Shown one piece after another: positions 1-64,000 of a DNA stretch of 64,000 nt. This DNA is from Ulota crispa (taxonomy: Eukaryota > Streptophyta > Bryopsida > Orthotrichales > Orthotrichaceae). Position 1 is the stretch's first letter, and each line of letters starts with the position of its first letter. Both the position numbers and the translations under genes were made by a program. Below the pieces are notes generated by a model, which worked only from the letters and a program-made list of their open reading frames with translations, did no database searches and had not been told where the DNA came from. The DNA lies in NCBI GenBank assembly GCA_963920765.1, contig OY987248.1, forward strand, positions 19,254,539 through 19,318,538, written 5' to 3'.

Positions 1-726
1 GATATATTACCGCAACATCGACGTTATGATTGTACCATTGACCTTTAAGAGGGCGTCCAACCACCATTTGGACCTATTTATAATTTATCTCAAAACAAAC
101 TTTCAGCATTACGAGAATACATTAATGCAAATTTAGCCAAAAATTTCATCTGACATTTAAAATCTCCTGTCGGCGCTCCATTATTATTTGTAAAGAATAA
201 AGATTATGCTTTATAAATGTGCGTTGATTATCATAGCATTAATAAACTCATTGTGAATAATAGATATCTATTACTATTAATATCAGGACTTTTTGATCAG
301 CTTGGTAAAACAGACATATATACCAAAATTGACTTGCGAGGTGTTTATAATCTAGTACGCATTAAAGTAGGAGATGAATGGAAAACCACATTTCAAATAA
401 AGTATGGACATTTTGAATATAATGTTATGCATTTTGGACTTACCAACGCACCAGCCATATTCCAACACTTGATGAACGACATCTTTTGAGAATATCTTGA
501 CGATTTTGTTATATGTTATTTAGACAACATTCTGATTTATTCAAAGAATTCAAAAGATCATGAATAACATGCACGCTTTGTTTTACAAAAATTACGAGAT
601 GCCGGACTATACGCAAAGTTGAAAAAATGTGTATTTCATAAACCCCAAGTGAAATTTTTGGGCTATATCATTTCCAAAAAAGGCTTATTAATGGATTCTA
701 AAAAAGTTGACGCTATTAGTAGCTAG
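1..726 (+). pseudogene. Ty3/gypsy reverse transcriptase, broken
   Basis: Frame 1 reads through the RT palm and fingers: an SPVGAP..FVK stretch, [41 protein letters not shown] and the catalytic box. The catalytic box reads YLDN instead of YLDD (codon 526-528 is AAC), which would abolish polymerase activity. Six in-frame stops interrupt it. Most stand where the family usually has Arg, Gln or Trp, as expected of CGA, CAA/CAG or TGG codons hit by C-to-T or G-to-A changes. The N-terminus is cut by the window edge. Confidence 0.92.
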
Positions 727-1386
727 ACAACGCCAAAAACAATGCGCAACATACAATGTTTTCTTGAATTTGCAAATTTTTACAAAACATTTATTAAAAA
801 CTATTCTCAAATAGCTGCTCCATTCAGTCGACTAACATGCAAGAAGAAGTTAGAGTGGGGAACTAAAGCAGAATTGGCATTTCAAAAACTAAAAACAGCT
901 TTTACTTCAGCTCTTGTGCTGATATATACAAGTTTTGATAAACTATTTTTTATGGAAATTGATGCTTCAGACTTTTCATTGGGAGTGGGATTGTCACAAC
1001 TTGGAAAGGAAGGGAAATTACATCTAGTTGCTTTTCATTCAAGAAAATTTTCAGTTGCAGAAATTAACTATGAGATTCACGACAAAGAACTCCTTGCTAT
1101 TGTGGACTCATTTCAAGAATGGCGCCACCTCCTTGAAGGAGCAACTCATCTAGTTACGGTTTATACAAATCACAAAAATCTTGAATACTTTATATTAGCA
1201 CATATTTTGAATTGTTGTCAAGCGCAATGGAGCATGTCTTTGTCTTTATTTGAATTCAATATTACTTATAGACTTGAAAAACAACAAGGGCTATCAGATG
1301 CTTTATCAAGAAGAGCATATCTTGCTCCAAAAGAAGGAAAAGAAGCGTATGATCAACAACGGACAACATTATTGAAGTCTAAATAA
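727..1386 (+). pseudogene. Ty3/gypsy connection domain and RNase H
   Basis: The frame continues after a TAG at 724 (family position usually Trp). MRNIQCFLEFANFYKTFI is the connection motif, and RNase H begins near 948 with MEIDASDFSLG. The KELLAIV helix and the LSDALSR end are present. The usual TDH motif reads TNH (codon 1168-1170 AAT), a second acidic-to-Asn change like the one in the RT box. The open stretch of 214 codons ends at TAA 1384. Confidence 0.9.
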
Positions 1387-2270
1387 TTTAATCTTTGAAT
1401 AACTATAATTTCAATGCCAATGGATTCATTATTTTTTGATCAAATCTATATAGCATCAGCATCAAACCCTCTTGTTCTTGACATTAAACATCAAATCAAC
1501 AAACATTCAGAAGACTCTATTAAGTTTAAATTTGAAGATAATCTCTTGTATTTTGAAGAACGTTTATATATTCTAGAAGGACCAACACGACTTAGGATTT
1601 TTCAAGCACGACATGATATTCCAGCGACTGGACATTTTGGATTCAATAAAACCATAGAATTTATTTCTTGAGATTTTTGGTGGCCTAAATTATGGAAGGC
1701 ACTCAAAGACTTTGTACTTTTATGCGATAATTGTTCTAGATCTAAAAATCCTTGATATCAACCATATGGTTTGCTCCAACCGATACCAATTCTAAAACAA
1801 CCATGGTTGTCTGTTTCCATAGATTTCATCACATATCTTCTGCCATCAAATACTTTTGACACTATTTTTGTGATTGTGGATAAGTTGACTAAAATGTTAC
1901 ATTTTATACCTTGCAAAAAGACAATCACAGGTGAAGAAACAACAATAATTTTTATGGACAATAAATATCGCTATCATGGTCTACCAGATGACATTGTTTC
2001 AGATTGTGGCCCACAATTGTTTCAAAATTTTGGAAATCATTTTTTGAAATATTAAAAGTGAATATCAAATTATCTTTTGCTTTTCATCCACAAGTTGATA
2101 GACAAATAGAACAAGTCAATCAAGTTTTAAAACAATATTTGAGATGTACTATCAACTATCAACAAGACAGCTAGACATCTTATTTACCTTTAGCGGAGTT
2201 TGCTTATAATAACACTATTCATACTTCTATACAACAAACACCTTTCTACTTTAATTATGGGCATCATTAA
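1387..2270 (+). pseudogene. Ty3/gypsy integrase, broken by stops and a frameshift
   Basis: An H..H and C..C zinc-binding region can be followed (ARHDIPATGHFG, then LLCDNCSRSKNP), then the RNase-H-fold core with SVSIDFI, IVSDCG and QIEQVNQ. All three positions of the D,D,E triad are therefore still visible. Stops lie at 1669, 1753, 2172 and 2268. Around 2035-2045 the reading moves to the next frame, where KVNIKLSFAFHPQ and LAEFAYNNT continue the core. The family role is insertion of the cDNA; this copy is dead. Confidence 0.88.
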
Positions 2271-2865
2271 AAATTAGACATGCTACAACCACCAAAATCT
2301 GAAAATCCTGCAGCAAAAAAATTTGCTACAAGAATGGCGGAACTCCAAGAAGTATCAAAAATGCAATTGGAAAAAACCCAAAAAAGATATAAAATGGCAG
2401 CACATGTATTAAAAAAAGAACAACCTTCATTCCAAGTTGGTGAGAAAGTATGGATTTTTTGACGCAATGTAAAGACTAGTAGACTATGTGATGAGTTGGA
2501 TTATCAAAAATTGGGACCTTTTGCAATTCAAAAACAAATAAATGAAGTGGCTTATCGTTTGGAACTACCAACATCTATGAAGATACATCCAATTTTTCAC
2601 GTTTCACTTCTAGAGACTTATAACAAATCATTTATATCAGGACAAAAACAATCCTTTTTTCTAGTGATAGAAATCGACAACCATCAAGAATTTGAAGTTG
2701 AAGAGGTATTAGACTCAAGAATCAAACAAAAAAAACTTGAGTATTTGATTCATTGGAGTGGATATGACATCAATAAACGCACATGGGAACCAGCTAGTAA
2801 TCTTGCCAATTCACTAATAAAAGTTTGAGAATTTCATCAACAACATCCATCTAAGAAAAAGTAGC
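2271..2865 (+). pseudogene. Integrase C-terminus with chromodomain
   Basis: After 2271 the frame gives VGEKVWIF, then [20 protein letters not shown] and, from about 2688, a chromodomain: [31 protein letters not shown]. Chromodomains on integrases are thought to direct insertion to chromatin with particular histone marks. Stops at 2460, 2826 and 2862 break it. The aromatic cage cannot be judged with certainty by eye, although W in IHWSGY and W in TWEP are present. Confidence 0.88.
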
Positions 2866-3402
2866 CGCAAATGGAACAGTTGCCAACACGGTCGCATAAT
2901 CTTGAAGAGTTAGAAAAACTAAATCTTTTTAAAAGGGAAGGAGAAACTACATATTATTCATTTTAGTTTTTAATTTGTCATTTTTGTATTTTGATTTTAG
3001 TTATGGATAGTCACTTTGTAGATGCTATACCAACCATGTTATCTCAGTCAAGTAACTCTTGCCGCTGACTTTGAAAAGAAAATCCAGCTGAACCAAAAAG
3101 ACAACGGAGGATACCTAGCAATAGATCATTGGTCATTGTTTTTGAAGTTGAGCCTGCTCATGATGATTGTGCAGAAGCACTATTTTAAGGATGTTTTCAC
3201 AATGAAGATACGGAAGTTCATGCTTGGTCTAAAGTAGAAGGCGTGGGTCACTATTGTTGGTTGCAGAGATCTATGAATCATCTGACACGGCAAAGACAAC
3301 TTGAATATATTGCAAAAACTATGCGACATATTTTTAATTTTCTACGCCTTTGAAAAAACTCTATAACACACTTCTCAGAAACCTCAAAGTTAGAAGGAGA
3401 GG
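2866..3402. other. Non-coding leader to the LTR, with polypurine tract
   Basis: The polyprotein frame ends and no further domain is seen. The last bases before the LTR (about 3388-3402) are purine-rich, AGTTAGAAGGAGAGG, which suits the polypurine tract that primes plus-strand synthesis. An open stretch at 3022-3237 has no recognisable motif and probably is chance. Confidence 0.5.
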
Positions 3403-3420
3403 TGATGTCACAAACATACA

Positions 3421-3622
3421 ATAGAAGCTTGTAGATTTATCTAGAAGCTTGTAGATTTATCTAGAAGTTTGTAGAAGCTTATAAAACTTTCTGGAAGCTT
3501 GTAGAACTCTCTAGAAGCTTGTAGAACTCTTTGGAAGCTTGTAGAAGCTTATAGAACCTTCTAGAAGAATATAGAAGTTACTTAAGAAAACAACTCATAA
3601 ATAGGTGGAAGCTTCTCAAGAA
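3421..3622 (+). promoter_or_regulatory. GAAGCTT repeat array with heat-shock-element-like sites in U3
   Basis: About ten imperfect copies of a unit like CTAGAAGCTTGTAGA run through U3. One stretch at 3554-3566 reads GAACCTTCTAGAA, a perfect three-unit heat shock element (GAAnnTTCnnGAA). A second GAAnnTTC arrangement lies at 3608-3615. Such elements are bound by heat shock factors. Whether they drove this element is inference. Confidence 0.5.
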
Positions 3623-3710
3623 GTTTCTTAGATAGAAATAGCTTGCACAAAATATTGGAGTATTTCGGAAACCTCTAGTAGAAGTTGCTAGAAGGATTCA
3701 TACTTAGAAG

Positions 3711-3720
3711 TATATATAGA
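3711..3720 (+). promoter_or_regulatory. TATA box of the LTR promoter
   Basis: TATATATAGA lies about 310 bp into the LTR and 196 bp before its end, a usual position for the U3/R promoter. Transcription would start roughly 25-35 bp downstream. Confidence 0.5.
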
Positions 3721-3916
3721 GGTTGGGACTGAGGAGTTCCTCAGTCTCAACAATGCAACTCTTAGAGCTTATAGCTCATCTCTTTGGTGTTACTCTTGTA
3801 CTCTCTTGACTTATCAATTCTAATCTTATTTCTCATACATCTTGTCATATACTCTACCTCAGACTTCTTTGGAAACAAATCTTTGATGTTTTGTATTTAG
3901 TACGTCCATAACATCA

Positions 3917-4268
3917 ATTGTAATATCAACCTCTAACCCCTAAGCGGTTAGCCCAAATTTGTGCATGGTTGGACATCATTGCAAACAATTTGGCATTGCA
4001 AGTTCAAAAATAACATCTAGAAGAGTTAGCCATTGATATTGCACTAGGCTTAGAGTCCATAAATGTATGAAAATCTTGGTAAGTTTCCATTGCACGGATC
4101 TAAATATTATAACGGTCAAAGGCAAGAGACCATCAAATATAGAAAGGCCACATTTTGGGTTGCAAGGCCCTCAAGGGTAAAGGTCCCAAAGTCAACTTGT
4201 TTACTCTATGAAACAATCCATCTGTTTACGTGGAAAACCATAACTATTATTCACACCATCAATAACTG
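3917..4268 (+). repeat. Dispersed repeat R1, copy 1, gag-like remnant after the LTR
   Basis: About 260 bp here (from about 3935) match 52435-52690 at roughly 75 percent. In both copies one frame gives related protein (LDIIANNLA here, LDLIANNLA there, each followed by HLEEL and DIA) with stops at different places, so it was once coding. Its place directly behind an LTR suggests a gag leader region. The bases after the LTR only weakly resemble a tRNA-Met primer site. The open stretch 4063-4269 belongs to this remnant. Confidence 0.45.
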
Positions 4269-4269
4269 A

Positions 4270-5290
4270 TTATGCATTTAGGGAATATTTTTGTACTTCT
4301 TCAACAATATTGTCGTGGTCATGAAATTGAATTTGTACCTTCAGTTACAAAAGCACAAGGTAAATAAAATAAACCGCTCGAAGAAGCAAACTAAGTTGGT
4401 ACAATTATTGATTGGCATCACATCACAATTGTTGACATTATACATTTGAAACTGTTAACACGACACCCACTATGATCATGAAATCTTGTTTGTGATACTA
4501 ATTTTTAAAATTTCAATAAAAAATTGGTTTCCCCTCTACCATTCCATAGGTAAACTCAAAAAATAGGTGTGTTTCAAGTTGAAACAAAAAATATAGGACT
4601 TTTGAATTACATATAGCAAAAGAACATCAAAAAATAGTGTTTTTGCATTAATATTTCAACCAAAATTTGTATGTGTCATGCTTTGTTTTAGAGAGGTGGT
4701 AATGTCATGATTAAATGAATGATGGACCAATTGAATAAATCCAAAGTAGCACTAACTTATCAAATTGCATGCTTAGATGGGGTGTCTTATTAGCAATTTA
4801 GGGTGTCCCATTTGTAATTCCATATATATATATATATATACATATATATAAATATATGCGTATAAATAAATAAATACATATACTTACTTTTATTTATTTA
4901 TTTATTTATTTATATACATATACATATACTTTGAGCAAAAAATATGAGAGTTTAATGTTGATCTACCAAATTTGGATAAAAATATTTGTCTTGCGTTTAC
5001 AATGACAAGGCTATATTCAAAAGAGTTGGAGGTGCTTGAATTTTATATTGAAAATATAGAACTTTTGAAATACTTAAGCAAAATTACAGTAACCAACCCA
5101 ATAAATGTTCACTAGAAATTAATATTTTTTATTTTTTATTCGAAGGAAGTGGCAATGCCGTGTTTCAATGAATGATGATTCTTTTCAAATAAAAGAACAT
5201 CATTCAATTCTCAAATTACATGCTGACAAGGGTGTGGCGTCAGCAATTTTGGATGTGGCTTTAGCCACTTCCTAAATATATTAATATCTT
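4270..5290. repeat. Diverged tandem duplication around a TA/TTTA microsatellite
   Basis: Two related blocks, about 4560-4830 and 5010-5285, share order and wording (a stretch ending in ATAGGACTTTTGAA or ATAGAACTTTTGAA, then GTGGTAATG or GTGGCAATG, then TTAGCAATTT or CAGCAATTTT). They are only about 60 percent alike, so the duplication is old. Between them, 4821-4929 is a run of TA, TAAA and TTTA repeats. No gene is seen. Confidence 0.45.
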
Positions 5291-6424
5291 AATAAACACA
5301 TAAATAGGGTACAAACAAAATCATCTATGAAGTAGTGTCATGTTATAGACAAAATTACACATTGATTTTGTTCTCTAGTATATATTGAGGCAAGCAAAGA
5401 ATTGCTACCTAGGTATTTTTTTACTTGGACTCAATTCAACAATAAATAAAATTAGACTGTAATCTACTTTACTATCCTAGCCCTTGTAAGTAGTATTCTG
5501 TATGAGAAGGTGATGTATCAACAATTTAATGTTTACAAGCAGTGAAGAACATTAGTAGAGGAAAGTTTAGAAAATGCCTAAAAAAATATTTGGCTTACAT
5601 TCTAAACCCTAATTTTTACACAAACTATTTGCATAATAATTAAGGATTGTTTTGTGGACTTAAATGTGACTAAATTTTATATGTGGAGAAAAACTAAATT
5701 ACATTGAACCGTCTTATACATTGCATGTCATTCTAAAACAATTGTTATGTGCTATATATTCTTGAATGTATTATTTGATATTACCGAGGTGTCTTTCCAT
5801 TTGATGTTACTTAGGAAGGTGTCCACAAAGTGACGTTAGTATAAAAATATTTGTAAGCTCACTCTTGAGGTTCTTCCAATTATTTTTTTGTATCAAATTT
5901 GAATATGGCTTTAAAAAAATTGAGGAAATTAAACAATAAGTAACAACAATCAAAGAGTAAATTCGATCGTGTTTTGATTGTTTCTAACCTGGCTTAGAGA
6001 TGATTAACCTCTGAGCACCCAAGCTATATTCACCAGAATGCACACCTACTCACACTCAATTCAAGTAATCTCTCATGACAAACTAGATCTATAAAATGCA
6101 GCCGTACTGATTGGTAGGGGTCATTGACCCATAAGTATAGGAAAGAAGGACACATGATGTGTATGTATTGATGAAAAGATTATAATAGTCAAACATGAAA
6201 CTTTTTCTGTTAAGAGGCTGTATTTGGGGCTATGGAGCGCTCACGGGTTAACAGACAAAAAAATGTTACAAACATCAAATATACTAATTTCAAAGTTCTA
6301 GGTAATAATAAATTATTTTTTGTAATTCCATCTAATAGATTCTTTGGCTTCCTTGACATAGCTTGTCAGTTATGGTTTTCACATGTATCTTGTACACAAT
6401 TCTATGGATCTTGTTCACTTGCAG
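5291..6424. other. AT-rich stretch without recognisable gene
   Basis: Only short open frames occur on either strand and none shows a domain or plausible splice structure. The frame 6232-6567 runs into the poly-T foldback that follows and is not considered a gene. Confidence 0.5.
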
Positions 6425-6540
6425 TTTTTTTTTTTTTTTTTTCTGGCAACAAGATGTCAATTTTACCCACTAGTATGTCTTTCCTCCACATATGCTCCAA
6501 TCAGGTGGGCAGAATCAACATCTTGTTGCCAAAAAAAAAA
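6425..6540. repeat. Small foldback element with poly-T and poly-A ends
   Basis: A T-run followed by TGGCAACAAGATGT is mirrored by ACATCTTGTTGCC followed by an A-run, giving arms of about 24 bp. The 70-bp middle contains CCCAC and GTGGG, which can also pair. No clear target-site duplication is seen. It may be a small MITE. Confidence 0.5.
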
Positions 6541-7009
6541 GATTGGTTCACTTGCACCTCAAAATGAGTGCTAAAGCCAAAACAAAAGTCACATGAATTT
6601 CACGTATATCTTTACAACACACCTTCTCCTTCTCTTCAGTAATCATTGAAATATGTAATATTGTTTAATCCATGGTTTTTCCTCCTTATTCTCAACAGAA
6701 ACCAATAATGTAAGAATGAGTTTCTCTATTAAGAGTATGAAGAGAATTATTTAGTAAAGGTTATGTTGTCATTAAAGTTTTAGTAATTCAAATGCTCAAA
6801 ATACATAGTAAGTCCTTGTGATTACTTTTTATGTGATAAAAACTAAGAATTTGCTTGTGGTTTAGTTAATGATTTTAGAAATTAGGCCTTTTAGAGCATA
6901 TTATAATTTTTCTTATCAAAACAGGGATCATATTCAATTCAATGAAGGCAAGATATCTACTTAATTCTGTAAGCTTCTAACCATGGTTATTACCTTGAAC
7001 AAGTTTTGG
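6541..7009. other. AT-rich stretch, nothing recognised
   Basis: No open frame with a recognisable product and no repeat structure that I could see. Confidence 0.4.
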
Positions 7010-7305
7010 TTTTCATATATAGCACATGCAAACACACAAAGAGACCAACATGGACAGACGTGTCCGCCCTCTCTTGGATTTTAGGACCAATCAAATTACT
7101 ATTTCTCATTTTTATTACATGATATCGCTTTGAATCCACGTTCTCACTTCATGTTGGCAACAGCAAGTGTAACTAGCATGTACTAAGTGTTTTTTTTTAA
7201 CATTTCATATGATTTTATGAAGTGAATTCCAAATTCATGTCATCAAACGGACCATGACTTCAATTGGGCACATTGGGCGTACATGAAGGCAAGCGGAAGG
7301 GCTGC
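7010..7305 (+). repeat. Dispersed repeat R2, copy 1
   Basis: This stretch matches 21500-21850 in the opposite orientation. Shared landmarks in order are a GTGGACAGAC-like word, CTTTGAATCCAC, ACTTCATGTTGGCAAC, CATCAAACGGACC and TTGGGCGTACATG. It is about 65-70 percent alike with indels. Neither copy codes for protein. The element type is unknown. Confidence 0.5.
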
Positions 7306-9184
7306 CCAATGTCACAACCAACAATAATTAATCTATAGAACTACATAGAATTTCTATCTCAAAATTGGTTGCGATTAATACAACTTGAGTAGTAGCAATC
7401 ACACATGCATAAAGAGTATGTCTATGATGTCCAATCCACTGGATATTCTTTTAATTAAATAATACTTTTGCAAAATTAAATGGAAAATTTCCTAAATAAT
7501 ACCCAAAAATTGAATTAAAACCCAAAAGATGTTACTGAATGAGTTCAAGCCATTCACATAATAGTATCATCCATGCTTTTCTAAGATAACTTTAGTGAAA
7601 TTGAATTGTACAAATGCAACACAGTGCAATAGAAACCCCCCACAATCATTGCACCATTTTCTTAGGAATTGTACTATGTTGTTTGCAGTAGATGTAATAT
7701 TGGTATCTATGTTTAGTCAAATGTTGCATAAAATATTTATGAATATCTAATATGGGACATTTATATACATTTTGATTAACCCATCCAATGTTAAGTGACT
7801 CACTTTGATGCAATGAAAGGCAAAAAAATAATTGATGTAGGGTAGTGAGAGGTGTACATGAAAATTAAGCATTTTGCACCACGGCAAGGTGATACAAAAG
7901 CGACCCTCTCTTGTAAACTGTCCCATAGGTTGCTTGAAAATGGTTATGAATTTCTCCTCAAATGGACCTTTGCAAGACATAGAAGAGATGGTGGAATGCA
8001 TTGCAAGAGTTATTCATAATTACCTTCTTTACTTTGCAAGTTTGTAAGTTGCAAGTGGAAATTTCATGCGATACCCGGATTCAGAAATTGTTACGTGCTA
8101 TGTAGAACTTGAAAAGTTCATAAATAATTATTCATTCATGCTTCAAAAAGATAGGGAAGAAATTGTGATACATGTGGCATCCGTTTTTGTTTGTCTAAAA
8201 TGAAGACAAGAAGCCTCTTTTTAAGAATGCATAAACATCTAGAGCTACTCTAAATTGAGAGGTTGTAGAAACAATCAAGTTATGAAACCTACAATCTCCT
8301 AAAACATATCATGTTTGAACATGCCGTTTTACATAATCTTCAATAATGTATAAGCAATGGACACTGGAGGAGGGGATCATTGCAAAGCCCTATGGTATTT
8401 CAATTTTAAAATCTCAAAATTGACTCTACAAAGCTTCCAAAATTATAGAACCACTTGGGTTAGCTGCCAATTAATCTTATCTTTGAAGGTGAATTGACTA
8501 AAGAATATTGCAAGGAGTTTCATCTTTCCAAAAGTTTAGTTTTAGCCCTTAGATTGGTGATTCATAAGCCTACTACCTTGAAAGTGTCAATGTTGAAAGA
8601 CCATCCATTTCACCATGCAATGAGGTGGGGGAGTTTAGAAACAAGAAGTGCATCAAAGAAGCTGAAGAAACTAACAAAATCACTAGTTGAAATGTTACTC
8701 AATCTTGTACTATAAAATAGTTGTGTTAAAAAAGATTGGTGCATGTAATTATTATAAATTGGTAGCAAGAAGAGGAACATTCATCATACAATAGGGAACT
8801 TCAAAATCACCGCAGACATAGTTACATTTCACATCTTGTATAGCATTGAGGAAAGGGTGAATTCCATATAGTCATTGGCGGGGTTTTTTCCATTAAATCT
8901 GTTTGGAATGGTTATTTTTTCCTTGAGTTCATTCTATGAGAAGAACAAAAACAAATTCCCGTTATGATACCAGGTCTTTGGTTTTGTTGGAACATGAAGA
9001 TGATGTAACATAAGTCCTTAGCACTTGAACCATGGGTATGTTTGGGGGGCAATTAAATGCGCAGTTGCTTCAAAAGAAAGATGCAACTTCAAGCCTTTAG
9101 AGAATCATGGGACATCATCATTATAATGAGAAAATGAAGACCTCTCAAAACAAACATTCAGATGTTAGTTTTTAGCTAAAGTCA
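7306..9184. other. AT-rich stretch without recognisable gene
   Basis: Open frames at 7747-8001 (minus) and 8494-8715 (plus) are short, lack motifs and show no convincing splice context. I see no structure beyond scattered A/T runs. Confidence 0.4.
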
Positions 9185-9249
9185 AGCTGAATTGACATAA
9201 AGCCTTTCAAGTTCAGGTTGAATTAGAAAGGTTTTATGTCAATTTAGCT
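9185..9249 (+). repeat. Compact 24-bp stem hairpin
   Basis: Bases 9185-9208 pair with 9226-9249 over all 24 positions, 22 as Watson-Crick pairs and two as G-U pairs if the plus strand is transcribed. The loop is 17 nt. It is followed by the perfect 14-bp palindrome AGCTCAATTGAGCT, which shares its first bases. It could be a very small MITE remnant or a short hairpin RNA. Stem length fits small-RNA precursors, but no expression evidence exists here. Confidence 0.5.
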
Positions 9250-11980
9250 CAATTGAGCTGAAACCTATTGTTGAATTGCCCTTTTTTCTAAAGTTCAAGT
9301 TGTATTTCCTTTAAATTACTCTCATTTTGTTGGAAAACCCTCATTATAACAAATATGGTGTTGGAGGGATTTTTTCCCCAAAAATGCCAAATTGCATTTG
9401 TGGAAATCGCAATGTGGCCTAGACTTTCATAAAATTCTTATGAAATTGGGAATTGATGCATTCATTGTATACATATATTTAAGCATGTTAAAAATATTTG
9501 AAGTATTGGGTTACCCAATTCAGTGCAAAATTATCTAATGGCAACGTTATTTGGGAATTTTAAAAAATGAATGAATGAGTACCTTCTAACTTAAAGAAAC
9601 CCTTTGATGCTACAAAAATCTAGTACCAAATATAAGGATGGATCTCACAATCTACAACAAATTCTTAGAAATTGCCACACAACATGTGAAACAAAAACAA
9701 GCAAAAAGAGAACTTTGTCTTGAATTGTGTGATATCATAATCTCTAGATATACATGATATAGGTAATGGAACAAATGATATTAAGAAGGTCACCGCAAAT
9801 TGAGTGGTGTGGTTAGTGTCATGATTACACCAGAATCCAATTTCTGATATTAATAATTTGGCAGATGGGATATTAGAAGGGTCCATATAACTACAGCATT
9901 AATCTCCTGCCTCTGCAATTGGGCAGTTGGGCTTTTGGGCAAACGATAGGCAAATTAATTGAAAGGACTGGTCAATGGTTTTTGGCCATCCTGCCCGTGG
10001 CCGTCAATCACATCCGTCATTACAAGGGAGCCGCCTTTTGCTCTCTCAATGCTGTGGTAGGGTGTTGTTATCGCTGCTGAATTACAGAGCTTGTTGCAAA
10101 AATTGGTACTCTTTTCCAGGCTGCAATGTGCTTTGAAGCGCTTTTTTGTTGCCACGCCATAGTTTTGCTAAAAGGACAGTGAGTGGATGTTGCTAGTGCA
10201 TTGCAGTTCTGGTGAAGGGAGAGTGGGAGGTTGGAGGATGCTCTAGAAGAAGTCAAAACTTGGAGAACAACTTTGAGGGAGGCATGCCAGTTTGCGCGAT
10301 GGAAGCTGCGGCCGCGGCTTCTATCTAAGATAGGGTTTTTGGTAGAAGCAGGTGAACTTGGGTGAATTGTTGCCGATGTAAGAGGTTGCCGCGTCGTGGA
10401 GGAGATGCTTTGTTGCTATAGAAGGACTTAAAATTTTAAATTCTGCTTTTGCTAGTGCGGAGGGTACAAGGCTTGTGGTGAGACGAGTGTTGAGGCGTGC
10501 ACAATCTACTTGCGGAGAGCAATTCGAACCTAGAAATGAACACCAGAAAACCAGAAAGGACCGTGCATAGGAATGGAGGAGCACAAGCTATAGGGTTGTG
10601 AAGGGGAGGGAAGAATCTGCAGCATTGAAAGCAAATCGGGGTGATCAAGCAACGAGACTAGCAGTGGATGTGCAAGTAAGGCCCTCAGGACTCAGCCGAG
10701 ATTGGTAATTTGCAGTTCAAGAGTTGGTGGTGTAGTGGATGTGGCAATGGCAAATACTGTAGGTGTCGCTAGACACCAAGAGTAATTTGGTAATAGAATG
10801 CATCATGCAGCAAACAGAGTGGAGATTTGGGAGCAAACCCGTAGATGTAGATGAAATTGTCAATGGTTGGTAGAGGGCATGGGCTGCTAGATATTATGCA
10901 TGTGGTTGAGGACTTTGATTTGGAGAGTGATAACCACAGAGTGTGTTTGCTTTTTAGAATTTAGGATTTACATGGGAATTGTCGTGGGCAGTGCAAGGGT
11001 GATGTTCAAATCCATTGTTTCTTAAATTCGGGACCTTCACCTAAAACTTATAAGGGAAAGTAATGCATCGAGGTATTGAACATGGAAGAACTCAGCAAAT
11101 GGGAGAGCAAGTCTTTGAAATACAACAAAAGACAAATCCTATCAGTAGTTAGGTTTAAGAAATAACCTACAATTCCAAAGAGAATTTGACACTGTAGTCC
11201 TCCTGTACCAAAAGTTGCAATATGTTGAGAGGAGTTCAATTATTTTGGATGTTTGGTGAGTGACGGTCTATTCTAGTTTTGTTACTCTCTCATGCAATGT
11301 ATGAAGTTGATGTGAATTTTGCGTAGTTTATACATGGATTTTGCATGAGAGAGAAACGTAGTAGCACAAATCACAAGGATTTCCATGCGGATGTACATGG
11401 AGGTATGGTGCAATTGTAGGTTTAAGTTTTGTAGCAAGGCATTGTATCATCCAATAGTAGTATGTGATTATCCAAGGTAGAAGAATTGAATCTGTTAGTC
11501 ATGGACATCTTGAAATGTCAAATGATGAATGCAATTGGTGTAATCAAGTGGGCAAGTTGTTTACAAGTGCGTTGCTATATGTCGTTGAACGTGTGCAATG
11601 TTGACAGTTGTGAACTTGTTTGCATTGCAAGGACAAAAGCAGTTGGAAGTGAAGTAGCTTTGGATTACTTTGGCTGAAGAGAAGAGTGGATAGTGGGTCG
11701 TGCGGCACTGCTTCTTAGATATGAACACTCAATCCGAATATCCAGTGAATGTCATTGGTAGATTAGTAGTAGGACTATGCATGCACAAACGTGAATCAAT
11801 ATCTTGCAAGTTAAAGCCTGTGAATGCAAGTTATATTAGCAACAATACAAATATAATGTAGAATAGGTCATAATAGTTAACGTTAGCATAGTATAGGCAT
11901 ACTAGATTTGTGTAACCACCCAAATTCCGGACAAATACTTTAGTCCAGTGACAGAAGTTGATCAAACAAATCTATTGGAG
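9250..11980. other. Gene-poor stretch with GC-richer patch at 10.0-10.9 kb
   Basis: The patch around 9950-10900 is clearly richer in G and C than its surroundings and has overlapping minus-strand open frames (9955-10648). None resembles a known family, and the frames overlap each other. It may be an old transposon or gene remnant of unknown origin. No splice pattern convinces me. Confidence 0.35.
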
Positions 11981-11996
11981 TAAGGTGTGCACCTTA
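11981..11996. repeat. Palindrome P1 (TAAGGTG family)
   Basis: TAAGGTGTGCACCTTA: perfect 7-bp arms around TG. First member of the clustered palindrome family. Confidence 0.75.
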
Positions 11997-12074
11997 ATCC
12001 CTAAATATGGCTTGTTGTTGAGATGGGGTATGCGTTCGCAAGCTGAGCTTTGCCATGAACGATTATATGAATTA

Positions 12075-12098
12075 GAATTAAGGTGGACACTTTAATTC
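12075..12098. repeat. Palindrome P2
   Basis: Arms GAATTAAGGTG and CACTTTAATTC (one mismatch) around GA. It also starts the first unit of a 197-bp tandem duplication. Confidence 0.75.
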
Positions 12099-12133
12099 AA
12101 TGGATGGATTTCCTGAAGCACTCCAATCCTGAG

Positions 12134-12155
12134 GATTAAGGTAGCCTCCTTAATC
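12134..12155. repeat. Palindrome P3
   Basis: Arms GATTAAGGTAG and CCTCCTTAATC meet directly, with one mismatched pair. Confidence 0.72.
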
Positions 12156-12274
12156 TAGCGGACTTCATTGTTCACACTGATCCATCCTTTGAATAAAAGA
12201 GCCCACCATATTCCAAGAACAACATACCACCCTCAGTTGGATTTGTTTCTTTGTTGAGGCCTATATCAACCAAA

Positions 12275-12294
12275 ATAAAGTGGGTACCTTAATT
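12275..12294. repeat. Palindrome P4, degenerate
   Basis: AATAAAGTGGGTACCTTAAT-type sequence, the drifted partner of P2 in the tandem duplication. Confidence 0.45.
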
Positions 12295-12330
12295 CAATAG
12301 ATAGAATTGTGTGACAACCCCAAGCCCTTG

Positions 12331-12352
12331 AATTAAGGATACCTCCTTAATC
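12331..12352. repeat. Palindrome P5
   Basis: ATTAAGG and CCTTAAT arms with six to eight bases between; the partner of P3. Confidence 0.6.
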
Positions 12353-12391
12353 TAGTGGACATGGAAGGTGAGACGATTCCATCTTCTACAT

Positions 12392-12407
12392 TAAGGTGGC
12401 CACCTTA
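12392..12407. repeat. Palindrome P6, perfect 16-mer
   Basis: TAAGGTGGCCACCTTA is a perfect palindrome with no spacer. Confidence 0.8.
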
Positions 12408-12956
12408 TTTGCAAAACGTCTCCAACCTTGCTAAGCTATGTGCACATGTCAGCCATCTCAGAGTTGCTGTTAATGATGAAGTTGTCTAATATGAAATTTA
12501 AACCTCCATGCAAATCGTCCAAATTGAATCAAAAGTCTCGCAATGAAAGTAAAACATTCACGTTCTTAAACGTTGAGGAATGGAATAGAGTATCTAATGG
12601 AAAACATCATCTTGTGCAAGATGTCTTTGTCTATGCCATTCATGTACTGAATTGCATCAAGTTTAATCAAGTGTCCAGAGGAGTATGACTAGTCATTGTT
12701 CAACCGCACAAAAGAACAATTATTTTCCATAGACAAGGATATCGTGGACATCAATGCTAGCTAGGCCTTCATAGGAGATTCGGTTGACTCGTCAGCCTTG
12801 TATTTGCTTGTGCGCCTCTCAGAGTTAGAGTCACACGTCCCTATACTTGGACATGACATCATAGCTTGCAAAGACAAGAATTCCTACTTATAATTGACGC
12901 TAAAATGTAGAGACACAACTATTTTTGAGGCTCTCCTGATCAACACAGCTGATTAA

Positions 12957-13976
12957 CATTTAAACTACAAGGAGCTGAAGGCAGCGTGGACAGGGTTGAC
13001 ACTTTTGGATTTCATAACGGAGATGTTCAAGGAAGAGTCGGACTTGGCGGGCCTTATATGCGACGATATGGAGAAAATTGTAGCAAGAGCGAGAAAATTG
13101 CCTCCGAAAGTGATCTTGAGTCAACCAAGAAAAGGTGCTGGCAACACTGCCGGAGGTGCTTTGCAAGGTCCAGGTGCAGCAGCAAGAGGATTGCATGGAC
13201 CACCCAAATGAGTGCCCAAATCATTGCCTAAGAAACCAAGGTGGAAACCGAAGTCCACTCCCAAAAATGCCTCCGCAAAATCAAACGACGACCAAGACAA
13301 CATTGGCAGCCCCCGCAACCACGACATATTGGTTGCACGCAATCCGGATAGCACAATAGCAACTGAAGAGTGCACAAAGAGATTCAAAGACTTTGAATAA
13401 GACTTTGGCAAGTACTATCCATTTGGAGATGCGGAGGTCTACAGCATGGACGTCAACATGGTGGACATCGCGCCACCGAGCTTCATTGTGCGTGTGTTAG
13501 AAGAAGCAAGGGTGGCCACTGTCATGAACCAAATGCTCCTTCAAGTTAACCTGACTTAGCAATGCCTCTGCATGCATCTTCAGGGGTGCACCAAGAATCC
13601 CACGAGTTGAGAGCAAGTGAAGGACGGCCAATTCTATGCTATAAATGGTCAACATACAGTGAAGGTTGCCCAATGACTGCTTCTCAACATTGCACTAGAC
13701 AAGAAACTGCAAGTGAACTTGCTGAAGTGGAAAGCTCAAATAGTGTGGGACGTGGATGCTTGGAAACTCAAGGCAATTTTGGAATACTATAACCAGTCAA
13801 ATGCAATCAACCCATTCAAGCCCACATTTGCAAAAAACGTAATCCACATTTGGCGTATTTGGGAAGACATGGGGTGTCCTAAGAGAACACGCCTCAATGC
13901 CACAAATTCTATTCCTGAATTGGCAAAAAAGCGAGACGCATGGGCAATAAGTGGACCCTCCAATTCTTCAGTGTAA
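12957..13976 (+). pseudogene. ParB-like (NGQH) protein remnant
   Basis: One frame stays readable for 340 codons with five in-frame stops (13209, 13398, 13557, 13608, 13674). Where I can guess the former residue the stops fit Trp, Arg or Gln codons changed by C-to-T or G-to-A. It reads LLDFITEMFKEESDLAG near the start, a basic Pro/Lys-rich middle, then DGQFYAINGQHTVKVAQ (NGQH at 13644-13655), KWKAQIVWDVDAW, LEYYNQSN and IWRIWEDMGCPKR. The xxNGQHxxxAA pattern resembles the ParB/sulfiredoxin-like and DGQHR folds. A conserved-looking charged and aromatic protein without stops must have existed. Function is not known. Overlapping frames on both strands here are shadows. Confidence 0.5.
13644..13655 (+). 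other. NGQH motif (ParB/DGQHR-like)
   Basis: Codons AAT GGT CAA CAT follow FYAI and precede TVKVAQ. In ParB-like N-terminal domains the comparable loop (G.HR..A) binds nucleotide or DNA. The match is short, so this is a pointer, not proof. Confidence 0.4.
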
Positions 13977-14008
13977 TATGTATTTGGATTTCAGCGACTC
14001 GGGATGTT

Positions 14009-14030
14009 AATTAAGGTGTGCACCTGAATT
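14009..14030. repeat. Palindrome P7
   Basis: Arms AATTAAGGTG and CACCTGAATT around TG, one mismatch. It lies in the non-coding gap after the NGQH frame. Confidence 0.75.
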
Positions 14031-14119
14031 CCTGTCTTTGGAGCTTTCACTTGAGGAAAGTACGCTAATCTTCATAAATACGTAATTGAAATTTAGTTTA
14101 TTTGGCTTGTTGACAACAA

Positions 14120-14139
14120 ATTTAGGTGCCCTCCTAAAT
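14120..14139. repeat. Palindrome P8
   Basis: ATTTAGGTG and CTCCTAAAT around CC, one mismatch. Same gap as P7. Confidence 0.65.
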
Positions 14140-14156
14140 GTGCATATTACTAAAAC

Positions 14157-15587
14157 CTCCTGTTCTTGCAACGATTCCTGGCCTCAATGATGCAGACGTT
14201 GTCCTCCATTTCTACTACACAAAACAAAAACATTTTGAAGGATGACACAATTAAATGGTTGGATCACAACAAGGTGAAGGAACTATGGTCCGTTGTTTGT
14301 TCATGTCCAAGTTGTTGGAGCAAATGGGAAGATTTTTTTGTCAAGCAGAGTGCCAGCGACCTCATTTCGGCAGACACTAGACACCCAATAAATATGTCGC
14401 ACGGCTTTTGACCCAACTCCACCTCTGTGATGTCAATCTCTAAAAATTGGTTCAAGTGTGTTGAATCCCTCATGCAGAGGGAGATTGAAAAGTTGGTATT
14501 ATACCTCTTGAACTAGTTGGGCAACCTTGGCAAGCCCGTCCCAATGTACCCAAAGGTGGTACCTTACATCTCCAAGGCAAAGGCAAAGGCGCAGCACACC
14601 TTGTTGGCATCAAAGTAGTTTATCAAAAAGAGGATGAAGCGCAGAGTAGTTGGTGAAATCGAGAAGGTGACAGTGGGAGTTCACAATCTTCTAGAGCCCA
14701 GGACGGGTACAAGATTGGACAATGCCCTATGTGATGTACACTCAAAGAATTGGAGGACCTTCAAGAAGGCCCACAAAATCTCCGAGACAACAATGGCAAA
14801 TTTGATCGAGTCTGCTAGACCACGGCACTTTATCAACTTCATGGGCAGGAATAGGAAAGGTAAAGGCAAGAACCCAGCTTTGTTTGAAGAAGCACTGCAC
14901 CAAATGCTTAGAACTCCTAGCCAGTACGGCCTCAAGAGTAAAGTAGGTCTTTGCAAGTTAGTGAGAAGAGATTACGTCACATCTACAAGGCAGATGGTCA
15001 CAGCCGGAAACTTTGCTCTGTTTGAGGACCTGACAAAGGCGGAATTACAAACACGGATTGGTAACAAATGGACATCCATTCTGGACTTCCGCTTTATTCC
15101 CAAGAACATTTTAGGATCAAGCCTTGACTCTCCTTTCTACCAAGACTTCTTGAAGAAGCTAGAGGACTTCAAACTTTTGAAGTGGCATGAGACAAAGGTT
15201 TGGATATTTATTTGCAATGATGTCCACTAGGAGCAAGTGCAAGCTCTGTATGCGAGGAAGCTGGCGACAACTCACCAGATGCCAATTGAAGGGTTCTATC
15301 ACCCGGATCAAATAGAAGGATTCAATAGCAATTCTAAGGTGAAGGACAAAGTAGTGACTATCTACTATATTGTGAAGGCAAGTTAGGACGTACCAACTGT
15401 ACCAAAACAATTTTTGATGCAAGAAATTGCTGTCATATACCAAGGGGAAGTACTGCTACTATGTGGGGAATTGCAAATGGAGACATACATTTGCATGCTG
15501 CAAGTCGTCTCAGCTCCTTACAAAATCGTCCTCAACATTCTTGGAGGAAGGAAGGTTATGCTTGCCTATCAAGTACATCAGCAGTAA
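14157..15587 (+). pseudogene. Unidentified protein remnant, 477 codons
   Basis: A single frame is readable from about 14157 to TAA 15585, with internal stops at 14409, 14514, 14616, 15228 and 15384. Four of these five are TAG, which suits Gln or Trp codons hit by a transition. The largest open part (14634-15230, 198 codons) includes MGRNRKGKGKNPALFEEAL and IGNKWTSILDFRFIPKN. After 15228 it continues ALYARKLATTHQMPIEGFYH. From about 15410 a neighbouring frame reads better (KGKYCYYVGNCKWRHTF, with Cys residues like a small zinc-binding patch), so a frameshift or splice is likely. I do not recognise the family. It is probably an exon of the same gene as the NGQH frame upstream. Confidence 0.45.
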
Positions 15588-15600
15588 CAACCTTTAAGTG

Positions 15601-15626
15601 TGAATTTAGGAGGTCCCCTTAATTCA
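15601..15626. repeat. Palindrome P9
   Basis: 26-bp inverted repeat with GAATTTAGGAGG and CCCCTTAATTC, three mismatches. It starts the first unit of a 77-80 bp tandem duplication. Confidence 0.65.
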
Positions 15627-15677
15627 TCCATCAGTGCCTTATTAGTATTACAGTTGCCATGTTTTGTGACCACTGAG

Positions 15678-15707
15678 GTTGAATTTAGGAGGTCTCCTTA
15701 ATTCAAC
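15678..15707. repeat. Palindrome P10, 14-bp arms
   Basis: Arms of 14 bp (15678-15691 and 15694-15707) around GT with a single mismatch; core TTTAGGAG..CTCCTTAA. The inner base pair is A-T where other members have T-A, so both arms changed together. Confidence 0.8.
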
Positions 15708-15850
15708 ATTCAGTGCCTTCTTAGTGGTTTGCTTGCCTTACTCTGTCATCAAACAAATTGGTTTGTTTATGGGTAAGTTGATAGCAACGAGCCCGACTAT
15801 GAGAAGCATTCAGTGACGTTGCATTATATGACACTGTCTCTTGCATGTAG

Positions 15851-16672
15851 ATGTTGAGAATACATGTGTATAACTTTGTGCATGAAGACGACATCAAAGA
15901 CTATCGGAGTCTCATACCTTTGGAATTTACTCTCAATTACCATGACTTTCTCTATAAGAATCTACCAAAAGAGGATGAAGAAATGTACCAAGGAGTCATT
16001 GAGAACAAGCACAAAGCAGGTTCCTCTAGTTTGCCTTCTCCGCTGTCAAATGAACTAGTGACACCCGTTGCAGAAATTGAGGGTCCTCATCACGGCCAGG
16101 TAGTCCCCATAGCTAGAAAAAGGAACTTTGATGTTGTCGCAAACGCTGAGAAATTGGAAGTTGTTGCATTGGAATGGCGATTGAGGCTTGCAAAGTTACG
16201 GCTTGAAGTTGAAGAGGCGGAAGGAAAATTACTCGCTGGTAGGCTAGAAAACACAAGGGAGAAGGTGCCATCATTAGGGGTGCAAGACACCATCAAAACA
16301 CTGAGTAGCACTAAAGGCATATTGGCGCGTCCTAAAGAAACCCTCCTTGTAGAAGGTCCCGTTGACAGCATTGGCAATGATCATGGAATGATCGTCGGTC
16401 TAAGCAATGTGGCCAACAAGTTTGACGCACATATTGAAAATGCAATTCTTGAAGTGGACATGGTCTAAGACGTCGGGATGGAACAAGAAACACAGAAGGA
16501 CACGACTCTTGAGGATGCAACAGATCTTGCAATAGTTGCAGAAGTGGCTTCCCTTACGGACGCTGTACCCCAAGTTCACAAAGCTGAAATTGCGGAGGCG
16601 GCCACACCATCTTTAGCTAAAGATAATGTGTTAGCCCAAGGTGAGGTTTGGGCCAATGATGCGTGCCATTGA
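15851..16672 (+). pseudogene. Unidentified coiled-coil protein remnant
   Basis: One frame covers 273 codons with a single internal stop (TAA 16466). It begins LRIHVYNFVHEDD after a likely splice acceptor (TGCATGTAG at about 15850). A charged heptad-like segment follows (EKLEVVALEWRLRLAKLRLE), and the end is acidic and Ala/Val/Thr-rich. Nothing in it names a family. Placement suggests another exon of the 13-18 kb gene. Confidence 0.4.
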
Positions 16673-17122
16673 GAGTACAAGATGCTATGCTCAAATAATG
16701 ATGTAGGTCGCAATTTCAGAAGCATAGGCAACGGATGCAATGAAAGTCAATAGTCTTGTGGTACCTAATTTGTATTCCACTTGATGTTTCTGTTTCTGCC
16801 AGAACTATGTCCTCATTTCTTTTTGGTCATACTTGTAGCAATCTATACTACTGCATTGAGATTGGAGGAACAATATTGTTGTTTTGCGATGTCCATTGAA
16901 AGTACATGTAAACCAATGAGTTGTATGAAGTCTTTGCATGTGAATCAAGGTTAAGATGTCAAATTGGTTCAATAACTATTCAAATGGTTAGGGATTGTTT
17001 GGTCAAGTAGCTGGGTCCTTGAATTGCATAGTCTGCAGATGCCATTGTATATGTCTGGACCTATTTTGCCTAAAGGATTGTCCGCCCACGCTCAGCTGGA
17101 CTCGCAAACTATCCTACATGCT

Positions 17123-17146
17123 AGATTAACATGACCACCTTAATCT
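17123..17146. repeat. Palindrome P11
   Basis: AGATTAACATG against CACCTTAATCT, three mismatches over 12-bp arms. Non-coding gap between remnant exons. Confidence 0.55.
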
Positions 17147-17407
17147 GACAAACTAAGAGTAAGGCAACCTAGTAGAATTTTGGTCTAAAGTGCTTATATC
17201 TCAGGATTCCACCACCTTTAGTGTCAGGTTGCTCACGTATTCTTTTAGGTAAACTTCATATACCACAGTGGCTTTTAGCATTGATGTCATTTGAAGAACT
17301 TAAAATCTGGTTGCGTTATTGTTGAGACAATATCAGTCTGCAATGTTTGATTTTGGACTAACAATTTCACTCTTTGTAACCCAGAAACCACCAATAGTAA
17401 TGCTACA

Positions 17408-18166
17408 GTGGACAACTTGCGGTTCACCAACATTGATAATCCCTCTAGTGCCAATACTGGCATTGAAATGTCCACTCTGAACTCCCAGCCAGATGCAATC
17501 CACAAGAGTTTGACGTATTGTATAGATATTGATGAGGCTAGTTTGTTGACAAACTCTGAGGTGGAAGGAGCTAAAGTGCACAAGGGCAACTGCATCTTTA
17601 ACAACATTATACAAGTCCACGCGTGTGTTGAAAGTGGGATGGACAGGCAAGAGGAGGATGCAAGAAAGCAACTTCTGGATACTTTAGTTGATGTCACTAT
17701 AGATAAAGCTGAGAAGGTGGAGCTGAACGAAGTACCCCACGATAAGGAACGGAGGGAGGAAATACCGGTCATTGATTCAAAGAGCAAAGACCAAGCGGTG
17801 AGGGATGGGGAGCCTACACCTACATTTCAATCACCCGGAGATGAGCACTTTGTCCTTGGAATCTCCGTCACTATTCCCATTGGAGAAACCCATATAAGAC
17901 GGGTATGGTCCTCAAGAATAAGCTTTTGAAGGCACAGTATAATGGGGAAGCGGCACTGATTGAATGTGAAAGTCAGTCTCAAGGGGTCGTAAAAGGGGGG
18001 GTACCAAGTCCATGAAGATTGGCAGAGGGCATTGCAGGTGAAGGACCAAAGAAGAAAATCAACAGAGTTTACAAAATAAGGGTTGAGCAACCTAAGGTGC
18101 TTGCCCTTGTACTACCAATGACCACTTGTATCATTGCTAGGAAGTACATGCGCTCCTCCAAATAGT
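17408..18166 (+). pseudogene. Unidentified protein remnant, two frames
   Basis: 17408-17929 is open for 173 codons (MDNLRFTNIDNPSS at its start, acidic and hydrophilic), preceded by a possible acceptor at TGCTACAG. From about 17900 another frame reads GMVLKNKLLKAQYNGEAAL and ends near 18166 after LPMTTCIIARKYMRSSK with one stop between. A lost splice or frameshift would join them. The family is unknown. Confidence 0.35.
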
Positions 18167-18290
18167 AATGACAAGTTGCTGAATTTGAGTTGGGCTTGAA
18201 AGAGTTAATCTTACTATAGGTTATGGAGTGTGGGAGGTCTTGCTAGGTTTGTACAAGCAATAACCCAAGAGCAGTGTCTCTGAGAATATG

Positions 18291-18312
18291 GATTTAGGGG
18301 ATCACCTAAATC
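18291..18312. repeat. Palindrome P12
   Basis: GATTTAGGGGATCACCTAAATC-type sequence with one mismatched pair and no spacer, in the gap after the 17.4-18.2 kb frames. Confidence 0.7.
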
Positions 18313-18439
18313 TGGTTATACATTCTTCTGGTGGGTACGCGCTTTGTTGAAGTGCATGAATTTCCTAGGAAGAATGCAGTTGATATTGTCACCTTTATCA
18401 TGTTTTTAGCATGGATCATGTCGGATTTTTGTTTTCGCT

Positions 18440-18800
18440 CGTTCCGGACGCCCGGATTGAAAGTGATGACCGCGGACCTAAGCTCATCATGAGAATGTGA
18501 AAGTATAATGCATCATGGAGTCCTCAAAAGTACTCTCTCAAGAAGGACAGACCCCAAGTTGATGTCACCAGCGTTAATGCTATGCAATGTCAATGCATAT
18601 GCTTGTTACATACCAAGTTTTGTGATCTGCAAGAGTACGTCGTGATCTTCGTATGCTGGATGGCAATTCTTTTTAGAAAACAAGAAGAGTAGTTTCCCTA
18701 TGATATTATGCAAGTACCCCTCCTATTCATGGTGTGGAGGGTGTAAGTAATGCTTGGCATGAGACACAGAAGCAGTACCCACTTGCTTGCAATAGCGGTT
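18440..18800 (+). pseudogene. Possible DNA methyltransferase fragment (WHETQKQ)
   Basis: A readable stretch (ARIESDDRGPKLIMRM, then WSPQKYSLKKDRPQVDVTS) is followed, after frame changes, by NAWHETQKQYPLA at 18749-18784. WHETQKQ resembles WHPTQKP, the signature between the catalytic and SAM-binding parts of beta-class N4/N6 DNA methyltransferases. No DPPY-type catalytic motif was found around it. This is weak alone and gains weight only from the second methylase-like locus at 45.7 kb. Confidence 0.28.
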
Positions 18801-19810
18801 ATTGCTTCTGACTGAAGGCAAGTGCACAAGTGCATCGCATGTACGTTGCTTGAATCTTCTTATGTTTTGAAGTGCTTGGTAGCATTGTCCGTGTACTAGT
18901 GCAATGGTGCCTTCAATGATTGATAATTTAATCTACATTTGAGTTTGAAATTGTTTATGTTGTCATTGCACAAGCTGCTAGTGAAGGCCTTATATAGAGG
19001 GATCTAGCAAGCTCTCCTAAAAGACGCCTCATCATTTTTTACCTTAATGAGGTCCTATGCAACATTCAATATATTTAGTTCAAATTTTTAAGGGAACCCC
19101 TTGATCAGTACACAAGAGTGCAAGAGAAGTTCCAGTACGTTAAACTTGCCCTCATAAGAGCAGCCACAAAGGAGGCCTATAGGCTTGTATATGCTCGCCC
19201 ACTGGTGCGCCCTTTTTTGGAGCAGCTATCATCTCTTGCACATGTGGGTGTGTGGACACGTATGGCACAAGAAATTGTTGTTCCCATTGTTTTGTGGTTG
19301 TTTGAAAGCTGTAAAGCTGCCTTTGTGCTTTCCCAGCAACATTGCACAGCCTTGGCAAACGGGAGGGGAGGTGTGCTGTGAGTTGAAAGTGGGGCACCGA
19401 GGCAATTTTTTAAAGAATTGGAGTTGCTTTGGGGAATGACCTGCGGGCTGAATCTGGGGGGGTTCATCCCAACAAGTGAGAACACCCTATTGGTGGACAA
19501 CAGCTCGATGAAATGCGTTTTGAATCCACGCTAGAGCTGCTTGTTTCCACATCCGTGGAGTAAGTCAAACAACAATTCCTGCCACATAGAGGCAGTGCTA
19601 GGGGAGGTAACAAACATGTGTAGGTCTGAGCTTTCTATTCCCCATTTTGTTGAACTACTACTAGAGCAGGACAAGAACAGAGTGACGAGTCAAAATCCAC
19701 TTGATCTCAGTAGTACCTTAGACCGGATTGCAGAAATATCTCCCAGGTATGTTAGACCTGGAAGTAGTGCCTCAATTTATACACTCTGATTGTTGCTGCC
19801 TTAGTGTGCT
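18801..19810. other. Mixed stretch with short open frames, unidentified
   Basis: An open frame at 19118-19381 reads QEKFQYVKLALIRAATKEAYRLV and is GC-rich. Another at 19541-19789 has no motif. Antisense frames overlap the first. They could be further exons of the degenerate gene upstream, but I cannot support that. A degenerate AAGGG..CCCTT inverted pair lies near 19088-19105. Confidence 0.3.
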
Positions 19811-19836
19811 CAAATTTAGGAGATCGCCTTAATTTG
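19811..19836. repeat. Palindrome P13
   Basis: CAAATTTAGGAGA against TCGCCTTAATTTG, two mismatches over 13-bp arms. Last clear member of the cluster. Confidence 0.65.
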
Positions 19837-20990
19837 GATGCCGTCCGCACACCTAGGAACATTTTGTGTACAACTCTATTTACATATTGTTGAATAAATA
19901 CCACCTTGTCGTCAAAGATGACTCAACCTTGTGGAACTTTGCAGCATCTTGATCTCATTTAGCTTAGCACATTAGGTTTGGAAAATTGCAAGCACCTATT
20001 GTACTTAGACTTGTTATTGGAACACTTATGAATTAACAAGGTTTGCTAGATTGTCTAGAGCCTTGCTTCTAGCTTAGACGCTCATATTTTGAGTTTGAAG
20101 ATGGTGTTGGAGGCCCATATTTCTAGGCCACAGAGACATTCATCAAATTTCCATACTCATGAGCATGATTTTTGTGTCACTATGTTGGACTTGACGATCT
20201 CAAGAAGAACCCGACAAGTCCAAACTTCTTATAGGCGCAAGCTCACTTGAATTAGGTGTGCTGTGGAGTTTTTTGGCCGAATCATCCAAAAGCAACAGCA
20301 TTACATTAACATGTGCCCCAAGCAAACAAAATGGAAATTTTAAAAGTTCGATGACCGCGTTATATTCAATTGTCAAAGTGCCTATTCATGTAGTTATTGC
20401 AAATGTTCAGCACTTCAGCTATATTCTCCAGTCTCATATGCTTTATTTTATATTAAGGTGCTCCACTTGCATTTCCATCTTAGAAATTCCAGTGCAAATT
20501 CACCCCCTTGTCAATGGATAGTATTCATTCACTTTGTATGGCAAAAGTCACTTTCATCGGCAAGTGACAAATTACTAGAGTCCTTTTGTTTATGATGTGG
20601 GAGTCTAACTTTGCAACTAGGGTGTTCTCCAAAAGTGCTTGAACATGTTTTTAAACCTTTGGAGGTATGCCATCCTACAACCCCCATTTTTTATGAAACC
20701 CACCAATTCATATGTTATTTGCCAAAGCACAATCCGTTGGTTACACGCCTTTGTTCATGTCTAGGGTGAGCTCTGTATTCATAGTGGGGAATCACCGCTA
20801 TAAGGAAGAAGCCTCATTCATTTATATTAGACCAAAATTTGAGTTCAAAAATGGATTTGTTGGAAGCTGTGGAAGCGAAGAGGTTGTGGGCATATCTTTT
20901 CATGTTAAACATAACATTTAAAAAAAATGAAAAGTCCCACTTTGTAAGCATTGTCCCATTTTAATGAATATGGCATTAATAATAGTATAA
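19837..20990. other. AT-rich stretch, nothing recognised
   Basis: Open frames at 20258-20521 and 20712-20921 lack motifs. A half-palindrome (ATTAAGGTG) lies near 20453. Confidence 0.4.
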
Positions 20991-21120
20991 CACTACAAGG
21001 AAACCATGGTTGAATCTATAAAAAGTTGACAAACATTGTGACCTAATCTATAGTATACTGTAGATGAGGTCATAATCTTTGTCAACTTTTTGTAAATTTG
21101 ACCATGGTTTTCTTGTAGTG
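20991..21120. mobile_element. CACTA-type MITE, 130 bp
   Basis: It begins CACTACAAGGAAACCATGG and ends CCATGGTTTTCTTGTAGTG, matching the En/Spm CACTACAAGAAA terminus. TAA flanks both sides as a 3-bp target duplication, the CACTA hallmark. Nearly the whole element is one imperfect palindrome. It codes for nothing and would depend on a transposase elsewhere. Confidence 0.85.
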
Positions 21121-21499
21121 TAATAGCTAGCTGAGATTCAAATAACTTCAAAACTTCAGAACTAGGTACAGGGCATTGTACATTAAAATAGAAAACACTA
21201 AATATGGGGTGATGGCATGATCAAGGTATCCAAAAAAGATTGCTTAAGTCTAATTTGGGCTTACCTATGATACTTTTCATATTAATTACGTCCTACTAGA
21301 TAGTGCTATGATATTAAAGTTTTGGCAAAAACATGCTTATACTTGTAGATTAGTAGAAAGATTTGTTTATATTTTAAATGATGAATGTTATCATGTCTAA
21401 ATTAGTGATTTTGTGAGAAGTTTTGTAACTCTCTCATTTCATCAAAATGCACTAAAGGACTTATGGGGAGTTGTCACATTGGGCTGCTTGTCTGCCTAC

Positions 21500-21850
21500 C
21501 CGCATGTACGCCCAAAGTATTTGATTGAGGTCACGGTCCGTTTGATGAAGTCAACTCATAGTTAACTTTTAAAAATTGTACAAATTGATAAAAAAAAAAA
21601 AAAAAAAAAAAAAAACTTACTTTGTGAATGCTAGTGACATTCATTGTTGCTAACATGAAGTCAAAATGTGGATTCAAAGCCATATCACGTCTTAAAAATG
21701 AAAAATGATAATTTGATTCTTCCATTTTTAGGTCAAAAACCCTGAAAATGGCCTTAAAAACACAAGAGGACGGATATGTCCATCCGTGCTGTCTTTTATG
21801 TCTGTCCACTTGTGCTATCCTATAACCGAAACTTGCCCAAAGTAACAACC
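21500..21850 (-). repeat. Dispersed repeat R2, copy 2
   Basis: Reverse-orientation relative of 7010-7305, with CATCAAACGGACC, CTTTGAATCCAC and GTGGACAGACA in the same order on the minus strand. A run of about 26 A (plus strand 21590-21615) sits where copy 1 has a shorter T-rich segment. Confidence 0.5.
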
Positions 21851-22669
21851 ATGAATTGTGGACTACAAGTTTGTTTGGTAGGATTTAGGAAAATGCATCT
21901 ATAGTCGTGCAAGCTTCTATGGTACACAAATTTAAAGTGTATTAGTCCACACATTATTATAATGACTTGTGGACTTGTGGTGAATTATTTAAACAACAAT
22001 TTCATGTGAGTTTTTCCATGCCCAATAAAGAACATTAAAAATTTGTAAATTTTCTTTTTAAGTGGCAAAAACATACACATATACTTGTTTCTAGGTGCAC
22101 ATACAATCAAAATTATTAAAATGCTAATAATTTACTTAGGGAGCCCTTACAAATTACAAGCCAATAAAAGTCCGGATTAGGACATTTGGATTCTGATCAC
22201 TTTTATGATGTGAAAAAAAATCACAAAAGCCCTTTTAATGTAGGGTACACTGTTTAAATGAATATCTTAACGTAATGAAAGCTTAAGAAAAATATCTTTG
22301 TCATCACTTGCACATTCAAATTTTTCCCTAAACATAAATAATCCAAATTCACTAATACAAGTGAGACAAGGAGATTATATTGGAATACCCTGATCGTTCC
22401 AATTTATGACATATGTCTTAATTGTATGTCTCATCACTCACGTACACAATGTGGCAAGTTTGATGATTAGAATCAAGTCGAATATGACAACCATGATACT
22501 AGGCATTGAAGCACATAATTGTCCATCCGCTTGCTTTGTTCATCTAATTATGCGCTCGTCTGTCCAATATTGAATTAGGATTCACGATCTTTTGACATAG
22601 TAAATATGGGTTTACTTTGTTCACGTAATTAACTACGTGTGAGCAAGTTGTTTGTTTCCCTGGTAGAAC
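21851..22669. other. AT-rich stretch, nothing recognised
   Basis: No open frame, repeat or motif that I can support. Confidence 0.4.
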
Positions 22670-22672
22670 TAA

Positions 22673-23490
22673 GGGCATCCCCAATTCAGCTGGGATTGGA
22701 GTTGGGTAAACTGTGTCAGACCGTGTCTGACTTTGGTTATGTTGCAAAATAGGGACATTTCCTAGTCAAGTAGCCCCTAATGCAAACAAGTTGTGACACT
22801 CACTAATCATGAGTTTTAATAGTTTTTTTTTAGTGCTTAAGGTAGGAACATCCATAAGCGTGAGTTTAAGCATTATAGGATATATACCCCAATCAAACAA
22901 GCTTGAAAGTAATATTGCTAGATTAGCAAGAAGGAATGAAAAATATTGGCATCAATTTCAAAGTTCCAATTGCAAACATTTCTTCACAAAGATTTTTCAA
23001 AGTCCAAAATCACTGAAAATCCATGGTTGTGAGTAGGAGATGCTAAAAACAATGTGATGGGGCTCTGAAAACCGTCATGCAAGTCACCTACAACCATCAC
23101 TTTGTCACTCATAACCATCGCTTTGTCACCCAAAACCATCACTTAAGTACCTACCACTTTTTTAATATTTATAACATGTTGTCAGCTTGTGAGAGGCGTA
23201 GGTAATGCTTATGGGAGCGGTAATGCTGATGGGTGGTGCTACCTTGTGTGAGGAGATTCATGTCAGAAATATCTGAAATTGCTTGAAATTGCGTTAGAGT
23301 TAGAGCTAGAGTGGTATGTAGGACTCTCCAATTAGTGAAAATATGCAAATGAGGGGCTCTTATGTGAGGAGCCCTAAAAAATGCAATTGCAATTAACTAT
23401 TGCATTGGAGCCCATGTTTTTGCTCAAGCCTTGTTTAACACATTCCACAAGCTTTTGCCTACCTGTGTTGTGGCTGGATTAGGGATGCCC
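22673..23490. mobile_element. PIF/Harbinger-type non-autonomous element, 818 bp
   Basis: The left end GGGCATCCCCAATTCAGC is mirrored on the right (reverse complement GGGCATCCCTAATCCAGC), 16 of 18 positions. TAA flanks both ends (22670-22672 and 23491-23493), the preferred target of PIF/Harbinger (Tourist-like) transposons. Inside, 23085-23150 holds four loose copies of a 20-bp unit around AACCATCACTT. There is no transposase. Confidence 0.8.
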
Positions 23491-23781
23491 TAAAGCACAT
23501 GCCCAAGCAAATGCACCAATTTATGAGTAAACACACCATACCAGTAGTACATGCAAATGTACCAATATGGAGTTTCGGATATCTCAAAAAAACGATGAAC
23601 AAATGGTCGTGAACAAGTTTTTGTTCACTGGTGGATATGCCATCACGACCTCATGAGGTCATTATGGCTTGTTCACATAGTGATTTGGTCAAATTACATA
23701 TTTGAAAGCCCTTAATATATAGACAAAAGCGCTACAATACAGGTGAATGCATAATTTTTTAGCAGATGCGTCAGTGCAAAT

Positions 23782-24690
23782 CACTACAAGAAACCTCTGT
23801 TTTTTATAATGGATTTTTTGAACGTCTACAGGTGATTGCAAGAATGACCTGTACTACATTCTATCCCCTTCACTTTGTGCGGCTTGTTTTTTGCTTGTAA
23901 CTTTTGCAAAAGAAGTCATCTAGACTTGTCCTTTTAGAGTAAAATGAACATGCAAGTTATTGATGTTCAGTAATTTTTTGGTGATTTTTAAAATCATTTT
24001 GCTATTTTTGAGCAACCCCCAAATGGGTGTCTACCTTGGCCATTTTGGGGGGGTTTTAGTACTATTTTGGGTCCAAAAAAGCTTTTCTAGGGCTATAAAT
24101 CAAGGATATTGTTTACAAAGCATGCTTACATGCATTTATAGAAGGGTTTTGCAAAACTATAAATTCCATGGCATCTACATTGTCTCAAAGTGGGCATCCT
24201 ATCTCCCTTCATTGGCAAAATACAAAGAAATTCCTCAACAAAGCAATTGTACCATGTGAATTTGTTTAATGGATTCTCAAATGGCTAGTTTTTATTTTAT
24301 TTTTTTGAATTATTTCACTATTTTCTAAAAAGCAAGAAAAAAATTGGCTTTTTAAGGTGATTTTGTTTTGTGCATAAATTTTAGAATAAAATTTTTCTAT
24401 GTCTAAATTTTCATGAGTATGCTATTTTAAGTGCTTTACAAATTGTCCCTATTTTATTTTATTTTTAAAAAAACTATTCCAAAAGCTCGGTTGTATTATT
24501 AGTACAATTAGTACTAAGGGTGTTTGAGACAAAACAGAGAGGTCATTCTTGCAACTACAAGTAGACTTGTTTTTGTGTTAACAATGACATCAAATATGAC
24601 ATCAAGATGTTAGTTTTAACATCTATTGTAACATAATTCAAGTAAATGTTCAAAAAAATCCGTTATAAAAAACACATGTTTCTTCTAGTG
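23782..24690. mobile_element. CACTA-type element with a nested insertion, 909 bp
   Basis: Left terminus CACTACAAGAAACCTCTG followed by TTTTTTATAATGGATTTTTT; right terminus, reversed, CACTAGAAGAAACATGTG with a similar continuation, so the inverted ends extend over 40 bp. AAT flanks both sides (23779-23781, 24691-24693). A 727-bp element of another family splits its left arm. Confidence 0.82.
23830..24556. mobile_element. Nested element of family Q, copy 1
   Basis: About 90 percent identical along most of its length to 32501-33212. Ends carry inverted TTGCAAGAATGACCT and AGGTCATTCTTGCAA. The arms of the host CACTA-type element resume on both sides. Target duplication is unclear (TA or TAC possible). 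The open frame 23960-24259 inside has no known domain and is shortened in the other copy. Confidence 0.7.
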
Positions 24691-27600
24691 AATGAAAAAC
24701 TACATTAAATAACATGCAAGAGCAACAAAAATAAAACACAACCTCACTAGTCACTATACCAAACTCAAGAAATTGATATTGCAACACAATATTCCAAAAA
24801 ATGAAAAGCATTTAAATTAGATTTGCAATTTGTTTCACCCATAAAGGACCTTGGAGCTAAATTTTCTGAAAATTGCTCCAAAATTACCATTTCTTGTACA
24901 AGTATCAAATTTCATAATAGAAACATTTTTGTACATATGTAAACATAAGATCTTGTAGTACACTAGTTTCAAATATTACAAAAAAGAATTCAAAAATCTC
25001 CACCGTGTAGATTGTAAGATATTTGAGTTTGAATTGACATAAAGGGATTTTTTTGTCCCTACAAAAACTCAGGCACTTGCACTTCACAAGGTCTTATTTG
25101 TATGAAAAGATTTCCAAAATGATTGTAACTCTTTGGATTTTTTCTTCAAGGCAAGTTGGATACATATTTGAAGTTTTTCAAATCATTTGAAATTGTACAA
25201 CACATGGGAAAAAAGTAGTAAGTAATAAAAAGTAAAGAATGATTCAAAACACTAAATTGTTAAGATTTTAATTATGGAACTTAAAAATGCCAATTCCAAT
25301 GGTTGTGATGTTGTAATAAACAATCTACAATCTTTGGTGTTTATTTTATTTTGAAATACTAAAAACAGAGTAAAATAAAAGACTTAACAAAGTTTATTTT
25401 AGAGTAGATAATCCATAATTGCCTACAAACAAATACTCCTCCTAACTTTCATCTCATTGATCAAAATGGAATGATTCAAAGCTTTCCACATTTACATAAA
25501 TCTCCTAAACCAATTTCAAGTTTTTGTTGCTAGAAAGAATGACCTTTTTTAATTTGCCCAGCCTTGAATTGCCTACTTAGAAAAAAATGCAACATATTAA
25601 GCCATGAATTTTTACTCATAATTCCATATGTTGTGAGATTTAGTGCATATGAAAGATATTCCTTGTTCCCACCACCTATTAAAACTTTAGCTTAATATAT
25701 GAAAATCTTCAATCACAAGTACCTATCCAAAATTGCTATGTTGCCAAAAAAAAAGCAGCTTGGTCCTCTTGGGGTTAAATTGGATTCAATATTATAATGG
25801 AAAACAAAACAATAATCTTATAGAAATGTAGTGAGCGTAGTAAATTGAGGCATTTGGAATGCATATTTTAAAGAAAAGTACAAAGAAATGTGAAATAAAG
25901 CTTTGTCATTTTTGTAAAGTAATGTTATTTTATAAAGTAATGTCATCTCCATAGACATACATCAATGGATTCAAATTAAAAAAACATATAATAACAACAA
26001 AAAAAACATGTCTCTTTTGTGAGTCAAAAAACAAGAGTCAATTTCCTTGTACATATGTTTTATAATTTGAAGATTAAGAATGACTTCTAGTCAAGTCAAT
26101 ACAAAACATGCATAGAAAATGGCAATTGCCAAGAAAGCTTTTAAAACACAAGCCTTAAACAATTGAAATTCTAAGAATATCTATTTAACTACAATATTAC
26201 ATGATTTAAGTTTGCATATCTATAAAACATACTTGCACTTCATAATAGAAATTGAATCTAATACAACCAAATATGTAGAGTATAGTTATTAATGTTGAAA
26301 AAATGTCTAAAAAATTTATAATTTTTGTCAAGTTTTTTCTTACAAATTGATCTAAATTCACCAAAAATTTGGTATGAGAGAAAAGGTCAAATGTAAAATC
26401 AACTCGTCTCATTTTTTATTCCAATATTTTTAGCAAGTTGCACAATAAAGTATGAACTTGTATTTGTAGAGTATAAAGAACCTATGATACAACTTTGACA
26501 AGGTCATTGAGCTTGGAAGTTCATATACATTAAAAAAAATTGAAGCCACATGGTATCTTGCATGTTTTTGCTCATTTATCTTTACTATTCTTTGATAAAT
26601 ATATTTGGATGGTTTTTTTCCCTCATATGGCTACAAAGATTCTAGTCATGAGTATTGGTATAGAATGTGCTTCATTTTACAAATTGAAATGGTGCTAGAC
26701 ATTTGCCAATGAACGTTGTTGCGGAGGATGTTGTGTTGATGACATTTATTAATAATGTCAAGCAAAGAGAATATGAGCAAATGAATTCTTGCAGCATGTA
26801 TTCATTGTTGTGTGTTCCTTATCATCCGAGCTCAAATCAAATGCTTTTTTTACTTCACTATACTTGAGTATGAGAGAAACTTGTCCTAATGACTATTCCA
26901 CAATGAGTCAATGATATGTATGTCCATAATGATTGCTCCACAATGATTATGAATGTCCATAATGACAAAAATTGAGTCATCTAATAGTCATTGTGAACAT
27001 TTGCAATATTTTTTCCTAGTTTCTCAAGGCTTTCAATACCTAATAGTCATACTTTGATCAAATAATCTACAAGGATCTACCATTCTACTAAAGATTATAT
27101 TCCTCCACAGAGTATAGATGTGAAATTGAAAAAATGTATAATCTCCAAATGCAGTGTAAGACAAGTACCAGCAATCTTTCAATCAAAATCTCATTTGATT
27201 TTGCCAGAAAATATTTAAAGATTGATGATGGAAAATGTAAACAAATATTCTTCAAAATACTCTTTGTTTGTGCCAACCACACCTTTTATATTTTTCCATA
27301 TCCCCTTTTAAGATTAGCCTTGAAATCTCTATCTATACTTTATTTCACAATCATTACTTAAAAGTGGGACCTAATCAACACTATCACATACATTTGAACG
27401 TCTTAATTTGCACAATTTGACAAAATTGTGCTAATTGAGATGTGTTATGTTAATTAGTATGTCTCAATTTGGAATAGTGAATGATTGTTTTAGTAACACC
27501 ATGCCATGGTATTTTTTTGAATTGTGATGTAGAACATTTTTGGCATGCAATTTGAATTACTTCCAAATTTTTAAAGTAAATCCTTTAGTTCATCGATAAG

Positions 27601-29147
27601 CATCTCCCATTTCTTCTTTTTGTGAATTACTTTGAATCCTTGGTTCATGACATTGCTAGAAAAAGTGGTGACAATCCAAACCATACACTTTCTATGATAT
27701 CAATAGTCAATGCGTTTGTTGAATTCTTTAGATGCATCCAATTTGTTAGTTATCTGTTGACATACATCAAAATAAATTTGTTCATACACATTTTACATTT
27801 TCATACCAAAGAATATTCTTTCCAAAATATTTAAAGATTACTCATGATTGAGTCATTAGTAGAAAAACTAGTATCCAAGTCATCCACAAAATAACATAGA
27901 CATATAGATTTTTGAATTGTCAATTTGAATAACTGACACCAAACAACAATTTGTGTGTTGATTGTTACTATGTGGGATGTTGGTTTTCTCAAAGTGTCCC
28001 AGTCTAACAATCAGATTTCAAACCAACAACTGAATTTTTTATTGCTTTAATCCATTTTTCATGAGTTGCTTACATAATTTATAATGTGCTTGAAAAAGAC
28101 AAAAGTGGATTCATAGTCACACAATATACAAGTGAGAAATATCCATCATGCTATTTATGGCTAAAGGTGATATTGTATGTGATTGCTAACAAATATTTTC
28201 TAGCAATTTCTATTAGTATAATTGGCAAAATTTCATTGTTGGTTCTCTAAATGCAACCATTTATTGTGGGCTAATATTTTCATTACACTTGTCACAAGCT
28301 TACTAGTTACTACCCATTTTCTTGGATGTTTTGGAGCACTTCAAAATTATGTTATTTATACCTTTGTATCACCCTAGTATTAAGAGAAGCACTAGGCTCT
28401 TAAATTCCTATGACAATGATAGATGCTTTGGTTTTTTATATTCACAAAAATCTTAGTAAAATGACCAACAACTATGATAGATTTCTCCTCCCATCTCTAT
28501 CAAAAATGTAGATAAAGTTATCATTCACTATAGTCTATATGAACAATACTGATTACCTCTATATTACTAATGACAAATATCATTTGAAAACTATTTCTTA
28601 TCAAACATCTACTTTGCAACTTCCACTTAAGAGTTGTGACTAGTAAATAATTGACACTTAAGAAGAAAAATGAAGCAATTGTATCCTTGCAAATAACTAC
28701 CAAAACAAATTTGGACAACACGCTTAATGTCATCAATTACTTTTGTATTTATCTTTGTCTATGCATCCTTTGAAACAACATTTTGTCATAAATTATAGTT
28801 AATAAATTTTTTATGCTTGTTGCTTCTAAGAAGAACTTTATTCTCTAATATTCCACTTCTATAGCACATATTTATCATTATTGTTATTACATGGGCAACT
28901 CATTAATATCCCACAATTCTGCAATAATATTGTTGCTTTCATTTTTATTCATGTGGCTCTCTAATGTGTCAGCAAATCATTTTGTAGGAGTTCCTTCCTC
29001 TTTTTCTAGCATAGTCTTTAGCATTGTCCTCATAATTGTTACATCCACAAAAAAGTGCATATTTTTGTTCCTAGATTGTAATATACAAAATTATGCTATC
29101 TCAATATGTCCTTAGCATGATTCTTTTTGCTCATATTTTTTATAAAA
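24691..29147. other. Long AT-rich gene desert
   Basis: 4.4 kb of very AT-rich DNA with only short motif-free frames on either strand. I looked for copia, LINE and transposase motifs and found none. A/T homopolymers are frequent. Confidence 0.5.
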
Positions 29148-29316
29148 CATAAGAAATTCATGTTTTATATAACATTTTTTTTGGACTTCCACTTATTTTG
29201 ATGTTACAATTGATGTTAAAATTAACATCTTGATGTTATGTTTGATGTCATTGTTAACTTAAAAACAAGTGGACATCCAAAAAAATTATTATAAAAAATA
29301 TGGATTTTTTATAGTG
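29148..29316. mobile_element. Degenerate CACTA-type MITE, uninterrupted relative of 23782-24690
   Basis: Read on the minus strand it starts CACTATAAAAAATCCAT and continues through GTTAACAATGACATCAAA and AACATCAAGATGTTA, the same internal wording as the right arm at 24575-24690. The Q insertion is absent, so it shows the empty state. Its left terminus is eroded. Confidence 0.6.
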
Positions 29317-31430
29317 ATTACCATCATCTCTTTATGAAATGTCAAATTCATGCAATTTCTTGTCAAATTTAGCTATTTTTATTGAGTGTTACCTTGAATT
29401 TTGATTGTAATGAAATCTTGTCTAAAATGGGCTAGCATTTGCAACATAGTTATCAAATTATGTAAATTTTCAAGATGTTGATTTACTTTCAACAAATAAA
29501 TGCTCAGCTGGTTGAAGTACCTTTGAAAAGCTCATTTGTCTGCAATGGCTATTTCTTTGATTTGAAAGTGGAAATCTTCATGAAGCACAATGGTTGGTTG
29601 TTTGCCATGAGTCATTGTAAACTTACTATGGAATGTTCATTTGCATGAATTTTCTATGGACTTGATTAATTTGACGTGAATTTTTCATAACCGCTATCGG
29701 ATTGAGAGGAGCACGTTTTGAAAACACGTAGGGTGTTTTGCTGTGATCGTACGTTGTTGACTAAAATTGTTGTCGGTCTTGACCTTTACTCTTCAAATCT
29801 TCAGTCTTTAGTCTTCCGTTGGCCTATTCTGTGGCTGGCTCTAGAGGTACAAAGATCAAGGTAGGGATAAAAGTCCATCAAATACAGGACGGATAGATTG
29901 AGACAGCAAACACAAGCTACCGTTCATATGACGGGATCCTAAAATCAAATTCACGATCTGCCCAAAACTACAGATTGTGAGAACAAAACAAGTCTCAATC
30001 ATGTAGATGATCAATTCCACTTTGTCAGCACAACAATAAATGGGGTTAAGTTGGTTTAATCCAAATTGCCCGCAACAAGATTTACAAAACATAATAGAAA
30101 TGAATTAACAAACGAGCTTTCAAAATCGGCTAAGAATAACAAAGCCAAATTTCATACATACATAAAAATTAAACCCAAAACATTCCTTTTGAAGTCTTCA
30201 TATCTTCAAATCTTTAAGTCTTCATGTTTTAATAAAAACAATGGGAAAAATCACAAATAACAAGTTCTAGAAAGGCTGCAACTTTCTATCTAGTGCCACA
30301 GATGGCTCAAAGATCCAAATGCTAAGTATAATAACAATTTGAAAAGCTCTTTTAACCTTCTAACATCCCTTCAAATTTCAATTCAATTTAAGCTACTTTC
30401 TAAAAGTTATGTTAGTTCAAAGTAGAGACTTTTTTTCTTCCTTGTAAACTAAACACTGCCTCTATAAACCTCTATAATATTTGTTCTACACATCACCCAT
30501 AGAAATAAAATATTAATTTCAAAATATGATACCACTGGCTACAATTCTTAAAAACTTCACTTCAAAATAAAACTCTGTCCAAAAGTTCTAATCAATCAAA
30601 GTGTAGGTCTCAATTTTTTAGAGAGCATCTAAACCCCTAACTTCTACCCATTATAACTTCTTCAATAAGACTCCAAATGAAATGATTGAAAATAATTTAG
30701 AAAGCTATAACAACAAACTATTATTTTTGAAATTTTAAAAAGAAAATTTAATACTATCCAAAAGTTGTAGCTCTTCAAAGTTTTGGCCTTCTCCTAACAA
30801 AAAGGCAAACACCTTCAATCTTTCACACCTCTATAACTTTCTCTTTCAAGCTTCAAATCTCAATTTTAAGGACTTTTTAAAAAACTAAGTTTAGGTAAAC
30901 ACTCCTGCCAAATTCTGTTGCAAAAGGATATACAAATCATAAACTATAGCTTATCAAAGTTTCAGCCTTTCTTCATAGTTTGACTTTTTGACTCCAAAAT
31001 TCAAACATTCATAATTTTTGCATCACAATTCTAAATCAAACTTGCAAACTCATTTTGGTAATCACACAAAGAACAAATTTTCCAAATTTCAATTCAAAAT
31101 CATGTATACAGAGAAAGTTTTTTCACATCAAAGTTTTAAGATTTCTTCCATCTTCCCACCAACACTTATATACTAACTTCCAATAACTAATGAATCTCTC
31201 TTCTTTAATTTTGACCCTATCTAAAGTGGAGAGGTGGAGCACATTAACCCATGTCTTTCTCCATTATAATTCCACTATAGATGCTAAATCCTTTTTTTTT
31301 CACACATTTCATCATCTAGATAAACATATAAAAACAATAAAACTACAAAATAAATACCATCGTAAAATGGCCACGTGCCCTTGCAAGCATATAATAGCGT
31401 CAAATATTTGTCTTCAGTGGCCAAGTCGTG
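29317..31430. other. AT-rich stretch, nothing recognised
   Basis: Only motif-free short frames. 29640-29850 is somewhat less AT-rich but shows no gene. Confidence 0.4.
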
Positions 31431-31570
31431 GACTTGGTTCGTTAGTGAAGTGGTCGTCTCTGACTATCCGCCAGTTCGAATTTGAACTCCATTGGACTCG
31501 TCAAGTATTGATAGCGGCCCACGGTTTGGCAACTAGTGAGGCAAGAAATTGGCCCAGCTAACCCGCTATC
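31431..31570 (+). mobile_element. tRNA-derived SINE head (candidate)
   Basis: TAGTGAAGTGG at 31443-31453 fits the polymerase III A box, and GTTCGAATT at 31474-31482 fits the B box except for its last base, at a spacing of about 30 bp as in tRNA-derived SINEs. No cloverleaf with acceptor stem forms. The 3' end is not defined. Confidence 0.4.
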
Positions 31571-32500
31571 TATTTCCCTGAGTTGTGCATGTGAGAAGAC
31601 AGCGCAGCATACTAGAATCTATAACTGCTGCGTTATCACCAAACTGTGGTTCTCACCACAACTACCCCTTTTGCCTCGACTGTTGATTTATTGAAATCAA
31701 CACAAATATAAATAAATAACAAATGCCTGCATTAAGGAAGGATCTCCATTAGGATACTGTTTGCTTGGTTTACTATGAACTTATCATAGAATGTTATTTT
31801 GCTGTAAATTTGTTGAAGTCATTTGGTAGGTTCATTGTGATTTTGTTTAAAATGTTAATTTGCAAAAATGTGTTGTAAGCTTATTTGATTTATTATGATT
31901 GTTTTGTAAGTTTCTACTTCCTAATATTCACTAAGTACTCATAATTCTTTTTTTTTTAATGATTAAAGAAATTTCAATAAATTTTATTAGCAAAATTAAA
32001 AAATGAAAGGCATAAAGATAGAATTGGAAGAAATAATCAAATATAATATTTGTAACTTAATTTTCTTATGATTCTAATTATTCAAAATAAAAAGCATAAA
32101 AGAAAAACTTAATTATAATTCACCCAAAGTTAATATTAGATCATTGGCAAAAATAGGTTCTAAACAAATAAACAAAACAAATCAAGTCCATAATTTGTTA
32201 ATTAAATTTAATATCATCAGGCAATCTAAGCAAAAACAAGAGATTTATGAATTCAAAAGTGGCCACTTCATCTACCACAATGGAAGATTATATTTTCTTC
32301 ATTGGTCATCAAATTCAATCTTATTAGTGACCTAGTTAAAATGGAAAATATAGCAAAAAAAAATTTATAATTTAAAAAATAAACAAGGAAGTAAATTTGT
32401 AGTCAATAATATAAAAAATGGTGCCTTCGACTAAAAACTATCCTAGTAGTCTAATAGCAAAATTGGTTTGAAAAATTCCTTAGCAATCAAAAGATGTTAT
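31571..32500. other. AT-rich stretch, nothing recognised
   Basis: No supported gene or structured repeat. Confidence 0.4.
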
Positions 32501-33212
32501 AGGTGATTGCAAGAAACACTTGTACTACTTTTGTCCCCTTCACCTCTTGCAAGTGTTTTTTGGCTTGTAACTTTTGCGCAGCAAGTTCTTTTGAGCTAAA
32601 ATTTCAGAAAAAGGTACATGTCATAGTTGTAAACCTTCTACAAGTTTTGCAGTTTTTTTAAATTATTTTATTATTTTTGAACATCCCCCAAATAGGTATC
32701 TACCTTGGCCATTTTGGGGGGTTTTAGTACTATTTTTGGGTGCAAGAAAGCTTTTCTAGGGCTATAAATCAAGGATGTTGTTTACGGAGCACGCTTACAT
32801 GCATTTATAGAAGGATTTTGCAAAATTATAAATTCCATGACATCTACATTGTCTCAAAGTGGGCATCCTATCTCCTTTCATTGGCAAAATACAAAGAAAT
32901 TCCTCAACAAAGCAATTGTACCATGTGAATGTGTTTAATGGGTTCTCAAATGACTAGTTTTTATTTTATTTTTTTGAATTATTTCACTATTTTCTAAAAA
33001 GCAAGAAAGAAATTGGCTTTTTGTTGGTGATTTTGTTTTGTACATAACTTTTAGAATAAAATTTTTCTAGGTTTGAATATGTTATTTTAAATTCTTTACA
33101 AATTGTCCCTATTTTATTTTATTTTTTAAAAAATTATTTCAAAAGCTCATAGTACTACATAGTACCAGTTTTAAGGGTGTTTGAGACAAAACTGTGAAGT
33201 GTTTCTTGCAAC
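32501..33212. mobile_element. Element of family Q, copy 2
   Basis: Begins AGGTGATTGCAAGAAACACTT and ends AAGTGTTTCTTGCAAC, so the inverted ends are TTGCAAGAA plus six bases. The inner bases after TTGCAAGAA differ from copy 1 (ACACTT against TGACCT), and both ends of each copy changed in step. It stands alone here rather than inside another element. Confidence 0.7.
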
Positions 33213-33387
33213 TATCCTTATTCAATTCCAATTATCCTAATTTTTATGGTTTTGAATCAACATTGGTTTAGTATCTTCGAGGTTTGATTTTAGCAAAATA
33301 AAAAAATTATTTCTCAAGTATTTTTTAAGTATTGAGAAGGTCTATCTTTTAAATTGTATAGGTTAGATCTTGATCCAAAATAGTAAT

Positions 33388-34562
33388 CTAAACCTTAAAT
33401 GACCATAGGGCATAGTATATACGTTGCCGTATAATTGGCATTTTCTACCAATAAGAAGTTTTGATTTGGGATCTCAAGGAGCTCACTAGAACCGCTTTGA
33501 TCTATTCTCTAACTTCTTTGTTGATTTCAAATGTAGTAGAGGTGTGGATCCATTCCAAATACAAGAAAAACACCTTGTATTGTCATTTGAAGATTATGTG
33601 TTAATACTTTAACACCTTGTGTTGAATAAAAGGAATTTAGTGGTGGGACCAAAGTACAAATAGGTTCTGTAAACTAGATTTTGTCTTTTTCTATAAAAAC
33701 CCAGGAAACACTAGTATAGGGGTTCTTTATAGGGAATGGTGGAAACAGTCTATTGTTTTGTAACTAAAGTCACTTTCAAATAGAAATTAGTTTAAAAGGT
33801 TTAAATATAAGGAAAATACTCTTATTCCCAAGTTAGTTGCACTCGCTTGCAGTCCATTACTCATGTATTAGACACAATGAATGAAGTCACAGTCCTATCT
33901 AGTGTTCTAAGGGAGGTCAAATAATTTTGGTCAAATAGTCAAGTTGGTCAATTTGACTTTATGCATGCTCTATATACACCTAATCAAAATGCCAAGATAA
34001 TATTTGAATTTATAGTATTTATAATTTTGTTATTATTCCTTTTTAGGTTTTTAGTCAATAAATCCAATCACCGCTTCTTTTCAAAGTTTTTTTCTTTTTC
34101 ATTATTATCTAATGCAAATGCCTAATGTGTCAGTCTTTTAGGGCAATATCACAATTGGCAATTATTCTCAGTTTGCACAATTAAATAGATTAGAAGACTT
34201 ACAGAGTGGTACGCATTTTAGGCTTCTTGGTCAATTGTCCACTTGTACACATTAACATCTACATGCAACAGTTAGTAAACAATTCTTTTTGTTTATATTC
34301 AAGAATTGTATATTAAAAATAATGTGTAAAATCAATTAATACTATGAATTTAGTATATGTTTAACCCTTAAACATCCATAGTAAAGGTATAGTATACATA
34401 ATGGTATATAATTGTTATTTTATAACCAACAAAAAGTTTTAATTTGGGATCTTGACTAGCTTACTAGAATAGTATTGATCTATATTCTAGCTTCTTTGTT
34501 GATCTTAAATATAATAAAGGTGTGGATGCATTCCAAATACAAGAAAAATACATTGTATTGTA
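33388..34562. repeat. Direct repeat pair R3 (33388-33600 and 34363-34562)
   Basis: The two blocks of about 200 bp share AGTTTTGATTTGGGATCT-like wording, TTCTTTGTTGAT and GGTGTGGATCCATTCCAA-like wording and end in ACCTTGTATTGT or ACATTGTATTGT. They flank about 770 bp. LTRs of a small non-coding element (TRIM) were considered, but no primer site or purine tract is visible. Confidence 0.5.
33665..34330 (+). repeat. Dispersed repeat R4, copy 1
   Basis: About 650 bp match 40135-40790 in the same orientation, roughly 70-75 percent alike. Landmarks: GGGTTCTTT, GTCACTTTCAAATAGA, CAGTCCTATCTAGTGTTCTA, ATGCATGCTCT, AATAAATCCAATCAC and CCTAATGTGTCAGT. It is non-coding. Confidence 0.6.
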
Positions 34563-37514
34563 CTGGTCGCAAAGGTTTGCACTTTACCCTATAACCACAA
34601 GCTAAAATCCCTAATTTGATTGTGAATCCCTAATTTTGAGTCTCTCTTTGAATTTGTCTTTCTCTCATGAGTTTTTGGTTCAATAAGTTATTCTTCTCAT
34701 TTCTCTCTCAACATTTCTTACTCTTTGTTTTTTCAATCTCAAGGATTTCAATCTCTGGTTTTTACTCTCTGATTTTCAATCTCAAGGATTTTCAAAAAGA
34801 ATTGAAAGTTTGATGTTGATCAACATCAATCACTCTTAAGATCTAACTTACAAGGTCCAATTTTCACAGCTTGATTTGAAATTCAAAATTTTGACCAGAG
34901 AACTCAATCAGTAGAGGAAAGGTGATCTAGGGTTTTCAAGACAATCGAGTCCTTCTAAATTCTTCTTTCTTTTTATACAAATTTTGCTCACGAATGCTTA
35001 TTGGCTATTGCTGGTTGTTTTATTAGGGAAAGATGTACTCAATCAATTTTCATAACATTCTTTTTGAAAATATCCAAGTTTCAAATCTTGGTGAAGAATC
35101 AGGGCTTAAGGATTGAGATTCTTTTGTATGCATTAAATTTGCACGGTTAGTCAACCAGTGCGTTTATTGCTAGGTGAAGAATGGAGAGCTTCTACCTTAT
35201 GGTCAATTTTGATGAACACAATCAGTAAGAATCACCTTCTGCTGCTACTCATTTGTCTTTTTAGCATTTTGTTTGTCCAGAAATTTGATGCTAGTCCTCC
35301 ACTTGCTAATCCTTCCTCTGCCTCAGTTTGGTAGATAATCAGTAGAATTTTGCCCCAAATTGTCCACAATGAACACACTCTTTGTAGAATTTGGCATTTG
35401 CATACTAGTGCTTCACCTTGCAAATCCTCTCAAATGCAGCAGTCACAATTCTTCTCACAGCCTCATTCTCTTTCTTTCTTTTCTTTCACAATGTGTTACT
35501 TTATTTTTTTTATTAGAACTATTCTTATTGTTCTTCTTTTCTTTCCACAATCCTCTACAAATTTTCATTCCTTTCTCAAAATTACAAACTACAACACAAC
35601 ATAAACTTTCACATTCATGCACTAGTCTAGCAAGATTACTCAAAAGTCAAATCAATGCCACAAAAAACATACTACTATAATAACATTAATAATAAATGGG
35701 TCTTATATGATTGCCATTTTCCCATATATTTTTACTTCTATTTATACTACTTTACTTTGAAAGGTTACATCCTTTCCAAAAAGATGTGACCTATCATATA
35801 CTTTTACTTTTACTTTAAGCTACTTTTTACTTTAAAGCTAGTTTTAGTCTTTTTAAAATACTTTCTTCAATTTTTATTCAATTTCAAGTCTAAAGTAGTT
35901 CCAAAAGGTTATAAAGTTTTAAATAAAGCTTTTATTAGAATATCTAGACTACAGGCTCTCTTCCTCCCTCCATCATCATTCTCTCATCAATTTTCTTGAA
36001 ACTTTTTTGAAATAATGTTTTTTTCTCAAATTTGTATAATAAATCATTATTTTTTCCTCTTTTTCTCTATTTTCTAGTATTTGGAGCTCATAGTAGCATG
36101 TTGGAGGTGTAATGGAGCACTTGCAGCTTGAAGCGGGATATTAATTGTGGATTTTTGTGGTTGTTTGCACTGCTAACCTTTTGGGAATGGTGACACATCT
36201 ATACTAACATTTGTTTTGAATTTGAAGAGGAGAATCTTTTTTACCATATCTTCTTTATCATGTTGTTACAACTCAAATGTAGGTGCTTCCATGTTATTCT
36301 CGTGAAATTGTTAATTTGTTTTACAATTATTTTGTTGTTAAAATTCAAAAAATATATATTTCATGGAATCCCTTTTAGTTCATGAGATTTTTTTTCTGAT
36401 TATATTTTATTATTAAATATAAATGAGGGGCTTCATGAAATTCCTCTAAGTGCTATTGTAATTAGTGGAATTCAAATATATGTCTTGAAGTATTAAATAG
36501 GTATAAATTTTAAACATGTCAAAATTCTAGTAAGGCCATTATCATCTTTGTATTTTGAAGAAGAGGATAGTGAAATTAGAGAAACTAGAATTTGTGATTG
36601 CAAATGTATCTAAGAAATTACAAACTTATTAATGTCATTTTGGTAAAATGGTAAATCAAGTTTGGCTTCATGGTGAGTGCTATCTTACAATACTGAATTA
36701 AAGATAAAGATAGCAACAAAAGGCAAAGAAGTTCATATGTTGCATCATCATTTAGATTATTCAAATATACATGTTTTTAATTAATACTAGTAAAAAAATC
36801 ATGACCAAAATAACAAAAAATCAATGATTTTTTGTTGATTTGAACATTTGTGGACCTAGCTTGAGTAATTTAACAAATTTCTATAAAGCAAGTTTTATGA
36901 TATGTTGTTATAAGTGCAATAACTTTTTCCTAGATGAAATCAACACAAAATTTTAGGGTCTTTTGAAATGTTTTTAGAATTTTTTAGAAATTTCAACCTC
37001 TTGAAAATATAAGAAAATCTTTTAGAATTTTATGAATATTTTGGAATTTTAATTGTATATTTTAAAGGTTTTTTCCTTAACTTTTTGTAATCTTAGTGTC
37101 ATTTAAAGTTAGCAAACTTTGGAGGCTATCTTAGCCTAATAAAAATACAATACAAGAAATTTAGAACTAAAAAAGTTTTAAAATGAAACCAACTTTCAAT
37201 TTCAATGATATTTTTGAGATTTTAATACTCTAATAAAAAGTTATAAAGAAATATTGGAGGGGTAGAAAAAAACAATTTAAAAAAATTTTGTTTATACCTT
37301 TTCTAACTATTGCTTGTAATTTTTGATTTAAAATATCAAAATCTCAAACAAATTATTGGAGATAAAAGCTGGTTTCATTTTTAACTTTTTTATTTTAAAT
37401 AATTCAAAAAAAATTTACTAGAATAAAATTGCCTCCATAATTTATTAAATTTACAGAAAAATCAAAAAAATGGAAACAAAATACACAAATAAAATTTTAC
37501 ATCAATATTGTACA
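34563..37514. other. AT-rich stretch without recognisable gene
   Basis: Overlapping frames at 35232-35680 on both strands have no motifs. Hydrophobic Phe/Leu-rich translations there reflect T-rich sequence. Confidence 0.4.
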
Positions 37515-37720
37515 TGGGCACATACATGTGGTGTAGTGGTAAGAGTTCTTTAAACTCATCCATGAAATCTAAGATTCAAACCTTGGTGGTGATGCTTAGG
37601 TCGTGTGTTGCCTATATAGTACTTGACAAGTGACAACATCGCGTGAAGTGTTCAATGACATGTGGTAAGTACCAAGTGGCAATTGGTTTATTTAGAGGGC
37701 ATTTTGTCACATAATAATTT
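37515..37720 (+). mobile_element. tRNA-derived SINE (candidate)
   Basis: TGGTGTAGTGG at 37529-37539 matches the A box and GATTCAAACC at 37573-37582 the B box of a tRNA-derived promoter. Plant SINEs begin with the same GTAGTGGTAAGAG wording. The following 130 bp are unrelated to tRNA, as expected of a SINE body. No clear tail or target duplication was found. Confidence 0.5.
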
Positions 37721-40134
37721 TTAAATGAACGATGTTTTTAAAATTTGTAAGTATACTTTATTATTTAATTTTTTATTTATAAAAAGAACAAGAAATGAAT
37801 AACAAATGATTAACATATAAACTACAGATAAACAACAAAAATTAAAAAATAAACCCTAGAAAAACAACAAATCTTTGCTCAAAAATATTTTGGATAACAT
37901 AGTTAACAGAAATAAACAGCAATTTTCAATTAAATTTTTGTTGATTTCAATTTTGATTTTTCTAATAATGTAACATAAGCTAAAGTTTGTCACTCAATAT
38001 TGTAGTATCAAGCTATTTATCATTCATAATGTTTTCTATTTTATGATCTTTCAATAAATCAATTAAAAAAAAAGAGTGTGTTTTTTTTAAATTGTAAATT
38101 GAAAATATACAATGTTTTGCAATTGTGTAATTCACTAGGCAATTGGTGTAAAGCATTTCAACAAGGATTTTAATATTTCATTTTTCATTTATTAGCACAT
38201 ATAAAAAATTGCCAATTTTTAGTCTTATAAAATTTAATTTCACATGAGTTTTATTTTTGGCATTTTCATCCATCAAACTATTATTTAAAATTCAGTGATT
38301 TATAGTCTTTTTGGTGTTAAAATTTGAGCTTACAATTTATTTATTTTTTTGGAGATAATGTACCATTGCTTTTGATAATTTTGAAGTTGTGTACTTCTTT
38401 ACTTTTTCAGGTTTTAATGCTTTAATTGACTTTGAGTTGCAAGAATCCGCACTTGAAGCATCAATTTCAACTCTACACATCCACTTTCACATTCCACCTC
38501 TTAAATACAATTGGATACTAAAAATTTATTAAAGATTCACACTAAAAAAACAAGGCTGCATTTTTTTTTAATTTTTAATTTTTTACTTTGCATTTGTAAG
38601 TTGAAAATGTGAAAGCTAATTTAATGCCACATATTGCATAGTTTTATTATTATTTTAATTTGAGCTTATTTTATGATTTTTTTGTATACATTTGCAAATG
38701 AATTTTGTTAATTTTGTGAGACCTTTAGTACAACATCTTTTGTTTTTGCAAAACATCAAAAATAGCCATGCTAGCAAACTCAAAGTCCTTCCATGGCATT
38801 TCCAATATTTGACATGGCAACTTCCTTTCATTACATAGAAGTTGGTAGTGCACTTGACATAACAAATTCCTTCTGCCTTACAAATATTGATTAGCCAGCG
38901 CACATGATGTAGAATTGTAGATCAATGCCACTAAAGCTCAATTGCTTGAGTAGTTGGAATTATTTGGTAGTTATCAAAAATATAAAAGTATTGGAATTAG
39001 AAGCTCAAGTGCATCCACAAAGCCCATTGGTCTCACCAAAATAGCAATAACTTCTTTAATTTTTGAATTTTTTGACACATTGCATATAACAAAAACCTCT
39101 AAACAAGTAATGAGCAAGATGAGGTATGTGAAAAGAAGTTTGAAAAAGCAAAAAAAAAGTTGCAAAACAAAAGTAAAGGATTAATAATGAATGATGAGAA
39201 ATTGGAAATTATTGTCATTTAGAAGAAGGTTATCTCCATTTGTTTATTTTATTTGCAATTCAAACTCTTCATGTCTATAAGTGTTGCTATCAACTTGCCA
39301 TACATTGGTGAGATGAGCATGAACGAAAAAAAAAAAAAAAAAAAAAACTTGTTATTTGGTACTTCTACTAATAAAGGACTTCATGAAAGTATTGCTTAGA
39401 AGAGGGCTATTAAGCGCACGCTTTATGAATCCATAAATTTGGAAGGGGGCAATGGTCATTTGGAAGAAGAAGATTTCAATGCTTGCAAAAAGCACAATAT
39501 TGAGGACAAATTTATGCAAACCAAGAATCAATTCTTGAAGCTCATTCTTAAGATATATTGTCTCCTTTTTTAAGGTATACATGTTCTTTAATAATTAGTA
39601 AATTTGCATGTAGAGATGTAGAGTTTGATTGCATGGAGAGGCAATCTTTCATAATACAAATAAATATTCTTTTAATTTTTTGTAAGCATAAAAGCATTTT
39701 CTAATGCTAAAAATGCATGTCCCATACAACAAGATTTAATAGGCTGAATGATAAATTACTTTTTATTTCTTTGAAAATAAATGTTTAAGATATAGATTAT
39801 GTGGAGTACAAAAAATAATTTACTTTATATTTTATTTAACATTGTATAACCAAATGGAAGGTCTTGATATCATTATTGTGTGGAGTTCTTGAATGCATCA
39901 TTTTATAGATATGTTTTTAGTATATGAGAGAACAAAGCATTCAAATAATTCCAAATCTTATCAACTAGCAAAAAAACAAAAGAAAAAAAGAAAACTATTC
40001 ATGAATTTGTACAAAAGATGCAAAAAAGAAAAATCTCTTGCTAATGGAGAAAAATTTCAACATACAATCGACGCATCAAGAGAAAAAGCCTCAATTGCTT
40101 AGAGAAAATTTGTAAACCAGGTTTTGCCTTTTTT
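37721..40134. other. AT-rich stretch, nothing recognised
   Basis: Short frames only. 39329-39350 is a run of about 21 A. Confidence 0.4.
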
Positions 40135-40790
40135 TTTCACAAAACTCAAGAAACAATATTATAAGGGTTCTTTCAAGGAAATGGTGAAATAAGTCTTTTG
40201 TTTTGTGACTAATGTCACTTTCAAATAGATTTTTATTTAAAAAGATTTAAATAAAAGGACAACAATCTTATTCCCAGGTTAATTACATTTGTTTGCAATC
40301 CATCACTTATGCTCTAAACACAGTGTATGAAGTCATAGTCCTATCTAGTATTCTAAAAGATGGTCAAATAGTCTGGGCAATAAGTCAAGTTTGGTCAGTT
40401 TGACTTATGCATGCTCTGTAACCTAGTCAAATTACCAAGAAAGTATTTGATTACATAATGCACATAGTTATTTTATTATTCATTTTTATATTTTTTGATC
40501 AATAAATCCAATCACATACTCATAGCTTCTTTTTGAAGCCTATTTAATTGTGCCTAATGTGTCAGTTTGCTACAACAATTTATCTCAGTTACGCAATTTA
40601 TCTCAGTTACGCAATTGAACTCAATTTGCACAATCAAATAATTTTAGTATTCTTACAATTTTATTTGTATCTCTAATTCTAAGTAATCAATCTAGGTTTT
40701 CACACATTAGTACCTACATGCACAATATACTAATTTTTATATGTTTGCATGAATTGCTAAAATAATGTTTAATATAAATCTAATTCATAC
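40135..40790 (+). repeat. Dispersed repeat R4, copy 2
   Basis: Counterpart of 33665-34330. It carries an extra short tandem (ATCTCAGTTACGCAATTT twice, at about 40582-40615) not present in copy 1. Confidence 0.6.
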
Positions 40791-42230
40791 CAAACATTGT
40801 CTAAAGCTACATACACAACTATATTTATATACTATGGGTAAAAATACTTAAAATATGGCAATAGAATAGGATCTTATGAGCAAATCTCTATTATTGTGGA
40901 CTAATTGACCTAAGATTGCAAGATTTACTCTATGGTTGTGGAATCCCTAAATTGAACATCCTACAAATTTCCTAATTTCCAGTCCTTTATCAAGTCCTTA
41001 ATTAGGTTTTCACAAGATCAATTCTATTGCTTTTGATAGATTGCCAAGAATTTTGCAAGCAGCAATTTGTACCAAGATGGTTGCAAGCAAATTACAAATT
41101 GAAAATTTGAAAATTTGCTACTTCATCTTGGCTTTACTACCAAATCTAAATCATGGCTTTGATGCCTAAAGTTTTGTTGTTGGTCCCTGCCTTCCAACAA
41201 CGCTAGAATGCAAGCCTTGAGCAATGAGCTTGTGAGCACCAAGCGGGAAGTCTATGAGCCTAGAGCATTGTTTGAGAATTTTCTAAAAATAATATTTTTA
41301 TTTGTGTTTTTATTTAAAATTAAGATTTAGCTAGAAGAACTTACTATATATCTTATTTCTATAATAGACTTAGTTCTATTAATTGGGTAGTTGGGTGTCA
41401 AAATGATAGAATGTAAGGCGGTTGAGAAACTAATTAATAACTAAACTTTTTGTAACCAAATTTTCTACTTTACTAGCCAAATGAGTGCTCAAACCTCACC
41501 CTCGAGAAGTAAGCGCAAGCGCAACCAAGTTCTAATAGAAATGGCAATTGAGCTAAACACAAGGAAATAGCACAAGGGTGGTTTTGGTTGTAGATTTCCA
41601 ACTAAAAGATGCCTTCCAAGCAATGGATCTTTACAAATGGTGTTATAACATACAATGATGAGCAAAAATGAAGTAACTCTTCTAAGGAAACGAGTATTAA
41701 ATCAACATGAGCTACTTGAAAATAGAGATTGAAAATTATCATACCTCATCATGGGGTCCCACATACCCTACTGCTTGGTTGTTAATGACCTCCATTTCTT
41801 CTTGGTCTTGACGAATGATCACAACACTTTAGTGAGTTATTTGGGCAACACCCACTAGTGGACCGATCTTGGTTACGGATGTGTGACAAATGATCACAAC
41901 ATCAACCGGTGCCGGGAAAGGAAATTAGGAATGTCCTTAACTATTGTTAGTCCGCTAAAATAGTATCAAAATGACGTAAGTGGACTTCTGATCTAATTCA
42001 CATGCTAGGTATGACGGGTTCGCTATTCAACATACCAGATTATGATGCAGATTAAAGAAATTCAACAAAGTATCTTGTGGTTTGCAGAATTCTAAGAATA
42101 ATTATCAAATTCCTAGGCCTTGATGCCTTCGGTTAGAAAATCCTCCCTTGAAGACAAACGAGTTGGTGGAACATTAAAGTTCTGCCTTCTCCTTTCTTTC
42201 TTCCTTCACGTTTTTTGAGTTTGGGAGGGG
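40791..42230. other. Stretch without recognisable gene
   Basis: No motif-bearing frame. Base composition rises in G and C from about 41750 onward. Confidence 0.4.
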
Positions 42231-43250
42231 TTCATGGGTCTGAAGGGGCTCTGGAGCACCGGAGCGTCTGGGGGGCCGGAGGTTCGGAGCACTGGGGGTA
42301 CCCTAGCTGGTACCTGGTCATACCCGACGGCCTGGCTGGTACCCGGGGCGGCTGATACCCAAGGCTGGATGCGGCTACGAGGTAATCGACGGCAGAGTGC
42401 AGAGAGGAGTGCATGACAACAGGTGAGGAACGTGGAGGTCCGGCAGGTCAGTGGGGAATTGTGGTGAGGGAAATAGAGGCTCCGGCTGCTGAGATCTAGC
42501 TGGAGGTTGAAAGCTTGGAGTGAACACTAGGGGCCCAGACTTCGGGACGTGAGAGGGAGACCGAAGCTTCGGCTGCTGAGAGCTGTAGCTGTGGAATGAG
42601 AGCTCGGGGTGAATGCTGGAGCTCAGGCTTCGGAATTGAGAGTGAACAGAGGCTACGATTGCCGAGAGCTGTAGCTGGCGGAGTGAAAGCTCGAGGTGAA
42701 CATTTGGGGCTCAGACGGCGGAATTGAGACTGAAACAAAGGTCCAAACTTAGGATTGAGAATGAAACCTAGGCTACAGCTGTCGAGAGCTTAACTGGCGG
42801 GGATGAGAGGTTGGAGTGCACATTAGGGGCTCAGAATTGGAATTGGGGGTGAGACAGAGGTCCTGACTAGTGATTGAGACAATGCCGGAAGCCAGCTGCA
42901 GGGTGAGGACTCGGGGCAAACACTAGGGGCTCAGACTTCGGAATTGAGAGGGAAACAGAGGCTACGGCAGCCGAGAGCTTAGCTGAGAGGTTGGGGAGCA
43001 TACTGGGGCTTAGACTCAGAATTGAGAGTGACCGAAGATCCTGACTAGTAATTGAAACAATGCTAGGGCTAGCTGCAGGGAAGGGCTGAGTGATAGGGGC
43101 GTAGACTCAGAGTGGAGAGTGAAACTGAGGTCCAGACTCGAATTTGAGAGTGAAACAGAGGCTGCGGCTGCCGATGGATGCTCGAGGGAAGCTCGAGGGC
43201 CTCAAAGCTCCAAATCAGTGAGAGGCGGTTGATGATGGTGGATGGTTTGT
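42231..43250. repeat. GC-rich island with diverged minisatellite (about 7 units of 80-120 bp)
   Basis: From about 42487 to 43200 the sequence repeats, with drift, a unit built of GAGAGCTGTAGCTGG, a GAG..CTCGGGGTGAAC segment, GGGGCTCAGACTTCGG, AATTGAGAGTGAAACAGAGG and CTACGGCTGCC. Seven units can be marked off. The preceding 42231-42400 is even more GC-rich, with repeated GGTACCC words. Open frames on both strands (42232-42416, 42496-42738) come from composition. The island stands out sharply from its AT-rich surroundings. Confidence 0.65.
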
Positions 43251-44525
43251 CATGCCACGTGCCAAGAGAGTATGTGAGCGAGGCTAGGCCTCAAGCTGTG
43301 AGACTGTGTTAGCAATGTGACTTTTCAAAGAGCTTGCCAGGGGAATCGAGATAGTTGGTAAATGCTAAGCTAAAAAGATTTCTCAGGAATTGCTAGGAGG
43401 GCTTGTTCTTGTAAAGTGGTGGAATTTTGGTAACAGAATGGTAAGCTAAGACTATGCGGCAAAATGCTTCTTCTAATCTAATGAGGTGTAAGCACAAGAC
43501 TAAACTAGGACTTCTAAGAAGTATGGAAAAGCGGCATCGCCAGTCATAATCCAACTCCCTAGAGGTTAGTAAGACCAAATGCAATTGACAACCAACGCTT
43601 GGCCTCTACCTCTAGCTTGAGGAGGCCAACCCCCATTAAGCTCAAAGACTCTTAACACGTGCAAGGAGAGGAGCTCTACTAAGGTGAGACACAAAAAAGG
43701 GCCAAAGGAGGGGAATGTGATGATTGATTACAATGGAAAATGATGAAGGGAAAAATGGGGTACAAATGATAGTGATGGGAATGATGGTTTGGGAGGAGGC
43801 GGGCCTCCCTTTATACATTTGGAGGAGGACACCTTGGCCCTCTATTTAGGAGATCCATAGATCCCTTGAAATTTACCTAAAATTTAAGAAAAATTCAAAA
43901 TGAATGAAATCTAGATGAAATTCCAATAAATTTTGGAGCGTAGCTCCAGACAACAAACGAACGGTGCCATTAGATTCTTTGGCCCAAAAATAGCCAGTTT
44001 TGGTTATTCACACTTCCAATTCCAAGCTACAAGGCATCAAGAATCTTCAATGAAGGGTTAGGGGTGGATGGATGAAAAACCCAAAAGTGGGAGTTCATCC
44101 CAAATGATGAGATTGACTTTCTGAGGTCTTCTGAAGTTGACGGGGAGTTGGGAAGCACTCATTGCTTCTGTCAATTGAACTCCGGATGGTTGATTTCTTG
44201 CAATTTGTCATTACACTAATTCTCGGTTTTAGCTCGATGTTGTTGTTAGAGATCTTGCCGCTATAGAAACGACTTCAAACTTGGGGAAGTGTCTTGAATC
44301 CTTGAGAAACTTTTCCAAAAATTTTGGTCACATTTTACTGCCCTTTGTCAACCTCTTCGACCGGGGTTGACCAGTAGTCTAGCAGAGTTGACTGCTTGGA
44401 ATCACGCCCTCTGAGAAGCGAAAGGTATTGGAAACCTTGGGTATAGACGCACCAAATGATATAGTAATTAGAAATGTGAATTGGTAATGTGGCCCTTGGC
44501 CATGGAATTCTACTAATCTACTCTT
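43251..44525. other. Stretch without recognisable gene
   Basis: Moderate GC, no motif-bearing frame on either strand. Possibly remnants of an unidentified transposon. Confidence 0.35.
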
Positions 44526-44726
44526 AAACTAACCTTCTCTAATTAGGTTAGTGGGGATTTTTAGAGGGAATCCCAAGCTCCATGTAACATTTCCTAAACT
44601 AACCCTCTCTAATTAGGTTAGTGGAGATTTTTGGAGAGGATCCCAAGCTCCATGTAACATTTCCTAAACTAACCCTCTCTAATTAGGTTAGTGGGGACTT
44701 TTGGAAGAAATCCCAAGCTCCATGTA
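44526..44726. repeat. 70-bp tandem repeat, 2.9 copies
   Basis: Units begin at 44526, 44596 and 44666 and contain AACTAACCCTCTCTAATTAG, TTAGTGGGGA and AATCCCAAGCTCCATGTA. They are over 90 percent alike, so the expansion is recent. Confidence 0.85.
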
Positions 44727-44961
44727 GGTGTGTCATTCAAACTAGCTAAAAACTACTAAATCTCCCTAAATCACTTCTTATGACTTACCATATGGAGGGG
44801 GGTAAATAGCGTACTGCTAACCATTTGGTCTAATTAATCTAAATCAACATATATGGCTATTCCACTTATATTAATGCAATTTCAAAGCTACGTAAAATGA
44901 AAAATAAATTTAGGACATCTAGTGCTGAATCTGGGACTCTCACAGGCATTGGATGAGAGAC

Positions 44962-45231
44962 CATGGGCATAGGATGGGATGGATCATGGGCATGGGATGG
45001 GATGGATCATGGGCATGGAATGGGATGGATCATGGGCATGGGATGGGATGGATCATGGGCATGGGATGGGATGGATCATGGGCATGGGATGGGATGGATC
45101 ATGGGCATGGGATGGGATGGATCATGGGCATGGGATGGGATGGATCATGGGCATGGGATGGGATGGATCATGGGCATGGGATGGGATGGATCATGGGCAT
45201 GGGATAGGATGGGTCATGGGCATGGAATGGA
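44962..45231. repeat. 23-bp minisatellite, about 11.7 copies
   Basis: The unit combines GGGATGGGATGGATCAT and GGGCAT and is almost perfectly repeated, with variants only at the edges (AGGATG, GGAATG). Because 23 is not a multiple of three and the unit has no stop in any frame, all three plus frames are open and translate to a 23-residue repeat rich in Gly, Met, Trp, Asp and His. The frames spanning 44953-45350 are a by-product. Confidence 0.92.
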
Positions 45232-45707
45232 ATATAGGGCTACGTAAAAGAATTGTGATTAGTCAAGAGCCAAGGGGCAAAGTGATGAATATGGGCTTTA
45301 GGTGTGAAAAGATATATTTGATGGAATTTATTGAATTTTTTCCAACTTGAATTTGAAATTGAGAAAGAAAAGAGTGGAGAGGGAGATGAAGAGGCAAATT
45401 GATTTTATATTATTCCATGGAATGTTTTTTAATATGAACCAAAGATCAAGCTAAGTTTGGATAGTTTACAAATAAAATTCAAAATGCAAATCAAATTTCA
45501 TGTTAATTTTTTTGTAGGGACTTTCTCCCGTGATGGCCCTTTGCCGGGACGGCGCGTACACGTGCCCACTAGTAATAAAATATTAGACCTAATACCACAG
45601 AATTGTAGGTGCACCTATAACCGTGTGAATCTAGTTTTTTTTGTTGCATTGACTATTACATTCACGTTGTAACCAAAAAAATTTGAGAATATTTTAAGAG
45701 TGTGATC
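45232..45707. other. Stretch without recognisable gene
   Basis: The frame 45457-45672 has no motif. It may hold lost exons of the methylase-like remnant that follows. Confidence 0.35.
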
Positions 45708-46577
45708 TTATGGCCAAGATGGTGGAGATTGATATTAATGTTGAGCGTAACAACATCTTCATGAACTACACTAGGGCAAAATATTTAGCACTGAGTGGGA
45801 TGATTCTTTGGAGAGAAGCTCGTGAAAAAGACCCATGATATTACCATCTTTTGATTGTAGCAGTTGACAACTGCTTTTGGAGATGTTGTGTTGAATTGTA
45901 TTGCTTCAACAGGTCAAAATTCAATTTCAAACTACTTCCTTTAATTATATTCTTGATTACTTGTTTTATTTTTGATAATAACCAATTCCTTTTATGTTTT
46001 GTTTTTGTAGGAGCTGCTATTATTGCTTGTCATGCAATAGGGTGCCATAATCTTGCTTTTGAACATGACCTTGACATTTTTGGTGCATTACTCCAACCAC
46101 GAATCTACACTATGCCAAACAAAGGACAGATGGAGGCACACGCTACTGTTATTTCTACATAGGATTAAGATGTTGTGACAATTGTTCCGTGAAAGTTTGC
46201 ACGGAAGACAAAGCCATGTGAGTAAGTTTTCATTTTCTCATTTTCATTTTAACATTGATTTTTTTCATTTCATTAAACCTAATTCTTTGTATTTTTTCTT
46301 GCAGCCATTTTAAATTGATATCCAAAAGTATTGTTACTTCCACAAATGGTATAGACATTTGAACTAGCCCATTAGGATGATTTTGTTATGCCATCTTATG
46401 CATTGAAGATGGCTGATGCATATTCTAGATTTCGTTATACTAAGCCAAGATCTAGTTTTGTCACTTATGATCCAGATTTTGTTGAGTACGTATATAGATG
46501 ACATGGCTTCTGTGGATGAAGATTACGTAGAGGCTTCTAGCACTTCAGGCTTAGCTAAGGAGTCTAATATGATCTAG
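45708..46577 (+). pseudogene. Decayed DNA methyltransferase-like gene, C-terminal part
   Basis: First block 45710-45911 reads MAKMVEIDINVERNNIF to REAREKDP, a stop, then YYHLLIVAVDN and VELYCFNR. After a likely intron (about 45912-46011, AG/GT start and TTTTTGTAG end) the reading is GAAIIACHAIGCHNLAFEHD and LDIFGALLQPRI. Placed together this resembles the C-terminal SAM-binding part of beta-class N4/N6 DNA methyltransferases (an EKP..LL..LI helix, a DPF.GSGTT loop, then the GR..IG.E.D strand). Phase across the intron does not fit by one base. A further exon after TTCTTGCAG (46305) gives DDFVMPSYALKMADAYSRFRY, then after a frame change an acidic tail ending at TAG near 46575. The catalytic DPPY-type part is not in the window. 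Confidence 0.42.
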
Positions 46578-47427
46578 CATTTCAACAAACATGTTTGTAT
46601 TGATGTGTCTATTTTATTTTGATTTCATATTATATAGATTTTTGTATTTTATGACTAAATCTATTCTTTTTGCACTTACATGATTGTTCAATTATTTCCA
46701 ATTCATGTAAACTCTAAGAAAATTTGATATATGAATGTTCAAATTTTTGTCTTTATTGCATTTGTTCTAATGGATTTTTCACCATACACCTTGTCATTGT
46801 ATCACGTTTGTATCTTAGACTCCACAGTCATAGGTACTCTACCCTAAAGAATCCCTAAAATTATTTGCCCTTCATATGCTCATAAGCTCATGAGCTCATG
46901 AGCTTATGCATTCATGCTCATGTTCTAGCAACCATGCTCCCACAACAATATCATTGTACCAAACAAACTTAATCTTTGTAGAAAACAAAATTTCAAACAT
47001 AATAGGTTCTATAAATAATTTTTCCAAAAAAATGATTGGAATGCCCAAAATAGAGATTGTAAAGTATGTACTTGGAAGTATTGATACCCTCATGCATGTT
47101 TTGTTGTTCAAAGAACTTTGCATAATACACACTAAAATTGGGCTTTTGATATTTTGAATCATAGATATTTGATTCTTATGCAATCACAATCTAATATTTC
47201 AAATATTGATTCATAAAAACCAAAATCCTAATTTTGGTGAATTATTTTATATTAGATTTGTGGTTTTACAAGAAAATTGATTGAAGAAAGTTGGTGATGA
47301 GTTTTTGAGATAAGATTGCATGGATATGGAGGAAAAATTCATATGCACATTTTTCATGTTAACGCCGTATTCATTAAATTGGGAAAATCAGTTTCCCAAG
47401 TTGTACTCACCTTACACCTAGAGCTTG
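46578..47427. other. AT-rich stretch with a 28-bp perfect palindrome
   Basis: 46881-46908 is a perfect palindrome (CATAAGCTCATGAG followed by its reverse complement). 47205-47340 is a diverged copy of the arm of the long inverted repeat at 49.6-50.5 kb (AACCAAAATCCTA, TTTTGGTGAATT, GATTGCATGGAT). No gene. Confidence 0.5.
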
Positions 47428-47449
47428 GTTTAAGGTGGTCACCTTAAAC
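47428..47449. repeat. Palindrome P14, perfect 10-bp arms
   Basis: GTTTAAGGTG and CACCTTAAAC around GT. This is the only member of the TAAGGTG family found outside 11981-19836, and it lies about 850 bp downstream of the methylase-like remnant. Confidence 0.8.
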
Positions 47450-49588
47450 TCCCAAAATCAAGGTTTTTTCCCAAATTAACAAATATGGCGTTTGTTAAAA
47501 CAAATACCATTAAGTAACAAACTTACAATCTACAACAACTTCAATGTGGGATGTGGTAGAACCAAAATTTGCAAAATAGATATTTGTTTATATACAAAAA
47601 ATAGATAGGACTTGGGCTCAAAATTGGGTCTAGCAAAATGGTTAACCCAAACCTTGAGTGAAGTCCCACCAAGATTTATTTTGTCATTTTTTAAGAAGAG
47701 TCAAAGTGGCAACTTTAATGTTACAATGGTGCTTCAAATTTCAAAATTCATCCACATATTGGATAGAAAATATCACATTAGCACATATTACATGTCTATA
47801 ATTTGGTTTTCATCCACAATTTGGCAATTTCATCCAAGATTTTTTTTAATTTGAAACTTTTTTGGCAATTTCATCCAAGTTTTTTGGCAAATTTTTTAAT
47901 GTTTCTTAGTCAATTTTTTTTGGTGCAATTGAGCACCAAATCGCCAAAAAGAACACGGGTTCCTTTGCGTTTGTGTAAGAAAAGCAATTGTACTATACAA
48001 ATGGTTGTTTTTGAGTATATCACAACTACATCTACTTTTCTTGTATTCTTTGTTGCAATTTTTTGTAATTACTAAAGTGACAATGGAAATCACAAAAAGT
48101 ATATGCAAATTAAATGCATATTAAATCTTGGAAGCAAGCTCCTCAAGCTTGTATAAGGTTCTGCATGTAAGTATATTGTGTACAACAACATTGTATAAGT
48201 TGTATTGATTGTATAGTGATTTCCATTATCATTTTAGTATTTACAAGAAATTGCAATAAAGAGGTGCCCAAAAACTACCTAGGGTATTTAGAATGCTCTC
48301 AAACATAAACATAGGTATTGTCTACTATTGTTTTAAGTAACATGCGTGTGCATTTCATACTTCAAACTAAGTAAGGATGTATTTGACATTTTCTCAAATT
48401 TTATTCCATCTCTACAATGCAACATTAGTTATGTTTGTAATTTGGGTCAAATAGCATTGAAAATTGTGAAATGATAGATCTTTAATCTTCAATCTTACAT
48501 AATAAGGAAGCATGTAAAAGACTAATAATAATAATAATAATCTCTATATATAATTGATTACAGTGTCAGTCAGTTAGGGTTGGGCATGACTAGGATCGAA
48601 AAGTTATAAATGGAATAACGTAAAATTACCTATGAATCTCTTTTATGTGCTTTACTAGACGTTAACAATAGGTCACTAGCACTTGCACCATTACTATTTG
48701 TTTCCTTCATTTTTGAGTTTAGCTCTCAATCATGTCACAAATGAGACATATTTGTCTTATGTTTGGAATGCTTGTAGATGCAAATATGTGCTAAAATATT
48801 GTTTTGATTTTATTTCATACTTCAACATAATAATAATCTCAACTTTAAGAGGTTGGGCTATAAGGGTGTCTCCCTAGCAACTCAAAGTGTCTCCCTAGCA
48901 ACTCAAGGTGTCTCCCTAGTCATTTCCTTTTTATATTTCAAATAATATAGGGGTATATTTGATGTTTTGAAAGAATTGAAGGGCATTTTTGATATTTTTC
49001 CCAAAATATATCTAGTATTTTATGAACAAGGGTAAACGTAAGAATGAGCCCATTTTTTGGAGTCGATCATTTTATTTGCTTTCAAAGATTTTCTCAATGA
49101 AGCATGGTCTTTGAATTCAAATGCAATTTCAAATTTCTCAAATTCAATCTCGTAATGCTAATTTCTTGAAACGCTTACATCTTTTGGCATGTAAGAAAAA
49201 GGAGCTCTTTTACCCGGCCTGGCCCCACAAACGAGGTGTCAGACTCATTAAGACCAGCATGAGTTTATGAGTGTGCTCCATGCTGGAGCTCAAGGGGGAT
49301 GCTAAGAAATACCTAGGTCCACGGATTGGCAGGAATTCCAGGAAAGATGAAGAAATCAAAAAGGCTGAAAGAAGCACTGCAGTTCTAGGGGTATCTGTGA
49401 AATTTCTAAAAAAACAGGGGTATCTATGATATTGTTGCAAACTTCAAGGGTACCCATGAAATTTTCCCTAGATAATAATGATAATCTATTGTTTTCAATT
49501 GAAAGAGCTCTATGATGGAATGGAGAGTTTTTGTCCTTTTAATTTGGATTGTCTTTATTAAAAGCATTATTTTCACTATAAAAGAGGA
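47450..49588. repeat. Stretch without gene; small tandem repeats
   Basis: 48866-48919 is a 21-bp unit (GTGTCTCCCTAGCAACTCAA) in about 2.6 copies. 48527-48543 is an AAT microsatellite. 49388-49465 holds three loose copies of a GGGGTATCTATGAAATTT word. Open frames at 47612-48108 and 49210-49440 have no motifs. Confidence 0.5.
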
Positions 49589-50532
49589 GAACAATACTAT
49601 GACCTCCAAGCTAGTTTTGTTCACCTTGTTTTACTCTTCAAAAAAATTGGTATTTTATAAAATAAAATTAGCATTTTCGAATCTTGTACCATTATTATTT
49701 TTTAATTCTTACTCAATCCCAATCAAGCATACCATATTTTGAGTTTCAGAAAACCAAAATCCTATTTTTGGTGAATTGTTTTACATAATATTCATGGTTT
49801 TACATAATATTCATGGTTTTACATAATATTCATGGTTTTACATAATATTCATGGTTTTACATATAAATGATTAAAAAAATTAGTAATGAATTTTTGAGAT
49901 TTGATTGCATGGATGAATAGGAAACATCCACACACACATCTTTTCTTCTAACAAGCATCTCCAAAAAATATCATAATTCCTTCTATGTAGATTTTAGATT
50001 TAGAGTGATCATGATCAAATTTTGTAAAATAGAGAATTATGTATTTTTGACTGGTTTTTGGCAAAATAACCATATCATTATGCTCAAAGATTCAAACCCA
50101 ACTATATTGTATAAATCAAACAAAAAAAATTGATTACCATGAAGAAATATCTAATTTACAAGATTTGGTTGTAATCTCTTCATTGATGAAATTGACATAG
50201 AAGGAAAATTAAAACTTTTTAGAGATGCTTGTTAGAAGAAAAGATGTGTGTGTAGATGTTTCCTATTCATCCATGCAACCAAATCTCAAAAATTCATTAC
50301 TAATTTTTTTAATCATTTATATGTAAAACCATGAATATTATGTAAAACAATTCACCAAAAATAGGATTTTGGTTTTCTGAAACTCAAAATATGGTATGCT
50401 TGATTGAGATTGAGTAAGAATTAAAAAACAATAATGGTACAAGATTCTAAAATGCTAATTTTATTTTATAAAATACCAATTTTTTTGAAGAGTAAAACAA
50501 AGTGAACAAAACTAGCTTGGAGGCCATAGTAC
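49589..50532. repeat. Long inverted repeat, arms of about 335-410 bp
   Basis: Left arm about 49589-49998, right arm about 50197-50532, loop about 200 bp. The arms are close to identical over most of their length (for example TTTGATTGC against TTTGGTTGC is one of few changes). The left arm has four copies of a 19-bp unit (ACATAATATTCATGGTTTT, 49781-49860) where the right arm has one. A diverged third copy of the arm lies at 47205-47340. Transcription through it would give a long double-stranded hairpin. Confidence 0.85.
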
Positions 50533-50731
50533 TTGTTTTAATTGAATCCAAATTGCAACCAAGAGATATGTTAGGTATTCAATGAGGACTTTAGTATGTA
50601 AAACCAAGATCTTTGCATTGATGGGACCTTTATAGCAATCAAGTAATGCATGATGATTTGGAGAGATTTTGAAGAATATTTAGGGTTTCTATGAGGACGT
50701 TTCATTTTTAAGTGAGTTATTAATTAATGAT

Positions 50732-51648
50732 ATGCATTGCAATCTACCAGTGTCACTGCAAGCTATACAAGGTCATAATTTAGAAGTAGAGAAACCAATA
50801 TCCATGTCCTTGCATAGATTGGCTACTAGGGACTCATTGTTAAGTATATTCGAGTTATTTGGAGTCTCTAAATCAACAGTTTCTAAAACCTTGAAGAAGT
50901 TCATAGCAGCAATACTTTTACGGTCCCAAACTCACTTGCAGCAACCTAGCAATGAAAACATAAACATTGTGAAGAGGAAGTTTGAGAATTTATGGAGTAT
51001 ACCCCAAGTCTGTGGTGCCATTGATTGCACACATGTAGAGGTTGAATTGCCCAATAATGCTAAGTCAGCCAATTTCTATGATAAAAATCATAATTATAGC
51101 TATGTGGTCCAAGTAGTTGTTGATTTAGAGATGCATTTTTTAGATACATTTGCTGAATTTCCAGGTGTAGTGCATGATTTACGAGTTTTGAAGAATTCAA
51201 GGTTCTACAAAATGGTGGAAGAAGGTCAGGAATTGAATGGAGAAAAACAAAGAATAGGAGGTACATGGATTCCTAAGCTTATTGTTGGAGATGTTGAATA
51301 CACACAATAGGAGTGGATGTTGGTTCCTCTTCTAGGAGGGATCTGCAAGGCATGTACAAAAGTTATAATCATAAGCAAAGCAGTACTTGTATTGTAGTTG
51401 AACAAGCATTTGAAAGGTTGAAGTGTATGTGGAGGATTTTATACCTACCCATGTGGAATCCCAGTAAAGCTATGGTGCCCAAGATCATTTATGTTTGTTG
51501 TATTTTGCACAATATTCTCTTGGAGCACAATGAAGTTGTTGATGAGGATGTTCCTCCTCCTGGCCGTCAGCAAATATCTAGAGAAGTTGTAACAAGTGAT
51601 GCGGAGCTAATAAGGGAATCTATTGTTGAACACTTGATTCATTGTTGA
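50732..51648 (+). pseudogene. PIF/Harbinger transposase, broken
   Basis: The DDE transposase of this superfamily cuts and pastes DNA flanked by TTA or TAA. The first open part (192 codons) has a helix-turn-helix at residues 40-57 (LFGVSKSTVSKTLKKF), the first Asp in CGAIDCTH (D98) and HNYSYVVQVVVD, and the second Asp in IVGDVEY (D187). A TAG at 51308-51310 and a frameshift around 51331-51345 separate it from the second part (51313-51648), which has the third acidic residue in VVEQAFERLK (E at 51400) and ends CCILHNILLEHN. The usual length is about 400 residues, so the N-terminus is short. Terminal inverted repeats were not found. Confidence 0.9.
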
Positions 51649-51882
51649 AAACCGCACAAATGGACTTTATTGTATGCCCAGTAGAAAAGGTTAATGATTT
51701 TGTAATTCAATTTCTACAAATGCAATAAATTATTGTAGTTCTTCTGAAAAATTCACTTCTGTGTTCATTTCTCTATTTAAATGAAAAGATTTTAGTATGA
51801 AACAATTTATAGTTGCCTCTTTCAAATTTCAAAGTGTCATTGTGCTCTGAATGAAACTCATTTGTTATTAATTCATTTTCTA
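51649..51882. other. Downstream of transposase, nothing recognised
   Basis: AT-rich, no terminal repeat of the Harbinger copy identified. Confidence 0.4.
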
Positions 51883-52129
51883 CACTACAAGAAAAAGGTC
51901 ATTTTTTGACTAAGGCAAATGACTACCAAAACAACTAGGACTTTTTGACTAGTCAAATGTCAAGTCAGTCAAGTGTTGAATTTATGACCACATTTAGTCA
52001 TAAATAGATTTAATTTATGACTCCATATAGTCATAAATTAACACTTGACTAACATTTGACTAGTCAAAAAGTCCTAGTTGTTTTGGTAGTTATTTGCCTT
52101 AGTAAAAAAATGCCCTTTTTCTTGTAGTG
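51883..52129. mobile_element. CACTA-type MITE, 247 bp, fully palindromic
   Basis: Ends CACTACAAGAAAAAGG and CCCTTTTTCTTGTAGTG, with CTA on both sides (51880-51882, 52130-52132). The two halves are complementary almost to the centre (ACTTTTTGACTAGTCAAATG against its counterpart at 52043-52068). Confidence 0.88.
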
Positions 52130-52141
52130 CTAGGGCATAAT

Positions 52142-52284
52142 CACCAGAAGAAAATGAGTAATAAACAACTGGTCCTAAACAACTACAAATGTCCTAAACA
52201 ACTGTAATTGAGTCATTATGTAGTTGTTTATGACATTTGCAGTCATTGTGAACCAATCATTTAGGACACGTTTTTCTTCTAGTG
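52142..52284. mobile_element. CACTA-like MITE, 143 bp
   Basis: Ends CACCAGAAGAAAA and TTTTTCTTCTAGTG. It lies only 12 bp from the previous MITE. The flanking triplets (AAT and ATG) do not match, so the target duplication is not confirmed. The interior has repeated CTAAACAACTAC words and an imperfect inverted counterpart. Confidence 0.65.
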
Positions 52285-52434
52285 ATGAGACCAGTTTCTT
52301 GTAAGATTACATCCATTCATTTTGAACGGAACCTGATTTTTGGTCCAAGAGGCTTGTCCTACAACATCAATTCCATCATCCCTTGGCGTGTCTCCAAAGT
52401 CAAGCACATGATAAAGAGGCTCCTTGGGTTGTTA

Positions 52435-52690
52435 AGCTTTAACCTTTAAGCACACAACCCAAATTTGTGCAATGTTAGACCTCATTGCAAACAATTTGGC
52501 ACCATAAGTTCAAAAACAACATTTGGAAGAGTTAGTCGTTGATATTGCATGAGGCTTAGGGTCTGCATATGTATGAAAAATTTGGTAAGTTTTTGTTGCA
52601 TGGATCAAAGGATTATAATGGTCAAAAACAATAAACCATCAAATATGGAGAGACCACATTCTGGCTTGTGGGGCGCTCGGGGGTTAAGTT
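52435..52690 (+). repeat. Dispersed repeat R1, copy 2, gag-like remnant
   Basis: Match to 3935-4200. The frame gives LDLIANNLA and HLEELVVDIA with stops at other positions than copy 1. No LTR is seen next to it. Confidence 0.5.
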
Positions 52691-54090
52691 TACATCAAAG
52701 ACATTGCCCTTGCCCTAGGCTTCTTCTAATGAACCTTATTTAGTCAATGCAATAAGCTTAGGTATGTTTGTTTTAGAAAATTTTATGTTTAAATGGATTG
52801 GAGAGGGAGGTGCAAGTGTTTTAAACCCTAAAGGACCGATGGTGTTTTTTGAGAAAAAATCTTAGAAAGTGCCAACCTTTAGTACATTGCCCAAAATTGA
52901 AAATCATTTTTTTTTTCTGATTTTCAACTGTAAAAATTGTGTTAGACAAACAAATCAATATGTGAAAAAATTACAGCCCCTTTGACCACGTCAATTTTAA
53001 GATTACAATGTTCAAAGTGTGAAAAACAACTATTTTTCATTCTTGCATAACAAGGTCAGCAGGCTTTGAGCCCTCCTCAAGTAAATTTTTTGCTCTACAC
53101 AAAAATGAGGTTTTTGACCGTTCATAAGTTTATGATGTTAGGTCAACTCATGAAAAAAATTCAAAAGAAAATACAGAATCTAGCTTATTTTATATCACCT
53201 TAAAATGCAAGGAGGTTCAATGAATTGGCAACACACTAATCATTTTTTAATGATTTCTTGTGCAATGAAGAATTTGTTTATTTGAAATCTAACTAGTGAA
53301 AAGTTAGAGACAAACATTTGAGATATGTGATTTGTTTTCAAGAGCTTTGAAATTATAGATTGCAAGATAATAGGGCTTGAGACCAGAAGAAATTAAATTT
53401 TCTTGAAACTGCTTGAACATTGTTAACAAAGCTTAACTCCTCTAAGAATGTGATTTAAGAGCTAGGGTTTTTTTTAATAATTATATACCATATTTTATTA
53501 GTTACATACACGCCAAGTTTCAAAAGTTGATGAGAGTTTTAGCATAAGATTCTCCAAAGATGCCCAAATTGCTCAAGTTGCCCAAAATAATTTGGGCAAC
53601 AAATTTTTTGAATTAGACATTGGATTGGAGAAAAATTAATATTTCCCTTCAGGAGATACATATTTGCACCTTCTATAACAATTTTGAGAACATCCAATAA
53701 AAAATAACTTCATTTGACCCTATCCAAGTGTCCATTGAACGGACACTTGGTCCTTTAGAGGTTAAATTATTTACCATGTCATGATGATCATTTGTAATTG
53801 TGTAAGAAGTTGTTTTTTAATGAACATCTACTTTACACTATATGAGATATGGAAGATTTTGAACAGTGAGAATATCAAATGTTTTTAATTCTTTGCAAAG
53901 TTTTGAAATTTAAAAATTTTGAATTCATATTTGAGATCACATCCCTCAAATTAGCTAAGAGAGATGCACAATTCAAAATTATCAAGTATACAACACAAGA
54001 GCATACAATACAAGCTAGGTTTGTTTTAAAACAACTTGGATCTGGGCCTTGGGTGAAATAATTTAATAAGGAATTTTTTTTTTACTGCAC
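52691..54090. other. AT-rich stretch, nothing recognised
   Basis: Only short motif-free frames. A small perfect inverted pair (AAGTGTCC..GGACACTT) lies at about 53726-53747. Confidence 0.4.
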
Positions 54091-54093
54091 TTA

Positions 54094-55107
54094 GGGCATC
54101 TCTTGCAGCACGCTTTCCAAGCCTTAGAAAAATGAGGTTTCACGAGGTAAATGACATGAACCTTCACGGCAAGGCTTGAAGTTCTCCTGTAGCTCCCAAA
54201 TCTTCTAAACCTGCAATTGCGTTACAACGAATTGCATAGGTATACTTGGCTATGGAGTGGGGTCCTTTGTGAACAGTGCTTAGGAGGGACTGTGAAGGGG
54301 GCCTGAAGAAAGCTTGAATTTGACGGGAGTAAGGCTCAATCTGAAGTCCCCTTGACCTGCACATGGACGTATTGAGTGCTCGGGGAGATCACTCCTTGCG
54401 ATTTTATGGTATACATGTGAATTAAGAGGATATTTGATGTAGGGTTATTTATCTAAAATATGGTACTTAAAGTGATTGTATTTTTATATAAAAAGCTACG
54501 CGGATCATATTTCTAGTACCCTATTTTTTTTAATAAATTCATTCATTTAGTTTATAAATGGGGCTATTTTATGTATAAATTTTATTTGTCCAATTTTATC
54601 CTACCTCTATTATTCATCAAAAAAAAATCTTACTTTCTATTACATATACACACAGGGTATTCACTATGAAACCAATAACAAGCATATGAATTAGAGGGCT
54701 ATTGTCCAAGTGAAAAAATTTAGTAACAAGTTCTTAATATTTTTCAATTCTAAGGCATGTATTTAAAACAATTTAACATGGAGAGCAGCAAACAACACTA
54801 ATTTTTTTTTACAATCCCTATTTGTCAAGGCTAATTTATTAATAACAAAATCCTACTACCTAATGTTTTTACATACCCTAATTTATATATATTAAAGTGT
54901 ATAGTATTTCATGAACCCTATAGTAGGTCTACATATTACATAATTTTTTGTCCTTTGAATAAAATGGACCCTATCTTTTAACTCACATGGTTCCTAAAAC
55001 ATAGGCTAGTGATCTCCCCAAGATTGAGTGCTATTGGAGACTTGAAACCCAAAAGCCGTTACAGCTAAGGAGCGCGAGGCTGTTTTGATGTGTTGCAAGA
55101 GATGCTC
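54094..55107. mobile_element. PIF/Harbinger-type MITE H1, split by a nested element
   Basis: Left end GGGCATCTCTTGCAGCAC; right end reversed GAGCATCTCTTGCAACAC, 16 of 18 alike. TTA flanks both ends (54091-54093, 55108-55110). Without the 642-bp insertion and its duplicated target it would be about 362 bp. Confidence 0.78.
54381..55022. mobile_element. Nested element with 10-bp target duplication, 642 bp
   Basis: ATTGAGTGCT stands on both sides (54371-54380 and 55023-55032). Ends are inverted: CGGGGAGATCACT on the left and AGTGATCTCCCC plus AAG on the right. A duplication of 9-11 bp suits Mutator-like elements (MULEs). The interior is AT-rich and non-coding. Class is inference. Confidence 0.65.
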
Positions 55108-55240
55108 TTATAGCTTTATGAGGACTACGGAACTCCACTCCTGCTCCATAGAAAAGCCATAGGGCTCTTGGACGTCCAGGAGTCGGTCAATGGCCATCCA
55201 ACTCTTGGATGTCCATGAGCCCCATAGCAAGGTACTTTTA

Positions 55241-55554
55241 GGCCTGGTTCAAACTAGCGGCCGGACAAAGTAGCAAAATTGGCACCCCTGCCGATGGTTC
55301 ATCCGTCATAATTTTTTTCCAATGTAATCTTGTGTCATCCAAGAGTGTGCCTCTGCTGGACAAGTTTGGTACCACCTTTGGAGCAAGCCCCAAAACTTCA
55401 CAATCTTTGTCGCTAACGTGGCTATATTGGTTGGTAAAGATAGATGTAAAAGTACCGGACAAACTCTCGGTCTGAACCATGCAGCCAACAAAAGTCAAAT
55501 ATCAACCAATCACGTTTGAGAAAATTTTGGCTGGTTGCTAGTCTGAACCAAGCC
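55241..55554. mobile_element. PIF/Harbinger-type MITE H2, 314 bp
   Basis: Ends GGCCTGGTTCAAACTAGC and, reversed, GGCTTGGTTCAGACTAGC. TTA on both sides; the right TTA (55555-55557) is shared with H3. It is about 80 percent identical to H3 in the same orientation. Confidence 0.85.
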
Positions 55555-55557
55555 TTA

Positions 55558-55883
55558 GGCTTGGTTCAAACTAGCAATTGGCCGAGACACTGAAATTGGT
55601 ATTGTGTCTGATGTTTCGTCTAATAGAAACTTTTCCATATAATTGTGTGTCATCCAAGAGTGTGCCTCTACAGGACAAATTTGGTACCATCCTTGGAGCA
55701 AGCCCCAAAACTTCACTATCTTGACCGTTGACTTGGCTATATTGGTTGGTTAAGATGGATGTAAAAGTACCAGGCAAACTCTCAGTCTGAACTCCTCGGT
55801 ATGAACCTTGCAGCTGTCGAAACCCAAATTTCAACCAATCACGTTCAATAATTTTTTGGCCGGCCGCTAGTCTGAACTAGGCC
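55558..55883. mobile_element. PIF/Harbinger-type MITE H3, 326 bp
   Basis: Ends GGCTTGGTTCAAACTAGC and, reversed, GGCCTAGTTCAGACTAGC. TTA 55555-55557 and 55884-55886. Same family as H2, and the right TTA serves as the left flank of H4. Confidence 0.85.
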
Positions 55884-55886
55884 TTA

Positions 55887-56317
55887 GAGCATCTCCACCA
55901 AACCAGTTGACTTGGGACGGGAAGGTTTGAGCGGGCCCATAAATTTTTTTTTGATATGGTGAGGTTGCTGGAGGCCATTGGTGCCCTGCAACAAGGACTC
56001 ATGAGTCGGTTTATTGGAAAGTTGACAGTGGTCTTTGCATGAGGAGGCTGTCGTCTCTTTGCAAAAGGATTGAGCAAGCTGAATGGGCCAACATAGAGAC
56101 GCCCGATCATGAGGTTATTGGAACCGGGACAATTTGAAGTAGAAATCAAGCTCACTCAAGAATGTCGAAGTTGCAAGAGCTTCACGTCCCTGGGGGTGTT
56201 TTCACTGAGGCCGCTTAACCCATTTGTGCTAGTGCATCACTAGTAGAGCTCCGGCACGGTGACAAGAGCCACTGAGCATGCTCATTGCCAGTGTTTGGAG
56301 AACCGGTGGAGATGCTC
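55887..56317. mobile_element. PIF/Harbinger-type MITE H4, 431 bp
   Basis: Ends GAGCATCTCCACC in perfect inversion, TTA at 55884-55886 and 56318-56320. The GAGCATCTCC terminus is common among Tourist-like plant MITEs. The interior is unrelated to H2/H3. A minus-strand frame (55877-56155) inside is not a gene. Confidence 0.82.
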
Positions 56318-56320
56318 TTA

Positions 56321-56502
56321 GAGCCCGCCACTCCAGCCGCGACCACAGCAGCCAGCCGCAACTCAACCCCAAAACCCAAACCCTTGGTACATGTCTCTAC
56401 TGCTGGTGGCTGTGGGAACGGGGCTGCACGGCATACTCTCCTTCATCGTCCTCACGGCATCACCATAACTTAGCTTAAGGTAAAAGGCTCAAGAACCGTC
56501 TA
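56321..56502. other. GC-rich stretch, unidentified
   Basis: Two overlapping plus frames (56278-56478) are open because of composition. No motif was found, and it may be the relic of an older insertion or exon. Confidence 0.3.
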
Positions 56503-56615
56503 GGCTCTAAAATTGCTCGCCCTCCAAAATGTTCTCATTCTGTACATGTATTTTTTCAAAGATTTCTAAAACGTATAGATGGTGTACATTTGAGGAGGTG
56601 AGCAGTTATAGAGCC
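56503..56615. mobile_element. Small MITE with CTA flanks, 113 bp
   Basis: Arms of about 30 bp: GGCTCTAAAATTGCTCGCCC on the left, reversed right GGCTCTATAACTGCTCACCT. CTA stands on both sides (56500-56502, 56616-56618). A 3-bp duplication suits PIF/Harbinger or CACTA types. The superfamily is undecided because the termini fit neither consensus well. Confidence 0.65.
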
Positions 56616-57208
56616 CTATGCCACTTCAGTTCAAAATTTCATAACTAATTCTACAAAACTCCAAAAAATATGAAACAACTTGAGTTAGATGTCAATTCTT
56701 CTTTTCAAGAAAATTTTATTGAAAAATATTTCAAGAAGTTCTACCTCCCCAAAATTCAGTTTCAGCCCTTAGATGGTCGGGTTTCGAGCCTTCTACCTTA
56801 GTCGTCACACCTTTCATTCCCTTGGAAAACATCATCACCAGGCCGTGCCTGTGCTGCGAGGGGTGACGGAAGGAAGTGCAGCAGACGGAACCGACTGACG
56901 GAACAGACGGAAGGACCGTCGTCGAAGGGAAGGGAAGGGAAGGGAAGGGAGTTCTCTCTACTCTACTGACCACAGTACTCAAGTGGCGGAGCTGGAATAT
57001 TAGGGCAACGGAGGAATATGACGACCTGCTTTCAGTCGCCAGCATCGCCTACTCTGCCTTTCTTGTGACCCCTGTCCTGTTGCTTCTTCAGCCGGAGCCT
57101 GGCCTCAGGGGGAGGCCTTCAGCTCTCGTCATCGCTCTTCATTTTTGTCAAGCTTAGCTTCTTTACTTCTTCGGAAGACGCGGAACACTCACTCTGGTGA
57201 TCTTAATC
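56616..57208 (+). promoter_or_regulatory. Putative promoter and 5' UTR exon of the importin gene
   Basis: GC rises sharply from about 56750, as often at plant gene starts. 56925-56950 is a GGGAA repeat (about five units), a GAGA-like purine tract often seen in 5' leaders. No convincing TATA box was found. A likely 5' UTR exon ends at 57208 (ATC then GTAAGT). Where transcription starts cannot be read. Confidence 0.4.
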
Positions 57209-57635
57209 GTAAGTTCGCCGTTCATTGCTCTTATTACTTTTGGTCATTTTATTTTGTTCTTTGCTTCTGAGGTGAGGTTGCTGGGACATTTCCATATGAA
57301 TGTGGCTCTAGATAGTGCGATGGCCTTCTCTAGGCTTTGTTGATCGGTTTGGTTGAAGGATGAGGCGGGGGAGCTTTGTCGGTGAGGGGGTAGGGTTTTA
57401 CGATTAGCGGCCGAAGAGTATGGCGGAGTGAGGAGGAGTGCTAGTTAGTGTTTGAGTGCGTTGATCTAGGTGTTGTATGTTCAGAAAATCTTCTGGATTT
57501 GCCTGTCTTTGCGCGTGTCGATCACCATCCGTGAATTGTGTTATCTGGATTTGTGTTGAGCGGTGGCTGGCCTAATGAGCATTCACCTGACTTACTGTTG
57601 AATTTCGCTTTTTGTTTGATTGATGTTTTGTATAG
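57209..57635 (+). other. Likely 5' UTR intron of the importin gene
   Basis: Donor GTAAGT at 57209 and acceptor TTTTGTATAG ending at 57635 bracket 427 bp, after which 67 bp of leader precede the ATG at 57703. Leader introns are frequent in plant housekeeping genes and often raise expression. It is inferred from splice signals alone. Confidence 0.45.
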
Positions 57636-57702
57636 TTTGTGAGCGAAAGGAATGCGCGCCTACTGAGAGGGCCTGGGATTGATCACGCACGAGACGGCCA
57701 CT

Positions 57703-60700
57703 ATGGATTTGGCGATGTTGGCGACTGTGCTGCAATCTGCTCTCAGCACCAATCCAGAGGAGCGGAAGGCCGGCGAGGAGCGGCTTAACCAGGTTGCTTT
57801 TTACACTTTTAATTCATAGTCCAAGCTATTACTCTGTTTCGTTTTTTTGAGTGGCTTCGGTTGACTCTGGTTTTAGTAAAAAGAAAGCTCATGTATCAGG
57901 CTCTACACCTCCGAGAGCGTAGAGTGGTGGTTGGACAGGCGCGGAACGAATGTATTTTAAGTAGATCCAGTGTCTCGTAACTTGATTTGGATCAAAACCT
58001 GACGAGAATTCTACAGTAGAGTGAGGGTTTTAGCTTTTGTTCTTGAACAGGACACATTAACCCCTCCTCGCCGGCGGTTTAGTATATACACGGGAAATGA
58101 GGACAAAATCGTCCGCTTCAGCGACTAGGGATTAACTAGACATCTCATATTAGTTAATGCATTCAACAACTAGCTCTCATTAGTCAGAATGAAAATTGCT
58201 GCACTTTCATGACGTGGTTTATTCGCTTGGTGTTGAGATAACAATTGCAAAATGTGATGGTTTACTTTGGTTCTGCTTCGTTGACCCTCAGTTGGTCTTA
58301 CTTCAGTAGGTAGCCGCTATCCGGAACTTTGTAAGCGACAATTAGCCAATACTCATTTATCTAGTGACTTGGATTAGTTCACATTGCAAGATCGTTTTTA
58401 GTTGAAAAAAAATTGTGTAATTTCAGTGGGTAGCCTACTCCTTCTTTACTCTAGGTGCATACGATGCCGCAGCTCTATATCTCCGTTGGCTTTGCTAGTT
58501 TTAAGCCTGGATTCTGCTACTCATGTGAGTTGGTGCAGGATGAGCTGTGTGGTAGTAGTCTTCAGCTAGTTAACTTGCGAAGAATGTTATTGTTCTGATA
58601 TGAATTTTTTTTTTCTACGGGTGTATAGTATCAACATGTTCAGGGGCACCTCGTGGGTCTTCTACAAATCACTGTGGCGACACATGTGGATCTTTCCATT
58701 CGTCAAGTTGCCAGCATTTATTTCAAGAATGTCATTGCAAGAGATTGGCTGCCTCGTGAACCCGGTAAAACATTCTATACTTCCTTTGAGATCTTTTACT
58801 GGTGCTACTGCAGTTTCCTTACGCTTAGTAGAAAGGAATTGTGACTGGGGGTAGAGTGATTAGCTTACTGATGTCATGGTTCTGCTCGTCAATTGCAGTC
58901 GAGGCACCGAAAATTTCCGACATTGATAAAGCAACCGTAAGAGAGAATCTCATGGAGGCTATTGTACACGCACCTTACATTATAAGGTAATATGCTGTTC
59001 AACACCAAAAGTTTCCTTGCACACCATTATGAGTATCGGCCCTTGTGAGTATTTTTGGATGCTGTATCAGTTGATGCCCTTGATTCGTTTAAGTTCTCTT
59101 GCATGTGCTCCTTTAGTTTCATTTTCTTTCAGTCCACAGTTTACCACCACGCCGTCTGAGTTTGTGTCTATCTCACTTGTTATCGCGCCGCACATCATCT
59201 GACATGACGAGTGGAGTGCCATAAGCACTGGATGAGTCCGAGTATCGAGAGCCAGTACATTTCCAATTATGACATGCAATGGTCTAGTATTAGTCTGGTA
59301 TTTGTCGTTAGTGCAAAATATTCGTCTTTTCTATTGGTCGAAAGGGTTCGTCAAATCTCTTTGCTTACTATGCGACCGAAACAAACCAATAGAATTTCTT
59401 CTCTTATAGCTTCCGACAATATGGCGTTTGTGAGCTAAGAGGCTAGGCATTCCTGAAAAGATACATGTTTTGTCTGGAATGTTTTTCAGAGTCCAACTTG
59501 GAGAGTGCCTGAAGACTGTCATTCATGCCGACTATCCGGAATTGTGGCCAGCTCTTTTACCCTCAATTTTCAACAATCTGAAGTCACAAAACCAGCAGCG
59601 AGTTTATGGTGCCCTTTACGCCTTGCGCATTTTAACTCACAAATTTGAGTATGTTGCTTCCTACAACCAGTATGTAGTGAGGAATTCCATGATGTAGTAG
59701 GATGAACGTGGCCTTCATTCTGACTGGGTATTGCCATAAATTCTTTGTTGTGCTTACGGTGGGAGAGTTACTGGCACTAATATTGTTGCTGATTTGTAGA
59801 GGTATTCATGTTTTCGGTTGGTTGAGCGCAGGTTTAAGGATGAAGAAGAGAGAACGCCAGTGTATCACATTATTAACACAACCTTTCCAGTTTTGTTGGA
59901 AATATTGAATCACCTTCTAGCACTATCAAATCCTTCTATTGAAGTTGCAGACCTCATCAAGCTGATTTTAAAGATCTTTTGGTCATCAGCTTATGTAAGT
60001 GACGTAACTTATATGAACTCGTTGCACTATCAATTTTTTTATTATTATTTCTAGACGTCATTTTCAACAAGAGTATTCTTGTATTTTTATCTTTTCCATT
60101 TCACCCGAGTTCAAGTCGTATCTGATCTCCAACTCATTACTCGTGGGTTTGAGATAGCTGTGCCCATGAACTTTTCTGAGATAATTCGATGGACGAAATT
60201 TCGCTGATGAACGTATTATTTTTGTTGTTGTTTGTGTAGCTGGAGATCCCCAAGGTCTTGCATGACGTCAACACTTTTACTGCATGGATGTCCAGCTTTC
60301 ACATTATCTTGGAGAGACCTGTGCCTATCGAGGGTCAACCAACCGATCCCGAGATGCGGAAAGTTTGGGGTTGGTGGAAAGTGAAAAAGTGGACATTGCA
60401 TATCATGAATCGACTTTACTACAGGTGGGAATTTCGGAACAAACAGTGTATTTACCGCACCGTTTGCAATAGACACACATTTCTTGGGATTATTAACACC
60501 GTCTGAACTCTGGTGTTTCTTGATCCACCCTTTTGATATCAGTCTGTATTGGCGGCTTACAGATTCGGTGACCCAAAGATGTCTAAACCAGAGAACAAGG
60601 GATTTGCACAGATGTTTCAAAAGCAATTTGCTGGAAAGTTCTTGGAACTTTACATGAAGCTTCTGAGTGTTGTGCGGGAGAATGGGTATCTGCCTGATAG

Positions 60701-63335
60701 AGTCATCAATTTGGCTCTACAATATCTCAGCACCAGGTATTGTAATATCTATTACTCCGTAGCATATTGCTTGCATATTCAATTCAGCTTCATTTTTTTG
60801 CATTGCACTTTGAGTAAAATTATGCTGTGAAGGTTAAGATTGAGAATAGCTTTCTTAGGACGCTCACAACTTCTTTACCTGTATGGTTTATTGGAGTGTT
60901 GAAGTCAGATATGTCGTGTGATTCATCATTGATAGCATCTGAGGACAGTGATGTTTAATTACCTTGCAGTGTCTCCAAGAATGTGACTTATCAGCTTTTA
61001 AAGCCCCAACTAGATGTTGTCCTCTTCGAAATCATATTTCCACTTATGTGCTACAATGATGCTGATGACCAACTCTGGCGTGAGGATCCACATGAATATG
61101 TTCGAAAAGGATATGGTGGGTGGTTATATTGTGGTTATGTTAGTTAGTACACTGAACACTTCATATCTTTTACCCCTTGTTAGACACTGTGTTCTAAGAG
61201 TATTCCCTGGAGACCAATTTTGTTTTAGCTTAAGTTTATTCTACTCTTGCAGATACTTACTAAATTTTTCTTCTACAGATATTATCGAAGACATGTATAG
61301 TCCCCGAACTGCAGCTATTAACTTCATTTCCGAATTGATCAGGAAGAGAGGGAAAGAGAATCTGCAGAAGTTTCTAGGATTCATTGTCGAGGTTTTTAGG
61401 AGGTATCTCTACTCCTCTCTCTTTCTCTCTCTCGATGGAAGCATGCATTGTTTGAAGTCTCTTAGGTAGTATGGGAGGGACAATTAGCTTTTGCTAGTGC
61501 ATGTTACACTTTATTTCTAAAGGTCGGAGCATAATCTCTTGACATACATGACTACAGCCTTGTTTTTTATCTTGCTTACTAGCATCGGAAATGGATGTGC
61601 ACTGAAACTTGTTTGCAAAACAGTGAAATATCGAGTAATTGTCTTCGTGGTGCAAGCCGATTTCTCGTAGATTTGGCATCTTGGGACTTGTTATGATGTT
61701 TTAAAATATGCCTTCAATATGCCGGATTTGTATCCTGATATATACGTGTTTTCAGGAACTGGCTCATGGAACTTTATCCTCTGAATGCAGGTATGATGAA
61801 GCCCCGTTGGACCAAAAACCATATCGTCAAAAAGATGGAGGGTTGCTAGCTGTTGGCGCTTTGAATGATACGTTGAAGCAAACTGAACCATACAAGTCTC
61901 AACTCGAACACATGTTGGTTACTCATGTTTTCCCCGAGTTCAGCAGCCCTGCGGGTCATCTCAGAGCGAAGGTAATTGTGTTGAATACCCTAGGGGATCC
62001 CTATTTGAGTATTACACGGTGCAGTTTGCTTGCATGGATTTGAAGGGGTTTAGATGTCTCAGGTTTGCGTCTGCCACGATATGAGAAAGTCATGATTGAT
62101 ATTTCTTGAGGTAGTAGATATATCTTTTCCTTAACATTTAAAAGATGCCATTCATGTGCTAATTTATTGGGGATTATCTTGCACCAGAACCGATAAACTC
62201 AACTTACTCCTGCCGTTTTCAATTTCGCAGGCTTCTTGGGTGTCAGGACAATATGCAGATATCACCTTTACGGATCAACGTCACTTCACGACTGCCTTAC
62301 ATTGTGTTGTATCAGCCCTTACTGATCCGGAGCTCCCGGTTCGGGTTGATTCAGTGGTTGCACTTCGGACTTTTGTAGAAGCGTGTAAAGGTGTGTTCTC
62401 ACTTTCGTGGTTTTCTGTTCTACAATGAGATGCACAGTTACATTTTCTCTAGTCTGCTCTTTTTTGGAATACTTCTAATTTTTTAAGGGATCACCATCAT
62501 TCCAGTTTTGCAAGCAAGACTGATACATGTGCAGCGCGTTGAAGTGAATGACGAAATACTGCAATGTTAACCAGAATTTTGCATTTAGCCTTGAAATGTC
62601 GTGGTATGTACTGTTGGCCTTTGCACATAAATTTCTCATGTTTCATTGCTTTTGCCCTGAATTTTGCAGATCTCAATGAACTTCGACCAATATTACCTCG
62701 ACTTCTCGATGGTGAGTTCGCCATAAAAGGGAGATGTATTGTGACTGCTTAATTTTTCATGTTTTACTCGGGGGATGTTGCAGTATGTCACTCATGTATG
62801 TTGTGAAGAGTGCATTTAAGCAGTGTCATACTTTGCTGTTTCTGTTTTCATGTTCTGAATTTGGAGCTACTTTGGGGCCATATTTCAGAGTTTTTCAAGT
62901 TGATGAACGAAGTAGAGAATGAAGACCTTGTATTCACACTGGAGACGATTGTGGATAAGTTTGGGGAAGAAATGGCACCTTATGCTCTCGGTCTCTGCCA
63001 ACGTCTGGTATGTCTTCTGTGATTTATGACTTTTGCCCCTGTCTCATTGATTCAGACTGCCACATTTTTCAATTGTTTAGGTGTAATACTTTGCGTTATG
63101 TGGGAATTGTTCTTATTTCGTGGGTATGATGGGCAGGCTGCTGCATTTTGGAAGTGTCTAGAGTCTTCAGAGACCGATGAAGATGAAGATGACTCTGGCG
63201 CTCTGGCTGCAGTGGGTTGCTTGCGAGCTATTGGCACAATTTTAGAGTCCGTGAGTCGTTTACCTGATTTGTTCCCCTTAATGGAACCGACACTCCTCCC
63301 AATCATGCAGCGGATGCTGACAACTGATGGTCAAG
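57703..63335 (+). CDS. SAD2: Importin-beta family nuclear import receptor, SAD2/importin-7-like (5' part)
   Basis: Karyopherin-beta receptors carry cargo through nuclear pores under Ran-GTP control. The Arabidopsis homologue SAD2/EMA1 acts in MYB4 import, ABA responses and microRNA loading. Fourteen coding exons join in frame with GT-AG introns: 57703-57792, 58629-58764, 58899-58986, 59490-59648, 59832-59994, 60240-60424, 60563-60736, 60970-61115, 61279-61402, 61791-61971, 62231-62390, 62670-62711, 62889-63007, 63137-63335. That is 1966 nt, 655 codons plus one base, of a protein usually near 1,040 residues. The importin N-terminal domain spans about residues 15-105 ([25 protein letters not shown]). 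Family blocks include [52 protein letters not shown] and [13 protein letters not shown]. An acidic stretch (ETDEDEDD) lies at about residues 601-608. The start is the first ATG after the leader intron and matches the MDL start of homologues. No stops or frameshifts; it looks functional. Confidence 0.96.
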
Positions 63336-64000
63336 GTGAGTTCTTTACCCCAGTAGTAGTTTCCTCTTAAATGTATAAAAGAAGATGGTCCGTTTCCATT
63401 TCAGAATCTGTATGTTTAACATTCAGGAAGTTCTGCGGAACCGGAAAAGTGAAGCCCATTTAAGCGCACCGATACTTGTTTAAGATATGTTCTAATGATA
63501 GGACCTTAACTGTAGCTTCTAGGATGGCGTTCAAACGTTCTGCGATGAATCTTTAAGTATGAGCTCACCAATCCTTGCAGCCTAGGTTTTAAATCCGATG
63601 TACACTGTGTTTTCCTGAAGGTGTGCATGGTGTTGCAAATAATAATAAAAAATCCATCTGAAAAGCTCTTTTCTTAGGGAAACCACTATTGATAAGCTCT
63701 TTGGTTTTCATAGGAGACATCTCCATTCATTGTATTTGAGGTAGTTTTCTATAAATAGTTTTTAAAATTCGAATTGAAACAGATCCGCACTTGTCTTAAA
63801 ACATACACGTACTTTCTCTCATTTTAGCCCAAGATGGGCTTACCAGAAACAGATGCTCATTCAAACTGATTTGAAAGTTACTATCTAAACACGATTTCGA
63901 GATTATCCTCCAAGTTCGCAGACAATCAAATAACAACCGGTTTCATATCTTTAGGATTTGAAGTAATGCATTTAGGAAGTATCAAGGAAGCTAATGAAGT
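63336..64000 (+). other. Intron 14 of the importin gene, running off the window
   Basis: It starts GTGAGT after exon 14 (phase 1). The next exon should continue with the block after TTDGQ and was not found before 64000; the last AG sites do not lead into a fitting frame. At over 660 bp it is among the longest introns here. Confidence 0.6.

Follow-up and report, generated by a model that had tools for sequence, protein, structure and literature searches.

Introduction

ParB-methylase transposon proteins have already been reported from algae. In Ectocarpus, the 21.5-kb Sola1-1 element has a ParB-like and N4/N6 methylase protein that was suggested to bind, and also to modify, the transposon to which it belongs, and proteins of the same kind are described in transposons of green and red algae; the part of this account available to us gives no binding sites for the self-binding proposal (PMC12477816).

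Here we describe a locus in a stretch of 64,000 nucleotides of the Ulota crispa genome (the window). It resembles the algal Sola1-1_Ec32 type in the two named kinds of domain, in an apparent large transposon with 4-bp duplications and in the proposed self-binding, but it differs in lying in a plant genome, in having an extra NIF-type domain, in its introns with copy-specific dyads and in its degenerate methylase motifs. The likeness to the algal proteins is one of description. In phages, fusions of ParB_N and N6_N4_Mtase (L086 and 35 viral relatives) have by eye the same order of motifs as the plant gene (a GQH/GHQR-type P motif first, motif IV in the middle and motif I at the C end); however, there is no profile similarity between them and the plant gene (hhalign, Prob 0.1). 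ParABS systems (ParB/parS) are alike in having clustered dyads beside a gene for a possible binding protein, whereas the plant block has no visible ParA and no PF02195 match, and its sites are spread through introns.

Results

The block is a decayed member of a family of multi-exon genes

We found that the region from 12.6 to 19.7 kb of the window is a single decayed copy from a family of multi-exon genes, and the block looks like the remains of a plant gene with many exons:

12621–13952, plus strand: exon A, decayed and with internal stops, NGQH-motif domain (ParB-like by motif only); tblastn matches of P0003 (41.6% over 454 amino acids, E = 1.6e-103) and of exon A of the C7 copy (44%)
14139–15578, plus strand: exon B, decayed, with its motifs spaced as in a methylase when judged by eye and with catalytic motif IV replaced; tblastn matches of C7 exon B (47% over 480 amino acids, E = 3.6e-135) and of P0005 (44%, E = 6e-125)
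15851–16465, plus strand: exon C open frame, 205 amino acids; tblastn match of C7 exon C (50% over 34 amino acids, E = 1.6e-7)
17351–17926, plus strand: open frame of 192 amino acids at the place of C7 exon D, assigned by order only, with no tblastn match of C7 exon D
18971–19672, plus strand: decayed exon of the NIF-type (PF03031) phosphatase domain; PF03031 profile and C7 NIF exon (50% over 234 amino acids)

The NGQH frame to which the preliminary description had drawn attention was confirmed and, counting itself, has 36 matches in this genome; the WHETQKQ frame that it had placed at 18.76 kb is unsupported, as tblastn with the exons of the intact-looking copy gave no match there. There are 15 further copies of the gene in this genome, and in one of them (C7, at 436–444 kb) all five matched exons are open. 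Relatives from metagenomes end at the same exon boundaries, and open ones exist. Profiles of exons A and B found four and one homologous proteins, respectively, and the exon B piece of the window found no homologous protein when used as the query.

A repeat search found no LTR retrotransposon ends around the block. The G+C content of the block is 42–43% as compared to about 30% in the surroundings, and both this difference and the NIF-type domain would fit what is left of a large integrated virus or of other foreign DNA. We consider such an origin very unlikely, since the gene has predicted spliceosomal introns and no relative of it was found in viral contigs or phages. Genome contigs likewise gave no relative.

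The NIF-type domain is the sole part with a formal family match

The gene is made up of the NGQH-motif domain, the domain with methylase-like motif spacing and the NIF-type phosphatase domain, and only the last has a formal family match: PF03031 scores 50.8 bits in the C7 copy and 28.3 bits in the window (19079–19378, E = 1.6e-6), with a cut-off of 21.8. The catalytic pair of NIF-type phosphatases is DxDx(T/V), and at this place we found LDLNHV in C7 and FDFNHI in C5, where the second Asp is changed to Asn.

ParB homology failed every formal test. A search of the whole genome with the ParB N-terminal profile PF02195 gave no match with E as high as 10 allowed (control positive in 11 of 14 genomes), and exon A and P0001–P0004 had no Pfam match. 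Exon A has the motif INGQH[TS]V, in which 10 sequences share invariant Q, H, V and A; it may resemble the G-x-R/H-R-type P motif of ParB, although the arginine is replaced. This comparison draws in part on a published account (PMC12704722). PF01555 (N4/N6 DNA methylase) had no match in exon B, the B/C junction or P0005, and in place of the catalytic [DNS]PP[YFW], P0005 and C7 have IDFRN/VDFRF (placed by eye). A ParB identity of the main gene is putative, from motif and published precedent only, and its methylase identity is a candidate one, by motif only.

AlphaFold models were useless for both exon A (P0002, 4 sequences, pLDDT 35.9) and exon B (P0005, 2 sequences, pLDDT 33.2), and profile searches of solved structures gave no matches or chance matches only. 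The NCBIfam match of P0003 to trimethyllysine dioxygenase (E = 7e-4, 19 bits against a cut-off of 268) was rejected as noise.

Dyad sites accompany the gene copies

Dyads are found upstream of the window gene, within its gaps and immediately downstream, and each copy has a variant of its own. A dyad scan of the window gave 13 degenerate 20-letter dyads (ATTAAGGTGNNCACCTTAAT type) spanning 11979–19833 and placed before, among and behind the coding pieces, as well as one more at 47429 and weak matches at 11906 and 47700, which bears out the earlier count of about 13 TAAGGTG..CACCTTA palindromes at 11981–19836 and one near 47428. A second, soft scan gave 12 sites in the 9.0-kb block as compared to 2 weak matches in the remaining 53 kb of the window. 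The sites of the block, all unstranded and found by both dyad scans except where stated, are:

11979–12409: upstream array of six dyads (starts 11979, 12077, 12135, 12274, 12332 and 12390); 12274 was picked up by the first scan only and is absent from the soft scan
14010–14139: two dyads (14010, 14120) in the A/B gap, predicted intron 1, for which the intact-looking copy shows splice-like ends
15604–15702: two dyads (15604, 15683) in the B/C gap, predicted intron 2, within a 79-bp tandem duplication found by repeat search
17125–17144: single dyad in the gap after exon C
18292–18311: single dyad
19814–19833: single dyad directly after the last exon

The exact pattern TAAGGTGN{0,10}CACCTTA occurs 3 times in the window and 0 times in 100 shuffles; the plain 7-mer TAAGGTG is less striking, with 18 occurrences against a mean expectation of 7.76 and 18 reached by 1 of 100 shuffles.

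Across the genome, the soft scan found at least one dyad in 14 of the 16 copies and three or more in 11 copies, with none in C6:2.48M and C7:11.67M, and just 2 weak matches in a related subfamily (15 loci, 48 kb). Upstream dyads are also present in the C5, C2, C7 and C1 copies. The window, C7 and C5 copies share the layout of dyads (upstream, A/B gap, B/C gap, later gaps and 3' end) and have no DNA similarity outside the exons. The earlier reading of these genes as decayed and acquired or mobile, with the palindromes as their likely sites, gains support from the sequences, where the dyads form tight clusters with every well-preserved gene copy. As for the ParB and methylase system that had been proposed, the lack of a profile match of either family to the main-gene frames and the location of most palindromes of the genome in MITEs count against it, and the clustering of palindromes with well-preserved gene copies counts for it.

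Both arms of the dyad usually change together from copy to copy

The dyad variant is usually copy-specific, with both arms altered alike. In six copies, 86 of 157 half-sites (counted on both strands, so that one dyad may contribute two) are matched by a mirrored partner at the right spacing, as compared to 3 partners at eight other spacings combined. The mean distance between sites is 4.05 within copies and 6.54 between copies, a difference reached in 0 of 5000 permutations; here C5 and C2 were pooled as one copy represented by the C5 sites, and C10:7.54M (1 site), C6:18.69M (2 sites), the MITE sites and the weak C5 site 572769 were left out. We set aside a permutation of arm complementarity as proof because the sites had been selected for complementarity.

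Many dyads lie in predicted introns and mirrored arms can also form hairpins, as would be expected if the dyads acted as RNA hairpins in introns and untranslated regions and were retained for a role in splicing or in the control of transcripts. However, the inner G/C pair, which would be useless in a hairpin loop, is among the most constant positions (132 G of 142), and dyads are also found upstream of the gene and in MITEs, so that we regard RNA hairpins as improbable.

MITEs carry the dyad and a terminal repeat that also follows some gene copies

The palindrome is not confined to the frames of the preliminary description: the genome contains 863 exact TTAAGGTGNNCACCTTAA and 547 TTTAGGTGNNCACCTAAA dyads, about 1,400 in all. 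Against these symmetric sites of two types there are 40 mixed ones, where simple arithmetic with independent arms gives about 690, although two MITE subfamilies alone could be a sufficient cause of the two types. When we sampled 24 of the genome-wide sites, a terminal-repeat match (lenient, up to 7 mismatches of 22) was present on both sides in 17, on one side in 6 and on neither in 1. The palindrome at 47429 is in one such MITE:

47361–47492, unstranded: MITE of 132 bp with target duplication TGTT, from terminal-repeat and target-duplication reading

Target duplications of the MITEs are exactly 4 bp in 12 of 15, and 4 bp is the Sola target-duplication length in the available part of a published account (PMC10741241). 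The MITEs thus have both the 4-bp target duplication and the terminal inverted repeats of Sola-type transposons, which differ from the plant stretches read in that no transposase was found in these (open frames inspected by eye).

A repeat of the same type follows the gene:

20930–20977, plus strand: putative right transposon end, MITE-type terminal repeat, from terminal-repeat search

Within 20400–20977, only the last 48–58 bases or so recur elsewhere, at no fewer than 40 other places (40 of 225 candidates scored). The distance from the last dyad to the terminal repeat is about 1.2 kb in the window (1163), C5 (1254) and C7 (about 1230). At the guessed positions examined, there is no clear repeat in C1, which has one match with 4 mismatches, or in C3, which has none. 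With 8 such repeats in 198 strand-kb, each stretch of 1.3 kb would hold one by chance about 5% of the time. Another, unpaired terminal repeat is present in the window at 9346. By pattern search, the sole gene-bearing candidate with paired ends is C2 (51.8 kb, ATTT on both sides), where a match such as the left-end candidate occurs about once per 3.4 Mb on the strand, or with a chance of about 2% in 60 kb, and no counterpart of this left end was found near the C5 copy. The data support placing the gene close to the right end of a Sola-like DNA transposon with terminal repeats and 4-bp duplications, whose ends are those of the dyad MITEs.

The C5 and C2 copies are embedded in at least 24 kb of 88–94% identical DNA, and because this homology continues upstream for 24 kb or more, the copies may stem from a segmental duplication. 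For the C1/C10 and C7/C6 copies the likeness is 72–75% over 2.4–3.6 kb. These data, with the one copy that has open exons and the open metagenome relatives, would suit a host gene family that was duplicated with chromosome segments and is mostly dead, with dyads as sites of a host regulator and MITE sites acquired by chance or capture. We find this explanation possible but doubtful, because the C5/C2 homology stops at the 3' terminal repeat (at most 2 bases from it, on both sides), the sites vary between copies, unlike those of one host factor, and the copies are scattered and mostly dead.

The 45.8-kb locus belongs to another family

The preliminary description also had a methylase-like locus at 45.7–46.6 kb, which stands around one motif only and is of a family separate from the main gene:

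45867–46164, plus strand: separate fragment, methylase-like, whose motif I region is interrupted by a predicted intron (45913–46010), from motif reading and genome matches

L122, a distant relative of this piece, matches PF01555 at E = 0.0045 and 17.4 bits, under the cut-off of 26.7. Both loci are methylase-like by motif and have a palindrome nearby, and they had been joined into one system. That they are parts of one element is extremely unlikely: the 13 genome matches of the 45.8-kb piece never coincide with A/B loci, and since the piece is in another methylase-like family and the 47429 site is in a MITE, the two-locus system is unsupported.

Discussion

We give about even odds (roughly 0.5) to the block being an accessory gene of a Sola-like transposon, the product of which binds dyads on its own DNA. 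The product would consist of an NGQH/ParB-like domain, a degenerate methylase-like domain and a NIF-type domain, and it would bind in dimeric form to the dyads along its element, where binding may mark, regulate or protect the element. The dyads would be located in introns and flanks because exons cannot hold sites, a shift in the specificity of the protein would shift all sites of that copy together, and the MITEs would have retained one or two site types.

More tentatively, this may be a selfish plant element with a protein derived from ParB and methylase and about ten dyads of its own across introns and flanks for loading along the whole gene, in which each lineage switched all of its dyads together, like an arms-race change of a self-recognition code, and hundreds of MITEs keep two of the codes. 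Because the copy-specific site code is visible in the sequence, self-recognition by an accessory protein of a eukaryotic transposon can now be put to a direct test, and so can the question of how MITEs benefit from keeping the dyad.

Anatomy and copies of the gene

Within the block at about 12-20 kb of the window, where G+C is 42-43%, above most adjoining DNA, we found a multi-exon gene with frames interrupted by stops. A search of the genome that the window comes from (157 contigs, 275 Mb) gives 36 matches to the exon A piece and 15 matches, at 14 places, to the exon B piece, window counted in each case. By our grouping, 16 of these places, including the window, form a palindrome-bearing subfamily. 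Of the remaining exon A places, 15 (L038-L052) make up another subfamily of this exon A/B gene, which has open frames of up to 345 aa and lacks the dyads. All five exons are open in one copy, C7:436-444 kb (named by contig).

Exons of the intact-looking copy, C7:436-444 kb, minus strand
Exon A: 394 aa, stop to stop, open
Exon B: 489 aa, open
Exon C: 211 aa up to the piece end, open
Exon D: 246 aa, open
NIF exon: 273 aa, open

In this copy, exon A runs up to a splice-like GTAAGC and TGCAG precedes exon B. The window matches its exons A, B, C and NIF with the order kept; exon D was positioned in the window from order alone. We regard this anatomy as firm.

Other features of the window
217-2825: Gypsy-type polyprotein-like frames by eye (reverse transcriptase to chromodomain)
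44962-45230: tandem repeat, 23-bp unit, 11.7 copies, 97% matches
49595-50531: 212-bp inverted arms, 98% complementary, likely a foldback element
50684-51645: Harbinger-type transposase gene; 50684-51307 matches DDE_Tnp_4 at 4e-13
59434-63367: importin-type host gene exon-like frames by eye

Predicted product and relatives

PF03031 is the only formal family in the gene; it lies in the last (NIF) exon (50.8 bits in C7, 28.3 bits in the window), where the catalytic Asp pair is incomplete. Exon A contains an INGQH[TS]V motif; the end of exon B, VLNIFGGRKLMLACQ, looks by eye like methylase motif I, and DFRN stands where the catalytic methylase motif of exon B would be. PMC12704722 reviews the ParB-CTPase fold, including phage proteins in which it is fused to a methylase. 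Phage fusions carrying both Pfam domains show no profile similarity to exon A or exon B, and the ParB profile, proposed in the preliminary description as a check, matches nowhere in the whole genome. Because of these results, we call the putative product ParB-like and methylase-like by motif and algal precedent only; a ParB/methylase ancestry may be inferred.

Outside the genome, the exon A profile finds four metagenome proteins (43-46% identity to the C7 copy) and the exon B profile finds one (50%). They extend past the exon end, for anything between a few residues and some tens, before stopping, as would be expected of intact exons ahead of an intron. Among the viral contigs, prokaryote genomes and phages searched, we found no relative. 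Nor did our literature search, which mostly excluded subscription papers, find a report of such a plant gene with intronic palindromes.

At 45.8-46.2 kb, two exon pieces join over a GT...AG intron. The joined sequence, DVVLNCIASTGAAIIAC...FEHD, reaches 6.3 bits with a phage methylase model (two-sequence search) and has no Pfam match. Counting itself, it has 13 genome matches, none at exon A or B places. This locus is of a methylase-like family distinct from the block gene's, and the proposal that the two loci form one system finds no support. A relative of this piece, L122 (C8:9152200-9154200), matches PF01555 at E 0.0045, below the cut-off, and is a third methylase-like family member.

Palindromic sites around the gene

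A window scan found 13 20-base dyads of type ATTAAGGTGNNCACCTTAAT within 11979-19833 and one more at 47429, with weak matches at 11906 and 47700, which bears out the earlier count of about 13 at 11981-19836 plus one near 47428. The cluster is beyond chance, because a broader half-site model places 12 sites in the 9.0 kb block vs 2 weak ones in the other 53 kb. The palindromes are not confined to these places: two symmetric types are dispersed genome-wide as 863 and 547 exact sites, the mixed type as only 40.

Dyads by position in three copies
Window: 6 upstream, 2 in the A|B gap, 2 in the B|C gap, 2 in later gaps, 1 after the NIF exon
C7 copy: 4 upstream, 1 A|B, 3 B|C, 3 later, 1 after the NIF exon
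C5 copy: 3 upstream, 1 A|B, 4 B|C, 3 later (one weak), 1 after the NIF exon

In the C5 copy, the single variant TTTTAGTTGATCAACTAAAA is used throughout, save the weak dyad and minor changes, and 10 kb upstream holds no dyad except one inside a MITE. Different variants are used by other copies, for example ATTTGGGTGACCACCCAAAT by C1 and ATGTAGG..CCTACAT by C4. A soft half-site scan finds at least one dyad in 14 of 16 copies and none in C6:2.48M and C7:11.67M. Across six copies, 86 of 157 half-sites have a mirror partner at the right spacing, vs 3 at eight other spacings combined. Dyads are more alike within than between copies, a difference that none of 5000 permutations reached (71 sites from 11 copies); copy-specific dyads are firm.

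MITEs and putative transposon ends

The 47429 dyad, previously noted as close to the second locus, sits in one of 15 MITEs that we read closely. Their ends are AAC/AAT...CATATT; 12 are flanked by a perfect 4-bp target duplication, and none has a duplication of 5 to 10 bp at that offset. A 4-bp duplication is given for Sola in PMC10741241, which names Physcomitrella, and for Sola2 in PMC3627910.

MITE-type right ends, distance past the last dyad
Window: 1163 bp
C5 copy: 1254 bp
C7 copy: about 1230 bp

An unpaired second right-end-like MITE-type terminal repeat lies at window 9346-9362. Upstream, the C5 copy shares 88-94% identity with the C2 copy over 24 kb or more; 3' of the gene, the match breaks off at most 2 bases from the end repeat in both, and the DNA beyond differs, with a 61-base match farther out that we take as a repeat. 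C2 has a left-end repeat 51.8 kb away with the same ATTT duplication. Three results count against transposon ends: no clear right end was found in C1 and C3 within the 1.5-1.7 kb searched, no matching left end was found for C5, and such end repeats have a background of about 0.04 per strand-kb. The gene is likely transposon cargo, and its dyads may be bound by the element's own protein.
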